DNA of 64,000 bases from Diadema setosum (taxonomy: Eukaryota > Echinodermata > Echinoidea > Diadematoida > Diadematidae): contig NC_092700.1 of the NCBI RefSeq assembly GCF_964275005.1, positions 21,623,674-21,687,673 of the forward strand. The letters run 5' to 3'. Below are positions 1 through 64,000 of the stretch, one piece after another; within the stretch, counting starts at the first letter, position 1; every line of letters begins with the position of its first letter. Under the pieces are notes generated by a model that saw only the letters and a list, made by a program, of their open reading frames with translations, searched no databases and was not told where the DNA came from. The translations under genes and the position numbers were made by a program.

Positions 1-37
1 GTTGGACATTAATAATTATGAAAAATAGAATAGACTT

Positions 38-228
38 CAAGAAATGTAACATGCTGTCAATACCAACAGATTACTTGAAGAAAATGACATTTTCAGACTT
101 CCTGCCCTTTGTCGGATGATTTTGGTTTTGTTTTTCAAAGTCACATTACAAAGGGCAGGGGGGGGGGCGAAAATTTTTGTGTTCTTCAAATAAACTGTTG
201 GTATAGACAGCATAATACATTTCTTGAG
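38..228. mobile_element. small foldback (MITE-like) inverted repeat
   Basis: Two imperfect arms of about 43 bp face each other (38-80 and 184-226, outer sequence CAAGAAATGTAACATGCTGT). A second inner pair, CCTGCCCTTTGT against ACAAAGGGCAGG, is nested inside. No coding potential. It looks like a short non-autonomous hairpin element; the superfamily is unknown. Confidence 0.5.
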
Positions 229-304
229 TTCTGTTTTATTGTATAATATTACCTTTATGTACATATGTCTGGCATTTCTTGTTGGGTATAAATAAATACT
301 GTTA

Positions 305-577
305 TCAAAAGCGAAAAAAACTTTTAATAAAAAGATGAAAGAAGTTCTTTATTTGTATATTTGAACTTGCAACTTGAAAAGCATTAATATCAGTCACTTT
401 TAATATTTTCAACTCATGAAACAATGGATCTGTGTTAGCAAAATAGGATGATCCTGTCCAAATGTGGACTGCACTTTTTTTGTAATAATAAAGTAAGATT
501 AACATTAGTCTTACCACAATTAGCCCACATGATATTACAATGGGATGTATATGGTAATGCATGGTATTGTATTTCAA
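305..577 (-). mobile_element. fragment of a LINE ORF2 C-terminus
   Basis: Reading the minus strand gives the motif YFANTDPLFHELKILKVTDI, which matches the conserved region downstream of reverse transcriptase in CR1/L2-type LINEs (compare DPLFSKYKILKIKDL in the neighbouring LINE). The rest is decayed. The fragment sits in reverse orientation directly beside the longer LINE that starts near 605, so it is from a separate insertion. Confidence 0.5.
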
Positions 578-604
578 AATATAGCGTTTAAAGGTTAAAA
601 AAAA

Positions 605-2540
605 TACTTCATGTCTTGTACATGTATATCGTGGATATCAAAATCTCTTCTTCGTTCAATCAATAGGAAAAATAGGCTATATTATAAATTCAAAATGGAA
701 AAAACTGAGAAGTCAAAAGAAAAATATACTTCCTATAGAAATACTTTAACTAAGATTATACGGTTAGAAAAGAGGAAATATTATACGTTTCAATTAAAAA
801 AATATAAACATGATATGAAGAATACATGGAAGGTTTTGAACCAGGCCATGAATATATCGAAAAAGAAATCAAATATTACAACAATAAGATATGGCAACAA
901 AATATATGAAGATCCAAGTGACATAGCTAATATTTTTAACTCTTATTTTTCAATGATTGGGGAGAATTTGGCTAGAAGGGTACCACAGTCAAATACGCAT
1001 TTTTCAACATTTTTAGGTCAACCAAACCCAAGTTCTATCTTTTTTGTTCCAACTACGAAATATGAAGTTATTGATATTGTTACTGCAATGAATGACAAGC
1101 GAAGTGCTGGTTACGATGACATAAGTAATTTTATTTTAAAGGGAATTATATTTTCAATCGCTGACCCACTTTCACATATTTTTAATAGATCTATATCATG
1201 TGGTGTTTTTCCTGATTTTATGAAAATAGCTAAGGTTTTCCCTTTATTCAAAAAAGGCGATGGTTCTGATATGAGTAATTACAGGCCCATTTCCTTGCTG
1301 TCATCTTTATCTAAAGTTTTGGAAAAATTGATATTTAAAAGAACAATTAATTTTTTAACTTTTCATAACGTTTTTACAAATTCTCAATTTGGGTTTCGTC
1401 AAAAACACATTCACGCCCTTTTGAAGTTTATCGACCACGCAGCGCATACTATTGATAATCATTCTCATCTTATTGGTATATTTCTGGACTTCTCCAAGGC
1501 CTTTGACACAATAGATCATGAAATCTTATTTTACAAGTTGTCTCATTATGGGATAAGGGGGAAGGCCTTGGAGTGGTTCAGGAGCTACCTGCAAAACCGC
1601 AAACAATACGTATCTCTGAACGAGAACGTTTCAAGTCTCGAATTCATTAAGTGTGGCGTCCCACAAGGTAGCTTATTAGGTCCTTTACTTTTTATCATTT
1701 ATATCAATGATTTTTGCAGATCATCAGACGTGTTGTCATTTATACTTTTTGCTGATGATTCAAATGTTTTCTTTTCACATCAAAATCCAGATGAACTCGT
1801 GCACATTGTTAATTCCGAATTAAAAAAAGTGACCCAATGGATAAGAGCTAACAAATTATCTCTTAATCTTTTGAAAACTAAGTATATGTTATTTAGTAAC
1901 TCTATAGAAATTTTACGTAAAGAGATTATTTTTGATGACATTCAAATAGAACGCGTATCTCATATAAAATTCCTGGGGATTACAGTAGACGATAAATTTT
2001 CATGGAGGCCACATATTATTAACATGAGTACAATAATATCACGTAATATTGGAATCATTAATAGACTTAAGTTTCATATTCCGTTGTCTTCTTTGCTGAC
2101 GTTATATTTCTCTTTAATTTTACCTTATCTTAACTACGGTCTTTTAGCATGGGGTAACGCTCATCAAACTTTACTAGATAGATTACTGGTTTTACAAAAA
2201 AAAAGGCACTTCGTGTTATTTGTGGTGTCCCGCCACGTTCCCATACAGATCCATTATTCAGTAAATATAAGATTTTAAAAATCAAAGATTTGTATTTTTT
2301 TTCAACTTGGACAGTTTGTTTAATTTCAACACAAATGCACTTCCCTGTATATTCAATTCAATGTTTGCAAGGAATCAATTTTTCCATAATTATCCCACCA
2401 GACAATCTTCTGAGTTTCATCTACCTCTTCTGAAAACATTATTGGCTCAGAATACATTTATATACACAGGCCCTAGATTCTGGAATTCATTAAGTAGCGA
2501 AATAAACAAGAAAAAGTTGAAATTACGCGGTGCGTAATAT
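605..2540 (+). mobile_element. 5'-truncated CR1/L2-type LINE with reverse transcriptase
   Basis: A 555-codon open frame (611-2278) encodes most of a non-LTR reverse transcriptase. Visible motifs are KRSAGYDDISNFILK, IFLDFSKAFDTIDHEIL, GVPQGSLLGPLLFIIYINDF and the catalytic LFADDSN. The N-terminal endonuclease is absent, so the copy is 5' truncated. Near 2200 a run of A residues shifts the frame, and the conserved C-terminal part (DPLFSKY then PTRQSSEFHLPLL, GPRFWNSL) continues in other frames to about 2537. The element is probably recent but no longer functional. It lies in the 3' direction of the unit 1 immunoglobulin exons and points the opposite way. Confidence 0.88.
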
Positions 2541-2542
2541 AT

Positions 2543-3135
2543 GTCCCCGCCGGAAGTAGCATTTAGTAGCAAAATGTACAATATAGGTAAAAAGATCAAG
2601 GTCAAAGGTCAAAGGTTAAAGAATTCAAAGGTCAAAATTCTGTGTAGAAGTTTTGAAGCCCTCACCTAGTGCCATCACATAAAGCAAACGGAATCGAAAT
2701 CGGGTTAGACATGGCGAAGGAGTAGCATTTTGTAGCCAACGTACAATATAGGTCAAAAATCAAGGTCAAAGGTCAAAGAAGTCAAAGGTCAAAATTCTGT
2801 GTAGAAGTTTTGAAGCCCTCACCTAGTGCCATCACATAAAGCAAACGGAATCAAAATCGGGTTAGAAATGGCGAAGGAGTAGCATTTTGAAGCAAAGTGT
2901 ACAATATAGGTCAAAGGTCAAAGTCAAAGGTCACAACTGAAATTCTGTGTAGAAGTTTCAAAGCTCCCATGTAGTGCTATCATATAAAGCAAACAGAATC
3001 AAAATCGGGTTAGAAATGGCGAAGGAGTATTCAACATTTTGATCACACACGGACGCACAGACGGACGGACGGACGGACAGACGGACGGACACACAGACAC
3101 ACACACGTACGGAGCCCGTTTCATAAAAACGGGAA
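2543..3135. repeat. tandem repeat of about 150-157 bp, ending in a GGAC-rich simple repeat
   Basis: Three copies of a unit carrying ATTCTGTGTAGAAGTTT start near 2637, 2794 and 2942 (spacings 157 and 148), with a partial copy before them. Each unit includes clustered AGGTCA motifs, several as AGGTCAAAGGTCA. The array runs into (GGAC)n and CA-rich sequence at 3045-3110 and a short palindrome containing CCCGTTTCATAAAAACGGG near 3117-3135. The whole block stops about 25 bp from the splice donor of the unit 1 Ig exon, so it is probably a mobile insertion in that intron. Confidence 0.75.
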
Positions 3136-3161
3136 AATGCTTGCTTATCGGGATCTCTCAC

Positions 3162-3409
3162 CTTTAGACCAAGGGACACATTCCAGAAGCCTCCTTCTAC
3201 TAATGTATCCCTCCTGGCGTACTCCTCGGAGTGCGTCTCTCCCTTCACGCTGGTCCAAGACAGGTGGACGGGTGGACGAACCATACTAACTCGGCACACG
3301 ATGGGAAACAATTCGAACTCTTCCATCAACTTACCCACCGTGTAGGTACACTCTCCCTCACTTGTTGGCTTGCAGTGGTCCACTGTCGGGTGATGTGGCT
3401 CGGCAAGAA
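3162..3409 (-). CDS. unit 1: first exon of the C2-type Ig domain
   Basis: This 248-nt exon is bounded by a TTTTCCCACCAG acceptor (phase 1) and an AAAG/GTGAGAG donor (phase 0). It encodes the first half of an extracellular Ig-like domain: PTVDHC, GECTYTVGKLMEEF, the B-strand cysteine in FPIVCRVSMV, the core tryptophan in VHLSWTS, and the E-strand region GGFWNVSLGLK. It is nearly identical to the exon at 53817-54064 (about 8 differences in 82 residues by eye). The second half of the domain (the F-strand cysteine exon, found in unit 2 at 52164-52266) was not found to the left in this window. It probably lies beyond the edge, displaced by the LINE and tandem-repeat insertions. Confidence 0.85.
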
Positions 3410-3947
3410 CTGGTGGGAAAATGGTAATACACAGGGGGATATGTTTCACGAGGGCCGAATAATAGCATATAGGGCCAATCAAGGCAAAGAGCAATTTTCA
3501 TAGTGTGTTTATGTTTTCTCCCACTTTTAGCATCACAAAGCATACCATATTGCCATTGCAAACACCTATAGTCCTTTAAAACCTGTCTTACAATGGTCCT
3601 CACGGTATTTCCACACTTAGATCAATAATTGGTATTATCAAGTATTCTCAGTTTATGAGCTCAACTGCTAACATTTCTTATTTTAATATGACTTACGATT
3701 ATAGTTGTATAACAGTCCAGTGGCCATTGCCATCACCATTAGCTTAGATCCTGATAGGACTGTGATGGATATGTTTAATATTATTACCTCTCAGAGATAT
3801 ATTTGCATGATAATTATGTATGATATTTAAACGTACATACATACAGACATAAGGCATGTGCTATACGCCTGAAAATATAAACTTGGTATATCCCTTCCTT
3901 CAATTCGAATCTTTGAATTTGTGAGCATCATTTCAGCTTTTATTCAC

Positions 3948-4253
3948 CAATAACTGTCAAGTTGATGTAGTAACGGGGAGTGTCTCCATTGACGAAGGCT
4001 ATTTGACACGAGTACGTGGTTTCGTCCTCCACCGATAAGTTCCGTATCACAAGGGAGAATGATGGCGTCATATCAAGTCTCGGACCCGCGCTGTTGATCA
4101 CCTCATTTTCAAAATTCTGTATCACGATCGAATCTCCTCCAGTTGAGTTGTGGCGATGCCAATAGACGGCTATCACTGGTTTGCCAACTTCACACGGCAG
4201 CTCAACGGTGGACCCCCTCAGACCACTCATGGCTGGGAGTATTAGCATTTCGT
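3948..4253 (-). CDS. unit 1: V-type immunoglobulin domain exon
   Basis: A 306-nt exon, phase 1 on both sides as is typical for metazoan Ig exons. It runs from a CCTGAACAG acceptor to an ATTG/GTGAATAA donor. It encodes about 101 residues of an Ig variable-type fold: GLRGSTVELPCEV (B-strand Cys), VIAVYWHRHN (core Trp), SFSLVIRNL, and DETTYSCQIAF (F-strand Cys), then INLTVIG. It splices in phase to 3409, giving the junction TVI-VLAEP. The partner exon in unit 2 (54835-55152) is clearly related but differs at many positions and has two or more indels. Probable role: ligand-binding outer domain of a cell-surface receptor. Confidence 0.87.
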
Positions 4254-7200
4254 CTGTTCAGGAAAACGTATGCATTTACATTTCGAGTGGCAATTTTATA
4301 GTGCTGGAGAGGCATGCAAGACACCTATACAACAGTATAAAATATAGTTTTAAAAAACTAATGGATGATATAACAAGAAAGGCACTGAAGATTTAAACCC
4401 TTTCCACTTTGTCTGTGTGTGTCAACATTAAACAGGCTACTTTTTGATAGATTTTATATCATATAAAAATCCTGAACTGAGCCTCTGATAACATGTGGAC
4501 AGCTTTAAACAAAACAACTTTATGCGGTAGCATAAAAGAATAAATAAATCTTATAAAACAAGTGTGACGCCAAAATGCGTTTCTGAAATGATTTGAAAAT
4601 CAGCTTATTCGAAAAAAACGAAAATGCCTTTTTACTGCCTGATGAGGCTTGACTGAGGACAAGACATATTGTTGTATCATTCTCCTCAAGTGTATGATAC
4701 GTTTCTTGTTCATCATCAATGGTAAGTCATTATTATTTAGGGCCTATAATTCAATTGTTACAAATTGATACAAAGAATCAATAAGAACATGACTAAAGAG
4801 GAAACTTCTATGGAGTCAACTGTGACTGAACAGTCTTCTTTCCAATAGTCTCACACTATTCAGTCTTTTTTTTGGGGGGGGATGGAGGGGGGATAATTTC
4901 CTGTAACAATCCTCTATGTGGCTGCCAATTTCCTTTTTTTTTTTTAAAATGATAGAATTTATTGAAGATTTCTCGAAGCAACATAATTATACAGAGGATG
5001 GATGAAATTCATAATTATTACTTCAACACAATATAAACCATTTCTTTGGTACAGACAATTTAAACAAATAACTGTTTTCTGTTTTTTTTTCAAATATTCA
5101 AGTACCTTCTTACTAGCAAAAAAAAAACAAAACAAAACACGATGAATGGATATATTATAATCATACTGTTTTCTGCCATCAATGAACAATGTATATACTC
5201 ATTATGAATGCTATATTTTTATTCGATGGATATCATGATATTGACAATAATATTATCTTCCCCTTTCACGAGACATTCTTGAAAAAGATCTAAGTTTAAG
5301 ATTCCGAAGTCTTCGCGATCTTTTGTCTTCCGTTCAGACTAGCAGTCAAACTTCTAGATCTTTGAATTGAGAAGTTTGGGTCACTAGTGAGCGTAGGCAC
5401 GGAAAAGGTAAAGAGAAAGAGTACGCCTTCTGATGGCTAGTTATTGCGACGTAACAATGAACATTGCACCTATGCCTAATCACAATTGCCGCGCGCTTCG
5501 GACGGGCACCGCCCGCAAACAAGTGGTGGACTGGTCACGTGACAACGATCGCGAAGGTCAAGTTTCTAGCGATGACACTTTGTCTAGCAAAAGATCGAGA
5601 AATCAGGCGGGGGTGAGTGAAATATCCCTATCGTTGGAGTGGGTAGTACTGGCAAAATTTCGAGATCTTTAATATCGCAATCTTTTGCCAGTTTGACCGA
5701 GCCTATGCTAGATATTCACCTTTTCATTCTTTCCCTTTCTTCTTTGCATGAATGATACAAGTCAAATTCAAAGGGCTTCGGCTTTTTTTTTTCTCCTGAG
5801 CCTTTTGACTGAACGTGCTTGCTCTCTGATTGTGTAGCACTGCATAATGAAAGCAAAAGAACCCCCTCTCTTCTTCCAAGCACGCAAATGCTGGGACGCC
5901 TTTTATGTGGCAAATAACTTATTGAGCATTGTTGAAAGGTGGCAGAGGTGGAATCGTTGAAGCGTGGAGTCACCTGCATTATTGAGTGGAATCACGTGAC
6001 TATCTTTTGTAATATCTAGTACAGAGGTGGCGTCTGTTGGTATGGAAACCGCATGGAAACTCTAACTGACGCGCAATAATTATAATCATGCTGTGCAACG
6101 AGGGCTGGGTTTCGTTTCATACATTCGGTAATTCCCATCAGCAGAGAAATTTCTGTTATACAGCAGCAGACAATATTTGGAAGCAGGATTCTGAAGTGGA
6201 GCTGTGGGGTTACTCTTACTCGTAGGGAGGGATGGGGGATGGGGGTAAGAGGCAGGATCATTCTGGTTTGATGGGGGACGGGAATCTGCTATAATATCAA
6301 TTATAATCTCTTGCCATTCTGGATTAATTCATGAGTGGTCCTGAGGACGTATTGCATTTTTGTCTGCAGAATAGCTTCAGAATTTACTAACTTCTACTAC
6401 TTCAGACTAACTTCGTACTGAAGCCAACATTATATAACATTCGTTCGTCGAAGCAATTATTATATTGTACAAACGTTTCCATTTTTCCTCTTACGAACAA
6501 ATAACAAAGAGCTCTCTCTATCTTTTTCTTCCGACAGAAGCAATGACGAAAGGGTACGGATGTTTTTTTAACGATAATTGGCGATATATTCAAATGTTAA
6601 TCATCATTATCATCATCATCATCATCATCATCATAACCATCATCACTTTCATCGCATCAAAACGTGTTATATAGAATATTTGATGAATTTATTAGGCTTG
6701 CCACGTGAACATGCTACCAGGGTGAGTGTGAAAATCCCCAGAATGATATAATTCCAGTATTGTGTCTTGAAATTTTTCATAATGACGTCGAATTGAAAAT
6801 AGCACATGACTTAAAACATTCCTAGGCACAAATGTTTTGCGGTGCATCCATAGATGATGATTGATTAATAGCTTTGGTACGGAATTGTATTCTTATAGCA
6901 TTGATGTAAACGTGTATCCTTCAACGTCTAAATATGATTATCAATTTCTATTTCTTTTTCTTTATTCTTTATCATCTTAATTATACTTCCCCTGCCTTGC
7001 TGAGCCCTGATTTTATCACTACCAATATCGCTACTATACTTCTTCCTTTCTTTCTCCTTTCATCCCTCTCTCCCAACCTCCCCCTTCTCTTTCTCCATCC
7101 ATGTTATTCCTTCTCTCTCTTGTTGTTCATTAAAATATCACAGAAAGTCATAACCACTGAAATCTCCAGCCACACCACAAAACACACATCTTACACATAA

Positions 7201-8519
7201 TCAGAGCACTTGCGAGTATTGGTCAAATAATTTATTAAATGCATGGAAAAATAGAGATAAAGCATGCCAGATGAGGTAATGTTCATGATTTACTGATAGC
7301 CACTTGTATCAGGGGAGAAATAATGAAAAAAATGACGCGATTATGGTGGTTTGGTTTGGTAATATTCGAGCAGGAAATGTGATAGTCTCTTTAAATTGTA
7401 CTTTGGTGACAGGTTTAATCAAGGACGAAATATTTCTTTTACAACTGGGTTTCTTGTATTATAGTTGCCAATAGGAAAACACACACACAAGTCACAAGTC
7501 AATTTATTGAAGAGGTTTGTACCGTGCCTACCGTGACAGGTTCATAAGTTTACAAGTCTAAGTACAATTCAGTTTGTGTGAGGGGAGTTGAATTTGTGTA
7601 ATTTGGGTACAGTTTGTATATCGCGACGGTTGATCTTGATCCTGTTTTGCAGATACCTTTCAAACGATTTTAGCTGATGCTATTTTCAGTGTAATCCGGC
7701 GATGTTTCCCCATCTGTGGCTTAGTCCCTTCTCCAGGGCTGCGATCCAAATTTCGTTATTTTTTTTTCCTTTGCTGGAAGGGGTCTGGGAGTAGGGTTCC
7801 TGTGGGACCTTAAAACCACGCATGCAAACTTAATAGGGTTCATGCGTCCCTCCATAGCAAGATTGTCAAGAATATCGAACCAAATAAAGATGTATATCGA
7901 ACTCAAAACAAAGATCCATATAAACGTCACACACTATACAAACATGCAAATGTGACTATTTTGTGTGCCTGCACTGTTGTCCTTTGGATCCCTTGACCCT
8001 TATGCAGAATAACCAATTGAGTTGCTTGCCATTGGTTCTTCATGGGATTCTGAATTGGGGGAGCCTCACTCACAGTAAACACTCATTTAATACTCAGCAG
8101 ACTGGTTCCATGACACTTGCTCCTGAGACAATTTCTCCCATGAAATATCAAAGCCAAACATAAATGCTACCCACACACACAATCCTATAACCTAATCCTC
8201 ACATGAAACTAAACCTCAACAGTGGCGGATCACATGGCATGAGTTTTAAACCAAGTACGAAGCTGTTTTGATAGTGTAGTTCTGACATGACATTCATGGA
8301 CACCAGCAGGCAGTAAGCCTATATTACCAAGAGTAGATGATATCGCATTGTTTGATCCTGCGACACACTAGACTTTTTTTTTTAAGTGGAAACAAAGTCA
8401 AGTTTTCGCTCAAGTGCCTGACTGAACATCAACGATCAAGGCTAGTGCACGAGTGTTCGCCATGTTATAAGTACAATATTGTACATGTAGAATGTTCATG
8501 CTGATTGTCCTGCTCTTAC
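4254..8519 (-). other. predicted intron 1 of unit 1; no gene seen
   Basis: Between the V exon and the possible leader exon I see no supported coding sequence. Contents: a poly-T and G-rich stretch near 4868-4945, a CpG-rich patch 5280-5690 ending in a small ACTGGCAAAA/TTTTGCCAGT hairpin (5649-5693), the conserved E-box block described separately, an ATC microsatellite (6600-6645) and CT-rich sequence (7020-7130). Reading frames here are short and have no recognisable domain. Confidence 0.5.
5950..6005. promoter_or_regulatory. conserved block with a TCACGTGA E-box (unit 1 copy)
   Basis: The sequence CACCTGCA...TTGAGTGGAATCACGTGACTATC is repeated, with small changes, upstream of the unit 2 V exon at 59591-59645. 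The core TCACGTGAC is an E-box of the bHLH-Zip (USF/MITF/TFE) type. Conservation between the two gene copies suggests a shared control element, or simply recent duplication. Depending on where the first exon lies, it would be an intronic element or the promoter. Confidence 0.45.
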
Positions 8520-8643
8520 CTGAACAGTCCGCGCATCTCCACAAAATGGCTGCCAACAGCAGCAGTTGCAGGAGGCCCCATGTCACAATGGAAATTGACA
8601 AAAGTTGCCAAAAATTGACAAAATTGACAAAGATTGCGCAACA
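8520..8643 (-). CDS. possible signal-peptide exon of unit 1
   Basis: The minus strand reads VTWGLLQLLLLAAILW then RCADCS and ends at a strong TTCAG/GTAAGAG donor in phase 1. That matches the phase-1 acceptor of the V exon at 4253 and would give the junction CADCS-DEMLILP. The hydrophobic run followed by a small-residue region looks like a cleaved secretion signal. The problem is that the frame has no ATG: it runs back through minisatellite-derived sequence to an in-frame stop at 8644-8646. Either an upstream exon supplies the start, or the minisatellite has replaced the original 5' end. Inferred from sequence alone. Confidence 0.4.
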
Positions 8644-9265
8644 TTATGCAAAGTTGACATGCAAGTTTAGGCAACTTTGCATTTGCTTGCGCAACTTTGC
8701 GCCATTTCCGGCAATTTTGCGCCCATTTCTGGCAATTTTCCGCAACTTCCGGCAATTTTGCGCAACCTTGCACCATTTCCGGCAATTTTGCGCAACCTTG
8801 CGCCATTTCCGGCAATTTTGCGCAACCTTGCGCCATTTCCGGCAATTTTGCGCAACCTTGCGCCATTTCCGGCAATTTTGCGCCCATTTCTGGCAATTTT
8901 CCGCAACTTCCGGCAATTTTGTGCCCATTTCTGACAATTTTCCGCAACTTCCGGCAATTTTGCGCAACTTTGCGCCATGTCCAGCAATTTTACGCAACTT
9001 CGCGCCATTTTCCGGCATTTCTGTGCAATTTTGCGCCATTTCGGGCAATTTTGCACAACTTTGCACCATTTCAGGCAATTTTGTACAACTTTGCGCCATT
9101 TTAGGCAATTTTGCCCAACTTTGCGCCATTTCCAGCAATTTTGTGCAACTTAGCACATTGTCAGGAAACTTTGGAAAAGTTTGCACAATTTAAGGGAACT
9201 TTGCACAATATCAAACATTTTTTAGCAATTTTTAGCACCTGCACACAATACAATGCCACTTTGAG
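8602..9265. repeat. minisatellite A, about 30-bp units
   Basis: A degenerate tandem array built on a unit of about 30 bp (core GCGCCATTTCCGGCAATTTT), most regular at 8755-8880 and decaying towards 9265. Because 30 is a multiple of three and the unit lacks stops, several frames on both strands stay open. I regard those long frames as non-coding. The left end carries TCAATTTCCATTGTGACATG (minus strand), shared with minisatellite B at 27.3-27.95 kb. Confidence 0.9.
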
Positions 9266-10227
9266 CAGGTTTTCAAAATATATTGACTTTTGGTGCCTGC
9301 TCTCTTTCATTCGTCTCAAAATCTTATCTTGTATATGATTTCAAATATCAGGACTTTATAATAATACTATTGCATCTTTCCTGTGGTCATGCACTTCTGC
9401 CAAACAATCACATAGTTGAACATCATCTTTGAAACTCTGTATTCATACATGTACTTCAGTCACAGAGTATGAGGACACCAAGAATGGTGCAATGTCAGAT
9501 GTGCATGTATATAAAAGATTTCTTTAAATATTTTTTATTAATTTTTTAATCCTCTAGCCCTCTGTAATATTTTGTTCATATCTGAAGGGATCATGGAGAA
9601 AATATTAACATTCATGTGGTTCCAAAATCTCCATGTATATGCAATACGGTAAAGTGGGGGATGATGCTGTGGAACGGATCACCCACCTTTTAAATTCTTT
9701 GGGAGATAATTACATGGAACTCTAGCATTAACTAATTAAATATACTATCGCAAATCTAACGATGACATGCAATGCCTGGAGTATTTTATGTGGTACTAGT
9801 GAACAAAATAAAAAGACCTGCTTGCAAAAATATTTTGTAATGGAAGAAACAATTTATTATACTTAAAAATGTGATACATGTGATATGACTGCTGGATTTT
9901 GTTTACTACCCTTCCTCTAACTGTATTGAACAGTTCGTCGGCATTGTCTCTTAATGACATAAACCAGTTTTGGCAAAATTGATCATGAAGTATAGTAGGG
10001 GGGGGGGGTCAGGAAAAAGCATTTATCATAGTGAGATATAACTTCCATAATTACACACATTAAGAAGATTTTTGTGGCACTGAAAATGGAGAATTAAATA
10101 TTGCTGACTTAGAAGGAACTTTTGTCCTGTGGCCATTTTCACCATTAACACTTGTGTAATAAAACACTCGCCATGAGTCCCTTAAACTATGTGCTTCCTT
10201 TAACTTAATCATGGTTAAGAGATTCCC
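9266..10227. other. intergenic stretch, nothing supported
   Basis: AT-rich unique-looking sequence with a G-run near 9998-10006. No exon, RNA gene or element boundary that I can support. Confidence 0.4.
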
Positions 10228-10231
10228 TTAA

Positions 10232-10968
10232 CCCTATGTCCACTGGGGGGGGGGGGGTCAAATTGACCCCCCCCCCGTACAAAATTTTCTGCTGCCGCGC
10301 GACCGCCGCTGATCGCGTGATAATTTTTGGTCACTTTTTTTTTCTTTTGAAATAAATTTTGCGAAAATCCGACCACCGGTCGCGAGGTCACGTGACATTT
10401 CGTAAGTGCATGTCTGCCCAAAATTTGGCAAAAACCTGCTTTTCCCATACGTTTGTGTGCAAAGCAGCATATTTCATAAATTGCTCTAAAACACAGCTTT
10501 TTCAATCTTCTAGGCCATTTAAAAGATGTTATGTGACTTCACATCAACTAATTTTAGATTAGAAAACAAAAAAAATCTTAAAAACAAAGAAATACATAAG
10601 AAATAAAAACAATAGAATACATAAGAAATTCGGAAAACAATACAATACAAAGAAAATGTTTTGAAATTTGAAAATATTACCATATAATCTTGTTGACAAC
10701 GCTTCTGGGATACTTTCTGCAAAGAATTAGAATCCAATTATAATTTTTGAAGGAAATATTGATATATTTGTGAATTTTATGAAATTTGATGCACCTCATT
10801 TGCATAAATTATAATAATTAAAAAATTAAGAACTTTTGCGAAAAAAAATAATGCAGCGACGTTCTTTACACGTGTCTTCACGTGCGTGCAAATTTTCGCG
10901 CCGATCGGACCTTCCGCGACCGAGATCTGAGTAAAAATCTGCTCTGAAATAGCCCAATGGAAATAGGG
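10232..10968. mobile_element. piggyBac-like MITE, about 737 bp
   Basis: It is flanked on both sides by TTAA (10228-10231 and 10969-10972), the piggyBac target site. The termini are inverted: CCCTATGTCCACTGGG on the left and the complement of CCCTATTTCCATTGGG on the right. A G13/C12 hairpin lies just inside the left end (10244-10279). There is no transposase, so it is non-autonomous. Confidence 0.72.
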
Positions 10969-10972
10969 TTAA

Positions 10973-11912
10973 GGGTACAGGATGCTTTCTTGGTAGCGCA
11001 GCTACAAAAAGACAATTTTCATGGTTTAGAATAGGAGATTAATGACAAATAAACCCTGAATGCTTTTCTTGGTCATGGAATACAAGTCGTACATTTTGTA
11101 CACTTTAAATAATTTCTTAATGTATTGTGGTTTTTCAGTTATGTGTCATTTTATGAAGATGGTCCATTTCAACTCTTTTTACATCAAAATTGAAGAACCA
11201 CAAGACCCACAAAATTGTAACTGGATATTTGGATTCAGCATCACACCTGATTTAAAATCTTTACAAATTTCACTATAGCCGATTAGGACTCGCAAGTTAC
11301 GACGAACGACCAAATCTCCTATGTCAAAAGGTCCTGTAGCCTTAAGTTTACCTCAAATTTAATTTTTTTCCATTGTCTTAAGTTATAATAAGCATATTTG
11401 GAGCTGGATTTTGCTGTAAACCCAACTAAAATTATTTGAGTTACTGTTGTAATGGTATGGCCAATTTAGTGCAGCTGAAAATAACAAAATACAAAGGGAT
11501 TTGAACACTGTAACTGGCTATATCTCAAAACCAACACATCTGACAAATTACTGAATTCATTTGATCACATCACCTATTAATGCCTTTATAACCTGAATAA
11601 ATAGTACAAATGAGTTATTACTGTAAACAGGTACAGGCATGTGACAAATATTGAAACACTTTTGCATTATATCCTAAATTTTCCAGTAGGGATTAACGCA
11701 CAAAATCTAGTTTAGATCATTAAATCCCCACTCATGTACTTCAGGGTAGGGAAAACAAAACAAAACAAACAAAAAAACATTCCAAAGCTTGTATGTCCCA
11801 CAGAATTCAAAACTGGCATTGAACTAGTTGTGAATGACCCTAAAGGTCGAATATTGATTCATATGTAGAGTACAAATGCCACTTTTAGGTGCTTTTGGAC
11901 ATTACTTTTTAT

Positions 11913-11914
<2 letters not shown>
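10973..11914. other. intergenic stretch, nothing supported
   Basis: AT-rich sequence without a convincing exon. A TA microsatellite begins near 11915 and runs into the next element. Confidence 0.4.
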
Positions 11915-11961
<47 letters not shown>

Positions 11962-11964
<3 letters not shown>

Positions 11965-12637
11965 TGCGTCCCAAAAAGAACTATACACTTTTGAAATGGC
12001 TACCAAATAAAGGTAATAAGATTCTTGGGTAAAATGTTTATATTTATATAAAGCTCATATCCTTAACTATCATTATGACACCAAAAATTCTGAAAATAAC
12101 GCATGCTTCAGTGAGTAATGCCCACTTTTGTATAGGACACAAAAATTACCCTGCGCAGGAATTCACTATTCATTTTGCACGTGGTTATGAAACGCCATGA
12201 AGGAGTCAAAATTAATGATGGAATAAATCAGCAAACAGAGTCGAAAATAAACCAAGAGTTAAAAAAAACAATCAATATTATACAAAAATGTAATATTTTA
12301 CTGTTTTGTTTTCATATCATTGATTTTTGCCTGTACTTCAATTTATTTTTGTCTTTGTTGGCCGATTGATTCCATCATTAATTTTGACTTATCATGGCGT
12401 TCCATAACCAGGTGCAAAATGAATAGTGAATTCCTGTGCAGGGTAATTTTTGTGTCCTATACAAAAGTGGGCATTACTCACTGAAGCATGCGTTATTTTT
12501 GGAATTTTTTGTATCATATTGATAGTTGAGGATATGAGCTTTATATACATGTATTTATAAATTTTTTCCCCAATAATCATATATATTCCTATTTGGTAGC
12601 TATTTAAAAAGTGTATAGTTCTTTTTTGGACGCACTG
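11962..12637. mobile_element. mariner/Tc1-type MITE with long palindromic arms
   Basis: It starts CAGTGCGTCCCAAAAAGAAC and ends with the complement, flanked by TA on both sides (11960-11961 and 12638-12639). The arms continue as near-complementary sequence for about 250 bp each (for example GAATTCACTATTCATTTTGC against its complement), around a short centre. No transposase coding. It sits in a (TA)n microsatellite. Confidence 0.85.
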
Positions 12638-14199
12638 TATATATATATTATATACCTAATACATAAGATTATTGTTCACTGGTCATATTTACTATCAATC
12701 TCACAAACTTGTCACAGGGAAAAAGTTACTACGCTGAAATGATAGTGCCCTTTTTCTCTGCCCTAAGTTAAATGATAGAACAATTTTTCCCTGTGCATGT
12801 TACCATGGCACACGACACTTATGCTTGAAGGGACAGTTGACACTAGAGATGAGTTCATGACACATCAGTCTATCATCACCAACTTTGCATTGACACGTTG
12901 AATGGCGGACTAGAAATTCCATACAGCGAAAGATTTATAAACATTTAACAATTAAATTTGAAGTGGGTATGTGCAGGAATACATTTCAGTAAGTTAAGTT
13001 TCATTTACTCATTCCAGAAAAATACAGTGCTCAATAAATTTCCTACATAAAATAAATACTAAATCGTTGTGCGATGAAACACCTGTATATTGCAATCCTT
13101 TGATTAGCACTATAATCTGTCGCAACAAGGCTTGGCAGTGATGTCAGTGTGTGCTTTATTGCACACAGCTACAAATTACAAGCGTTCACACAATGCACTT
13201 GTGCATAATTATATGCGTGTGTTTAAGGATATCGCCTAGATTCACGCAAATATAACTGTCTTTTATTCCAGATTTGGTGGTTTGCTTCCGTTTGTACGTG
13301 ATCAAATCCTTAGCAGGTTCAATCAATGTATTCAAATTGAGCACCCAAAGCACATAAGGTGAAACTTGTATGTATTGAAGGTTAAAGATTGTTTTGCTTG
13401 CCTGTGTGCTTAGAAAGAAACATTGGGTGCTTCTCCAAACAATGGTCCCACAAACTCTTAAGTTTGCTTCATCACGTGCATGTTAGCATTTGTAAACTAT
13501 TCATGGAAGTTGTAGATAAAATGGCGAGACCCTTTCCTCTGTAACAGTTGTCCCACTTTTATGAATAGCCTGTTGGCAAATCTAAGATCCTTGGTCATAC
13601 TCATCCACATTGTGAGTCACTTCATTGTGCTGCCACTCAATCATTAAATCTGATAAGTTATAAATGGAGTTTTTAAAGACCCATCTCTTGGCTTTCTTGC
13701 TAATTAACAGAATGATGTTTACTGTAAAATACACTAAATGTGTCCATTCTCAACATCATCAAAATTCACACTGATGTTGAATATGCTGATGCCAATTCTT
13801 CTTTCCTGAAATCAGTAAGAGTAGCACTTCAAGTTCAAAGGAAGGAAGGGAGGGATAGATTTCATGCTCTAATGCTTGCACAGTGATGTCAGTCCATTCA
13901 AATTATGTGAACATGACATCACTATGCTTGCTGCACTAAAGCATGAATAATGATAACATGGTGAGGGTAGACACTTTTTGTGTCTGAGTAGATCACATGG
14001 TGAGGGTAGACACTGATTTTGGGTGTTTAATAACTACATTTGTTTGATTTTATGTCTATGATTAATACCATTCTCTTGTTTGCTGTTTTCTTTTCAATGA
14101 TCGAGGGATGAGTGTTTAATAGTTACATTTATAACATATAAAGTTCAATTTTATGAGTTACACAGCTCTCTGTTAAATGTCCAATTTCAATTGTGACTT
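12638..14199. other. downstream flank of the SR/TFIIS-N-like gene
   Basis: No coding region supported. A hairpin of about 87 bp lies at 13861-13947 (CATGCTCTAATGCTTG facing its imperfect complement), and the 20-bp string CACATGGTGAGGGTAGACAC is nearly repeated near 13957 and 13993. No obvious poly(A) signal was found close to the stop codon at 14200. Confidence 0.4.
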
Positions 14200-14574
14200 T
14201 CATTCATTATCTTCTGCTTCACCTTCATTATGTTCTTCACTTGCTTCGCCTTCATTATGTTCTTCACTTGCTTCGCCTTTATTATGTTCTTCACTTGCTT
14301 CACCTTCATTATGTTCTTCACTTGGTTCGCCTTCATTATGTTCTTCACTTGGTTCGCTTTCATTATGTTCTTCACCTCCTTCGCCTTCATTATGTTCTCC
14401 TGGCGTGCCTTTTTCATTCTGCCCTGTTTGTACCTCTCTCTCTCCACCTTCCATATCTTCCACTCCGTCTTCATCAGTAAAATTGTAAATGTCATTCTGA
14501 TCCTGCAGGTTGCCAGTTACTACTGCAGGCAACTCTGTATATACTGACCTGCATGCTGTATCTGGGCTGCGTAT
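14200..14574 (-). CDS. SR/TFIIS-N-like protein, exon 4 (acidic repeat C-terminus)
   Basis: The terminal exon, 375 nt, begins after a CTACCACATTGCAG acceptor in phase 0 and ends at a stop at 14200-14202. It encodes 124 residues: a unique part (TELPAVVTGNLQDQ, DEDGVEDMEGG) and then about seven copies of a ten-residue acidic repeat, EEHNEGEASE, giving a strongly negative, probably disordered tail. The repeat is tandem at DNA level (30 bp), so its copy number may vary between alleles. Long frames in other phases and on the plus strand here are shadows of the repeat. Function of the tail is unknown; acidic tails often bind basic or nuclear partners, which is inference. Confidence 0.75.
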   Translation of the reverse strand: MRSPDTACRSVYTELPAVVTGNLQDQNDIYNFTDEDGVEDMEGGEREVQTGQNEKGTPGEHNEGEGGEEHNESEPSEEHNEGEPSEEHNEGEASEEHNKGEASEEHNEGEASEEHNEGEAEDNE

Positions 14575-15736
14575 CTGCAATGTGGTAGAAAAATAGATGC
14601 GATATTAAAACAGAGTACATTAAAATAAAAGTTTGCCATTGTGACATTTACCTAGCTTCTCCCCATTCCAGAAAAATAACAACAAAAACATTTATACCAT
14701 AAATAGGCCTACATGACACATGTCTCTCCCCCAATAATTCAATTAGCAGTTATTGGGAATAAAACTTGACATTTCAAATGTCATCAATTTCTAGGTGTTT
14801 TTGCACACTGGAACCAGCTGCAAGACTTGGAACGAGACATAATTTCATTTATGTTTGTTGTTGTTGTTGGTTTTATTTTCCAATGTTATAAAAATAATGA
14901 TAAAAATATGCACAGTTTACAATGCAATCAACAAGTTTTCAAATGCCAAGGCTTGTGCCAAGTCTTTGAATTCTGTGACAAGAATGTGAAAAATATGTGT
15001 TTGGGGTGCTTTTTTCGCCCACAATTTGAGCAAAAAAAAAAAAAAATGTTTTATTCCTACTTTGTGCTAATTAAATTATGATGATATGGAAGTTGTTTGT
15101 CAACCACATTGATTAGTGTTTTATTTTTTATGGAGTGGGGGGTAGTGTTCTTTTTTTTATAGTTATACTCTGTATGGAAATAAGATTGTTTCAGTTGTGC
15201 TGGGGAGTGTTCACGCACTAAACATTATGTCAGTTCAGTCATATCAACAATTATTATAGGGAATAAAGGTATTGCTTTTAACAGCTGCCTTCAATCTACC
15301 ATTATTCTTTAACACTGAACAACTCAGCTTCACCTGTTTGTTCTACTTAAAATATTTTACTCTCACAACACTGGTACATGATTAATTACATTCTTAATTT
15401 TGAAATGACCATCCCAACCAAAGGCAGATGTTAGTATTGCTCCCCCCCCCCATGATGATTTTTTAGGTGATGAAAAAGAAAAAAAAAGGAAAGGCAAGGA
15501 ATGACATTCCTACATAACTACGCATGTGATTTCCATTACAAACTCAAAACTACAATTCTAAACATGATATTGTAATACACTTAACCGGCCCCGGTGGCCC
15601 AACCGGCCCTGACAAACAGCCAGCCCATTTCAAAATTTCCCGACCATCAATATGACCAGTCCGACTATGCATTTCAATCAAAAGTACATACAAATCAAAC
15701 TGGTTTTATTCAGCTTTAAATCTAAGGAATACTTAC

Positions 15737-15912
15737 ATCACTTGCCAATGGCACACCCTCTTCATTCAATTCTTGATCTGTGATGAATCGGTCTTCAATC
15801 ACTCGTTTCCATCGTCTTGCCAGCAATGAGGCTACCTTGTCTCTCTTTGTATGATTCTCCAAGTGGTTTACCAAGGCCGTTATCCCACTGATGTGCGAAA
15901 GTGTGACTTTGC
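15737..15912 (-). CDS. SR/TFIIS-N-like protein, exon 3 (helical domain)
   Basis: A 176-nt exon between a TTATCCTTAAAAG acceptor (phase 1) and a TGAT/GTAAGTATT donor (phase 0). It encodes KVTLSHISGITALVNHLE, then RDKVASLLARRWKRVIEDRF and ITDQELNEEG. The pattern VTL...I..LVN.L..H...DKVASLA..L...WK.. fits the N-terminal helical (LW) domain of TFIIS, Med26 and PPP1R10, a small protein-docking module of transcription elongation and nuclear factors. The match is from memory, without a search. If right, the protein is nuclear and linked to transcription or RNA processing. Confidence 0.75.
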
Positions 15913-17429
15913 CTTTTAAGGATAAAACAAAATAATGGAAAATGTTACAAGAATCAAAAATGGGGATGAATGTATTGCCACTCCTTTCAGGGACACTAGT
16001 ATGGCCCAGATCCACTGCACATTCTAGAAAAATACTGCTTTGATCTTGCTGAATGATACATTAAGCCATTTAAGGGTGATGGAAATTCTTGAAAATACAT
16101 TTCTTTTCTAACTATTTAATTTGCACTAACTAGCAATTTGAAAAGGAGATATTTCGCACTGACACTTTACACATCTTGTCACAAGACTGCCAATTGCCAG
16201 AGGTATATAACTCTTGACTCATCCTTATTACTCCAGACAATTCAACATTTTCTTTTTCAATATTAGGGTGACAAAAAAAAAGAGAAATGTTTGCTACAGC
16301 TCAAACATACTGAAATTATGTAGTATTGTTCCATCGCAAAGTCAGGTTAAAAAAATTGTAGGTCTCGTATATGAGATTTATTGGCAGTTCGTAAAATTAA
16401 AAGAATATTATGATGTAAACTTTATCACTTGCAGTGGATTAATAATTGTACACCAGTTGTTTTGAGAGTATTATGAAAAGTCTAAACATTTTTTTCTTTG
16501 GAACCAAGGTCAACATCAAAATGTTAAGATATTTCACAATGCCTCCAAAAGACTAATGCAAAGCTCTTCATGTCATTCATAACTGGCACAATTTCATTAC
16601 AATTAGAGGTTAATAACTGCGCATCAGTTTTTTTTCGGGAGGCATACTGAACTGACCCCGTACAATGAGAACAGGTATCTAAGATGTGCAATGGGTAGGT
16701 TAGAGTAGGGGGTCAATCGTTTACTATGCAAATAACAAAAAAAAATGAATAATAAACAGCTTGGTTGCTATGCGGTCCTACACATGGATTACGCGTGCAA
16801 CATCAGAGTCATGTTATACGCGCGATGACGGTGATGCTTGCGTCAGACGCGAATGCACGGTAACTGCGGCGACGCGTTCACTGTGCACAGTGGCCATGGC
16901 CACTGCGAAGCACGGGTACCCGCTAGTTATAATAAAATTGTACATCATGACTTGTTATGTGGAGCAACACTACGGATAATATTTCTTGTTAGGAACGCAA
17001 ACTAGAGCAACTGTTCTCCAAGCAGAAGTGTCTGAGCATTGAACCAGATATCCACGAGTGTATATGTTTACCCCATTGCACACCCACACACACATAAACA
17101 AAAAGTGCATAGTGCATATGAACTACACTTGAACTTGAAATTTGGCCTTAGACTAGCACACACTAGCAAACTCCATCACTGTGGAAAGTGCATAGCACAC
17201 TACCAAACAGACATTTCAAAGTCTCAACAGCGAATGGGTTAATACTCAATATGCTTATTTGTTTGCCACATGAACAAAAATTGTTTTTAGGTACAGTGCC
17301 TCTTAAATATCAGTACTATGCCAGATACTGAAGAGGCTGACCTGGTTAAAGAGAGATTACATAACTAAATTAAAGTAAATAAATAGGTAAACAATATTGT
17401 ACACTTATTGTACTTCAAAATGCTCTTAC

Positions 17430-17495
17430 CATTCTTCTGGATACTGCCTGCTTTGGGAAATAATCTGCTTTCAACCACAGTGGCCATCAACTCAC
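17430..17495 (-). CDS. SR/TFIIS-N-like protein, exon 2
   Basis: A 66-nt exon with acceptor CTACTTGTTAG and donor AATG/GTAAGAGC, phase 1 on both sides. It encodes ELMATVVESRLFPKAGSIQKN, which leads without a break into the helical domain of exon 3 and supplies its first helix. The exact phase match with exons 1 and 3, and the good splice sites, are the main support for so short an exon. Confidence 0.7.
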
Positions 17496-18845
17496 CTAAC
17501 AAGTAGGAAAAAAAGTAATTGAATTTGTTGGAACAATTGAGATTTCATTTTATTCCCATAATAATTACCACAGTAAAGTAACCACCACAATTTCCACATT
17601 CCAACCGAAAACAGGGTTGGGGTCCACATAATTCCACACATTTACCAGCTTAATTGTTCCAGTTCAGGGAACATGTTTGGTTTGGATCAGATCTGGGCTT
17701 CTTTATACAATTTTGCTGGGGAAATAATTTTGACAGGAAATTTGTTTTTAGAAAATGCATGCCCAGAACATTGCATTTTTTCATTCATTTGTAATAATGA
17801 TTGCCATGCAATTCCAAAATATCTCTGGAAAATTCAGTTGAAAGTACATTACTAGAGCAGGGTGATTAAGGGAGAAAGGGTAATAATATTGCAAATTTTG
17901 AAATCAATATGGCATAACAATGGGGATGAGGATTGGGTAAATCACACTGAAATCAAAGAAGAAAACAAGAAAATTGGAAAGGGGAAAGGAAAAGCATACA
18001 ACAGGTTTCAGTTCAAACAATATCACAATCTCAGGTCTTTTCTTTTTTTTTTCTTTTTTTTAAAAATAAATTCCAGGTCTCTTTTAATTTCTGAGGTGTA
18101 CTACTTGTTGGAGTAAAGCAGATAAATCTCCCCAAAGAGATGGTCTTGTTGGTCTACAAACGTGAAATTTTCACAAATGATTTGTTTTTAACAAAGAATC
18201 ACTTGATGACCATTTACTGCAAATTACAGTCCCCTTTGCATGCATTACATCCGATTTGCATGCATTACATCCAATTTAATAATATATTAAGCAATTTGAG
18301 TTGTCAAGATGGCCATTTTAAGGATTCAGATTCAAGGTTTCATTATAAGGGATACCTAAAGTGTAAGTTCCAGAAAATGTCACTCCCCAAATGTAAATGA
18401 CACACATACTTGCTAAAAGAGTGAGAATGACTCCAAGAAATATTGAAAACAACTGCAAAAAGAGTGCATTTTGAGGAAAAATTTTTCTTTAAAGGGATTT
18501 AGTAGCTTTCAAAAACAAGAGCAATTATATCAAGATTAATAATATTATATTGTTCCAACAGTAAAAACAAACTACTGAAAGTTTCAGATCAAATGAAAAT
18601 CATTTACTACCTTAAAACAGTTAACAAATGATGCCAAGCATATAGTCGAATACCAGTACCCTCTGCTGATAGCCCACCAGGCCGCTAGAGACGGGGGACT
18701 TTACAACAGGAAATGGGTGTGTGGAAAAGCATATGGTTTTATAAACCATCCGGTGTTGGTTAATAAATTTTGAGTGTGAAAATCATTGATATCTCGAAGG
18801 TATAAAAGCAAGCAATTAGCTTGCAATTTTGAAGAGATACCAGAC

Positions 18846-18917
18846 CAGTGGCGGATCTACGGGGGGGGGGGGTTTAGGGGGTTTAAACCCCCCCCCCCCT
18901 TGGGCCCTTGGGCTGGC

Positions 18918-18950
<33 letters not shown>

Positions 18951-19056
18951 TTGTTACGCTGATGGGCCCGGCATATGCATCATGCAACGGGGGGGGGGGG
19001 GGGGGGGGGAAGGCAAACCCCCCCCCCTTGCAAAAAAAAAGCTAGATCCGCCCCTG
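18846..19056. mobile_element. CAGTGGCGGATC-type MITE (hAT-like ends)
   Basis: The termini CAGTGGCGGATCTACG and its complement TAGATCCGCCCCTG are inverted, and CAGAC flanks both ends (18841-18845 and 19057-19061). The interior is mostly G, C and A homopolymers. CAGNGGCGG ends resemble hAT-type elements, but a 5-bp duplication is not the usual 8, so the superfamily is open. It lies in intron 1 of the SR gene. Confidence 0.65.
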
Positions 19057-19473
19057 CAGACTGACCTAAGTGTTTGTAATTATGTTGGCAAAATAAGCTA
19101 AATCGAATAAATGTGATTTGGATATCACTCAATGTTACTGCATCCCTTTAAGTTTAAGCGTTATTCCTCATTTACCTCCTTCAGAATGTGAAATTTATTT
19201 ACATTCTTTTGGAACAGTTTCACTCTTTTGGAGTAGTTTTCATGCTTGTTTTTCACTTTCACATTAAGAGAGTACTATGTACGGGAATGAAAGACAGCTT
19301 GAATCTCCAATATGTAGCTTCTGGATTTTGCACAGCTCCAACCCCTATCATGCCTACAGGTATGTTGAATATTTACACTGCACTGTGCATTGACACCTTA
19401 AGTTATAAATCTTTCTATTTATGCTCTATGAGGTAGGCACAGTGAGTGGCACTGGCACAGGACACATACATAC

Positions 19474-19975
19474 CATCATGACTTCTGGACCTAGATGTAG
19501 ACCTTGGACTGCTTCTATGGTGACTTCTATCCCTCCTTCTGGACCTAGAAGTAGACCTTGGACTGCTTCTATGGTGACTTCTAGAAAGTCTATCCCTCCT
19601 TCTGGACCTAGAAGTAGACCTTGGACTGCTTCTATGGTGACTTCTATCCCTCCTTCTGGACCTCGAAGTAGACCTTGGACGGCTTCTATGGTGACTTCTA
19701 TCCCTCCTTCTGGACCTAGATGTAGACCTTGGACTGCTTCTATGGTGACTTGTATCCCTCCTTCTAGACCTAGATGTAGACCTTCGACTGCTTCTATGGC
19801 GACTTCTATCCCTACTTCTGGACCTAGATGTAGACCTTTGACTGTTTCTCTGGTGACTTCTATCCCTACTGCCTACAGAATCATACCGGTGATAACTTCT
19901 GGAGCGATTGCTACACCTACTGCCTCCAGCGTCATACCGGTGATGACTTCTAGTAGAGGGACTTATGTTATCCAT
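19474..19975 (-). CDS. SR/TFIIS-N-like protein, exon 1 (SR-repeat N-terminus)
   Basis: It starts at an ATG (19975; MDNISPSTRSHHRYDAGG) and ends at a GATG/GTATGTATG donor in phase 1, coding 167 residues. The body is Ser/Arg-rich with an 18-residue tandem unit of the form RSTSRSRRRDRSHHRSSP, about seven copies, one carrying a short extra insertion. SR domains are phosphorylated and mediate contacts in splicing and transcription bodies, so a nuclear role is likely. Together with exons at 17430, 15737 and 14200 the model gives 1119 nt, 372 residues and a stop, in frame throughout. The start is chosen because the frame closes upstream and the flank is CpG-rich. I do not recognise a named orthologue. 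Confidence 0.75.
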
Positions 19976-20290
19976 CTAAGTATGGTTGAGGGGTCTAGAT
20001 ATCGCGCACGTAAATTTGAAATGCTCTTATAATAGAAGTTATTCTATAATCGTACCTGAATTTCTCAATGAATATCACGAAAAAGCAGAAAAATCACCTC
20101 CCAGAATCTCCTGATGATACGATGACGGAGTAGTGCGCTGTCGCCGTTTGTATGTCGGACTTTTTTTTATGCGTTCAATTTCTCGGGGTATGTAAAGATC
20201 GCGCAGCTGCCCTCTGTAGTTTCATGCGTGAAAGTGTCTGCCCCTCTGCGGCTGTAACGTGCTCCGGCTTTCGTAGAATATTTTTTCACT
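19976..20290 (-). promoter_or_regulatory. likely promoter/5' region of the SR/TFIIS-N-like gene
   Basis: It lies immediately upstream of the start ATG. It is richer in CpG than its surroundings (GATGACGGAG, GCGCTGTCGCCG, ATCGCGCAGCTG, CTGCGGCTGTAACG) and has no long frame. No TATA box in a convincing place. Assigned by position and composition only. Confidence 0.35.
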
Positions 20291-20339
20291 TGATATTAAA
20301 TTTGTCCCTGTTATAAGCAACAGCAGTTTTACCTAACTT

Positions 20340-20560
20340 GTGTATATTATTGTTATTATTATTATTTTATGTGTTATTATTATTATCATTATTATTATTA
20401 TTATTATTGTTATTATTATTATCATCATTATTACTATTATCACCACCACCATCATCGATCATCATAATCATCATAATCATTATCATTTTCATTATTATTA
20501 TTATCACTTCCACCACCATCATCATTTTATCATTCTTATTATCATTATTTTTATCATTGA
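20340..20560. repeat. ATT/ATC trinucleotide microsatellite
   Basis: Interspersed ATT and ATC triplets. The reading frames across it (poly-Ile, poly-Leu, poly-Asn) are repeat artefacts. Confidence 0.9.
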
Positions 20561-20988
20561 TATTTTCATAATCGTTAATGATTTTCATTTATAAAGTTTT
20601 CTTACAATATTTCTAATCACTTTAACCAATAATATACACGTAATATAAAATGGAAAAAAGTAAAATATGAACATATACTTTGTGTGTGTGTGTGTGTGTG
20701 TTTGTGTGTGTGCTTACCCATTCGTCACCCTCTCATTTTCGTCACCCATACACTCTCATCTAATTTGTTTTCTTCAGTATCATTATGGCCCTCCCCTGTC
20801 ACAAATATATCACAAGTTAGCGCAAGAAATCACAAGCAAATTCAAATTGAAATCACACTTCAACTTCTATAGACTGAAATATTTATTCCTTTGTAATATT
20901 ATAATCGTTGTGTTAAAATTTGACTTAAAACACCATTTATTAACAGTATTTCAGCGTAGCTGGCAGCATACATTGTTCTTGTGTATGA

Positions 20989-21003
20989 TGACGTCACGTG
21001 GTA
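20989..21003. promoter_or_regulatory. overlapping CRE and E-box
   Basis: GATGACGTCACGTGG contains a full CRE palindrome (TGACGTCA) overlapping a CACGTG E-box, in a locally CpG-rich stretch (20990-21070). Such composite sites are common in promoters. No transcript start is proven here. Confidence 0.35.
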
Positions 21004-21535
21004 AACGATCGATCGAACAAATTACGAATTCTATCGACTCCGAACGAGACAAGCGAGACGACACGTCTAGGCTACAACATCCTTAGAACAGATTTTAAGG
21101 GAAGGTAGGTTTGTACAAGGTAAAAAATTGGAAATTTAGTGGAAAATTTGTTGGAAATCAAAATTTCTTACCTGCTTCCTTCTCATGTTGAGCGGTAAGT
21201 CAGGTATGTTTATTCCATGGGCGTATCGGCAAATTTTGCGCTTAGTCCTACGCGTAATATCGCTTGCTATACGCAGTTACGCTATGCGCGATCATTAGGT
21301 CCCTGCGCGAGACCTAGTACCCTTACTATATATACACTAGTCGATCTGAAAAGAAAAAAAAAATACAGAGAAAAGACAATCAATAACCAGATCATGAATA
21401 TACCTCACTGTTCATTTTTTCTGGGTTACCCAAATTTGAAAAATTGGTAGATCTACTGCAGTCTGAATCACAGTGCACCACACCCATTAATTTCAAAGGC
21501 TAACCCTAATGCCCATACGTTTCTGAAAAAAGAGT

Positions 21536-21612
21536 GGTTCCCCCGGGATTTGAACCCGGGACCTCTCGCACACCAAGCCCTTGCTCACCCATACCACGCC
21601 ATTGACGGCAGA
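21536..21612 (-). pseudogene. tRNA-like sequence (tRNA pseudogene or SINE head)
   Basis: The minus strand carries an A-box-like TGGCGTGGTATGGG and a perfect B-box with T-arm (CCCGGGTTCAAATCCCGGG), followed by a T-run terminator. The acceptor stem does not close: the 3' side reads GGGAACC but the 5' side does not complement it. It is therefore more likely a tRNA-derived SINE or dead tRNA gene than a working tRNA. Confidence 0.5.
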
Positions 21613-22132
21613 TGATGGAATGTTTCATTTGTTTAGATTATTAATTAAGCAGATCCTTACCACTACTAGTCACTAGATCTAGTAGCCAGGCCTAGCTAGT
21701 AATCTCGCTAGTAGAATATACGATTTCATGTAGTAGACTTGACGAAAAACTCTGTTTAGAAGAGGTACATGGTACAGCAGCACATTCAAGAAAATAATGT
21801 ATTTCAAGACCGAATGGATGTCTTCGCCATGATAACTGTGCGTGCCGCGCCGGTGCCCTAGTGTTAAAAATACAGGTTTCATTTACGGCTCGTACGTAGC
21901 TACCATAGAATAAGTAATCCAAGAAGGCTAAGCGCGCATTCACTCATGTGTTTAACGAGTGTCGTCTTTTTTCCCCAAAGGCTTGCGTGTTAGAGAGGTG
22001 AAGCGACCACATTTTACATGCACCCAGGGGAACACAAAACGTTATTTACAGTCTGAGTAGCATTTAATTCAAAATACCATTAGTCTTACAATAAATGTAC
22101 AATTTTATATACAACAACATATTTATATATAT

Positions 22133-22303
22133 TTTTAAAAATATATATATGTTAATATTATTTAATTGTTTAAACTTTAAGAAATGAAATAAATTAATCT
22201 TAATGAATATATTCGATTTTTAAAAATATATATATGTTAATATTATTTAATTGTTTAAACTTTAAGAAATGAAATAAATCAATCTTAATGAATATATTCG
22301 ATT
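22133..22303. repeat. tandem duplication, period 85 bp
   Basis: Two almost identical AT-rich copies (starting TTAAAAATATATATATG at 22135 and 22220), differing at one or two bases. A recent local duplication next to the CpG-rich block. Confidence 0.85.
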
Positions 22304-22309
22304 GTTCAT

Positions 22310-22815
22310 ATCGCGTGAGCTCAGCGCAGCTCAGCTCAGCTCAACCGGGGCGCCGGTGTGACAGCGGAGAGCGTCCCGGGCCCCCTGTCCCCCCTGCGCA
22401 GATAACAGTATTACTTGGATCTGAGTCAAGATGGCGGCCGTAATATGCGCATGAGATTCATTATGCTATAGTGCTGAGTGTTTTCCCCCGGAGCAGAGCG
22501 TCCCCCGTAGCTTTATAACAGGCACGCACGCGCGGAATCGATCGCGCACGTGCAGAATCGATCTCACACGAGGAAACGCAATCGATATACCTTTACGCTC
22601 AGCCCATTGAATTTAAAATCAGTAATTCACTCGCCACTGTACACACTGCTCGTGCCACGGCGCAGCGAACAGTCCCGGACACGCTCCTCTAGCAAAGAGC
22701 CACGAGGGGGGACGCGCTGCTCTAAGGGGGGACGCGCTGCTCTGGGGGGACCCGCTCCGCTGTTACACCGGCCTACTAGAGTACTGTTACATACAGTAAT
22801 AATGCAGCGGCTATG
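22310..22815 (+). promoter_or_regulatory. CpG-rich block with a YY1-type motif; likely promoter
   Basis: GC- and CpG-rich against an AT-rich background. At 22428-22440 lies CAAGATGGCGGC, the YY1 consensus, followed by ATATGCGCATGAG, which resembles half of an NRF-1 site. In many animals this pair sits just inside the first exon, in this orientation, so a plus-strand transcript could begin here. Short direct repeats GGGGGACGCGCTGCTCT occur at 22708-22745. No exon could be assigned. Confidence 0.45.
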
Positions 22816-23349
22816 ACGCGTGAAATGCCCTTAGCAAGATAAGCTAGCAGCGAGCTAGCTCAGCTGAGCCGACCGACTCGGCGCCCAGTAGCTTGAAATA
22901 CATGTGCGTTCGTGCGTGCCTCAGAGCAAATCCAATAAACACCATCTACGTCTACGTCGCTTAATAGGCGTTTCTCATCACGTTTACGCGCACATTAGCT
23001 GTCTATTATCTAGTTAGTCTATGGTAGCTACATGTAGCCATGAAACTGCTATGCACGCGCCGTTAGTTGTGGATTTTGCTTGTAGTATATTGACCCCGTA
23101 ACAATTTGATCTAGGTCTAGACAAACTCGCCCTGCCCTTAATAGTAAAGTAGACGTGCATTTAACTATTTAATAGCCATGTAGATCTACTCATTGTGAAT
23201 CTCTGTCACTGGCACAAAAACACAAGGTAGGCCTATATTCATTATTGAACAAGATAACATTTAAAAATCAAGGGGAATAAATGAAAACGTGAAGCTGCCC
23301 ACCTACAGGGACCATCAATGATCCCATCAAAATAAGAGTTTTATTAAGG

Positions 23350-23545
23350 CATTATTTGTCGTATCTGCTGGGGGTCAAGGGGGGGGGGGGGGGGGCACTT
23401 TGACCCATGGCTCTGACCGGGAAGGAAAAATGGGAAATTCTGCTAAATCAGCCCTTTTCCCTTAACCCTCTGGCCGGGAAAATCTACCCGTTGACCGGGA
23501 TTTGCCCCCTCATGACAAGTGACCACAGATACGCCACTGTTATTT
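23350..23545. mobile_element. possible MITE with GTATCTG-type ends
   Basis: GTCGTATCTGCTGGGGGTCA on the left faces CACAGATACGCCACTG on the right. Inside are a long G-run and blocks reading TGACCGGG and CTGGCCGGGAAAA. The imperfect ends resemble the CAGTGGCG family at 18846. The boundaries are approximate. Confidence 0.35.
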
Positions 23546-24494
23546 GACATTATAGGATATGCTCATTTAGCGTGGCAGCCGCCTATTATGAGAGCTCATG
23601 AGATCCTATGGATTCACCAATAGATGTTGCTTTCAAAAGAAAGGGTAATATAAAAATGAAAGAAAAACTTTGAAATATAACAAATATAAGGCCACTTACC
23701 AGTGTGTGGTAAAATCAGACAACTTGTCTAAAATTTGTCACAAATTTTCTTTAGGTATGGAAGAAGAGAAAGGGGAAAGGAAAAGAGAAAAAAAAAAGAG
23801 GAAAGAAGAAGAAGGCCAAGGGGAAGGAAGAGCCTGGGGTGTTAAGTTGGATTGACATTTTCGGGGGAATTGGCGACTGCCAATGTTAGACAGTCATTGA
23901 CCTCTAAAGTCTCTAACAACATGTTAGAGGTCATTTTTAGTGTTTGGGTTAACTGGGGGGGGGGGGGACATTTCTGATGGGGGAAATGCCTCATAACCCC
24001 CCCCCCCCCACCCTCTCTCTCTCTCTATCTCTCTCTCTCTCTTTAACTTATGTGAATTTTAACACTTCAATCTATCTTTTAGGCCCGTGAAGATTAAACT
24101 AGCAGAATTAGATTATTATCCATAATCATATAGATCTAGGCCTTACAAAGAAATACAGTGTCACTCACGTCGTTACAAGTCGCGACGACGTGGAATCGGG
24201 GAAATCTCCACCGACTCCCGTCCTCAGATTTAGAAGACGACCCGAGGGTAAGAATTTGAGACGTCACCTCGTACTAAGCTTGACGTTCGGTCTGGCGTTA
24301 GAAAGCTGCCTAATGCAATGAAAAAACCCCACCCCATTCCTAAATAATCCAAACTGCCTTTAGAGCCACGTTCTATTACAACCACAACACACACAAAAAA
24401 AATGTAAATAAAAACAAACACAAAACAATAAATAAATATATTTTTTTTAAATTGTTCCAAATTCGAATAGACTAATAGTTATATAAATCTTAGG

Positions 24495-24940
24495 GCTTAC
24501 CTTTATATCAGATGCCATGTACATGGCTTCCTGTGTTATCTTGTTCCGGTAACATGTGGGTTATGAAATTATAATCATCATGATTTAAAAAAAAAAAAAA
24601 ATAATTGATCAAATGGAATTATAAACACTTTAAAATTAAAGAAATCGCGTAAATCAGAAATAATTTGTTTTATGTGTTTATCATTAATAATGATCAAGTC
24701 ACTTGGTCTAATATCTAAATGAGACTCCATGAGTTTCTTCAGCAGTGGGCTCGCTTTTGACGACATATTTTTGTATCTTGACTCGACTCGACTATACAGT
24801 ATTCGACTTGAGAAAAAGAATGAAGATGGCGTATCGATATCTCTTGTGAATATCGATACAGACCTCATTTTAACTTTCAACCAATGAAACAGCCGCAAAT
24901 TTGCAAAGAATCGTTTTTCAAGTAGTTCAAGTTTTGACAC
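24495..24940 (-). other. candidate unassigned coding region
   Basis: A 120-codon minus-strand frame (24578-24940) contains the natural-looking stretch MSSKASPLLKKLMESHLD then IRPSDLIIINDKHIKQI. Just downstream, at 24501, is an AAAG/GTAAGC donor preceded by ATGTACATGGCATCTG. The start of a gene is possible, but the frame ends in a poly-T tract and I see no domain. Treat as weak. Confidence 0.2.
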
Positions 24941-24999
24941 GTCCGGCGCACCATGAATCGAAATGACGTCATCTCTTAGTTTGTTTGGGTTTTATCCTT

Positions 25000-25772
25000 C
25001 GATCTCTAACCACTGGATATAGCATAGTACCAAAGACGCTTAATTGAAAAGACTGGAAACTGCGCGATTTTCATGTACAAAACAAATGGACAGCGCGCGG
25101 TCATCAAGCGTGCTAATTAATTCATACGCGGGTATACTCAGTCGCACTTGGTGGGTAGTTTCTCAGTTATAGTGGTACGCAATATCCAATTAATGTACAA
25201 TACAAATGGACGCGTGCGCAATCACCCATATATTGCGCAGTGAAACTTGATCATGGCAAGGCGCGTGATCAATAAATTCGACGCAACTGATTGGTGATTG
25301 ATGCGCGTATTTCTTTTGTCACTGATTGTGTTTTGGCGTATTGTGGCATTGCCTATTTTTCATGTACACGAATTAATCCTTATTTTTCTAAAATATTTTG
25401 TTACGATTCAAGCACTTTATATCACAAAAATCGTGTATAATTTTAAAATCTTTTTAAGATAATATTAACACCATTTATCTTATAAATAATCAATGCTTGC
25501 GGGCGGACTGAGTTGTATTCTTAGCTCTGTGATTATAGTTCTGCCCGATCAGTCAGGCGCAAGATCGATTTACCGATCTTATGGAAAAGAATGGTTTTTG
25601 GCTGTTTTCAATCACCCGCCGCGTGATGGCGTAGAATTTGAGATCGTGCTACATAGACTCTACGCAGTCGTTTATTCAAAACAACCAAAAACATCAAAAT
25701 TATTAATCGATCTGCACGCAAGAATGATAGGAGTTGCGTATACGTGAACGGGTGACATGGTAACTTCATTCT

Positions 25773-25807
<35 letters not shown>

Positions 25808-27016
25808 ATGCACAGAATATTTCTCAGTATAGTTTCTTTTTGAAGGTATTGCAGTTTTGTTACGTTATTAGTAGTATACACACACGCACACACACACACA
25901 CACATACATACATACATACACACAAACACACATATTTTTAGTGTCTCAATATGTAGCGCTTTTATTCTAAGACAATGCAGTTCCATTTCGCGATTACTAT
26001 GGTCCAAAAACTACCTGGCCTGATGTGCATGCTTGGTGGGGGGGGGGGGGGGGTCAAGTAGGAGAAGCAAACCCCATAATTTGAAAACCAAACAGGGTGT
26101 TGACCCATAATTATACGCAGAGCGGGAGATGTTTTTAGTACCGTTTTAGAATGTTTTCCCCTGCTCGTTTGTCATAATTCAATTGCATATCTTGGTATAT
26201 AAGAAATCAAAACAAGTACAATTACATAATCTTACCCCCCGGTTCAATAGAGGGGTTTCGTAATGTCAAATTTTATGCACACACCTTTGTTAAATTTCGA
26301 TAAGCAAACATTTGTTCACCTGATAACAAACAATAACATTGTAATGGATGGAATGATCGTCACCCGCAGTGAATGTTGCTATTGTTTGACAAGCTACAAT
26401 GTTTGTCCGACTTGGCAATACTAATGTATGCAGTTCGCCTTCTGACTATTGTGATGTGGTTGTATTTGACAGGTGAATACATAGTTTGTCTACATTACCA
26501 AATCATCTATTCTGCTCCACCCCCCCCCTTCTACTCTATGTCTCTGAGCTTCACGATAAGATGTTACATTGATAAACATTAGCGAGTTGCAACCCAACTG
26601 ATAACAAACAATACCCTTACCAGATTGCGTTATTTGACAAAGCGCCTGTTCGAACACGTCTATAAGGAACGGTTCGTTCAAATCTTCAAAAATATCGAGC
26701 CTAATTACGTATTCCAGTGGAAATTCTCAAAAATGTCATGGCTCATTTTCTTTTATATTAACAGAGAAGTATCATTATGTATTCTTCATGATTCATGCGC
26801 TTTGTAAAAAATATTGAGCCATGACATTTTCCGTAAATATTTTTTGAAAAACGGTACTGCAAACCAAACATTTGTTGGCCATAGGTATAACACGCAACGC
26901 ATCGCAAAGCATGACGGGACTAAGGTTTATGTATTATTCATCAGGCCCCAAAACAGCCATAAACCGTTCTTTTGGGGAAGAACGGTATTTCGATCTTGTG
27001 CCTGACTGCCGATTGC
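25000..27016. other. intergenic stretch with CA microsatellites
   Basis: CA repeats at 25774-25808 and 25880-25930 and a G-run at 26037-26052. A short inverted pair, AATGTCATGGCTCA (26732-26745) and its complement (26815-26829), is visible. No exon supported. Confidence 0.4.
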
Positions 27017-27146
27017 GGTCCAAATGTGCTTGCTCCATGCATACTGCACGCTTTCCTATCTTGTTAACTCTTTGATAGTACCAAAGATATTAGAGTTAAC
27101 AAGATAGGAAAGCGCACAGAATGCACGGAGCAAGCACATTTGGACC
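27017..27146. mobile_element. hairpin MITE, 130 bp
   Basis: Arms of about 55 bp, starting GGTCCAAATGTGCTTGCTCC and facing the near-perfect complement ending GCAAGCACATTTGGACC, enclose a centre of about 20 bp. No coding content. Confidence 0.7.
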
Positions 27147-27195
27147 TCATTTGGGGAAGGGAGAAGAATTAAAGTGGAATTTTGTGAGAAGTTAA

Positions 27196-27279
27196 CCCGT
27201 TGAAGACGAGTCCCGGGTATAATCGGGCTGGGGTCATAAGAATTGCGTGTAATAGCAAAATCAGCTCGTCTTCAACGGG
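27196..27279. mobile_element. very short piggyBac-type MITE, 84 bp
   Basis: It starts CCCGTTGAAGACGAG and ends CTCGTCTTCAACGGG, flanked by TTAA at 27192-27195 and 27280-27283. The TTAA site plus CCC ends fit piggyBac. The interior is only about 54 bp. Confidence 0.65.
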
Positions 27280-27289
27280 TTAATGGAAC

Positions 27290-27955
27290 TTAGTACAATT
27301 TTATGTGACTTTGTGAACCTTTGCGCAATTTTGCATAACTTTGTGAAAAGTTAATGTAACTTTGTACAACTTTGCGCAATTTTTTGCAACTTTGTGAGAA
27401 GGTCATGCAACTTTGTACAACTTTGCACATTTTTGTGCAACTTCGTGAGAAGTTTATGCAATTTAGTGCAACTTTGTACAATTTTGCGCAATTTAGTGCA
27501 ACTTTGTACAATTTTGCGCAATTTAGTGCAACTTTGTACAATTTTGCGCAATTTTTAGTGCAACTTTGTACAATTTTGCGCAATTTAGTGCAACTTTGTA
27601 CAATTTTGCGCAATTTAGTGCAACTTTGTACAATTTTGCGCAATTTAGTGCAACTTTGAGAAAAGTTTGTGCAACTTTGTACAATTTTGCGCAATTTAGT
27701 GCAACTTTGAGAAAAGTTTGTGCAACTTAGTACAATTTTGCGCAATTTAGTGCAACTTTGAGAAAAGTTTGTGCAACTTTGTACAATTTTGCGCAATTTT
27801 GTGCAACTTTGTGAAAAGTTTATGCAACTTTGTACAACTTTGCGCAATTTTGAGCAACTTTGTGAAAAGTTTATGCAATTTTGTACAATTTTGTGCAACT
27901 TTGGTCAATTTTGTCAATTTTTGGCAACTTTTGTCAATTTCCACTGTGACATGGG
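27290..27955. repeat. minisatellite B, 30-bp units
   Basis: A regular array of GCAATTTAGTGCAACTTTGT-type units (30 bp), decaying at the left. At the right it ends with TTTTTGGCAACTTTTGTCAA followed by TTTCCACTGTGACATGGGGCC. That is the same end sequence, in the opposite orientation, as minisatellite A at 8.6 kb. Long frames within it (for example KVALNCAKLY repeats) are artefacts of the 30-bp period. Confidence 0.9.
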
Positions 27956-27976
27956 GCCTTGCAGGGATAGCAGCAC

Positions 27977-28210
27977 CTTCCTGATCATCTTCAAGACTTG
28001 TGATGCTTGTGAAGCGACCGTGGATCTACCGTTTTTCTGTGAAATCCAATCAGGGAGGTGCTTCTCCTCCACCTCCCTGATCCAATGACTCTCAATTCTG
28101 AACTGATTCCTGCGCGAGTCCGTCCATTCGAAATATTTAGACGCCTCGGTTGTTTGTACAAGGTCTCGATGCTCGGTATGAGTCATGGGGATTCCCCGTT
28201 CCCTTGTCAA
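27977..28210 (-). other. candidate exon of an unknown gene
   Basis: A 78-codon frame, phase 0 to 0, lies between an acceptor (GCACGTTGCAG) and a donor (AGGAAG/GTGCTG). It encodes GIPMTHTEHRDLVQ, SKYFEWTDSRRNQFRIESHW and REVEEKHLPDWISQKNG, which look like real protein composition (charged, aromatic, low repeat). The foldback element at 28218 begins a few bases upstream of it, so if it is an exon, its gene has been interrupted. No family recognised. Confidence 0.3.
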
Positions 28211-28252
28211 CTGCAACGTGCATATGGCAAGCCAAATTACTTATTAAAAAGA

Positions 28253-28525
28253 TTTTCTGATATCACGAATTCCATTTCGTGATATCAAAAATTAGAATTT
28301 CTGATATCACAAATTCAATTTTTGATATCACAAATACCCAATGGTTTATCACGTAAAACCAATTTTTGATATCACGAAATCGAATTAGTGATATCACAAA
28401 TTCAATTCGTGATATCACAAATTCAATTCGAGATATCACGAATTCACATTCTTGATAATTATTTATCAAGAAATACATTCTGTGATATCACTAATTCCAA
28501 TTTGTGATATCATTAATTTACATGG
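28253..28525. repeat. left outer array of palindromic 21-22 bp units
   Basis: Repeated TGATATCACAAATTC/GAATTTGTGATATCA units. A complete unit is its own reverse complement, so the array is a chain of small palindromes. It includes a distinct patch reading CCAATGGTTTATCACG that has a mirrored partner in the right arm. Confidence 0.9.
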
Positions 28526-28529
28526 AATT

Positions 28530-28970
28530 TCAGCACATATCTTTCGCAAAGAAATCATTTGATTTCGAGCATTAGTTTTGCGCTGAAATTCAACTGTGAA
28601 TTCGAGCGTTAGTTGAGCGCAGAAATACACAGGGAATTCGAGCATTAGTTTTTGCGCTGAAATTCAGCTGTGAATTCGAGCGTTAGTTGAGCGCAGAAAT
28701 ACACAGGGAATTCGAGCATTAGTTTTGCGCTGAAATCTAACTGTGAATTCGAACGTTAGTTGAGCGCAGAAATACACAGGGAATTGGAGCATTAGTTTGG
28801 CGCTGAAATTTAACTGTGAATTCGAGCGTTAGTTGAGCGCAGAAATACACAGGGAATTCGAGCATTAGTTTGCGCTGAAATTCAACTGTGAATTCGAGCG
28901 TTAGTTGAGCGCAGAAATACACTGTGAATTCGAGCATTAGTTTAGCGCAGAAATTCCTATGGAATTTCAG
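28530..28970. repeat. left inner array, about 73-bp double unit
   Basis: Alternating half-units GCGCTGAAATTCAACTGTG and GCGCAGAAATACACAGGG, each ending in GAATTCGAGC(G/A)TTAGTT. About six double units, highly similar to one another, so recently amplified or homogenised. Confidence 0.9.
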
Positions 28971-28974
28971 GTGT

Positions 28975-30185
28975 TACCTTTACATAGTATATAACGATAG
29001 TTAAAAAAAAACAACAACCTAAATGAAGAGTTTTGGCAACTCGTCTTCATTTAAAGTGATTAGGAATTGGTTTTAAAAGAATCGATTAAAATAAATCGTT
29101 TAGCAACATATCTAAAATGCCATTATTGATATGTTGTCAATTACTTCAAAGTCACATATCATTATATATTTTTCTCCATTTCTCGCCACTGATTTGGCAG
29201 AGACTGGTTGACTTACAACTTTTGTTTGCGTTTCTCTTCACTCTGTCACGTGAAAGATACTCTCTTCCGACCTCCCCCTGTTACTCCTCCAAGTTAATAT
29301 AGAGAAATTTCTCATTGCGCAGATTAACAAAATTGAAGTCCTTCGTACCACTGCTTTTTTCTTACTACGAATTCTAACTGTTTGTTTGCCATGCATACTG
29401 CTGCATAAACTCCTCAGAAGATCTGGATATCTTTATTCTTCTTGCTCTGGTCTGAAGACTTTTGGGCTCTATGCATTCCAGTTTTGTTCTCCCCGGTTTT
29501 GGTTCTTGAATAAACTTACCTATAATAGATTACACTTCAAATTATTTTACAAAATCATAAACATATTGGGGCAGGCAAACTGTACACCCAACACTATTGG
29601 TCCTAATGGATACACCCCTTTGTTCTGGAGGAGTGATTTTTGAGGAGTGAGAAAATGTCTTAAGGAGAAACACGTTGCTTTATGTGACCACCACCGACAC
29701 CTGTGTCCAGTGGTGGACATTTGGCAGTTTTACGACTCCCTCTCCGCACCCTGCATGAGTCAAGTCTCCGTATCTTATTCTCCGCTGCTGACATACACAG
29801 ACCAGAGGGGTGATTGCCCTCGGTCGGTCCTCCACAATACAAACACGTGGTATGCTTTTATAACACACATACACATACAACCACACATAATCATCATCGA
29901 TTTGGTGGAAGAGTCTTACTGTGAGGGGGATTACCACATGAAAAATGTATAACGTAGTAATAGATGACAATTTGAGGACCAAAACGATGAATTAAATGTA
30001 GGCCCTAAGTGAACATAGTATCATTGAATTCATGATAATATATGTTGCAATACAATTGATTTGTATCAATAATTCATCGAATATATCTTGATGATCATTT
30101 AGGGAATGATGGATGTGTAAATCTCTCATATATAGTTATTTGTATTTTGAACATTGTTCAAAAAGAGTTAGCAGTAGTATACATT
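28975..30185. other. unique middle segment of the foldback element
   Basis: 1.2 kb between the inverted arms. Frames of 85 codons (29386-29643) and 101 codons (29647-29952) exist on the plus strand but match no domain I know. No transposase signature seen, so the element is probably non-autonomous. Confidence 0.5.
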
Positions 30186-30189
30186 CCAC

Positions 30190-30850
30190 CTGATCGAATA
30201 TCCGCTCAAAACTAATGTTCCAATTCCCTGTGTATTTCTGCGCTAAAAAAAAAAACCAAAACCAAAAAAAAAAAAAAAAAAAACGCTCGAATTCACCAGT
30301 TGAATTCCAGCGCAAAACTAACGCTCGAATTCCCTTTGTATTTCTGCGCTAAACTAATGCTCGAATTCACAACGATTTTCTGCACTGAACTGACGCTCGA
30401 ACTCCCTGTGTATTTCAGCGCTCAACTAACGCTCGAATTCACAGGTGAATTTCAGCGCAAAACGAACGCTCGAATTCACTTTGTATTTCTGCGCTAAACT
30501 AATGCTCGAATTCACAACGATTTTCTGCACTGAACTAACGCTCGAACTCCCTGTGTATTTCAGCGCTCAATTAACGCTCGAATTCACAGTTGAATTTCAG
30601 CGCAAAACTAACGCTCGAAATACTTTGTATTTCTGTGCTAAACTAATGCCCGAATTCACAGCAATTTTCTGCACTGAACTAACGCTCGAAATCTCTGTGT
30701 ATTTCTGCGCTCAACTAACGCTCGAATTCACAGGGATTTACTGCACTGAACTAACTCTCGAATTCCCTGTGTATTTCTGCGCTCAATTAACGCTCGAATT
30801 CACAGTTCAATTTCAGCGCAAAACTAACGCTCGAATTCCCTGTGAATTAC
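30190..30850. repeat. right inner array (inverted copy of 28530-28970)
   Basis: The same half-units in reverse orientation, with some variants (ACAACGATTTTCTGCACTGA) not seen on the left. This shows the arms have partly diverged or been rearranged since insertion. A poly-A stretch interrupts the start near 30246-30283. Confidence 0.9.
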
Positions 30851-31410
30851 TGATATCACATATTCGAATTTGTGATATCAATAATTCAATTTGAGATATC
30901 ACAAAATGGAATTTGTGATATCATAAATTCGCATTTTTGATATCACAAATAAGAATTCTTGATATCACAAATTCAAATTAGTGATATCACAAATTTATTT
31001 TGTGATATCACAAATTCGAATTTGTGATATCAAAAATTCATTTTGTGATATCACGAATTACCATTGGTTTTTTCACGTGAAACCTATTTTTTTATATCAA
31101 GAATTCGATTTTCTGATATCACAAATTCATTCAGTGATATCACAAATTGAATTTTTGATATCACAAATTCGAATTTCTGATATCACAAATTCGAATTTCT
31201 GATATCACAAATTGAATTTGTGATATCAAGAATGGATTTTGTGATATCACAAATTCGATTTCTTGATATCACAAATTCGATTTCTTGATATCACAAATTA
31301 AGTTCATGTGCTACACTTACGGGAATTTGTGATATCACAAATTTAATTCTTGATATAAAAAATTTGATTTTTTGATATCACAAAATGGAATTCGTGATAT
31401 CAGAAATTAA
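30850..31410. repeat. right outer array of palindromic 21-22 bp units
   Basis: About twice the length of the left outer array, so unit number has changed in one arm. It contains perfect units centred on GTGATATCAC flanked by AAATTC, and the mirrored CCATTGGTTTTTTCACG patch near 31051-31067. Confidence 0.9.
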
Positions 31411-31437
31411 CTTTAAATGTAAAAAAGGCTTGCCATT

Positions 31438-31654
31438 ACGTTTATAGCATGCAGGGACCTCCTGATATTCATGTTGCCCTTTGCTCCCCGCAATGAAAGG
31501 AAATGTTCCGCGGCGGCGGCCCCTGTATTCCTTTCCTGGCACAGTTTGTGCTGTTTGATATTTTGATTTTACCTGTGGAGGTTTCTAATAAACACTTTGA
31601 TCATGCATACAGCCAAAATATCATGGTATTTCAGTGGCAGACGTAGATTTTTTT

Positions 31655-31691
<37 letters not shown>

Positions 31692-32374
31692 CTATCCTAT
31701 AAACATCAACTAAACTGAAGTTCTCACAGATGTTAAGTCAGTTTACAAAATATGAATACCTTCATTAGGATGACTTGGGGGCTGATGTTGTAATTAGAGC
31801 TCGATATTAAGGTTGGCATATAAATTGTCCGGGGCAATGAAAATTGGCACTTAGCCACAAAGTTTATCTCTTTGTGGTTCAACATGAAAACTAAGATTTC
31901 GAGTTATATAGGCCTACATGCCTTTTTCTTGCTAATAAAATTTCAGATTTAAATATTTTAGAGAAAAAATGCTGGTGGGTAGATTGGAATTATCATTATT
32001 CTTTACCGTTTATTTTGATCTTTTTTTTTAATTTTTTAATTTTTTTTTTTTACATTAAGAGGGAACCCGGGTCCTTTGGCATGGAAGGCTGCAACACCTT
32101 ATAACCGCTCGGCCACAGCGACTTTACATCGGTTCGGGCAGAACAAGGCTTTTTACCCAGCGGACCAAGTCTTCAACCCTTTGTGTGCATATTTTGGCGT
32201 CTGAGAGTTATTAATGATAACCAGCGGCGTGCCTCAGCCGGATCTAAGAGATTGAAGTACAGGTGAATTGATTAGGGTAATGTTTAGTGAAAGAGGTCAT
32301 CGATACATACAGCTTTTAGCTTCTCCTGAAAATAATTTTGATATGTGAGATATGATGTGATATAAGATAATATT

Positions 32375-32413
<39 letters not shown>

Positions 32414-34308
32414 TATAAATAAATGTTATATATATTATATATGATATGTATATATACAGTATATATAAATATTATATATATATTACATATATAATCCCTA
32501 TACAATATATGCATATACCTAATGAATATACACGTATACATATAATCACACACAGATTCATTTGACAGCATGTACATGTAATAGATACACATTTACAGCG
32601 ATTTTGTTTGCCCAGTTGGCAGTTCATATTCATGCATAGAATATATCAATCATTTTCAAATGTCCATTGTATACAGACCTAATATGAAGTAGTCCTGGTA
32701 GCTGGAGTGGTGAACGCATGTGCGAAATTGAATGTCGATAGACAAACAAATACAAGTACATGTATTACGAGCTATATGGGTAACACTATCCCCAAAACTT
32801 TATTTAGCGATACTTAATGCGGCACCAAGAAATAAAAAGCTGAACGGTCTATACATCACGGGCTTGGATTTCGAGGTGATCGTTAATCTTGTAGCACTTT
32901 TTTTCTTTCAAAAATATACAAACACAAGCGATTGCAGCTATCCATTAATTCATACTGACTTTGTGTAACATTACTTATTTAGTTATCTATTTATTTTTTT
33001 TTTCGCAGGGTAGCCCTTTCAGTTAACAAACTGATTCAAAAAGGGACCCTGCATAAAAACAATGCAAAATACATACAAGGTTACATACAAAAGGACAAAA
33101 GTACAGTAGGTCCAAAAAAAAAAAAATAATGCTTACAACTCAGAATCATTAACCTCTGATTGTCACTTCAAAATATAAAACTTACTTTTTTTATAAGGTA
33201 ATTAGTTCCTGTTCTTCTTTTTTTATTTCAAACTTCAAAAAGGCGACAAGAACTTCCAAATAAACCAGACGATGGTTAAAAAATATATATATATGAACAC
33301 ATTTACACCACAGTAACACAAGTTGGTGTGGTCTCCTACTCACGGTGAGTGGGCGGGTGTTATACTATTGAAACCACCAATGTCAAATCAGTAGTATGTA
33401 GTGTCATTGTGGAATTAACACTAGTGCAGTGTCAATATCACCAGCTACAGTGTCGAATGAACACCACGAAGTGCCAGGTGAACGCTTTCCATCAGGCGAT
33501 CGGTAACGGCCCGTTAACGACCGCCCCGTCACTGTACAGGCATGCTAAACTGGAAACATTAAACTGCACATTACTTAAATATGAGACCATTCTGAAGCAA
33601 ATAGTTTGCACACAACAATAGATATATAATGTACTCTTAAATGAATCCCACAAGGATTGGAACAATCATTCCCAGCACTCCCACTGATTCCCACTGATCA
33701 CTTACTATAGCCATCCCCTTTAAATCAGATTGTAGCACGCGCAAAACATAAATAGTATTATACGTTAAAGATGTTATAGTAAAAAATCAATGACTCAACC
33801 TTTAAGGAAGGATAAATACGAATTCCATTAAAAAAAAAATATTGCACACACACTTGGACTTATATATATTGGACTTGCTTGGACTTATAGCGCCACATTT
33901 TTTTTTTTCTTTTAAGAAAGTGGAAAGATACGGCGGAATGTAGACATGTCAGGTATAAAAAAGCAATGGCTGCATAACAAACCTGATGATTGAAGCCGAG
34001 CAACACCATAGAATGCTATTACATAACTACAGATTACTCTATAATTACATTGTCTCCATTTTTTAGGACCACTAGCAACAAATAAGACCTATACGTTATT
34101 ATAAATTACAGACAATATTTTCTTCTGTCATCTCTTAACACAAACCCGCACATGTTCTTGCTGTTTTAAGAGAATATCCTCTTGAAATTATTCAAATAAA
34201 TGATAATTCACATATATTTATTCCATTTAGATAAGATAAATCGCAAAGATACATTGACATGGAATACGATAGCTGTACAGAGATCCAATGAGGACATGTC
34301 CCGAGAAC
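31438..34308. other. intergenic stretch with simple repeats and repeat debris
   Basis: GT repeat 31662-31689; TA tracts 32378-32412 and around 32430-32490; CAGGGTAGCCCTTTCAG near 33007 followed by A-rich sequence (possible LINE tail). At 33396-33470 is a local series of AGTGTC/AACAC motifs. No exon supported. Confidence 0.4.
32076..32132 (-). pseudogene. tRNA-like 5' part (Leu/Ser type), SINE or pseudogene
   Basis: The minus strand reads GTCGCTGTGGCCGAGCGGTT, a class II tRNA (Leu/Ser) 5' end with a good A-box, and later GGACCCGGGTTCCCTC in place of a full T-arm. The 3' part breaks off into A-rich sequence. A truncated tRNA or tRNA-derived SINE. Confidence 0.5.
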
Positions 34309-34367
34309 CACAAATTACCTGTTAGTGTAACTTCTCGCCGAGAAGCTACACTAACAGGTAATTTGTG
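34309..34367. repeat. near-perfect 59-bp DNA palindrome
   Basis: 29-bp arms (34309-34337 and 34339-34367) with a 1-nt centre and a single mismatch; each arm contains ACCTGTTAGTGTA. It will form a very stable hairpin. Confidence 0.9.
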
Positions 34368-34399
34368 CTTGGATGCCTTTAGACAATATTACAGTTTGA

Positions 34400-35030
34400 A
34401 TACAATTGATACAAAATTATGTACAAATACACACAAATACAATAAAAAAGACAAAAATATAACAAGGGGGTTCACAGACATCACAACGAAAGAAAAAAAA
34501 ATACCTGTATTACAGGTATTTCTTGAATCTGCTTTTAGATACCTTCGTAGGTCAGACACTGGTAATGTGCAAGGGTAGTGAGTTCCAGTTTTGGTCCAGT
34601 AAAACATATAGTACTATGGTATTGTTCTGTGTCTTCCAAGGTGTAATCAAACCGATGATCATATGTTGTTAATATGAAAACTCTCATTGCCGGGAAAAAG
34701 GTCTCTAAAGCAAGATAGTATGGCTTTGTTAGTAGTTTTGTACACAAAAAACACCTTGAAAAAGTATATCATGGATTGTATATGAGCCTCATTTCATTAT
34801 AACATTGTTCAGCAATATTTATCAGGGATGCACCAACTATTAATCGAACAATTTGGTTTGAGGACATTTTTTCCCCGAGGTGTGACAGGCGCTTGTTTGC
34901 CCAAAGCAAACTGCAGTGATATACGAGAGATAGGGGAGGATGAGTGTAGAATATAGTATTCGCCAGACATTTTTTTTTTCACAAAATCCATTACTGCTCC
35001 ACAAAAAAAAAAGGTCCCGTTTCATGCTTG
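34400..35030 (-). mobile_element. decayed LINE 3' region
   Basis: The minus strand includes LYSTLILPYLSYITAVCFGQ, the conserved YxxLxxPxLxY motif that follows the reverse transcriptase core in CR1-type LINEs, and later SVSDLRRYLKADSRN in another frame. Strongly degraded. Confidence 0.4.
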
Positions 35031-35339
35031 AAATTGGTCGCTGAAAGAGTTTACAGCAAGATTATTTTGTGGACAAGTTGATTAAAATTCTTCAGTGCCG
35101 GGATCCAGTTGTACTAAGGATGTGTTATGTGAAATTTAATATCACATCACATCAAGGACACTTCCTCCAAAATGTTTCTCTGCATAGAATAATAAGGTAA
35201 TGGAGTCCCTGGCAGTTAATTAGGACGATAGACGCTAATGAAGTTCAATTTACTTTGGCTAGCTCAGATCCAGCGGGGAGTTGAATTGGCAGACTATTTT
35301 TGTGCAGGTGTGAATCTCATGGTTTCCATAATATGCTCT

Positions 35340-35561
35340 GTAACTTATTAGTTTCAGTTCGGTTTATTCAACATCAAAAGCCAAACATAATATCTGCGAC
35401 TACATAACTTATAAATGCATACAAATTCACAAATTGCATATGAATTTTTAAAGAGTTCCTTTAACAGGGAGAAATGCTTGTGAGTGGGTTCCCATGCAAT
35501 ATACAATTAAAACATAACATAATTACGAAAAGATAAGATATTACATGAAAAATGAAAGTAT

Positions 35562-35595
<34 letters not shown>

Positions 35596-35940
35596 CGGCA
35601 TTCACACACGCATCCACACCACACCCCGTTTATGTAGGCTCGCCAATCTACATAAGATCAACGTTTAAGACTGGTTTTAATAGTTAATTTCAAATAGTCA
35701 AAAAGGTATTTTTACATTGAACCTACAGAATGCTGTACTGGTCTTAATATCACATGGCAATTGGTTCCATTCGTTAATACAAGCGATTCGGAAATAATTC
35801 AAAGAAACATTACTTCTTACAGAGGATCGACGGAGGAGCTAGTTTCTTTCACGCGTATTGTAACTATGAAACAAGTCCAATAATAGCAAGAATGTGGACA
35901 AATAGCCGACCAAACATACATACAAACTATTTCTGTTATC
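35340..35940 (-). mobile_element. decayed LINE 3' end, separate copy
   Basis: The minus strand at 35700-35860 reads INEWNQLPCDIKTS and RFNVKIPF, the usual WN.LP..I....... end of a LINE ORF2. An AT-rich tail and a CA repeat (35562-35595) follow. It starts within about 20 bp of the GTPase stop codon, so it may supply the 3' UTR of that gene. Confidence 0.5.
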
Positions 35941-35957
35941 ACCACGGCCCTCATTGC

Positions 35958-36220
35958 TCAGGTCGATGAGGCCTCTAAGCAATGCCTATAGATCTTGTTG
36001 GATTTACGGATAATATTGTCGTCAGCTACTTCCAGCAGTTTGACAAGAAGCGCAAGGAAGTCTTTCTTGCTGAGTTCGTCACTAGTTTCTTCGAGGATGT
36101 TGTCCACGAAGAAGATTCTGTCAGACGCACCTCCTAGGTTAGTTATCAGTTTATTCATTGGACTGCCATCCGGATTTCCTTTGTCGTCTCTGCACGTCAC
36201 TACGAAGACAGGAGGGAAAG
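35958..36220 (-). CDS. Ig-TM-GTPase unit 2: last GTPase exon (G4/G5, stop)
   Basis: A 263-nt terminal exon after a GCACTCCACAG acceptor in phase 1, ending with TGA at 35958-35960. It encodes FPPVFVVTCRDDKGNP, where VVTCRDD occupies the G4 (NKxD/THxD) position, then ASDRIFFVDNILEETSDEL (strand 6 and the G5 region) and FLALLVKLLEVADDNII. The last helix strongly resembles the LSALRRMLWAADDFLE end of human IFI44 as I remember it. The usual Asn/Thr-Lys/His of G4 is replaced by Cys-Arg, so base specificity may be altered. Joins 36915 as SG-PFPPV. Confidence 0.82.
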
Positions 36221-36914
36221 CTGTGGAGTGCATTGATAATGGTAATAATACTGAAAATGATAATGATGATGATAATAATGATTATAATGATAGTGATAAT
36301 TATCATAGTAACAGTGATAACTTATTATTACAGTAAAAGAAAATGATCTTACTTTAAACACGATATGACAAAATGGTCTTGAATTTACAATAACACCATA
36401 GGGGAGGAAATACTTCAAACCAATGAAAAACTACACCAAAACAAAACATCCGCACTGTGATGTTACCTCTGTGTGAAAATAATCTTATCACTAAACCGAT
36501 GAAATCTCTCGAAGTAAAAAAATAAATAAATACGAGTAATAACACTATTTGTAAGTCCCAAACTTACAAGTAAATGTGCAATATCATGTAAAACTAATTT
36601 TGATACTGAAGGGTTTGCATTCTGCACCAATTATGGAGTATTATTTGCAGACCCTTATAAGTTCAATCTGAAATTAATTGTGTTGATGTTATATACTGTT
36701 GATCTTAGAATAAAGAACACCTTGAAATACATCGAAACAAAAATTACAAACTTTTTAGACCTAATAATGCAAAATATAGAGGATATTTATTATACTTTTA
36801 TTAAAAGAAAATCTATATCGGGCCTATGAATACACTGAGACTACCATTCCTTAATGCTTCTGCGATTTGCTTTGATTGACATCGGTTCTCAGCCATAGTA
36901 CAGTGAGATTTTAC

Positions 36915-37050
36915 GGCCGGATTGCCGGAGGTCCCTTAGTATAGAAGTAAATACTTCGCATGGCAGACAATTTCTGTTCCTACTTCGATCTGATGACTTG
37001 AACGAGAAACGCATTTCGTTTTCATCACCGCAGCTATGAAACGCATGATA
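36915..37050 (-). CDS. Ig-TM-GTPase unit 2: GTPase exon 4
   Basis: A 136-nt exon from a TTCATATGTTCGCAG acceptor (phase 0) to a GGCC/GTAAAATC donor (phase 1). It encodes YHAFHSCGDENEMRFSFKSS and DRSRNRNCLPCEVF, then TSILRDLRQSG. The RFSFKSS segment aligns with the CVAFVFDASS strand of IFI44, and ILRDLRQSG with the helix before G4. The number of residues from the DxxG motif to this strand (51 by the exon chain) equals my count for IFI44, supporting the model. Confidence 0.7.
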
Positions 37051-37084
37051 CTGCGAACATATGAAATATATCTGTCTCATATAT

Positions 37085-37215
37085 CTATCTCAGTGTGAAA
37101 AAACAATGTGAAATGCAATGTGAACACATTGAGATCACAGTGTAAAATCATCTTCACACTGTTATATTCGAACGTTTTCACATAGCCGACCACGTGAATA
37201 CACTGTGAACACGCT
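37085..37215. repeat. cluster of CAGTGTGAA/TTCACA motifs
   Basis: Short palindromic motifs (CAGTGTGAA, TGTGAACACA, TTCACACTG, CACTGTGAAC) recur six or more times within 130 bp, directly upstream of the exon at 37050. No known function. Confidence 0.5.
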
Positions 37216-37421
37216 GTGGAACCCTGTTCTTTCCAGCAATTATACTGTATATGACCTGACAAATTACACATGCAGTGTAATATCAAATATTGCTTGACCG
37301 AGATAGAGTCCCAAAAAAGGGTCAGGAAAATAACTTAGCATGTTTGCTCATTTATTTATAAAACAGCAAGAAAAACCCCACAAAAATAACACAAGTCAGC
37401 GAAGACAATTTCCTTTGTACT

Positions 37422-37523
37422 GTATATCGTCGGTTGAGAATGATAAGGGCGTTAAGTTGTCACAAAACCCATAGTGTTCAAAATAACTTAACGCCCTTCT
37501 CATTCTCAACAGACGATATGTAT
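37422..37523. mobile_element. hairpin MITE, about 100 bp
   Basis: The arm ATCGTCGGTTGAGAATGA plus GGGCGTTAAGTT faces its near-complement, leaving a loop of about 26 bp. Intronic in the unit 2 gene region, between the GTPase exons at 36915 and 41826. Confidence 0.7.
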
Positions 37524-37668
37524 GTATATATATGCCAGAGTCATTTTGGGCTAGTAGTGGAAATGGATACATTAAGTCATTACACTCGTGCAAATCATAT
37601 CGTGCCTATACTTGTTTTAGGCTTACCACAGTTCTTTCAAAATCGAGTTAATATTGCCTGTTTAAAGA

Positions 37669-37756
<88 letters not shown>

Positions 37757-38881
37757 ACTAAACAAAAGTAAGTTCCCCCTAAAACAAACCTCTGTAATTT
37801 ATGAATCAGGGACCTTTAAGGAAATCTGAATACAGGACCATGTAGCTATACTTCCTGGCTACCTTTCAAGTGAAATTCAGTGGAAATAATCTGGTCACGC
37901 TTGAATGAGCATGTCTTAAAGTTAAAATGGTCACTTTTTGAAGTTCACAAGCCCAATTTTGAAACTTTGATCGGGTGATATCGAAACAGATTTCGATTTT
38001 CCAGGTTAAAAAAGGCATTCAAAGTATGATTTATGTGCTTCTCATCGTACCATGTGACTTTTGCACAAAATTTCACGGTTGAGTGACCACGAGATGAAAA
38101 TTGCCAAAATGGCCGATTTGACATATTTCTCGTGGTAATTTCTATCAATTAAGATTGAATCCGTGTGTTGAACAGTTTTTACACACAATCCTCATAATTT
38201 CACGGTTGAATGAGCACATTAAAAACAAAGAAATATAACAATTCAAATTGTGCAGTAAGAATTGCGATAATTTTGCGCACTGAAATCAACTGTATGATGC
38301 TTTTTTATTATTGTGCTAATACCCACACGCATATCAGCGACCAACTGACATTTTAGTCACGCTTCAATAAGCGTGTGAGGCTGGAAAACCCTTTTCTTTT
38401 ACCCTACATGATGAAATTTTGCAGTTTTGCTTTCATCCCCATGGTAAGTTCATGTAAAGAGGCAAAATTTATGTTTTTGAAAGCTAATATTGCCATATGA
38501 ATGCAATGTGGTTTATTTTACGGTTGAATGACCACATTATAAAAAGAATGTTTTATCATTGTGACGTCATGAAGTCACGCATTAACTCAAGGGAAAATTA
38601 ATATAATTAATCGTTGATTGAAATGGTACCAACTTTTACTTTTGTTAAACATCAATATCCTCCAGTGCTGAAAATATGCACTGTGAGTCTGGAGACAAAA
38701 GTTCGAACACCTGCCCTCTCATGAATGAGTGACCAAAGAATGCATGTCCAGAACCTGGACAATAAGATTACATACCACAGTCAACAAACATGAAATGAAC
38801 ATGATCAGATTTGTGAAGAATTTTTTTTTTTTTTTGTACACAACATATGAGAGTCAAGAACATAGGGAATCAAGCACCATC

Positions 38882-39122
38882 ATGCCTAGGTTGTCTATAC
38901 AGCACAGGGGAATCGCCATAGGGCTTCTTCAAGCAGGAACTCCTGTGAAGGAGGTGGCTCGGAGGGTAATGGTGTCACCCAATGCGATTAGGAAACTAAG
39001 AGCCAAGTTTGAGCAAACTGGAGAAGTTGGCGATGCGGCAAGAACAGGCAGGCCGAAAGTAACCACTCCAAGAGAAGACCGGGCCATTAGAACGAATGCA
39101 TTGCAACGGAGGTCACTTACAG
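38882..39122 (+). CDS. Tc1-like transposase, exon 1 (DNA-binding region)
   Basis: It starts at ATG 38882 (MPRLSIQHRGIAIGLLQ) and encodes a paired-type helix-turn-helix: TPVKEVARRVMVSPNAIRKL, then RTGRPKVTTPREDRAI, a GRPR-like hook between two HTH motifs. It ends at ACAG/GTATAATC, phase 1. An upstream in-frame ATG exists at 38729, but the sequence before 38882 has no family similarity. Joining to 39326 restores a continuous Tc1 protein (RRSLTAPQIQREL). Confidence 0.85.
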
Positions 39123-39325
39123 GTATAATCAAGATTTTTATTAATTTAAACGTTAAAGATGCTTTCCAATATTGTTGTCGACATAATTGTGACCATTTTG
39201 ATGACTATTTTGTTTTGACTACTTGGAAGACTTGCTAGGCTAGCAGAAATTGAATTTAAATGCACTTCATAAGATATCGTCAAATAACAGGTTTAATCAC
39301 TGTCATGTCTTTATCCCCATTTCAG

Positions 39326-40104
39326 CGCCACAGATCCAAAGGGAACTTCGTCCGCGTCATCAGCAGAGAGTAAGTGCCGGAGCGATACGGAATCGGCTAC
39401 GTCATGCCGGCCTTCGATCCCGCCGCATAGTTAAGAGAACCGAACTCAAGGCACGTCACAGGCAGGCCAGTTTAAGATGGGCCAGGGAACATGCCCGCTG
39501 GACTCAGAGAGAATGGGGGAATGTCCTCTTCTCAGATGAAACTCGACTGTGTTTGAGACACATTGATGGCAGGGAACGTGTTTGGCGCCGGAGAGGTGAG
39601 AAGCACACAGAATGCTGCGTCCAGCCTGTTACAGCGTACGGTGGTGGCAGCATCATGGTGTGGGCTGGCATCAGTCTGGGAAACACAACACCTCTGGTTC
39701 AGGTTAATGGGAACCTGAATGGACATAGGTACGTGGAGGAGATCCTGCGTCCCCACGTCCTCCCTTATGCAGCGGCCCACGGCCATGGATTCGTCTTCAT
39801 GGACGACAATGCCCGTCCACATCGTTGCCGAGAGGCGAACACTGTCTTGCGCCAAGAGGGGATCCAGAGGATGACATGGCCTGCCAATTCACCTGACCTG
39901 AACCCCATTGAACACTTATGGGACCAGCTGAAACGGGCCGTGTATAGGCGAGTGAACGAGGTTACCACAGTCGAGGACCTGACACAGATCTTGCAGGAGG
40001 AGTGGTTAGCCATCCCCCAGAAAAGAGCGGTGAAGCTCATCCGCACCATGAGGATGAGATGCAATGCTGTCATCGAGCAAAATGGTGGCTACACTCGCTA
40101 TTGA
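39326..40104 (+). CDS. Tc1-like transposase, exon 2 (DD34E catalytic domain)
   Basis: After a CCCCATTTCAG acceptor the frame runs 258 codons to the stop. It shows the first Asp in VLFSDETRLCL, the second in FMDDNARPHR, and the Glu in NSPDLNPIEHLWDQLKR, 34 residues after the second Asp, hence DD34E. Also seen: GGGSIMVWAGIS and the C-terminal KRAVKLIRTM. The combined protein is 339 residues, the normal Tc1 length, with no visible disruption, so the element may be active or very recent. The intron (about 203 bp) is unusual, since most Tc1 transposases are intronless. Confidence 0.92.
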
Positions 40105-41730
40105 AAGACCACTAGAACTCTAAATTAGTTACGCAGAACCAACATTAGACATGTCAGGATAAAATTTCACTTAGCTGTATGTGCTGCTAAACATTGCTTT
40201 CGTTTGATTATGAGGGAAGTGCTATGTTTCCCTGCACTTCAAATCTATATTTTTGATTGTACATAGGTATATGTCTGTACATGTTTTCTAGTGTCAAGAC
40301 TTTTAGTGCTTTATCCATCTTTTTTATTCTCAATTAAGCTGCTTGTTTTTGTATTGTTTTCAATTATTTCCATGTGAAAAATGATTGACAGGCACAATCT
40401 GGAAGAACTATACTAAGAATAAAAGTCTGAATTTATAAGCGAACACAGTTGAGTGAAAGTTGTATTAATTTCTTTGCACATTTTATATATCTTCTTTATT
40501 TTCTCTGTTGTCTCCTGCTTCATTTATCTGACTCACTGCTCCATCTGCTCCTTGTCTTCCTTCTCTTTCTTCTTCCTTTTTGCTTTCTTTCTCTTCCTCT
40601 TCTTTTTCGTTGTCTCTACATTTTATCTTTCACAAGGTTTTGCATTCAAAGTGAATCGTGTAGTTTAACAAACAAAAGGAGAGTTATTGCCACTTGCTGT
40701 TGGTATTGATTGTGGTGAGATAGTGGCCTTTGCTGTTCATGTGGTGTTCAAAGTTGTGATGGTGATGATAGTTGCTTAAAATGTTGGTTGACTATTATGT
40801 GATTGTTATGGCAATATCACACAGCTTTTGTAGCATCTCCACTCACGTTTTAGGCTCTATCCGCCAACCCCGCTGAACACGTCTTCATAAACAAAACAAA
40901 TGTAAATCTTATGAGAATTTCAGCCACGAAAGAAGGTTTTGACCTGCACACTATGCTCATCTTATGTGCTCACTGAAGCATGTCACAGTGTCATTTTTTA
41001 TTGAAATGATTTTTTTTTTCACTGAAATCAGACTAACTTCCCGATATTTCAACTAAAACATAAAACACAATGAATACTTTGTTTATCAATAGGATAAAAA
41101 GGATTTTCAGCCACCCATGCTCATTGAAGCGTGACTGAAATGTCAGGGGATCACTGTATGCAATTGGGTATTAAACACAACACAAAAAGCATTAAACAAT
41201 TGATTTCAGCACACAAAATTATCAAAATTCTCATTGCACAATTTAAATTGTTATTTTTCTTTGTTTTCAATGTGCCCATTCAACCATGAAATTACGTACA
41301 TTTTGTGTAAAAGCTGTTCAACATGAATTCAATCTCAATTGATAGAAATTACCACGAGAAACATGTCAAATCGGCCGTTTTGGCAATTTTCATCGCGTGG
41401 TCACTCAACCGTGAAATTTCGTGCAAAAGTCACATGGTACGATAAGAAGCACATAAATTACATGTTGAATGCCTTTTTAACCTGGAAAATTGAAATTTGT
41501 TCCGATATCACCAAATCAAAGTTTCAAAATTAGGCTTGTGAACTTCAAAAAGTGACCATTTTGACTTTAAGTCATGCTCATTCAAGCGTGACCAAATGAT
41601 TTCCACTGAATTTCACTTGAAAGGTAGCCAAGAAGTACAGCTACATGGTCCTGTATTCAGATTTCCTCAAAGGTCCCTGATTCATAAATTACAGAGGTTT
41701 GTTTTAGGGGGAACTTACTTTTTGTTTTGT

Positions 41731-41788
<58 letters not shown>

Positions 41789-41825
41789 ATTCTGGAGGAG
41801 TGCCAATTACATGTGACAAACTTAC

Positions 41826-41896
41826 AAAGTCTCTCGGTGATGTCGGTGATAAATTTTCTATACATGGGTTTATACGGCTCGATGTCTTGATTTCGG
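41826..41896 (-). CDS. Ig-TM-GTPase unit 2: GTPase exon 3
   Basis: A short 71-nt exon between a TTTCCCATTTCAG acceptor and a CTTT/GTAAGTTT donor, both good. Phase 1 in and phase 0 out fit the exon at 45458 (T + CC = Ser) and the exon at 37050. Translation in that frame is EIKTSSRINPCIENLSPTSP then RDF, the region between G3 and the next strand. A second open frame (DIEPYKPMYRKFITDITERL) also exists but would need a weaker upstream donor and does not fit the next acceptor. The exon lies only 93 bp from the Tc1-like element. Confidence 0.6.
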
Positions 41897-42474
41897 CTGA
41901 AATGGGAAATAAAAAAGAGTTAGTGTAGCAGTAACCTTCCTACGTCGGTAATTCGCTGGTCACAAGTTTAGTGTGCAAATTTCATGAAACCCAATAGAAG
42001 AGTGATACTATCTCCGGGTTCTGGATATATCTTGACTCTCTGACACATGCAACGCATTTTGAAAGTGTGTATTTCTCAATACATTGTAATACTTACACAA
42101 GCTTAATCATAGACACGATAGCGCTGTACTTTATCTTTCTTTTCATGAATTCCTGATCACCAACTTCTTCTTTCTTTCTTTTTTTTTTTACAAGTCACAA
42201 CACATTGATCACTTCGTTACATTTGAATCCTCTGACTTCAGAAAGTCATACCTTTGCCGAAACATCATGTCTGTTTTTGAACTGTCAGTCACACATAATA
42301 TACCGACTATCTTGCTGGTATCTTATGTCTTTTTAAAATGTTCGTGGTTACGTCGGTTAGAGTTCGTTTTCGGAAGATTTGTTATTCCAAATGTTCTTTG
42401 GTAGCCCATGTCTTTTTAATTAAGGATCAACAAACCTTATTTCGTTGACGGATTGTCGCACTATATAGCTACAG

Positions 42475-42803
42475 GAAATTTCTGGGTGCACGTCACGAGA
42501 CCGACACCCACGAGTCATACAAGCCCACGAGTCATACAGCTCACCAGTCATACAGCCCATGAGCTATACAGCTCACGAGTCATACAGCCCATTAGTCCGA
42601 CACTAAGCTAACAAGGCCCACGTACGGGACCGACACATTAAGCTCCGTGTTTTATCTGTCGAGCTCGTGGGCTGTTTTTACCTAGTGTCGAACTCATGAG
42701 CTGTATGATTGGTGAGCTGTATGACTCATGGACCTGCTTTCAATGTCGAACTCGTGGGCTGTATGACTCATGGGTGTCGGTCTAGTGGGATGACCCCAAA
42801 TTT
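42475..42803. mobile_element. foldback element with short subrepeats
   Basis: Inverted arms contain GACCGACACCCA(C/T)GAGTCATACA and several copies of a 16-18 bp subrepeat (GTCATACAGCYCA), with ends near AAATTT(C/G)(T/G)GGGT. About 330 bp, no coding. Confidence 0.65.
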
Positions 42804-43959
42804 GTGAGCTTCGTAGTAACGAACCTTAGGAATAACTGCCCTTCGGAACTATACATCACACGTGATTACAATATAGACATGGTTGGATAAAGACGTGTCT
42901 CTGTCACGACCATGTGGCGAAGACGTATACGCATACAATGACATATTTGCTGAACGTGAGATCAATAGTTAAAGTCGAATGCAGTGACGGGTCGTAATAT
43001 TCAACGACATTGTTCTTACTGCTTGAATACACCGATTTACAATATGTTACCATCACTAGCAATTAAAACAGAATTGTACTAAAGAATTTTCTTGCATAAT
43101 TATGTAAAATACGACACCTCTCTACTGCAACAACACAGTCGTTGTTTTTCTCTCAAACAAAGAAAGATATGACATATGGCATGATGGAGTCTTAAAGGGA
43201 AATTTTGCAAAAACATACAACGTGGATTTAGAATATGCAGAAATGTTAGTAGAATACATCAGATAAGTGTTCACTTCACATTTTCTACAATTTATCGGTG
43301 CATTTACTCTATTTGATTGCGTGCATTTATGAGAAACTTCCCCGTCAAGAAATGATTACACTCACCCTATAACAATGATTGGGCAGCAAATTTCATCGGT
43401 CACTGTGGAAAAGCAATACAATTGTTGCAAAATAATAGATTTAGTCAACCAAAATTACACGACGTGAAGGTGACAGATTTATCCTTCAACATTTAAAACA
43501 AGACAGTATATGGGCGTAAGAAATCATTGTACTCTTTAAAAGCTTTTTGTCCACAAAATTCAATTCTTAACTCGCTCCAAAAGCGCCTAATTCCAAGCGT
43601 CTACCCATTTTTTTTTTTTTGAATTTGTGTTTATTTTTAAGGGATGTTTACAGTGCTATTTTAACGCAATCAAACTAAAGCAAAATGATTCTGATAGTCG
43701 TAACAGCTAACGGACAATGACGTCCGCTTAGACAAAACGAATAGAGAAAGACTAACAGACCAGAGATATTTACAATAGAATCTGTAAAATTGTGAAATGT
43801 AATTCCACGCAAAGGTTGGCTCTAATCATGCTAATTACGAGTCAAAACAAACCATCATGCAGTTGAATTTTCATCAAATGATAAGAATTTTCACCACTCT
43901 GATATGTCAAGTGAAAAAAAAACAACAACACGTAACTCTGGTTACACAAACTTCTGAAA
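42804..43959. other. intronic stretch, nothing supported
   Basis: Lies within the long intron between GTPase exons 2 and 3. No motif or exon that fits the flanking phases was seen; a T-run at 43609-43621. Confidence 0.35.
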
Positions 43960-44858
43960 ATAATTGAACACAGTATTAAGATAATTTACAACTCTAAAAT
44001 TAAACCTTTGTTTGATTATGCAGATGTACTTCATGATTCTGCCCATAAGAAGTATGCTGATTGATTGCAGAAATTACAGAATAGAGCAGGGAGAGTGATC
44101 TTGAGATTCAGTCCGTATATGCATATTTCGAATCAGGTTATTCATCTAACACTAAATTGCGAATCCTTAAAAGCACGCCGATCAAAGCATATTTTGCTTA
44201 TGGTATTTAAAGCTCTTAATAATTTCAGCGCTCCTTATCTATTGGACCGGATTAACTTTGTATCTCATCAATATTTTTTACGCTCTTATGGAAGGCTATC
44301 GCTGTCAAAACCTAGAACAGAATATTGTAGACGCATGTTCGCCTATCGCGGGTATAACAATACAGTTTCCTTGGATATAATAGCCTCACCATCACGTGAT
44401 TCCTTTAAGTATGGTAAGCAATAAATAATTTGATAATTTGATAATGATTTACACTGGTTGTATGATAATTATGTGATCAGGTATCCCCTGTATTATGTTA
44501 ATGTTTATGTTATTTGGGAAGGGCTGTGGTGGGGAAGGGTATATTGGCAGTCGGGATGGGAGGGGTATCATTTTTATGTTTTTTTTTATCAATGTTGTTT
44601 TAGTTGATATACTGATGTATCAATATTTTGTTTGTATGATATTATTGTCTGTAAGTAAGTGTGTGTATGATTAGTTTCACTGCATGAAGTTTTAATTAAT
44701 GTGATTATTCATGTGAAGTTGGACCCCTCGATAGACCAGCACGACCATGAAGGTCGAGCAGAGAAGGGCAATCCATCCGTTTATCTTCAGTTATATATGC
44801 CAGTTGTATCATTGCTATTTTGTGATTTTACGGTGAATAAATAAACAAACAAACAAGT
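43960..44858 (+). mobile_element. LINE 3' end (5'-truncated copy)
   Basis: The plus strand encodes LQKLQNRAGRVILRFSPYMH, NCESLKARRSKHILLMVFKA and LSKPRTEYCRRMFAYRG, the conserved C-terminus of CR1/L2-type LINEs, then a 3' UTR ending in AATAAATAAACAAACAAAC. The reverse transcriptase core is missing. A different family from the copy at 605-2540. Confidence 0.8.
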
Positions 44859-45457
44859 CAAGGCAAATATGCTGACATTGTCTTACAATTTCCAACTGAC
44901 CCCCAATCAAATCTTTCCCATTTTTTTGAATTAATATCCTTTCGATAAATCTAGTGTGGGGTTGTTATAATTGGGCATAACGACTTTTGATGGGATATTG
45001 TTCTACGCTTAACAGAAACAATTATTTGGATATAATATTTGGGTATAAAGCGATGACGTAATTTTCTTGCAAAACCTTTTGACGCGAAATCAAATCTTTT
45101 TTAAATCTCACTTGTGGGAACTAACAAAAACAAACAAACAAACAAGCACACACACACATTTTATTATTTGTATTGTTATACCATAAAGTTGAAATGACTG
45201 CGCGCAATGATGATTTTTAAGTTTAATGAGGTGTCGTTCTAAACCGCAAAGAAATTTATAGATATTCTAGTATGTAATCGTCATCTAATTTATTCTAGAC
45301 ACGTCCGCTATTTTTTTTTTTTTTGGGGGGGGGGGGGTGGAGCAATTTTAGTGCAGTTAAATTATTGTGAAAGTCTGACAATACTCCTGCTATAAAATTT
45401 AATGAAGACATGAGATTTTTCTCTTTCACGTCACTTTCACAGAATGAACTGACTTAC
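44859..45457. other. intronic stretch, nothing supported
   Basis: AT-rich; CA-rich stretch near 45130-45160 and a T/G homopolymer pair at 45310-45337. No coding signal. Confidence 0.35.
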
Positions 45458-45613
45458 ACATTTTGTCGACCACATTCGACACTTCGTTCGGCCCTTTCGG
45501 GAGACCAATGGTATCTTGAATCGCAATGTTGTCGTTAATACTATAGAAACTTGACTCCTTTGTAACTCCTCGGCCATCTTTTGACGGCCCCGTTTCAATG
45601 CGACGATATTCAT
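45458..45613 (-). CDS. Ig-TM-GTPase unit 2: GTPase exon 2 (switch I and G3)
   Basis: A 156-nt exon from a TTTGTCATCAACAG acceptor to a ATGT/GTAAGTC donor, phase 1 on both sides. It encodes EYRRIETGPSKDGRG, VTKESSFYSINDNIAIQDTI and GLPKGPNEVSNVVDKM. The IQDTIG stretch is the G3 motif (DxxG), and the threonine in GRGVTKES is in the switch I (G2) position. The order and spacing agree with IFI44 (TGISEKYRTYSI...FILCDSLGL, from memory). The junction with the previous exon reads YSVT-DEYRR. Confidence 0.83.
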
Positions 45614-46324
45614 CTGTTGATGACAAAAATAACACAATTGCGAACCATTAACAAAGTTTAACGAGATGCTGCTTTCGTTTTGGGGCGCAAGAGTGACCAT
45701 CAACGGCCCATGGTTAGTCATTGTGAAATCAATGATAAATATATGTCCATAAGCTATGGTGCATGCTTTTTGCAAAATGAAAGCATCTTTAAACAATAAA
45801 AATATATTCATATCTACTACTAACTTTACAATATATGAAATACAAATATCAAATGCTAAAATACCCGTATGTTCAGCGAACTGTTTTATTTAAAAGTCTA
45901 TAAGTCGAACAAATTTTGTCGAATGTCACGAATGACACGTTTATTTTTCTTCGTCGGCATTCTCTTGTCTCTATCATCAACATCATTGCAATGTAACGTT
46001 TGGTCACGTGATACTTTGTAGACCAATCACTGAACAGAATGACATTAACAATTGATTTAACACCCGATATTACGAATTGATATTTCCGTTATATCATATT
46101 GAATAATCATGTGTACCAATCAGCAATTGAATAAAATGATTGAATAGAATTGATGTCACAATATTGTATTTTAATTGGATATGTTGTATTCTTTATTTGG
46201 TATACATTTCTTTTCTGTTAGCCATTTTCTTCTTTGACATGTTTGAACATGTATATGCATGAATATATCTTTTCATTTTTGAAGCGCCATGAGCACTGAA
46301 AAGTGGACCTGTGCGCGATACAAG

Positions 46325-46328
46325 TAGC

Positions 46329-46392
<64 letters not shown>
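46325..46392. repeat. (ATT)n microsatellite
   Basis: About 22 uninterrupted ATT triplets. Confidence 0.95.
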
Positions 46393-46754
46393 ACATGCTT
46401 GACATTAAGGTACAATAAATTGCAATAAAGACTGATCTGACTGATTGCTTTGATACCCAGATTATGGAGCACACAATAAAACCGGAAAAGTTATTTGGCT
46501 GAGAAAGAGAAATGTAATAGGCCTACGAGTTAATCTCTTTAATGTCTTTTCCTCATCTCTTAGTCTTGAACTCCAGATTTCTTAATCACGTTCCTTTTAA
46601 ATTAGTTACAGCGGTGAGACGGCTAGCTGAAATGGGGTGCTAAACCCTATAGACTTCTACACACACAGACCCAGAAAGATAGACATACATACATAATATA
46701 CATAATAACACACACACACATTCACTTGCCAACACATATACGCGTACAAAGATA

Positions 46755-47120
46755 CAGTACTGGTTGAGGTGGGGATTCATGTTTTGAACATTCCTATAAA
46801 GTGAGATAATGAAAAGCCTCTCATGAAATATGAAAGAGCATGTAATTTTAAGAAGGATTCAACGTTTATTGGATGAAAATTGGTCTTCAAATAGCTGAGA
46901 TATCCAAAAAAGTGCTAATAATAAAAGGCGACATGCCACAACTTTATTAGGATCTCTTTGTTTCATCTTGTTTTTGGATATCTCAGCCATTTCAAAACCG
47001 ATTTTCATCGAATAAACTTTTGATACCCCTTAGGACTGCATGATCTTTGACATCTCATAGAGTGGTTTCGGAATATCTCGCAAAATGTTAAAAGCTAAAT
47101 CTTCATCTCGACCAGAACTG
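46755..47120. mobile_element. mariner-type MITE, 366 bp
   Basis: The ends CAGTACTGGTTGAGGTGGGG and the complement of CAGTTCTGGTCGAGATGAAG are flanked by TA (46753-46754 and 47121-47122). The arms stay partly complementary to the centre (GGATATCTCAGC). No coding. Confidence 0.8.
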
Positions 47121-47144
47121 TACACACCCTTTGAAGGAAATCAA

Positions 47145-47695
47145 AGTCCAAATATAAATGTGGATTGAGTGAAAGCAATAATATTATTGGCACACATGAG
47201 TAAAATTTTGAGGAAAATCGGACTACTGACTCAAAAGTTATGAATTTTTAAAGTCTAGGTGTAGTCATTGCTGAAAATGAAAATTACTGCAACTACATTA
47301 TTTTAGATATCATTAATTTAAAAAAAAATAAATCAGGAGAATTCCACAATACCTAATTTTGCATGAAATGTACTTATCCCGTCAACCTGCCACTATGATT
47401 AAGGGAAGTATTATTTCCCCGTCTTTCTAAAACAGAGTTAAGTCAAATGCTCTTTCATTATGCTAGAAAATTAGTAATGTTGACTTTGCTTTATATTTCA
47501 TTTTTATTACTATTGTCCGTAATGACGTCATGAAGTGCAGTGGTCTCCTTATCCAGCGATGACGACATAGAAGTGTTTAAAACTTCATCACTTTTGAAAC
47601 GATAGTCCAATTTTCCTCAAACTTTCACTGACGTCTTCCTTCTGATAGTCCTGCATTCACTCAATTCATAATTATGTTCGCATTTTGGCGTTGGT
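47145..47695. mobile_element. palindromic MITE, about 550 bp
   Basis: Diverged inverted arms (ATTGAGTGAAAGCA, TTTTGAGGAAAATCGGACTA and TCAAAAGTTATGAA on the left; the complements of ATTGAGTGAATGCA and TTTGAGGAAAATTGGACTAT on the right). It lies between a MITE and the first GTPase exon. Older than its neighbour, judging by divergence. Confidence 0.65.
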
Positions 47696-47786
47696 TGGTT
47701 TCTTTTAAACACACGACCAACAGGGTCTGCTAAATTTACTGAAGACGTGGCAAACTTTATGCCGTCATATTATAACATAGGCTTAC

Positions 47787-47936
47787 CGGTCACGCTGTAG
47801 ATCAGGCTCTTAGAGAGTGACGATCGTCCGCCACCTTCCACGCCGTACACGGCCAGAAGTGTCTTCTTTGGCAGATTTTCTTGTACCACCCTTGCGTATG
47901 CGCCTGGTTTGTAGGTTGCTAATTTCCTCCGCATCT
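47787..47936 (-). CDS. Ig-TM-GTPase unit 2: GTPase exon 1 (P-loop)
   Basis: A 150-nt exon from an ATTCTCAG acceptor to an ACCG/GTAAGCC donor, phase 1 on both sides. It encodes MRRKLATYKPGAYARVVQ, ENLPKKTLLAVYGVEGGGRS and SLSKSLIYSVT. LLAVYGVEGGGRSS is a Walker A/G1 motif (GxxxxGKS) with Arg in place of the invariant Lys. The YKP...LLxxG pattern is the start of the IFI44-type G domain. The phase fits the transmembrane exon at 51003 (G + AG = Glu, giving LRKSK-E-MRRKL). Alternatively the internal ATG, two bases after the acceptor, starts a separate cytosolic GTPase. Confidence 0.83.
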
Positions 47937-48186
47937 CTGAGAATACAGTATGTAAACTATGTAAAATATTTGGTAATAGGACTACACGAACAAGTTGGTG
48001 AGAAGTGTAATATGTTTCACAAACCTATATATCCACCCTTGCGTACGCGTCTGGTTTGTAGGTTGCTAATTTCCTCCGTATCCATCTCTGAGAATACAGT
48101 ATGTAAAGTATGTAAAATATTTGGTAATAGGACTACACGAACAAGTTGGTCTGAAGTGTAATATGTTTCATAAACCTATATATCCC
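47886..48186. repeat. 147-bp tandem duplication over the start of the P-loop exon
   Basis: Two copies (from about 47886 and 48033) include the splice acceptor, the first part of the exon and upstream intron. The outer copy has 4 extra bases after AGATG that shift the frame relative to the inner exon and lacks the P-loop, so it would make only a short alternative exon. Confidence 0.85.
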
Positions 48187-48868
48187 TCTTCGTCTTGATG
48201 AAGAACAAAATGACAATTACAGTAATCGACGCTATGTTATCTTTGCAACAAACTTGACAGTAACCGTTACGACGTTAGTCCTAGCGTTCCTTTCTGTCGC
48301 GTTGCTTTTTTTAAAGAATAATATTATAACGCAGGCCTTTTGCCAAGTGAATTTTTTTTATTTGTAGATAGTAATATCACGTTTTCATAAGATGACAAAG
48401 TAGATTCTAAGCGCTGTGAAGGAGTAGAGTGGCACAAAGAAGTGAAAGCGAAGAATAAACAGCGTATCCTACAAAAATTTTTACTGGTCTAAGTTAGAAC
48501 TGAAAGCAAGTCTTTAACAATTCAATGAAGAGGTGACGAAAAAGGGCGGGAAAATTCTATATAGATGCTTACAGAAAATCAATGAAGTTGACAGCAGAAA
48601 CTGATCGTGACCTATAGTTACGTAATTTTTACACTCCGACCAGTCGTAAACATCAGTTGTGAAACGTGTCTCGAGCTCCTACCCTTGAAGACAAACGAAA
48701 TATCAAAATCCCAGGCTCTATGTCCAATACTTGCCGATTGATCTGGTGACAGAACCAAGACTTACAGGATTGTTTTAGAGCTGACATCGCATCACGTTCT
48801 TTTTTCATCGGAGAAAATCATTTCTTTACCTTGGAGAGGCCTGTTGAGGGTCCCTTAAATAATTCTTG

Positions 48869-49204
48869 TCAGCCATTGTTGTGTGAGCCTGCAACATGCA
48901 ACATTCCCCACCACTCTACCAAAGAAACTGATAGCTGGAAGGGGCCTAAGAGTGAAAATAAAATCTCAGCTGATGTTGTGAGTTTCTTCTCACAAGTGCC
49001 ATTACAACTATAATCATTTGATGGTAAGTTCTGATTCATCCATGTAACGTTTGATAAAGGCACATTATCAATCATTGCATTTGGACTAACGTTTTTAAAT
49101 TCCGACGACGTTTTTACGTCCGATTCTGGACGCGCGGCGTCATTAGCACTGTCGACGTTAAAACGTGACAGTGAAACTGCCTCGGAATTGATAACAGTAA
49201 GTCC
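48869..49204 (-). other. open frame resembling a cytoplasmic-tail exon
   Basis: An open minus-strand frame of about 112 codons between the TM exon and the P-loop exon. It reads NSEAVSLSRFNVDSANDAAR, ESDVKTSSEFKNVSPNAM and SNVTWMNQNLPSNDYS: polar, Ser/Asp/Asn-rich, like a receptor tail. Splice sites are not convincing (TATATAG upstream), and inclusion before the P-loop exon in phase was not found. Possibly an alternative terminal exon. Confidence 0.25.
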
Positions 49205-49384
49205 ATCTATATATGCAATGATTTAATTTTCACCTTCATTACTACTAATCAAATATAGAGCAACTGAAAATTTTGGCACAATGATTTTTTGTCGTATCAG
49301 GCATGATAATCACGTTCATCATAAACATAAAAAGCTCAATCGAAGTATAATCACCTAACCATCTACATGTATATACCTTGCAGG

Positions 49385-49625
49385 TCAGTTGCCGGTGGTA
49401 GGCAGATTTCGCTGTACGAGTGGCTGGAACTCGTGGCTGAGAATAAGGGATATAAAGATTTTCTTTGTCGGTTTGGACACGATCAACAAACACATGTACG
49501 TGTACGATGCACTAATACTACAGAACTCCCATGTACATGTAGGTCCCACTAAATTATCCCTCGTGCAGTTCTATTTCAAAGAAATCGGCGCTCGAGATAG
49601 TTCTTTAATCCAGTGTAGTGCATGA
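49385..49625 (+). other. plus-strand open frame of natural composition
   Basis: After CTTGCAG the plus strand reads LPVVGRFRCTSGWNSWLRIR, DIKIFFVGLDTINKHMYVYD and LSLVQFYFKEIGARDSS before a stop. The hydrophobic pattern looks protein-like, but the domain is not recognised, and it lies in an intron of the minus-strand gene. A passenger exon or decayed element is possible. Confidence 0.22.
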
Positions 49626-50315
49626 TAGAGTATGTTCTATTTGTATACTATACTAAACTACTAAAAATGATCTTGGCCACTACATTTCTTTTTCGGGCCC
49701 CTAGAATTTTAAATGAATAAATTTTATTTGCCCGAACGGCTCACCAGAGAAAAAAAAAATAGTATCCTTGATGATATACGCTACACTTATGAGAATTATC
49801 CTTTGCAAGTTACAAGGTCGTGTATTGAAATATTTGAAGTTTGTTAAGGTTACTTTGGATAAAAAAAAACACACACACACACACAACAAAATGCTTTATT
49901 GACGCCATAAGAAATATATAGCTAGTATCAAGTAATCAAATAGACAAGACAAACAACAAAAGCCATTACTTTTATAGTTCTATTAATATCATCTTAAGTA
50001 AAGAGTTCATAGACTCAGTGGCCATGATAAATGAACAAAAAGTGCCACCATGTTTGTATTTAACAAAAGTACAAGGTGGTTGAATGTTTTCATACGATTT
50101 AATTCAATATTAGCAATTATTGCAACATTTATAACATTTCGGAAATCGACATTCTTGTTTCTTTAAGGTAATTTCGATTTCAATACTAAGAAAAACAACA
50201 AAAAAAAAAAAAACCGCGTGAACACATTATTCAATCTTTATTAGTTTCTTGCACGTACTGCATGTAATATTCTGGTCAATTCGCAAAAACAGGAAAATTG
50301 AGTATCTCAATATAA

Positions 50316-50750
50316 GAACGACCCAAGTCCATGGAAGACCATTTCGAGTAAACTTAAAAAAAACCTTCATATCTTTTTTACTTGTCCAATAATATTCTAT
50401 TTAACTGTGATGGGAAGGCAACATTGTATATACAATTAGAACATATTATGACAATTAACATTTACATTAATTGTGGAGACGCCATTTTGTGTGATGGACT
50501 TGGGTCGTTCTTTGAATCATATACATGATATTTTGCTATAGAGATGAGAGGACGAGAGAGGGCGCTATAATATGAATGTAAGAATGACCCAAGTCCTTCA
50601 TTCTTACATTCATATAAGATTTTACTCATTTATTTCAGGCACTTCCGGGGGTAATTAGGCTTTATCACTTATACACAAGATGAGTCCATGCATAAGCTAC
50701 AATTTCCCATGTCAAACTGAATTTGGCCAAAAATTGGACTTGGGTCGTTC
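50316..50750. mobile_element. nested inverted repeats with GACCCAAGTCC ends
   Basis: A 15-bp motif (GAA(C/T)GACCCAAGTCC) occurs four times in alternating orientation at 50316-50330, 50496-50510, 50582-50596 and 50736-50750. A hairpin (50570-50617) surrounds the third copy. Best read as two related hairpin elements side by side or nested. Confidence 0.6.
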
Positions 50751-51002
50751 ATATATTCAGGTCTATTACATTGCAATAAATATAGCAGAAAGAATCATTG
50801 TATGCCAAGCGAGATCAGCGTTTCAATGAAAAGAAAAGCATAAATAGCAGTGTCAAGCGTATTTAGTGCTAGCCATAAGCTAAGTGCAACATATTCTTTC
50901 TTGCTTAAGAGCATGTTGGGGACTGACATTGTCAAACCTTTCTGACTTCTCACAGTAAATGAAAGCACTGAGATGTGTATTCGTCTGGAAATGTATCTTC
51001 AC

Positions 51003-51146
51003 CTTTAGATTTGCGAAGCATCACAACAAAAAGAAATGTGAGAATCACGATGACAATCACGGCAAGAACCACAATGACGGCGATGAACCCTCCCACCACT
51101 TGGCTGTCGGACGGGGTAGCAGCAGTCACACCAGGTTCCTCTGTTC
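51003..51146 (-). CDS. Ig-TM-GTPase unit 2: transmembrane exon
   Basis: Begins after a CCTATTTTGACAG acceptor in phase 1 and encodes a Thr/Ser-rich stalk (GTEEPGVTAATPSDSQ), a single membrane helix (GGFIAVIVVLAVIVIVILTF then LFVVM) and a basic stop-transfer LRKSK. The frame ends at an AAAG/GTGAAG donor, phase 1. If this donor is skipped, the frame continues EDTFPDEYTSQCFHLL to TGA at 50950-50952, giving a receptor with a short tail. If used, it joins the P-loop exon. The Ig exons upstream fit in phase (YEP-G-TEEPG). Clear type I membrane protein. Confidence 0.82.
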
Positions 51147-51309
51147 CTGTCAAAATAGGCGATTGCCCGTTTGTTTGTTATTCCTTTTTATAATTCTTAG
51201 CCGACTGAAAACAATGGTAAAACCAAACACAGGTAAAATATAACCAGAATATCCTCTGTTTTTGTTTTCTCTCTCTTTGCGTAATAATATGCGTTTAATC
51301 AAAATGGGT

Positions 51310-51502
51310 CTAGGGCAATTACCCCCTGGGCAATTACCCAGACCCTCCCCGTGGCCCTAATCCTAATCCTAATCCTGAACCTAATCGTAACCCTAACCCA
51401 TACTCCTAACCCTAATCCTAACCCTAACCCTAATCTTTACTCTAATCTTACCATTAACCAGTACTTAGCCGGGGGTAATTGCCCTCGGGGGGTAATTGCC
51501 TG
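51310..51502. mobile_element. MITE with GGCAATTACCC ends and telomere-like interior
   Basis: Inverted ends (GGGCAATTACCCCCTGGGCA and the complement of GGCAATTACCCCCCGAGGGC) surround about 95 bp of degenerate CCCTAA/CCTAAT repeats. The interior resembles telomeric repeats but is too diverged and short to be a telomere. Confidence 0.7.
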
Positions 51503-51907
51503 GATACGATCAAAATATTGTCTGCAAGAATGCATGTACAGTCTAACCTGTGGTTTTAATCTTGCAAGATGATCTGAAATGACACTTTGAGTTGCACGTA
51601 AGCTGTCTTGCCACATAACCCACTTGGACTGCGTTGTGGATTTTATTTGTTTGGGTTTGTATGGATAGCTCTGTGTCTACGTGTGTGTGTGTGTGTGTGT
51701 GTGTTTGTGTGTGTGTTTTGCAGGGTACAATAACTATGTGTTAAAAGAATATTATGGCAACTTATGTATCTTTATCAAAGATATAATGTGTATATAAAAA
51801 TGCAAGATTAACATTTTCTACATTCATGCTGATATAAATTAACAAAAGCTTGCATACATCTTACAATTATGATATATAGGGCATAGATACGCCCCTCATA
51901 GTATATA

Positions 51908-52156
51908 TGAAGGGTTTGTTTGCAAAAACCGATAAGTCCATATTTGTCAAATGGAGACATTTGCCATTAAAGGTCTAGAAAAATAAAGAGAATAATAAGA
52001 AAATTTGTGCTTCTTTTGACCATAACTTCAAAAATATACCTTTATGTGTAGTGACCAATATATCATTTGAAAGGTATTATTTTGTACTTTATGACAGAGA
52101 CCGTACTTCAAAATCTTCAAAAATGGACTTATCGGTTTTTGCAAACAAAGTCTTCA
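51908..52156. mobile_element. MITE copy 1 (TGAAGGGTTTGTTTGC ends), TA target
   Basis: Inverted ends of about 35 bp (TTTGCAAAAACCGATAAGTC and its complement), flanked by TA. Its right end lies 7 bp from the exon boundary at 52164, so it supplies most of the 5' part of that intron. Confidence 0.85.
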
Positions 52157-52163
52157 TATGTAC

Positions 52164-52266
52164 CTGGCTCGTATCGCTGTACAAGTGCAATCATTTGAGT
52201 AGTCCCCTTCACAGCAACACCCTCTGCTAGACATCTGAACTTCCGTCCGACTTCATGCCTGGAGAC
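52164..52266 (-). CDS. Ig-TM-GTPase unit 2: second exon of the C2-type Ig domain
   Basis: A 103-nt exon from a TATCTCCAG acceptor (phase 0) to a CCAG/GTACAT donor (phase 1). It encodes VSRHEVGRKFRCLAEGVAVK and GTTQMIALVQRYEP. KFRCLAEG provides the F-strand cysteine that pairs with FPIVC of the previous exon. Joining to 53817 gives SLALK-VSRHEVGRKFRC without a break, completing the domain. The donor is weak (GTACAT) and borders a MITE, so splicing efficiency may be reduced. Confidence 0.8.
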
Positions 52267-52747
52267 CTGGAGATATAATGTCTTAAATGTATGTCTGTCC
52301 AATTAACCAATGAACGAAAGTCTTTTTCTGTGTGTTTATTCCGTATAACAAATTTCGATATTTTTTTTCATTTCACTCTTTATTTCCCCCCTAGATATTC
52401 AGATACATAAGATTTATAAAAACGATTACTAAAATCATTACACGTACATATCACATTACGAATACACTGACCGAACGACATGGCTGTTAACAGAAAGAAA
52501 ATGTTCAGAAAAAACTTGTTACATTCATTGTTGTTAATGTGCACATTTGCAATTTTAAGCTGCCCAAAGCAAAGAAATTAAAGAATATTACTCACAATTT
52601 GACGAAAAATCCTTGTTATATATCAAGTGCATGTGGTATTGCTGGGAAGTATTTGTTTTTTTTTTTATGATAATCGACTTACTTAAAATGTTTAAGAATG
52701 GTACTAAACCCGTTTGCGATGAAACTTTTCACACACACACACACACA

Positions 52748-52785
<38 letters not shown>

Positions 52786-52921
52786 GGTATTATTATCCGC
52801 GTGTTGGAATAAGAGCATGAAGACGATGAAGACAAACAAGTTGACATAATGCATTAGAATCCAACTCCATTTATTTGTAAACCAATGTTCGACCCTTGCA
52901 CGGATCTTCCTCAGGGTAACA

Positions 52922-52979
<58 letters not shown>

Positions 52980-53816
52980 TGTATTCATTCATTCATTCGT
53001 TTATACAAAATATAACAATATGTTTCAATACTACCTGGTAGAAATTGACATTTTTGCCTATATCTGATTTTATCCTGGGTCATACGACTGATTATTCCTC
53101 GTACCTTAAGCACTGACAGCCCAATGCTTCTGTAAAGAGATATTTGTGTTTTATATTTAAACAGACTGTTACACATTTCTCGTGATGTTTCACGTAATTT
53201 GTATTCTGTAATTTTGGTATCGTTTAAATGTATTTTTTTTCTGTGACATTTTCATGAAAAATATGAGAATAAATTTGAAATGAAATTGAACGCGAAATCA
53301 ATCAAATTTCGCTAGGAGTGACAGTGACGATCACATAATGAAACTCTGGTTAACTCGGGCATTACATATCAGTGAACATGATTTCTTGATCATTATTTAC
53401 CTTACAAGGGTGAAGCACAACTTTTAAGTTTTCGACAGAAGAAAATGTATCACTTCGAATGTTCTAGATTAACGATGAAACAAAATATTAAACAAAATCA
53501 AATTTAAAAGGAGTTTTGTCAGTTGAGCAACCCATGCAATTAATGCCCTCTTCTACAGTTCCATCAAACTTTGAACAACGAGGGTTTTATTAGCTCTGCA
53601 ATGGAGCGAACGGAGCAGAAAATTAAGAGGCATGGCAATCAAATATACCATAGCTCCCTGACAGATCTTTACTTTCTGATTTTGACAAAGACGAATGGTA
53701 TTGGGTATTTCCCTTGAACATTCGTGTTGTTGTCTGAGTTTAGTCCTATATTTACAGTCTACATATTCACCAAGTATTTAAACGCGAGAATATGCTGGAT
53801 TATCAAGATCTCTCAC

Positions 53817-54064
53817 CTTTAATGCTAGCGACGCATTCCAGAAACCTCCTTCTACATAAATGTTCCTCCTGGCGTACTCCTCGGAGTGAGTGTCACCCTT
53901 CACGCTGGTCCAAGACAGGTGGACTGGTGGACGAACCATGCTTACTCGGCACACGATGGGGAACAATTCAAACTCTTCCATCAACTTACCCACCGTGTAG
54001 GTACACTCTCCATCACTTGTTGGCTTGCAGTGGTCCACTGTCGGGTGAAGTGGTTCGGCAAGAA
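53817..54064 (-). CDS. Ig-TM-GTPase unit 2: first exon of the C2-type Ig domain
   Basis: 248 nt, acceptor TTTTCCCATCAG (phase 1), donor AAAG/GTGAGAG (phase 0), the same boundaries as the unit 1 exon at 3162-3409. It encodes AEPLHPTVDHCKPTSDGE, GKLMEEFELFPIVCRVSMVR and PPVHLSWTSVKGDTHSEEYA, then GGFWNASLALK. Two extra cysteines (VDHC, GEC) precede the core pair and could form a further disulphide. N-glycosylation sequon NAS. Very similar to unit 1 in sequence and flanking intron (shared ATCACAAAGCAT and AAACCTGTC). Confidence 0.87.
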
Positions 54065-54483
54065 CTGATGGGAAAATGATTATATCGAGGTATAAGTTTC
54101 TACGTATATGGCGAATAAATAACAAATATAATCTACGTAAAGAAAAATCTTCACAATAACTTTTGCATTTTAATCACATTAATTTAGAATCACAAAGCAT
54201 TTCTTTGTAAAACAAAACAACGGCAAACGACTGTATCAGAATTCCTTGAAACCTGTCCTACGACACACCCTACTCTGGTATTTCTTCTGCAAAATCATTC
54301 TGTGGGATCAGTTTATTATCTTACTGCAATATACATAAGGTACAGCTGACAATCTTAATCCAAAAGTATTATAACAACCATTGCAAAAATCATTCTCTGG
54401 CAAATGAATGTACTGTTTACATATGTAATTATATTTCTCTCTACTTCTGCACGGACACTTATACACAATATCAAATTTATATA

Positions 54484-54521
<38 letters not shown>

Positions 54522-54525
<4 letters not shown>

Positions 54526-54744
54526 GAGTTTGTTTGCAAAAACCGATAAGTCCATATTTGCCAAATGGAGATATTTGCGATTAAAGGTCAAGAAAAATAA
54601 AGAAAATAATAAGAAAATTTCTGCTTCTTTTGACCATAACTTCAAAAATGTACCTTGATATGTAGTGACTAATATATCATTTAAAAGATATTATTTTGTA
54701 CTTAATGACAGAGACCGTAATTCAAAATCTTCAAAAACGCTTCA
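54522..54744. mobile_element. MITE copy 2 (same family as 51908-52156), right end deleted
   Basis: The left end and body match copy 1 (GTTTGCAAAAACCGATAAGT), but most of the right inverted repeat is missing and only the terminal CTTCA remains. It lies in the intron between the V and C2 exons of unit 2, next to a TA tract. Confidence 0.8.
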
Positions 54745-54834
54745 TATATAATATAGGTGAATGAGCGAAAATAGTGTAATCTTTTATTTACTTTGAATCT
54801 TTAATCTTATTAGGACCAAATATCTTTTATTCAC

Positions 54835-55152
54835 CAATAACTGTCAAGTTGATGTACAAACGAGGTGAGTCTCCATTGCCCAAGGCTACGTGACAAGAGT
54901 ACGTGGTCTCATCGTCCACCAATAGGTCCCGTATCACGAGAGAGTATGTTGACGTCATAATAAATCTCGGACCCGCGCTGTTGATGACCTTATTTTGAAA
55001 CTTTTGTATCACCATCGTGGAGGCCGGATCTCCCGTTGAGTTGTGGCGATACCAAACCACGGCTATCACTGAGGATGGCCTTTCGACTTCACACGGTAGC
55101 TCCACAGTGGACCCCCTCAGACCACTTATGGCTGGGAGTATCAGTATTTCGT
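54835..55152 (-). CDS. Ig-TM-GTPase unit 2: V-type immunoglobulin domain exon
   Basis: 318 nt, phase 1 on both sides, from a TTTTCCTCAACAG acceptor to an ATTG/GTGAATAA donor. It encodes ILILPAISGLRGSTVELPCE, VIAVVWYRHNSTGDPAS, INSAGPRFIMTSTYSLVIRD and DDETTYSCHVALGNGDS: B- and F-strand cysteines, core Trp and the D.(E/T)T.YSC signature of V-set domains. It differs from unit 1 at roughly a quarter of positions and is longer by a few residues in the C-C' and C'-D loops. Outer, probably ligand-binding domain of the receptor. Confidence 0.88.
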
Positions 55153-58100
55153 CTGTTGAGGAAAATGTATTTACGTATACAGACAAAAAAAAAAAATAGA
55201 GTGACAATGTGGTATAGGTAAACAGATCGAGGCATAGAAAGCACCTAGAAGAGTGGTAAAATGAGAAACGTACAAATGAGATTATCTCAAAGATAATTGC
55301 CACCCATCACGTCACGGATAAAACAAGCATTTTACCAAGATTTTGAACAAGCATTTAACAGGTTGTATAAACAAGATTTTAATAAGTGATTGGGTGTATG
55401 CCTGTGTGTCGATAGGATGCCTTGGTATGAAACAGAGATTTTATGTGTGTGTGTGTTTGTTTGTGTGTGTGTATGTGTGCATATGTGCGTATGTGTGTTT
55501 TCCTTCCAAGCAAGAACTACGAACTGATCATTAGAGTTGATGGATTGCATGAAATTAAAAGAGTGTAATTCTACTGAAAAGAAATTGAAGGAATACATTA
55601 CCGAAGTGGTTTCAAAACTGGTGAAATTATAGTAATTTCTTTTTTCTAAAGAGGATTGATCAAGAATATGCTTTTTGAAATGTCCCGTCCTCAGTTATGA
55701 TTAGAGTTGTCGCAGATAATCATAAAAGGACTATTCTTAATTCTTAATCTACTTAAATGAATACACAGAAACAATGAAACCATAACGAAAACGAATATAT
55801 ATGGGAGTGTGGTAAACTTAGAAAATGTAATGCGACTTGTGAAACCTTTGTCTGAACTGTCCTCTTAGTCCCACATCATTTAGTCTGTGTCGAGCAAATT
55901 AAACGTATGAGTAATATGAAATTGTCCTTGTTTAAAATTTAGGCAGTGTATCGGCACAGGAATGGCAAAACATTTTGTAGCCGATGTAATCTGCCAAAAA
56001 GTAGTATACAAGATTAGGGGTGGAGTCAGGAATTTGTTCAGCCCATCAAGGACAGAGTTTGCACGACAATTTGAATGTAAAGGTCTGTAAATCCTAAAAG
56101 TAAAAATTAAATGTGACCGTGCACCACAAAACAAACAAAAAGTCGCACCATTTGATTTTAAGTGAGGACTCAAAAAATTGAAATGGTTCAACCAAGTCAA
56201 TCTTGAGTTTTGCATATTTTCTGAAAGAACTATCCTTCGTCTACATTATTCTTCACTTTGGTATCTTAACATGAATGGGAAAGTGTGTTTTTAGCAGTTT
56301 TTCTACAACCCTTCTTGGGGGAAGAGTAGAATGATCAGGTATGACTCAGAGGCCACTTTTCATGTCTTGAAATCCTTTGCAGACTCTTCATTTTCAAGTC
56401 TAATAACTTTTGAAAGGATAACACTATTGCTTTGCAAGTTAGCATTAATCATGGGCAGAATATGCTAATAGAACATGCTTAATTTCAGCTTAATTTGATA
56501 ATCTCTTCATTGTTGTTGCTCCGGTTGGTTTACATCCTGTGTTTTGTCCCTTTCATGGCTCAGCTAGCACGGCTTGGTAAAAATTAAGCGCTTGAATAGA
56601 CCATGTACTTCAGAGCCTCTTTTCTCAGTTCACACTTTTCCAGAGTGTAGGCTTTCTTTCCAGTATTTAAGTAGGTTAGGGGAGCCCATTTGAATTGAAT
56701 TATACATCATTTTAAAGCTTAGAGTCTGCTTTTTCATAATCTGTCCTTAACTGAAAATCCATATCTGGTGACTCTGTGGTGTTTTTGTGGTGCAGGGTCA
56801 CAAATGCCCCATCTAAATAAACCCAAAGCTGTGCCTACTGCTTTAGAATAGGAAATTGGGACCACAGTTTTGATTTTTGGGTGCATCTTCTCGTTATTCA
56901 ACATCGAACCTGATATGTGATTGAATATTAACGATCTAAACTAAAAGTAATCTGACAGGTGCATGGAATGTGTGCATAATCAAATATTCCGTTTCTCTAT
57001 TGAAGGCCGGTTTTATGTAAATCTCGCGTGCCCCAGTTGATTTGTAGTTGATGCCACTTATACACATACAAAAATAAAAAAGCAAGAACGATAGAAAGAA
57101 GAAGAGAAAAAACGACACAAAAGTAAAAGAAGCAAAAGCAAAACAAAACAATTGAAATCAGTGCAAGTCAACAAGTTTCAATAATTAAACCAGTCCGATA
57201 GACGTGTGTAAATGTAACGTTGGTTAATTGATCGAGCAAATCTTGTTTTAGCTAAAAATAGAATTGTTGTCAATATTTGAAATCTCAAGTTCAGTCGAGG
57301 TTGTATGAAATGGAAATGCAGTACTTTCAACATTTTACACTTTCCAATAATAATAATAATACATTACATTTATAATGCGCTTAATACAATGTTTCTAAGC
57401 GCAGGTATCAAAACAAATCAAAACCTATCAAAAGCAGGTTCCTTCATATTTCTTTAGCATTTTTTCACAGATTCCAAACCTCATAGATCGACCACTATAT
57501 GTTTTATATATTTGCAATATTCTATGTATGTCTCCAGCTTGATATCATGTACTTCATTTAATTTTGTTATATTTGATGTATATTTTCATCGAGAAATATG
57601 AAAAATAAATTGAAATTGAAAACATACCAAAACATACCAACACATATCCCTCTCTTACGAAGGGACAGACCGTATATCATACATACGCGGTTTACTTGAT
57701 CTTCTTGTAAGCGATTGAACAGCATAGATAATGCCATTGATACCTTTGACATTTAAACCATTGAACCCAAGTAGGAAATATATAGAATATTCTATATATA
57801 TTGTGTTCCATATAGTGTGTGCTTGCAATATCTATAGATGCATTTACTTGTAATTACTTATTATACGTTGGTATTGTGGATTCTTTTTAACGGTATGCAT
57901 TTCTATAAAATCGAAGAATCCATCACTTGCATAACCAAAATATCTTTTTTTTGAGAAAATGTACGTTTCAAATCAATGCAGACAGCACTTGTCATTCAAA
58001 TAATACTTCATCTTCAAATGCATTTGTTCATAACGATGTGAGATTGTTGGGTTTATATTTTTTTTTTCGGATGAGGAGGGTGTTATATATCTATGTACAC

Positions 58101-59590
58101 TGCTTTACATGTGCTTCAATCTACATCGTACGTAGGGTATTCTTAACTCTCATTTCCACGGACCACTCTCCCTCACACATTTTATTTCATTCAATTTAGA
58201 GAGAAAATCATTTATTTAACGACTCAAAGTTGGCATTCAATTGCGCGCCAGCTGGAGAGCTGGATTGATGTTCAAATTCCTGCCAAATACCAGTTTCAAT
58301 TTCATTTATAGGAACACAACTTCGCACTTTTTACTTTTGTAAAATCATTTGTAATTCAGCCTCAGGCTGCGACCAATGATTTGTTGAATAAAGATACCAT
58401 TAATAATAAGTTCGAATTCAACAACATAGCCACTTCTACGGGCCTTTTTTTTTCACTGTCATATTGGATGATACAATTTCATTTTCATTTCAAAGTCTCA
58501 TTTAATCATCTTAACTGTATTGTATGGATTCTTTCCTATCGACCTTTCTTTCACTTTCAAATCATCTATAATATGGATGTAGCATTTAGGAAATAGCAAT
58601 ATCCCAGAATATCTTGGTCCTATACGTCCAAATCCATAAGTTGTCGCAATCGGATCAGCTGTAGATAGACCTATTTCACCAAAGGGTTATATTGCCAGTT
58701 GTGCTGGTTGTCAAGGTCATGCATCATCCACTAATTCTGTCCGTATTCGAGATGTTCACGCATACGCTGTAATGTAGCAGCGGCTAAAATCGTGTACGAA
58801 TGAAGTGTAAATGTATGTGTTTGAAAGTGGGGTTACACAAGTTATTAGCTAGTATGAGTAAAAATCACATTTCAAGGTATATTAAGTTTGCATATTCAAA
58901 CAGATGAGTAAGTGATACGTGGAATAAAAGCAGGCAACTAAAAACACTGCCCATACTTTGTAATTGTATACCTTATTGTGAATTTGAATACTAACGCTCT
59001 CCGCGGCCGAGTATGTTGATGCGAATTGGAATGCGTTGCACTTGCATTTTTAATTTGAATGCCCTTTTTACACCCCTGTTTGAGAAACTCATGAAATCGC
59101 ATGCTGATGAAATTAAATTGAATGAACTAATTACATTTTTAAATGTTGATCTCGATGATCATTCAAAGTCACTCAAACTTGATTGACCGCATCGTAAAAT
59201 CGAATGCAAATCTGATGGCATTGGGCGGGAAAAACTATATTATTATTTTTTATCAATATCTATCTATCTATCTATCTATCTATTTATTTACTGTCTTCTT
59301 AGAGTGATATATATATTCAATATTTAGCAGCTGAACTATTTCCATCAAAGAAGAAAAAGGAAACGTGATACAAATGATTAAAATTTCTCTAGAATACTGC
59401 CTTTATCATGAGACCTTCGGCTTTAAGTAGACAAGCTAATACATTGTGTAACTTTGTGCTTTCTATATACAATCCGCTTTATAATGATTCCTATAAGGAT
59501 TGATTCCTTTATTGCCAGTGCCCGAGAAGCTCATTGTGACGAAGCAAAACTGTAGGGAATTTAATTGTTGAAACAGGAACAATGCGAGAC
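55153..59590 (-). other. predicted intron 1 of unit 2; no gene seen
   Basis: A GT repeat (55446-55500), a short ATA repeat (57345-57362), AT-rich sequence and a CTAT repeat (59258-59284). The frame rich in Phe at 56936-57151 is low-complexity. No exon fits. Confidence 0.4.
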
Positions 59591-59645
59591 TTTTTGAAGC
59601 ACGGCACACCTGCAACTGCATGTTGAGTGGATCACGTGACTATCA
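59591..59645. promoter_or_regulatory. conserved block with a TCACGTGA E-box (unit 2 copy)
   Basis: CACCTGCAACTGCATGTTGA then GTGGATCACGTGACTATC, matching the block at 5950-6005 upstream of unit 1. It is 4.4 kb from the V exon here and 1.7 kb in unit 1. Confidence 0.45.
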
Positions 59646-60123
59646 AAGTGTTTCGTGGACTCGGGGTATGTTGTATTTGAGAGCAAGGGTGCGTTGAAAG
59701 GAGTGATTGAATATGTGACGAGTTCTCATGGTATGCGGCTAATCATGCGTAGTGGGGCGGGTAGGAGCAGGGAGGTGGAGCCTCTTCCACTCCGCTGGTA
59801 GGAGTATGTTGCTTTGTTAATGGACGAAGAGCCACATGGTACCAATGATCACCGACACACCATTGTTTGTGGAACAACTCTGGGATGGTCCTGTCTATGT
59901 ACAGGAGCGTTAAAAGGGATATCTAGATTGAGCAGCATGATAACTTAGTGTATTACCGATTTTGACGTGCGTTATTATTTTGTGTGTTTACTTTGGCCCG
60001 ATTAATCAACAGAAAGATGGATTGAAATTTGTGTGATTTGTATTATTGTATTGATTCTTCCAACACCTCATGAGGAGTACGCGAGTACAAAGAAAAATGG
60101 AATATATTACAGACTTGAGAATA

Positions 60124-60124
<1 letters not shown>

Positions 60125-60217
<93 letters not shown>
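60125..60217. repeat. (TA)n microsatellite
   Basis: The longest of several TA tracts; others are at 11915-11960, 32378-32412, 37692-37753, 41734-41785, 52751-52783, 52924-52980, 54478-54521 and 61270-61330. Several flank Tc1/mariner-type elements. Confidence 0.9.
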
Positions 60218-60219
<2 letters not shown>

Positions 60220-60222
<3 letters not shown>

Positions 60223-61268
60223 TCAGCAAAAAAAAAAAAGTAAGTTCCCCCCTAGCATTTTTGGATATATCTCAAAAAGTGTTTTACCGATTTTCATAAT
60301 TCAAACGGAAATGGATAAGGAATTTTATTACTCATAATATGAGTGGCAAATCATTGCCACCAGATATCATTATTGGTGTGAAAAATGCATTTTATGTCAA
60401 AATGCATGGAAAAAAAGTTGCACTTTAGTGATTTGCAATGACTTTTACACAAATAATCAAACAATCACTCGTGATTGTGAACATTTAAGCATGGTTGATT
60501 GCATATTTCTCTATCTCTTTCTTTTCATGAGCATATAGTGAAGTATTTGATAATTGATATGTCCACCATCCGCTTCAATGACCAGCCGGCATCTCTTCCT
60601 CATACTGTTAACTAAAGTTTACTTGGCACTGTTCAATGTTGGCCCATGCTCTCTGCAAGATGCGCTTAAATTCTTGCAGTGAAATGTCATCTTTCACCTT
60701 CTTGCTCGCTTTCCGCTTAATGACATCCCAAAGATTCTCTTCTGGATTACAGCCAGGCTATCTTGCAGGCCACTCCGCGTTCGATGCCATTTCCCTGAAC
60801 AAACTGATCTACAACTTGAGCGCATGATGCAAAATGGCCATAGGCACATTAATGTGATCAACCCAGATTGGAATTACAAATCACATGGCTTCTACCAACA
60901 TTTTCATATTGAAAAAGACTATTGTTTAAAAAGTATACATAACATCTGTTTAATAGGGAAGCACATTGTACCCGAAGAAATTCCTCAGAATTGCACAATT
61001 TAAAAAGGTCATTTGCTAACTTACATAGGAAATGTATACAATAATTATGCTTCATATAGCCTGAAGTGCAAACTTTTTTCTCATGCTTTTTGGCATAAGA
61101 TGCGTTTTTTCACACAAATACTAATATCTGGTGGCAATGATATGCCATTCATGTTATGAGTAATGAAATTCCCTATCCATTCCCGTTTGAATTATGAAAA
61201 TCCGTAAAATACTTTCTGAGATACATCTAAAAATGTTAGGGGGGAACTTACTTGTTTTCTGCTGAGTG
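60220..61268 (-). mobile_element. decayed Tc1-like element, 1.05 kb
   Basis: The ends read CACTCAGC...AAGTAAGTTCCCCCC in inverted orientation, inside TA tracts. The minus strand at about 60590-60740 still encodes NPEENLWDVIKRKASKKVKD and ISLQEFKRILQRAWANIEQ, the end of a Tc1 catalytic domain (the NPxEN/H-LW motif). The remainder is deleted or degraded. The terminal AAGTAAGTTCCCCC is shared with the intact element at 37754. Confidence 0.8.
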
Positions 61269-61323
<55 letters not shown>

Positions 61324-61613
61324 ATATATTTTTTTTTTTTTTGTGAATTGTATATAATGACACAAGACATAGAAGACAACATCATAGTGTATGCGAGTAT
61401 AAACATGATCAAAATGAACGAGAATTCAACAACCATAAGAAGAATAAATTACATAATGCAGGTAAGGATGGGATTAGGTTTAGACCATGATTAGTGTGAT
61501 TTTGATCTGATGGACATGGCTCACCGGGTAGTCCGGATGCAGCAAACTGGGCTGAATCATACATGCACTTTGTACTTTGTCAGGAACTCCTTCATCCCCC
61601 TCCCCCCCCCCAC

Positions 61614-61695
61614 CCCTGTAGCTGTACGTTTTTACAAGCACGAGTATTAAACTAAATAGTACGAACTTTAATTGCATCTCACAGTCATTTTGCAT
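61614..61695 (-). CDS. possible signal-peptide exon of unit 2
   Basis: ATG at 61695 (or 61677) begins MQLKFVLFSLILVLVKTYSY: basic start, hydrophobic core, polar end, as in a secretion signal. A GT (AGGG/GTGGGG) follows in phase 1 and would join the V exon as YR-DEILILP. The donor is poor and sits in a G-run, and the sequence does not resemble the possible leader of unit 1. Position and phase are right; otherwise unproven. Confidence 0.35.
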
Positions 61696-61936
61696 TTGTA
61701 TTGTTGTCGGTGCACATTTCTTTCAAAACAGCCAATGTTATCATGACAATGGAGTCGATTCTGCGCGGGAAATTGAACATGGTATTTTGACCTGATCACC
61801 CTCCTTGACGACGTATAATACGCTAGTCTACCGACATAAACATTATATTAATTCAAGCGTGAGTGAGATTTTATATGAGCCAAACTTAGAGTCCAGAGTC
61901 CATAGTTCGGGTTCCTTCTTTAGGACGATTTATCAG

Positions 61937-61951
61937 GTTGACAATGAAATT

Positions 61952-61988
<37 letters not shown>
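61937..61988. repeat. (CT)n microsatellite
   Basis: About 25 CT dinucleotides. Frames rich in Ser-Leu or Arg-Glu across it are artefacts. Confidence 0.95.
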
Positions 61989-61991
<3 letters not shown>

Positions 61992-62223
61992 GCTTTGGCC
62001 ATCTGGAACCGTCATGAGAGGAATTATTAGGAATGCAATGAAAGACAAAAGGCAAATACAAACGTTTAAGTTTCTCACGTCCTGTGAGAAATGAGAGGAG
62101 GGTAATGTATTAGGCCTAAAAGATATGTGTCTGTGTGCGTGTGTGTGTTTTGGAGAAAAAAATGCCGCCAGTTTATTTTCAATGTATAAGGTAAAGTTAT
62201 TTGTGAAGACAAAATATACCATG

Positions 62224-62373
62224 GGTCTGTTGCATAAAACATTTTATCTCAGCAAAAGTCATGTTTATTCTTAATAGAAATTTTCCTGCATCCTGCTGAC
62301 CCGAGTTACAGCTCTTATAGCAGACCTGATAGAGTTTTCTTCCCCGCAGGTTAAACGTTGTATGGAACAGACC
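62224..62373. mobile_element. hairpin MITE (GGTCTGTTGCATAAAAC ends), 150 bp
   Basis: The left end GGTCTGTTGCATAAAACATT faces the complement of GGTCTGTTCCATACAACGTT. Non-coding. Confidence 0.7.
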
Positions 62374-62478
62374 GCATGTTCGCTAAGTTTACTTCAAGAC
62401 TGATGTGGAAAGACATTTAGATGGCATAAAATTTGTGAAGAGCATGGGGCGTTCAAGTACTCTGTTTAGAGTTAGATC

Positions 62479-62598
62479 AGGTCCCGTTTTATTAAAAGAT
62501 ATAATCGACTGTAAATTCCCTTATCTCACAGGCTGCCATAGACTAATGATAGAAATCAACTACATAATCAATAAAAACTCTTCATAAAACAGGACCCT
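62479..62598. mobile_element. hairpin MITE (AGGTCCCGTTTTATTAAAAG ends), 120 bp
   Basis: The left end AGGTCCCGTTTTATTAAAAG faces the complement of AGGGTCCTGTTTTATGAAGA. Similar end motif to its two neighbours. Confidence 0.7.
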
Positions 62599-62632
62599 GA
62601 AGAGTTATTTTAGACACACGTTTTATCGCAAC

Positions 62633-62782
62633 GGGGGCCCGTTTCATAAAACTTGTCATCAGTGACAAGTTGTCATAGATGTGACAAGCTACTGAAATCC
62701 TTGCATCTGATTGGCTGAGAGCAAATTTGTCATAGAAATGTGGCAGTAGTCACTGATAACAAGTTTTATGAAACGGGCCCCC
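62633..62782. mobile_element. hairpin MITE (GGGGGCCCGTTTCATAAAAC ends), 150 bp
   Basis: Perfect terminal inverted repeats of 24 bp (GGGGGCCCGTTTCATAAAAC...), more complementary sequence inside (TTGTCATAG, CAGTGA). No coding. The high arm identity suggests a young copy. Confidence 0.85.
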
Positions 62783-64000
62783 GGTTAATGCATCTGGCGC
62801 GCTAACGCTGGTGTCTCGAACAAAGAGAATCAGCTCATTGTATTATGACGTAGTGCAGTTTACGAGCTTTGTTCTCATGCATTATATTGCATGGCACAAA
62901 TGTGTTTCCCAGTGTAGGCCTACAGTAAATTGAGAGATCGGTTGATCGATGAGTTAACTTTGGAATGGCACCTGACAATATTATTATTATTAGCATGTCA
63001 ATTAACATTTCCATTTTAGCCGATACTAGCTAGGATACACGCTTGATGTTTTACAAAGCGGATCCAGTGATATACCACAAAGACGAAATAAAATTCACAA
63101 TCCCATCACAAATACGGTAACACTGAGTCACACATTGATATCAATATCTAAAGGATTAAAATCCTATTTGGACAAATCTTACCAACGTTCGTCTTTAATT
63201 AAAGTGTTAGCAATATTTATATGGACTTTTTTGGGTTAATATACTTTCTTACATGACAATAGGTTAATCAGTTTACTGTGATTATAGAAACGTTGGTGTG
63301 ATAAAGAAATGATCAATTGTGATGAAAGAGTGTAAGTAATATAATGCATGATGCAGTCGGGTTGTGGTTATTGATGGTACGTGGTTGTGGAAACGTGGCT
63401 TATCGCAGGAGAAATAATGATAACAATAATTGATACCATTTCGATAGCGACATTTTCCATTTTGATTGAATTATCTGGCGCTTAAAAAGAGAATACTTTG
63501 TTTTCTAGTTTTCTCTGGGTGCTGCATTTTACGTTAAATTGGTTTTGCACAACTGTTACATGATTATGATTAAGACGCACACAGGAACATTATGAGGAAT
63601 AAAATGTTCTAGGCCTACATTAGCATGGGTATAATGATATAGGCCTTGATTTCTCAAGCCTTGATATTAACTTTTCCTTTTTTCTTCCTTTTTGGGCCCC
63701 CCATAAAAAAATAAAGGAAAGTATAAAAAGGGACTAATTTTTAACAAAAAAAAAAATAACATAATAGCGTATTTATTAAACATCAAACCAGAATAATGTG
63801 AAAATTCGAAGGTACAACAGAATGCGTCATTCATCATGCTACGTCGGTCCTACTGTTACTATTTAAAAAGTAACAAAAAATCGGATTATAAACCTTGATA
63901 AATATGTGGAAAGTATGCTGAAGCGCTTGTGCAACGTAGGCCTACAGTAACTAAGTATAACATAACAATTATCTAGTATTGAATGGACTCATAAATATGA
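62783..64000. other. window end, nothing supported
   Basis: AT-rich sequence, no exon or repeat boundary I can support. The upstream end of unit 2 could extend into here. Confidence 0.35.

Follow-up and report, generated by a model that had tools for sequence, protein, structure and literature searches.

A gene on the minus strand of a 64,000-nucleotide stretch of the Diadema setosum genome (hereafter the window) very probably encodes two immunoglobulin (Ig) domains, a transmembrane (TM) helix and a GTPase-fold domain as one chain. This architecture, proposed in a preliminary description of the window, is supported by two fused NCBI models, P0004 in D. antillarum and P0005 in D. setosum, and by the conservation of exon order and phase in all five D. 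setosum copies found. The two fused models come from different loci; P0005 is the paralogue referred to below as copy 5. On sequence comparison, the window gene is a member of a small gene family so far found only in Diadema.

The exon chain of the window gene was re-spliced and compared with a homology-based model of the copies. The nine exons originally listed give, as had been claimed, 1589 nt that read, after a 2-nt partial codon, as a single open frame of 528 codons and a stop. AG/GT dinucleotides are present at the eight junctions. The chain is not a chance product, because five gene copies repeat it. Seven of the nine exons (V, C2a, C2b, TM, GT1, GT2 and GT5) agree with the homology-based model. 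The remaining two required revision. GT4 has correct boundaries and was first read in the wrong frame; its corrected reading is RNQDIEPYKPMYRKFITDITERL, downstream of GT3, and the earlier frame is ruled out by the NCBI protein P0001 together with the homology-based model. The exon formerly placed between GT4 and GT5 is spurious: P0001 joins 41826 directly to 36220, and none of the five copy models uses a counterpart. In addition, two exons had been overlooked, the linker exon exA and the short GT3. The corrected protein consists of 541 residues, the end of which is identical to P0001 residue for residue. Its putative signal-peptide exon lies beyond the window, at 66111-66036 in window numbering.

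The acceptor and first part of GT1 are tandemly duplicated, with the upstream duplicate carrying 4 extra nt and lying out of frame. Aligned by eye, the real GT1 matches copies 2 and 4 without gaps; the extra 4 nt therefore belong to the duplicate, and a phase-0 ancestral GT1 start derived from it (48185-48033) was rejected. The features are listed in Table 1.

Table 1. Features of the window gene and of the neighbouring copy, in window numbering.
Feature	Position	Strand	Basis or remark
V-set Ig exon (V), phase 1 in / phase 1 out	54835..55152	-	Pfam V-set E 2.4e-8; unchanged within NCBI P0003
C2a, first exon of second (C2-like) Ig domain	53817..54064	-	Homology-based model of copies
C2b, second exon of second Ig domain	52164..52266	-	Homology-based model of copies
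TM, membrane-helix exon	51003..51146	-	Hydropathy 3.62 over 21 residues, then MLRKSK; missing from both NCBI models
exA, overlooked cytoplasmic linker exon ATSSSHSYSEICLPPATDLQ, SYSEI tyrosine motif	49377..49436	-	60 nt, phase 1-1
GT1, P-loop exon (GVEGGGRSS)	47787..47936	-	AG acceptor and phase 1 in 5/5 copies
GT2 exon (DTIG)	45458..45613	-	Homology-based model of copies
GT3, overlooked 37-nt exon (TDEICCPIIVIG region)	43366..43402	-	P0001 comparison and homology-based model
GT4 exon, phase 2 in, frame corrected	41826..41896	-	P0001 comparison and homology-based model
GT5, last coding exon with stop	35958..36220	-	Homology-based model of copies
Rejected exon of first chain	36915..37050	-	Not in P0001; unused in five models
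GT1 tandem duplication	47886..48185	-	~150 bp, 93% identity
Gene 2 (next copy), V-set exon	3948..4253	-	Later gene 2 exons beyond window
Gene 2, C2a exon	3162..3409	-	Homology-based model of copies

The V-set domain of the window gene matches its Pfam profile with 34.6 bits against a cut-off of 26, and those of P0004 and P0005 with 35.6 and 37.1 bits. The second Ig domain stays below its cut-off, with 18.1 versus 21 bits for C2-set_2 (CD80-like; E 0.0028). A single membrane helix followed by basic residues is present in all five copies: the 21-residue hydropathy peak is 3.05-3.62 and the next best 1.15-1.27, in a scan that ran from about residue 60 on. The N-terminus is hydrophobic by eye, and a candidate signal exon was placed in three of the five models (g1, g3 and g4); for copy 5 it was read from P0005.

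These features resemble those of V-C2 type I receptors of the Ig superfamily (IgSF), including the putative signal peptide, the V-set domain followed by a probable C2-like domain, the one membrane helix and the phase-1 introns on either side of the V exon. Receptors of this CD80/nectin/VSIG-like layout have tails that are short or carry tyrosine motifs, whereas a whole G domain follows in the window gene. The Ig-only Diadema proteins P0006-P0008 likewise contain homologous V and C2 domains and then a hydrophobic stretch, but their tails are short and lack a GTPase. P0006 and P0008 stand at 45-55% to the five copies and P0007 at 50% to the query; the three are perhaps a branch without the fusion.

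The connection between the membrane helix and the GTPase block was originally described as LRKSK-E-MRRKL. This is probably not the main joint, because exA intervenes between TM and GT1, and the joint probably reads LRKSK-ATSSSHSYSEICLPPATDLQ-EMRRKL. Direct splicing from TM to GT1 would also keep phase. Copies 2 and 3 have counterparts of exA that read HYIEV and SYIQV, respectively, and another occurs in P0002, a second D. antillarum protein. Three of the five D. setosum copies thus carry the tyrosine linker; the underlying scan required both a tyrosine and a [LIV]Q terminus, and a differently built linker in copies 4 and 5 could escape it. The linker tyrosine is missing from P0004 and P0005.

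NCBI splits the window gene into an Ig-only protein, P0003 (250 aa, ending in VG without a TM helix), and a GTPase-only protein, P0001 (224 aa, starting at ATG 47934), and leaves out the TM exon, the linker exon and one residue at the joint. This annotation favours two neighbouring genes duplicated as a unit, one for an Ig protein, either a receptor or secreted, and the other for a separate cytosolic GTPase that begins at ATG 47934. The occurrence of a Met between joint and P-loop in copy 2 (offset 15) and copy 4 (offsets 16 and 25) points in the same direction, as do the database matches (database clustered at 90%), in which copy 5 is the only D. setosum copy represented by a fused protein and copies 2-4 are not represented by any protein of this species. 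However, a Met directly at the joint is present only in the window copy (one of five), and copies 3 and 5 have no Met ahead of the P-loop. GT1 begins with a phase-1 splice acceptor in all five copies, and the two NCBI halves omit a TM exon that all five have in common. P0004, P0005 and P0002 are moreover joined models, P0002 showing the TM-linker-GTPase part. A pair of separate genes is quite improbable.

One gene with alternative 3' ends would give rise, by alternative splicing, to a short-tailed or secreted Ig protein in addition to the Ig-TM-GTPase chain, and is compatible with the one-chain reading. Read-through of the TM exon yields a 17-residue tail and then a stop. An open stretch of 112 codons follows exA (49206-48869; phase 1, AG before it), P0004 represents three member sequences and is named 'isoform X2', and Ig-only members of the family exist in P0006-P0008. 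The 112-codon stretch, however, had no counterpart at E<=0.01 among the four remaining copies and may be due to chance; it was rejected as the main tail. Such alternative products seem rather unlikely.

The GTPase block is predicted to be a TRAFAC G domain, and the fold model is complete. The Walker A consensus GxxxxGK[ST] is retained with its lysine in one of seven sequences (copy 3, GIGGAGKTS), while the lysine is replaced by arginine in the other six, including the window gene. Three P-loop glycines, G24, G27 and G29, are invariant. With the motifs placed by eye, the G3 motif DxxG is kept in the window gene alone (1/7), and the expected G4 position holds neither TKxD nor NKxD in any of the seven sequences, the region reading T-x-x-[DNK]. 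Slow or no hydrolysis is expected because of the arginine in the P-loop, and the domain would function in scaffolding rather than in catalysis. It may even be a pseudo-GTPase that has the G-domain fold, does not bind nucleotide and acts only as an adaptor, which would be compatible with the one-chain architecture. The substituted lysine, the degenerate G3 and G4 motifs and the greater variation of the tail than of the ectodomain among copies argue for this, whereas the invariant glycines, the lysine-containing P-loop of copy 3 and the complete predicted fold argue against it. We give the pseudo-GTPase a little less than an even chance.

Sequence searches of Pfam, NCBIfam and PDB with the GTPase block returned weak matches, none above the cut-off. 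AIG1 (PF04548) gave no match at E<=1 in four proteins or seven members, with HMMER filters that drop most matches above ~0.1. In Foldseek, GIMAP heads the list for both models; GIMAP1, 2, 4, 5 and 7 are listed, with 11-22% identity, and EF-Tu and Arl13B tie with GIMAP. VIA ranks mitofusin and EF-Tu first. The fold matches also include IRGa6, Irgb10 and Irgb6 (Foldseek) and Toc33/34 (VIA), which likens the tail to GIMAP/AIG1, Toc33/34 and IRG GTPases. Unlike GIMAP/AIG1, the proteins scanned here have no Pfam AIG1 match at E<=1, and EF-Tu and Arl13B score alike. The P-loop lysine is likewise missing from the 'GMS' members of the IRG family. We know of no GIMAP/AIG1, Toc33/34 or IRG protein with an Ig ectodomain. 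The likeness to IFI44/IFI44L, GTPase-like proteins with a P-loop, was put forward in the preliminary description and gains no support here: IFI44 is not among the PDB fold matches listed, which excludes nothing, and no TLD domain was listed in the four proteins scanned.

The five D. setosum copies differ more in the tail than in the ectodomain. P0004 and copy 5 share 91% identity in V, 91% in C2 and 65% in the GT block. In both halves dN is lower than dS for all ten pairs of copies; copies 1 and 4 have a dN/dS of 0.92 in the GT block, with 74 of 200 bootstraps >= 1. By these comparisons the ectodomain is better conserved than the tail, unlike a fast-evolving sensor. Copy 3 has lost the AG acceptor of GT3 and may be decaying. 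Three homologue searches found relatives only in Diadema. The earlier queries were partly wrong, one containing the wrong middle exons and one ending in the 112-codon stretch; the repeat search, with corrected sequences and a profile, again found Diadema only, with seven proteins at E<=0.1 scored among the 8000 candidates sharing most words.

Septin, GIMAP and dynamin-like G domains associate through their nucleotide faces. The protein would be a type I receptor composed of a signal peptide, a V-set Ig domain, a C2-like Ig domain, a single helix, a short basic juxtamembrane stretch and a G domain of the TRAFAC type of ~220 residues; in some copies a tyrosine-containing linker of 19-20 residues (motif Y-x-[EQ]-[IV]) precedes the G domain. 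When a ligand binds to the V domain, the receptor would cluster and the cytosolic G domains would be brought together, and these may associate through their nucleotide faces into a membrane scaffold. In copies carrying the linker, its tyrosine may recruit SH2 proteins. Direct signalling by the G domain is a tentative proposal. An immune or self/allo-recognition role would be the most likely use, because the family is tandem and the ectodomain belongs to the IgSF.

No described Ig-TM-GTPase receptor was found in the literature, as judged by titles and the beginnings of abstracts. An earlier D. setosum genome has been described (PMC11066563); for the published project, RNA from gonad is mentioned (PMC13264686). 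Toll-like receptors with ROC-COR GTPase domains, reported in Aplysia (PMC9334734), also combine a receptor and a GTPase domain in a single chain, but they differ in the families of their ectodomain and GTPase and in possessing a TIR domain. A sea-anemone gene combining LRR, Miro/Ras and TIR_2 domains is a similar case (PMC5094078).

The public models split the window gene exactly at its interesting exons, a warning for annotation. Mass mortalities have been reported in Diadema, and its recognition genes are for this reason of practical interest. The family could possibly represent a receptor class specific to this lineage, whose members would use the Ig ectodomain to drive a covalently attached G domain across one helix without a separate adaptor or kinase; with tandem expansion, and with the G domain rather than the V domain changing fast, the copies may share a ligand and differ in output. 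The receptor-effector fusion apparently arose in one sea-urchin lineage and, if true, a receptor equipped with a GTPase-fold effector would wire surface recognition to the animal cell interior in a new way.

The preliminary description had joined nine exons of the minus-strand gene in the window (copy 1) into a single Ig-Ig-transmembrane (TM)-GTPase receptor. Their 1589 nt do form one frame of 528 codons plus stop, with AG/GT at the eight junctions, but the chain holds two errors, as revealed by paralogues and by P0001, the GTPase-only protein annotated by NCBI at this gene. A 37-nt exon following 45458 (43402–43366) was missed, and its insertion places 41896–41826 in another reading frame. 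The proposed exon 37050–36915 does not belong to the chain, and 41826 joins 36220 directly; that segment restored the frame because the missed exon had shifted it. Even a long open chain chosen by eye can conceal errors. The corrected model starts as P0003, the Ig-only NCBI protein at this gene, minus its last two residues (the signal-plus-Ig part), and ends as P0001 with every residue matching. Between them, the two NCBI halves omit 69 residues, which correspond to the TM exon, the linker-encoding exon A and a single residue at the joint.

The gene belongs to a family with at least five copies in D. setosum, located by tblastn on fetched pieces. Homology-spliced models are open and share an identical exon order and phases in all five copies, with exon A present in three. 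The signal exon is unplaced in the models of copies 2 and 5. The NCBI protein of copy 5, P0005, supplies one for that copy and matches it exactly from the V exon through the stop. Among the five copies, only copy 3 has the canonical lysine in its P-loop (GIGGAGKTS), despite the missing AG acceptor of its GT3 exon. Three further proteins found across both Diadema species, P0006, P0007 and P0008, contain two Ig domains and a hydrophobic stretch without a GTPase. Protein searches limited to sequences sharing exact words, which remote relatives may escape, found no relatives outside Diadema.

Gene copies, exons and repeats (bare coordinates in window numbering; window = C16:21623674–21687673)
Feature	Position	Strand	Remarks
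Copy 2, V exon	4253–3948	−	tblastn; inside window
Copy 2, C2a exon	3409–3162	−	tblastn; inside window
Copies 3 and 4	further down contig C16		tblastn
Copy 5	C16:9.50–9.52 Mb		tblastn
Copy 3, GT3	C16:21555781–21555745		no AG acceptor
Exon A	49436–49377	−	60 nt; phase 1 at both ends; between TM and P-loop exon
Tandem duplication, GT1 acceptor and exon start	47886–48185	−	upstream copy with 4 extra nt
222-bp repeat	51902–52123; 54516–54737		93% identical; in two Ig-part introns
Tc1-like element	37698–41788		inside GT4–GT5 intron
Inverted repeats, ~700 bp	37698–38395; 41097–41788		89% identical; flank Tc1-like transposase
Tc1-like transposase piece	38729–39235		HTH
Tc1-like transposase piece	39244–40101		DDE_3 and HTH_Tnp_Tc3_2
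LINE-like open stretch	599–2275	+	559 codons; RVT_1 reverse transcriptase domain, E 6.6e-36; between copy 2 C2a exon and window edge

The predicted Ig-Ig-TM-GTPase architecture very probably forms one chain. It is annotated as such in P0005 and in P0004 of D. antillarum, whose isoform name may hint at transcript support, and a second D. antillarum protein, P0002, joins the TM segment to the GTPase. Separate Ig and GTPase genes at the window locus would agree with the NCBI split of this copy into two proteins, and among the matches listed, in a database clustered at 90%, a fused D. setosum protein represents copy 5 only and no D. setosum protein represents copies 2–4. Two genes are quite improbable, however. 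GT1 is a spliced phase-1 exon in all five copies. A methionine at the joint itself is confined to copy 1; in copies 2 and 4 a methionine occurs 15–16 residues past the joint, and copies 3 and 5 have none ahead of the P-loop. A GTPase search of the D. setosum genome (46 candidates scored) found no free-standing GTPase at E ≤ 0.001, all 15 matches lying inside the five genes. The tandem duplication at GT1 may partly explain why the NCBI annotation divides this copy.

Selection on both halves also argues against two genes. In the Ig exons, dN is below dS in all 10 copy pairs, with 0 or 1 of 200 bootstraps reaching 1. The same holds for the GTPase exons in every one of the 10 pairs (no more than 1 of 200 bootstraps, except 74 of 200 for copies 1 and 4). 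By this measure, both halves are constrained. The TM-plus-linker block gives dN/dS of 0.20–0.83 in eight pairs and no value in two. Between D. setosum copies, dN is 0.247–0.472 in the GTPase versus 0.078–0.192 in the Ig part; judged by these values, the GTPase is diverging more, the opposite of a receptor with a fastest-changing outside. P0004 and copy 5 share 91% identity in V, 91% in C2 and 65% in the GTPase. P0002 is likely the orthologue of copy 2, since they are 99% identical in TM and linker and 94% in the GTPase.

Exon A has counterparts in the TM–GTPase interval of P0002 and in copies 2 and 3. All three D. setosum versions contain a tyrosine motif of the form Y-x-[EQ]-[IV] (SYSEI, HYIEV and SYIQV). 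A scan requiring a tyrosine and a fixed end found no exon A in copies 4 and 5. P0005 lacks an exon A-type linker tyrosine, and the linker of P0004 is longer and also without tyrosine.

Titles and abstract starts listed in searches of the open-licence literature, a scope mostly excluding subscription journals, describe no Ig-TM-GTPase receptor. Aplysia Toll-like receptors with ROC-COR domains (PMC9334734) and a sea-anemone LRR/Ras/TIR_2 gene (PMC5094078) are reported to combine receptor and GTPase in one chain. On that account the idea of such a chain has precedents, and the Ig-TM-GTPase combination appears new.

Each copy displays one strong hydrophobic peak past the N terminus (3.05–3.62), followed by basic residues. 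Given an N-terminal signal peptide, putative and judged from hydrophobic N termini, this single peak would place the Ig domains outside and the GTPase inside the cell. The lysine-to-arginine change in the P-loop suggests weak or absent hydrolysis, and direct signalling by the G domain is possible, if somewhat doubtful. G domains of the septin, GIMAP and dynamin kind associate via their nucleotide faces. Because of this property, binding outside the cell, by clustering the receptor chains, could lead their G domains to associate and nucleate a scaffold at the membrane.
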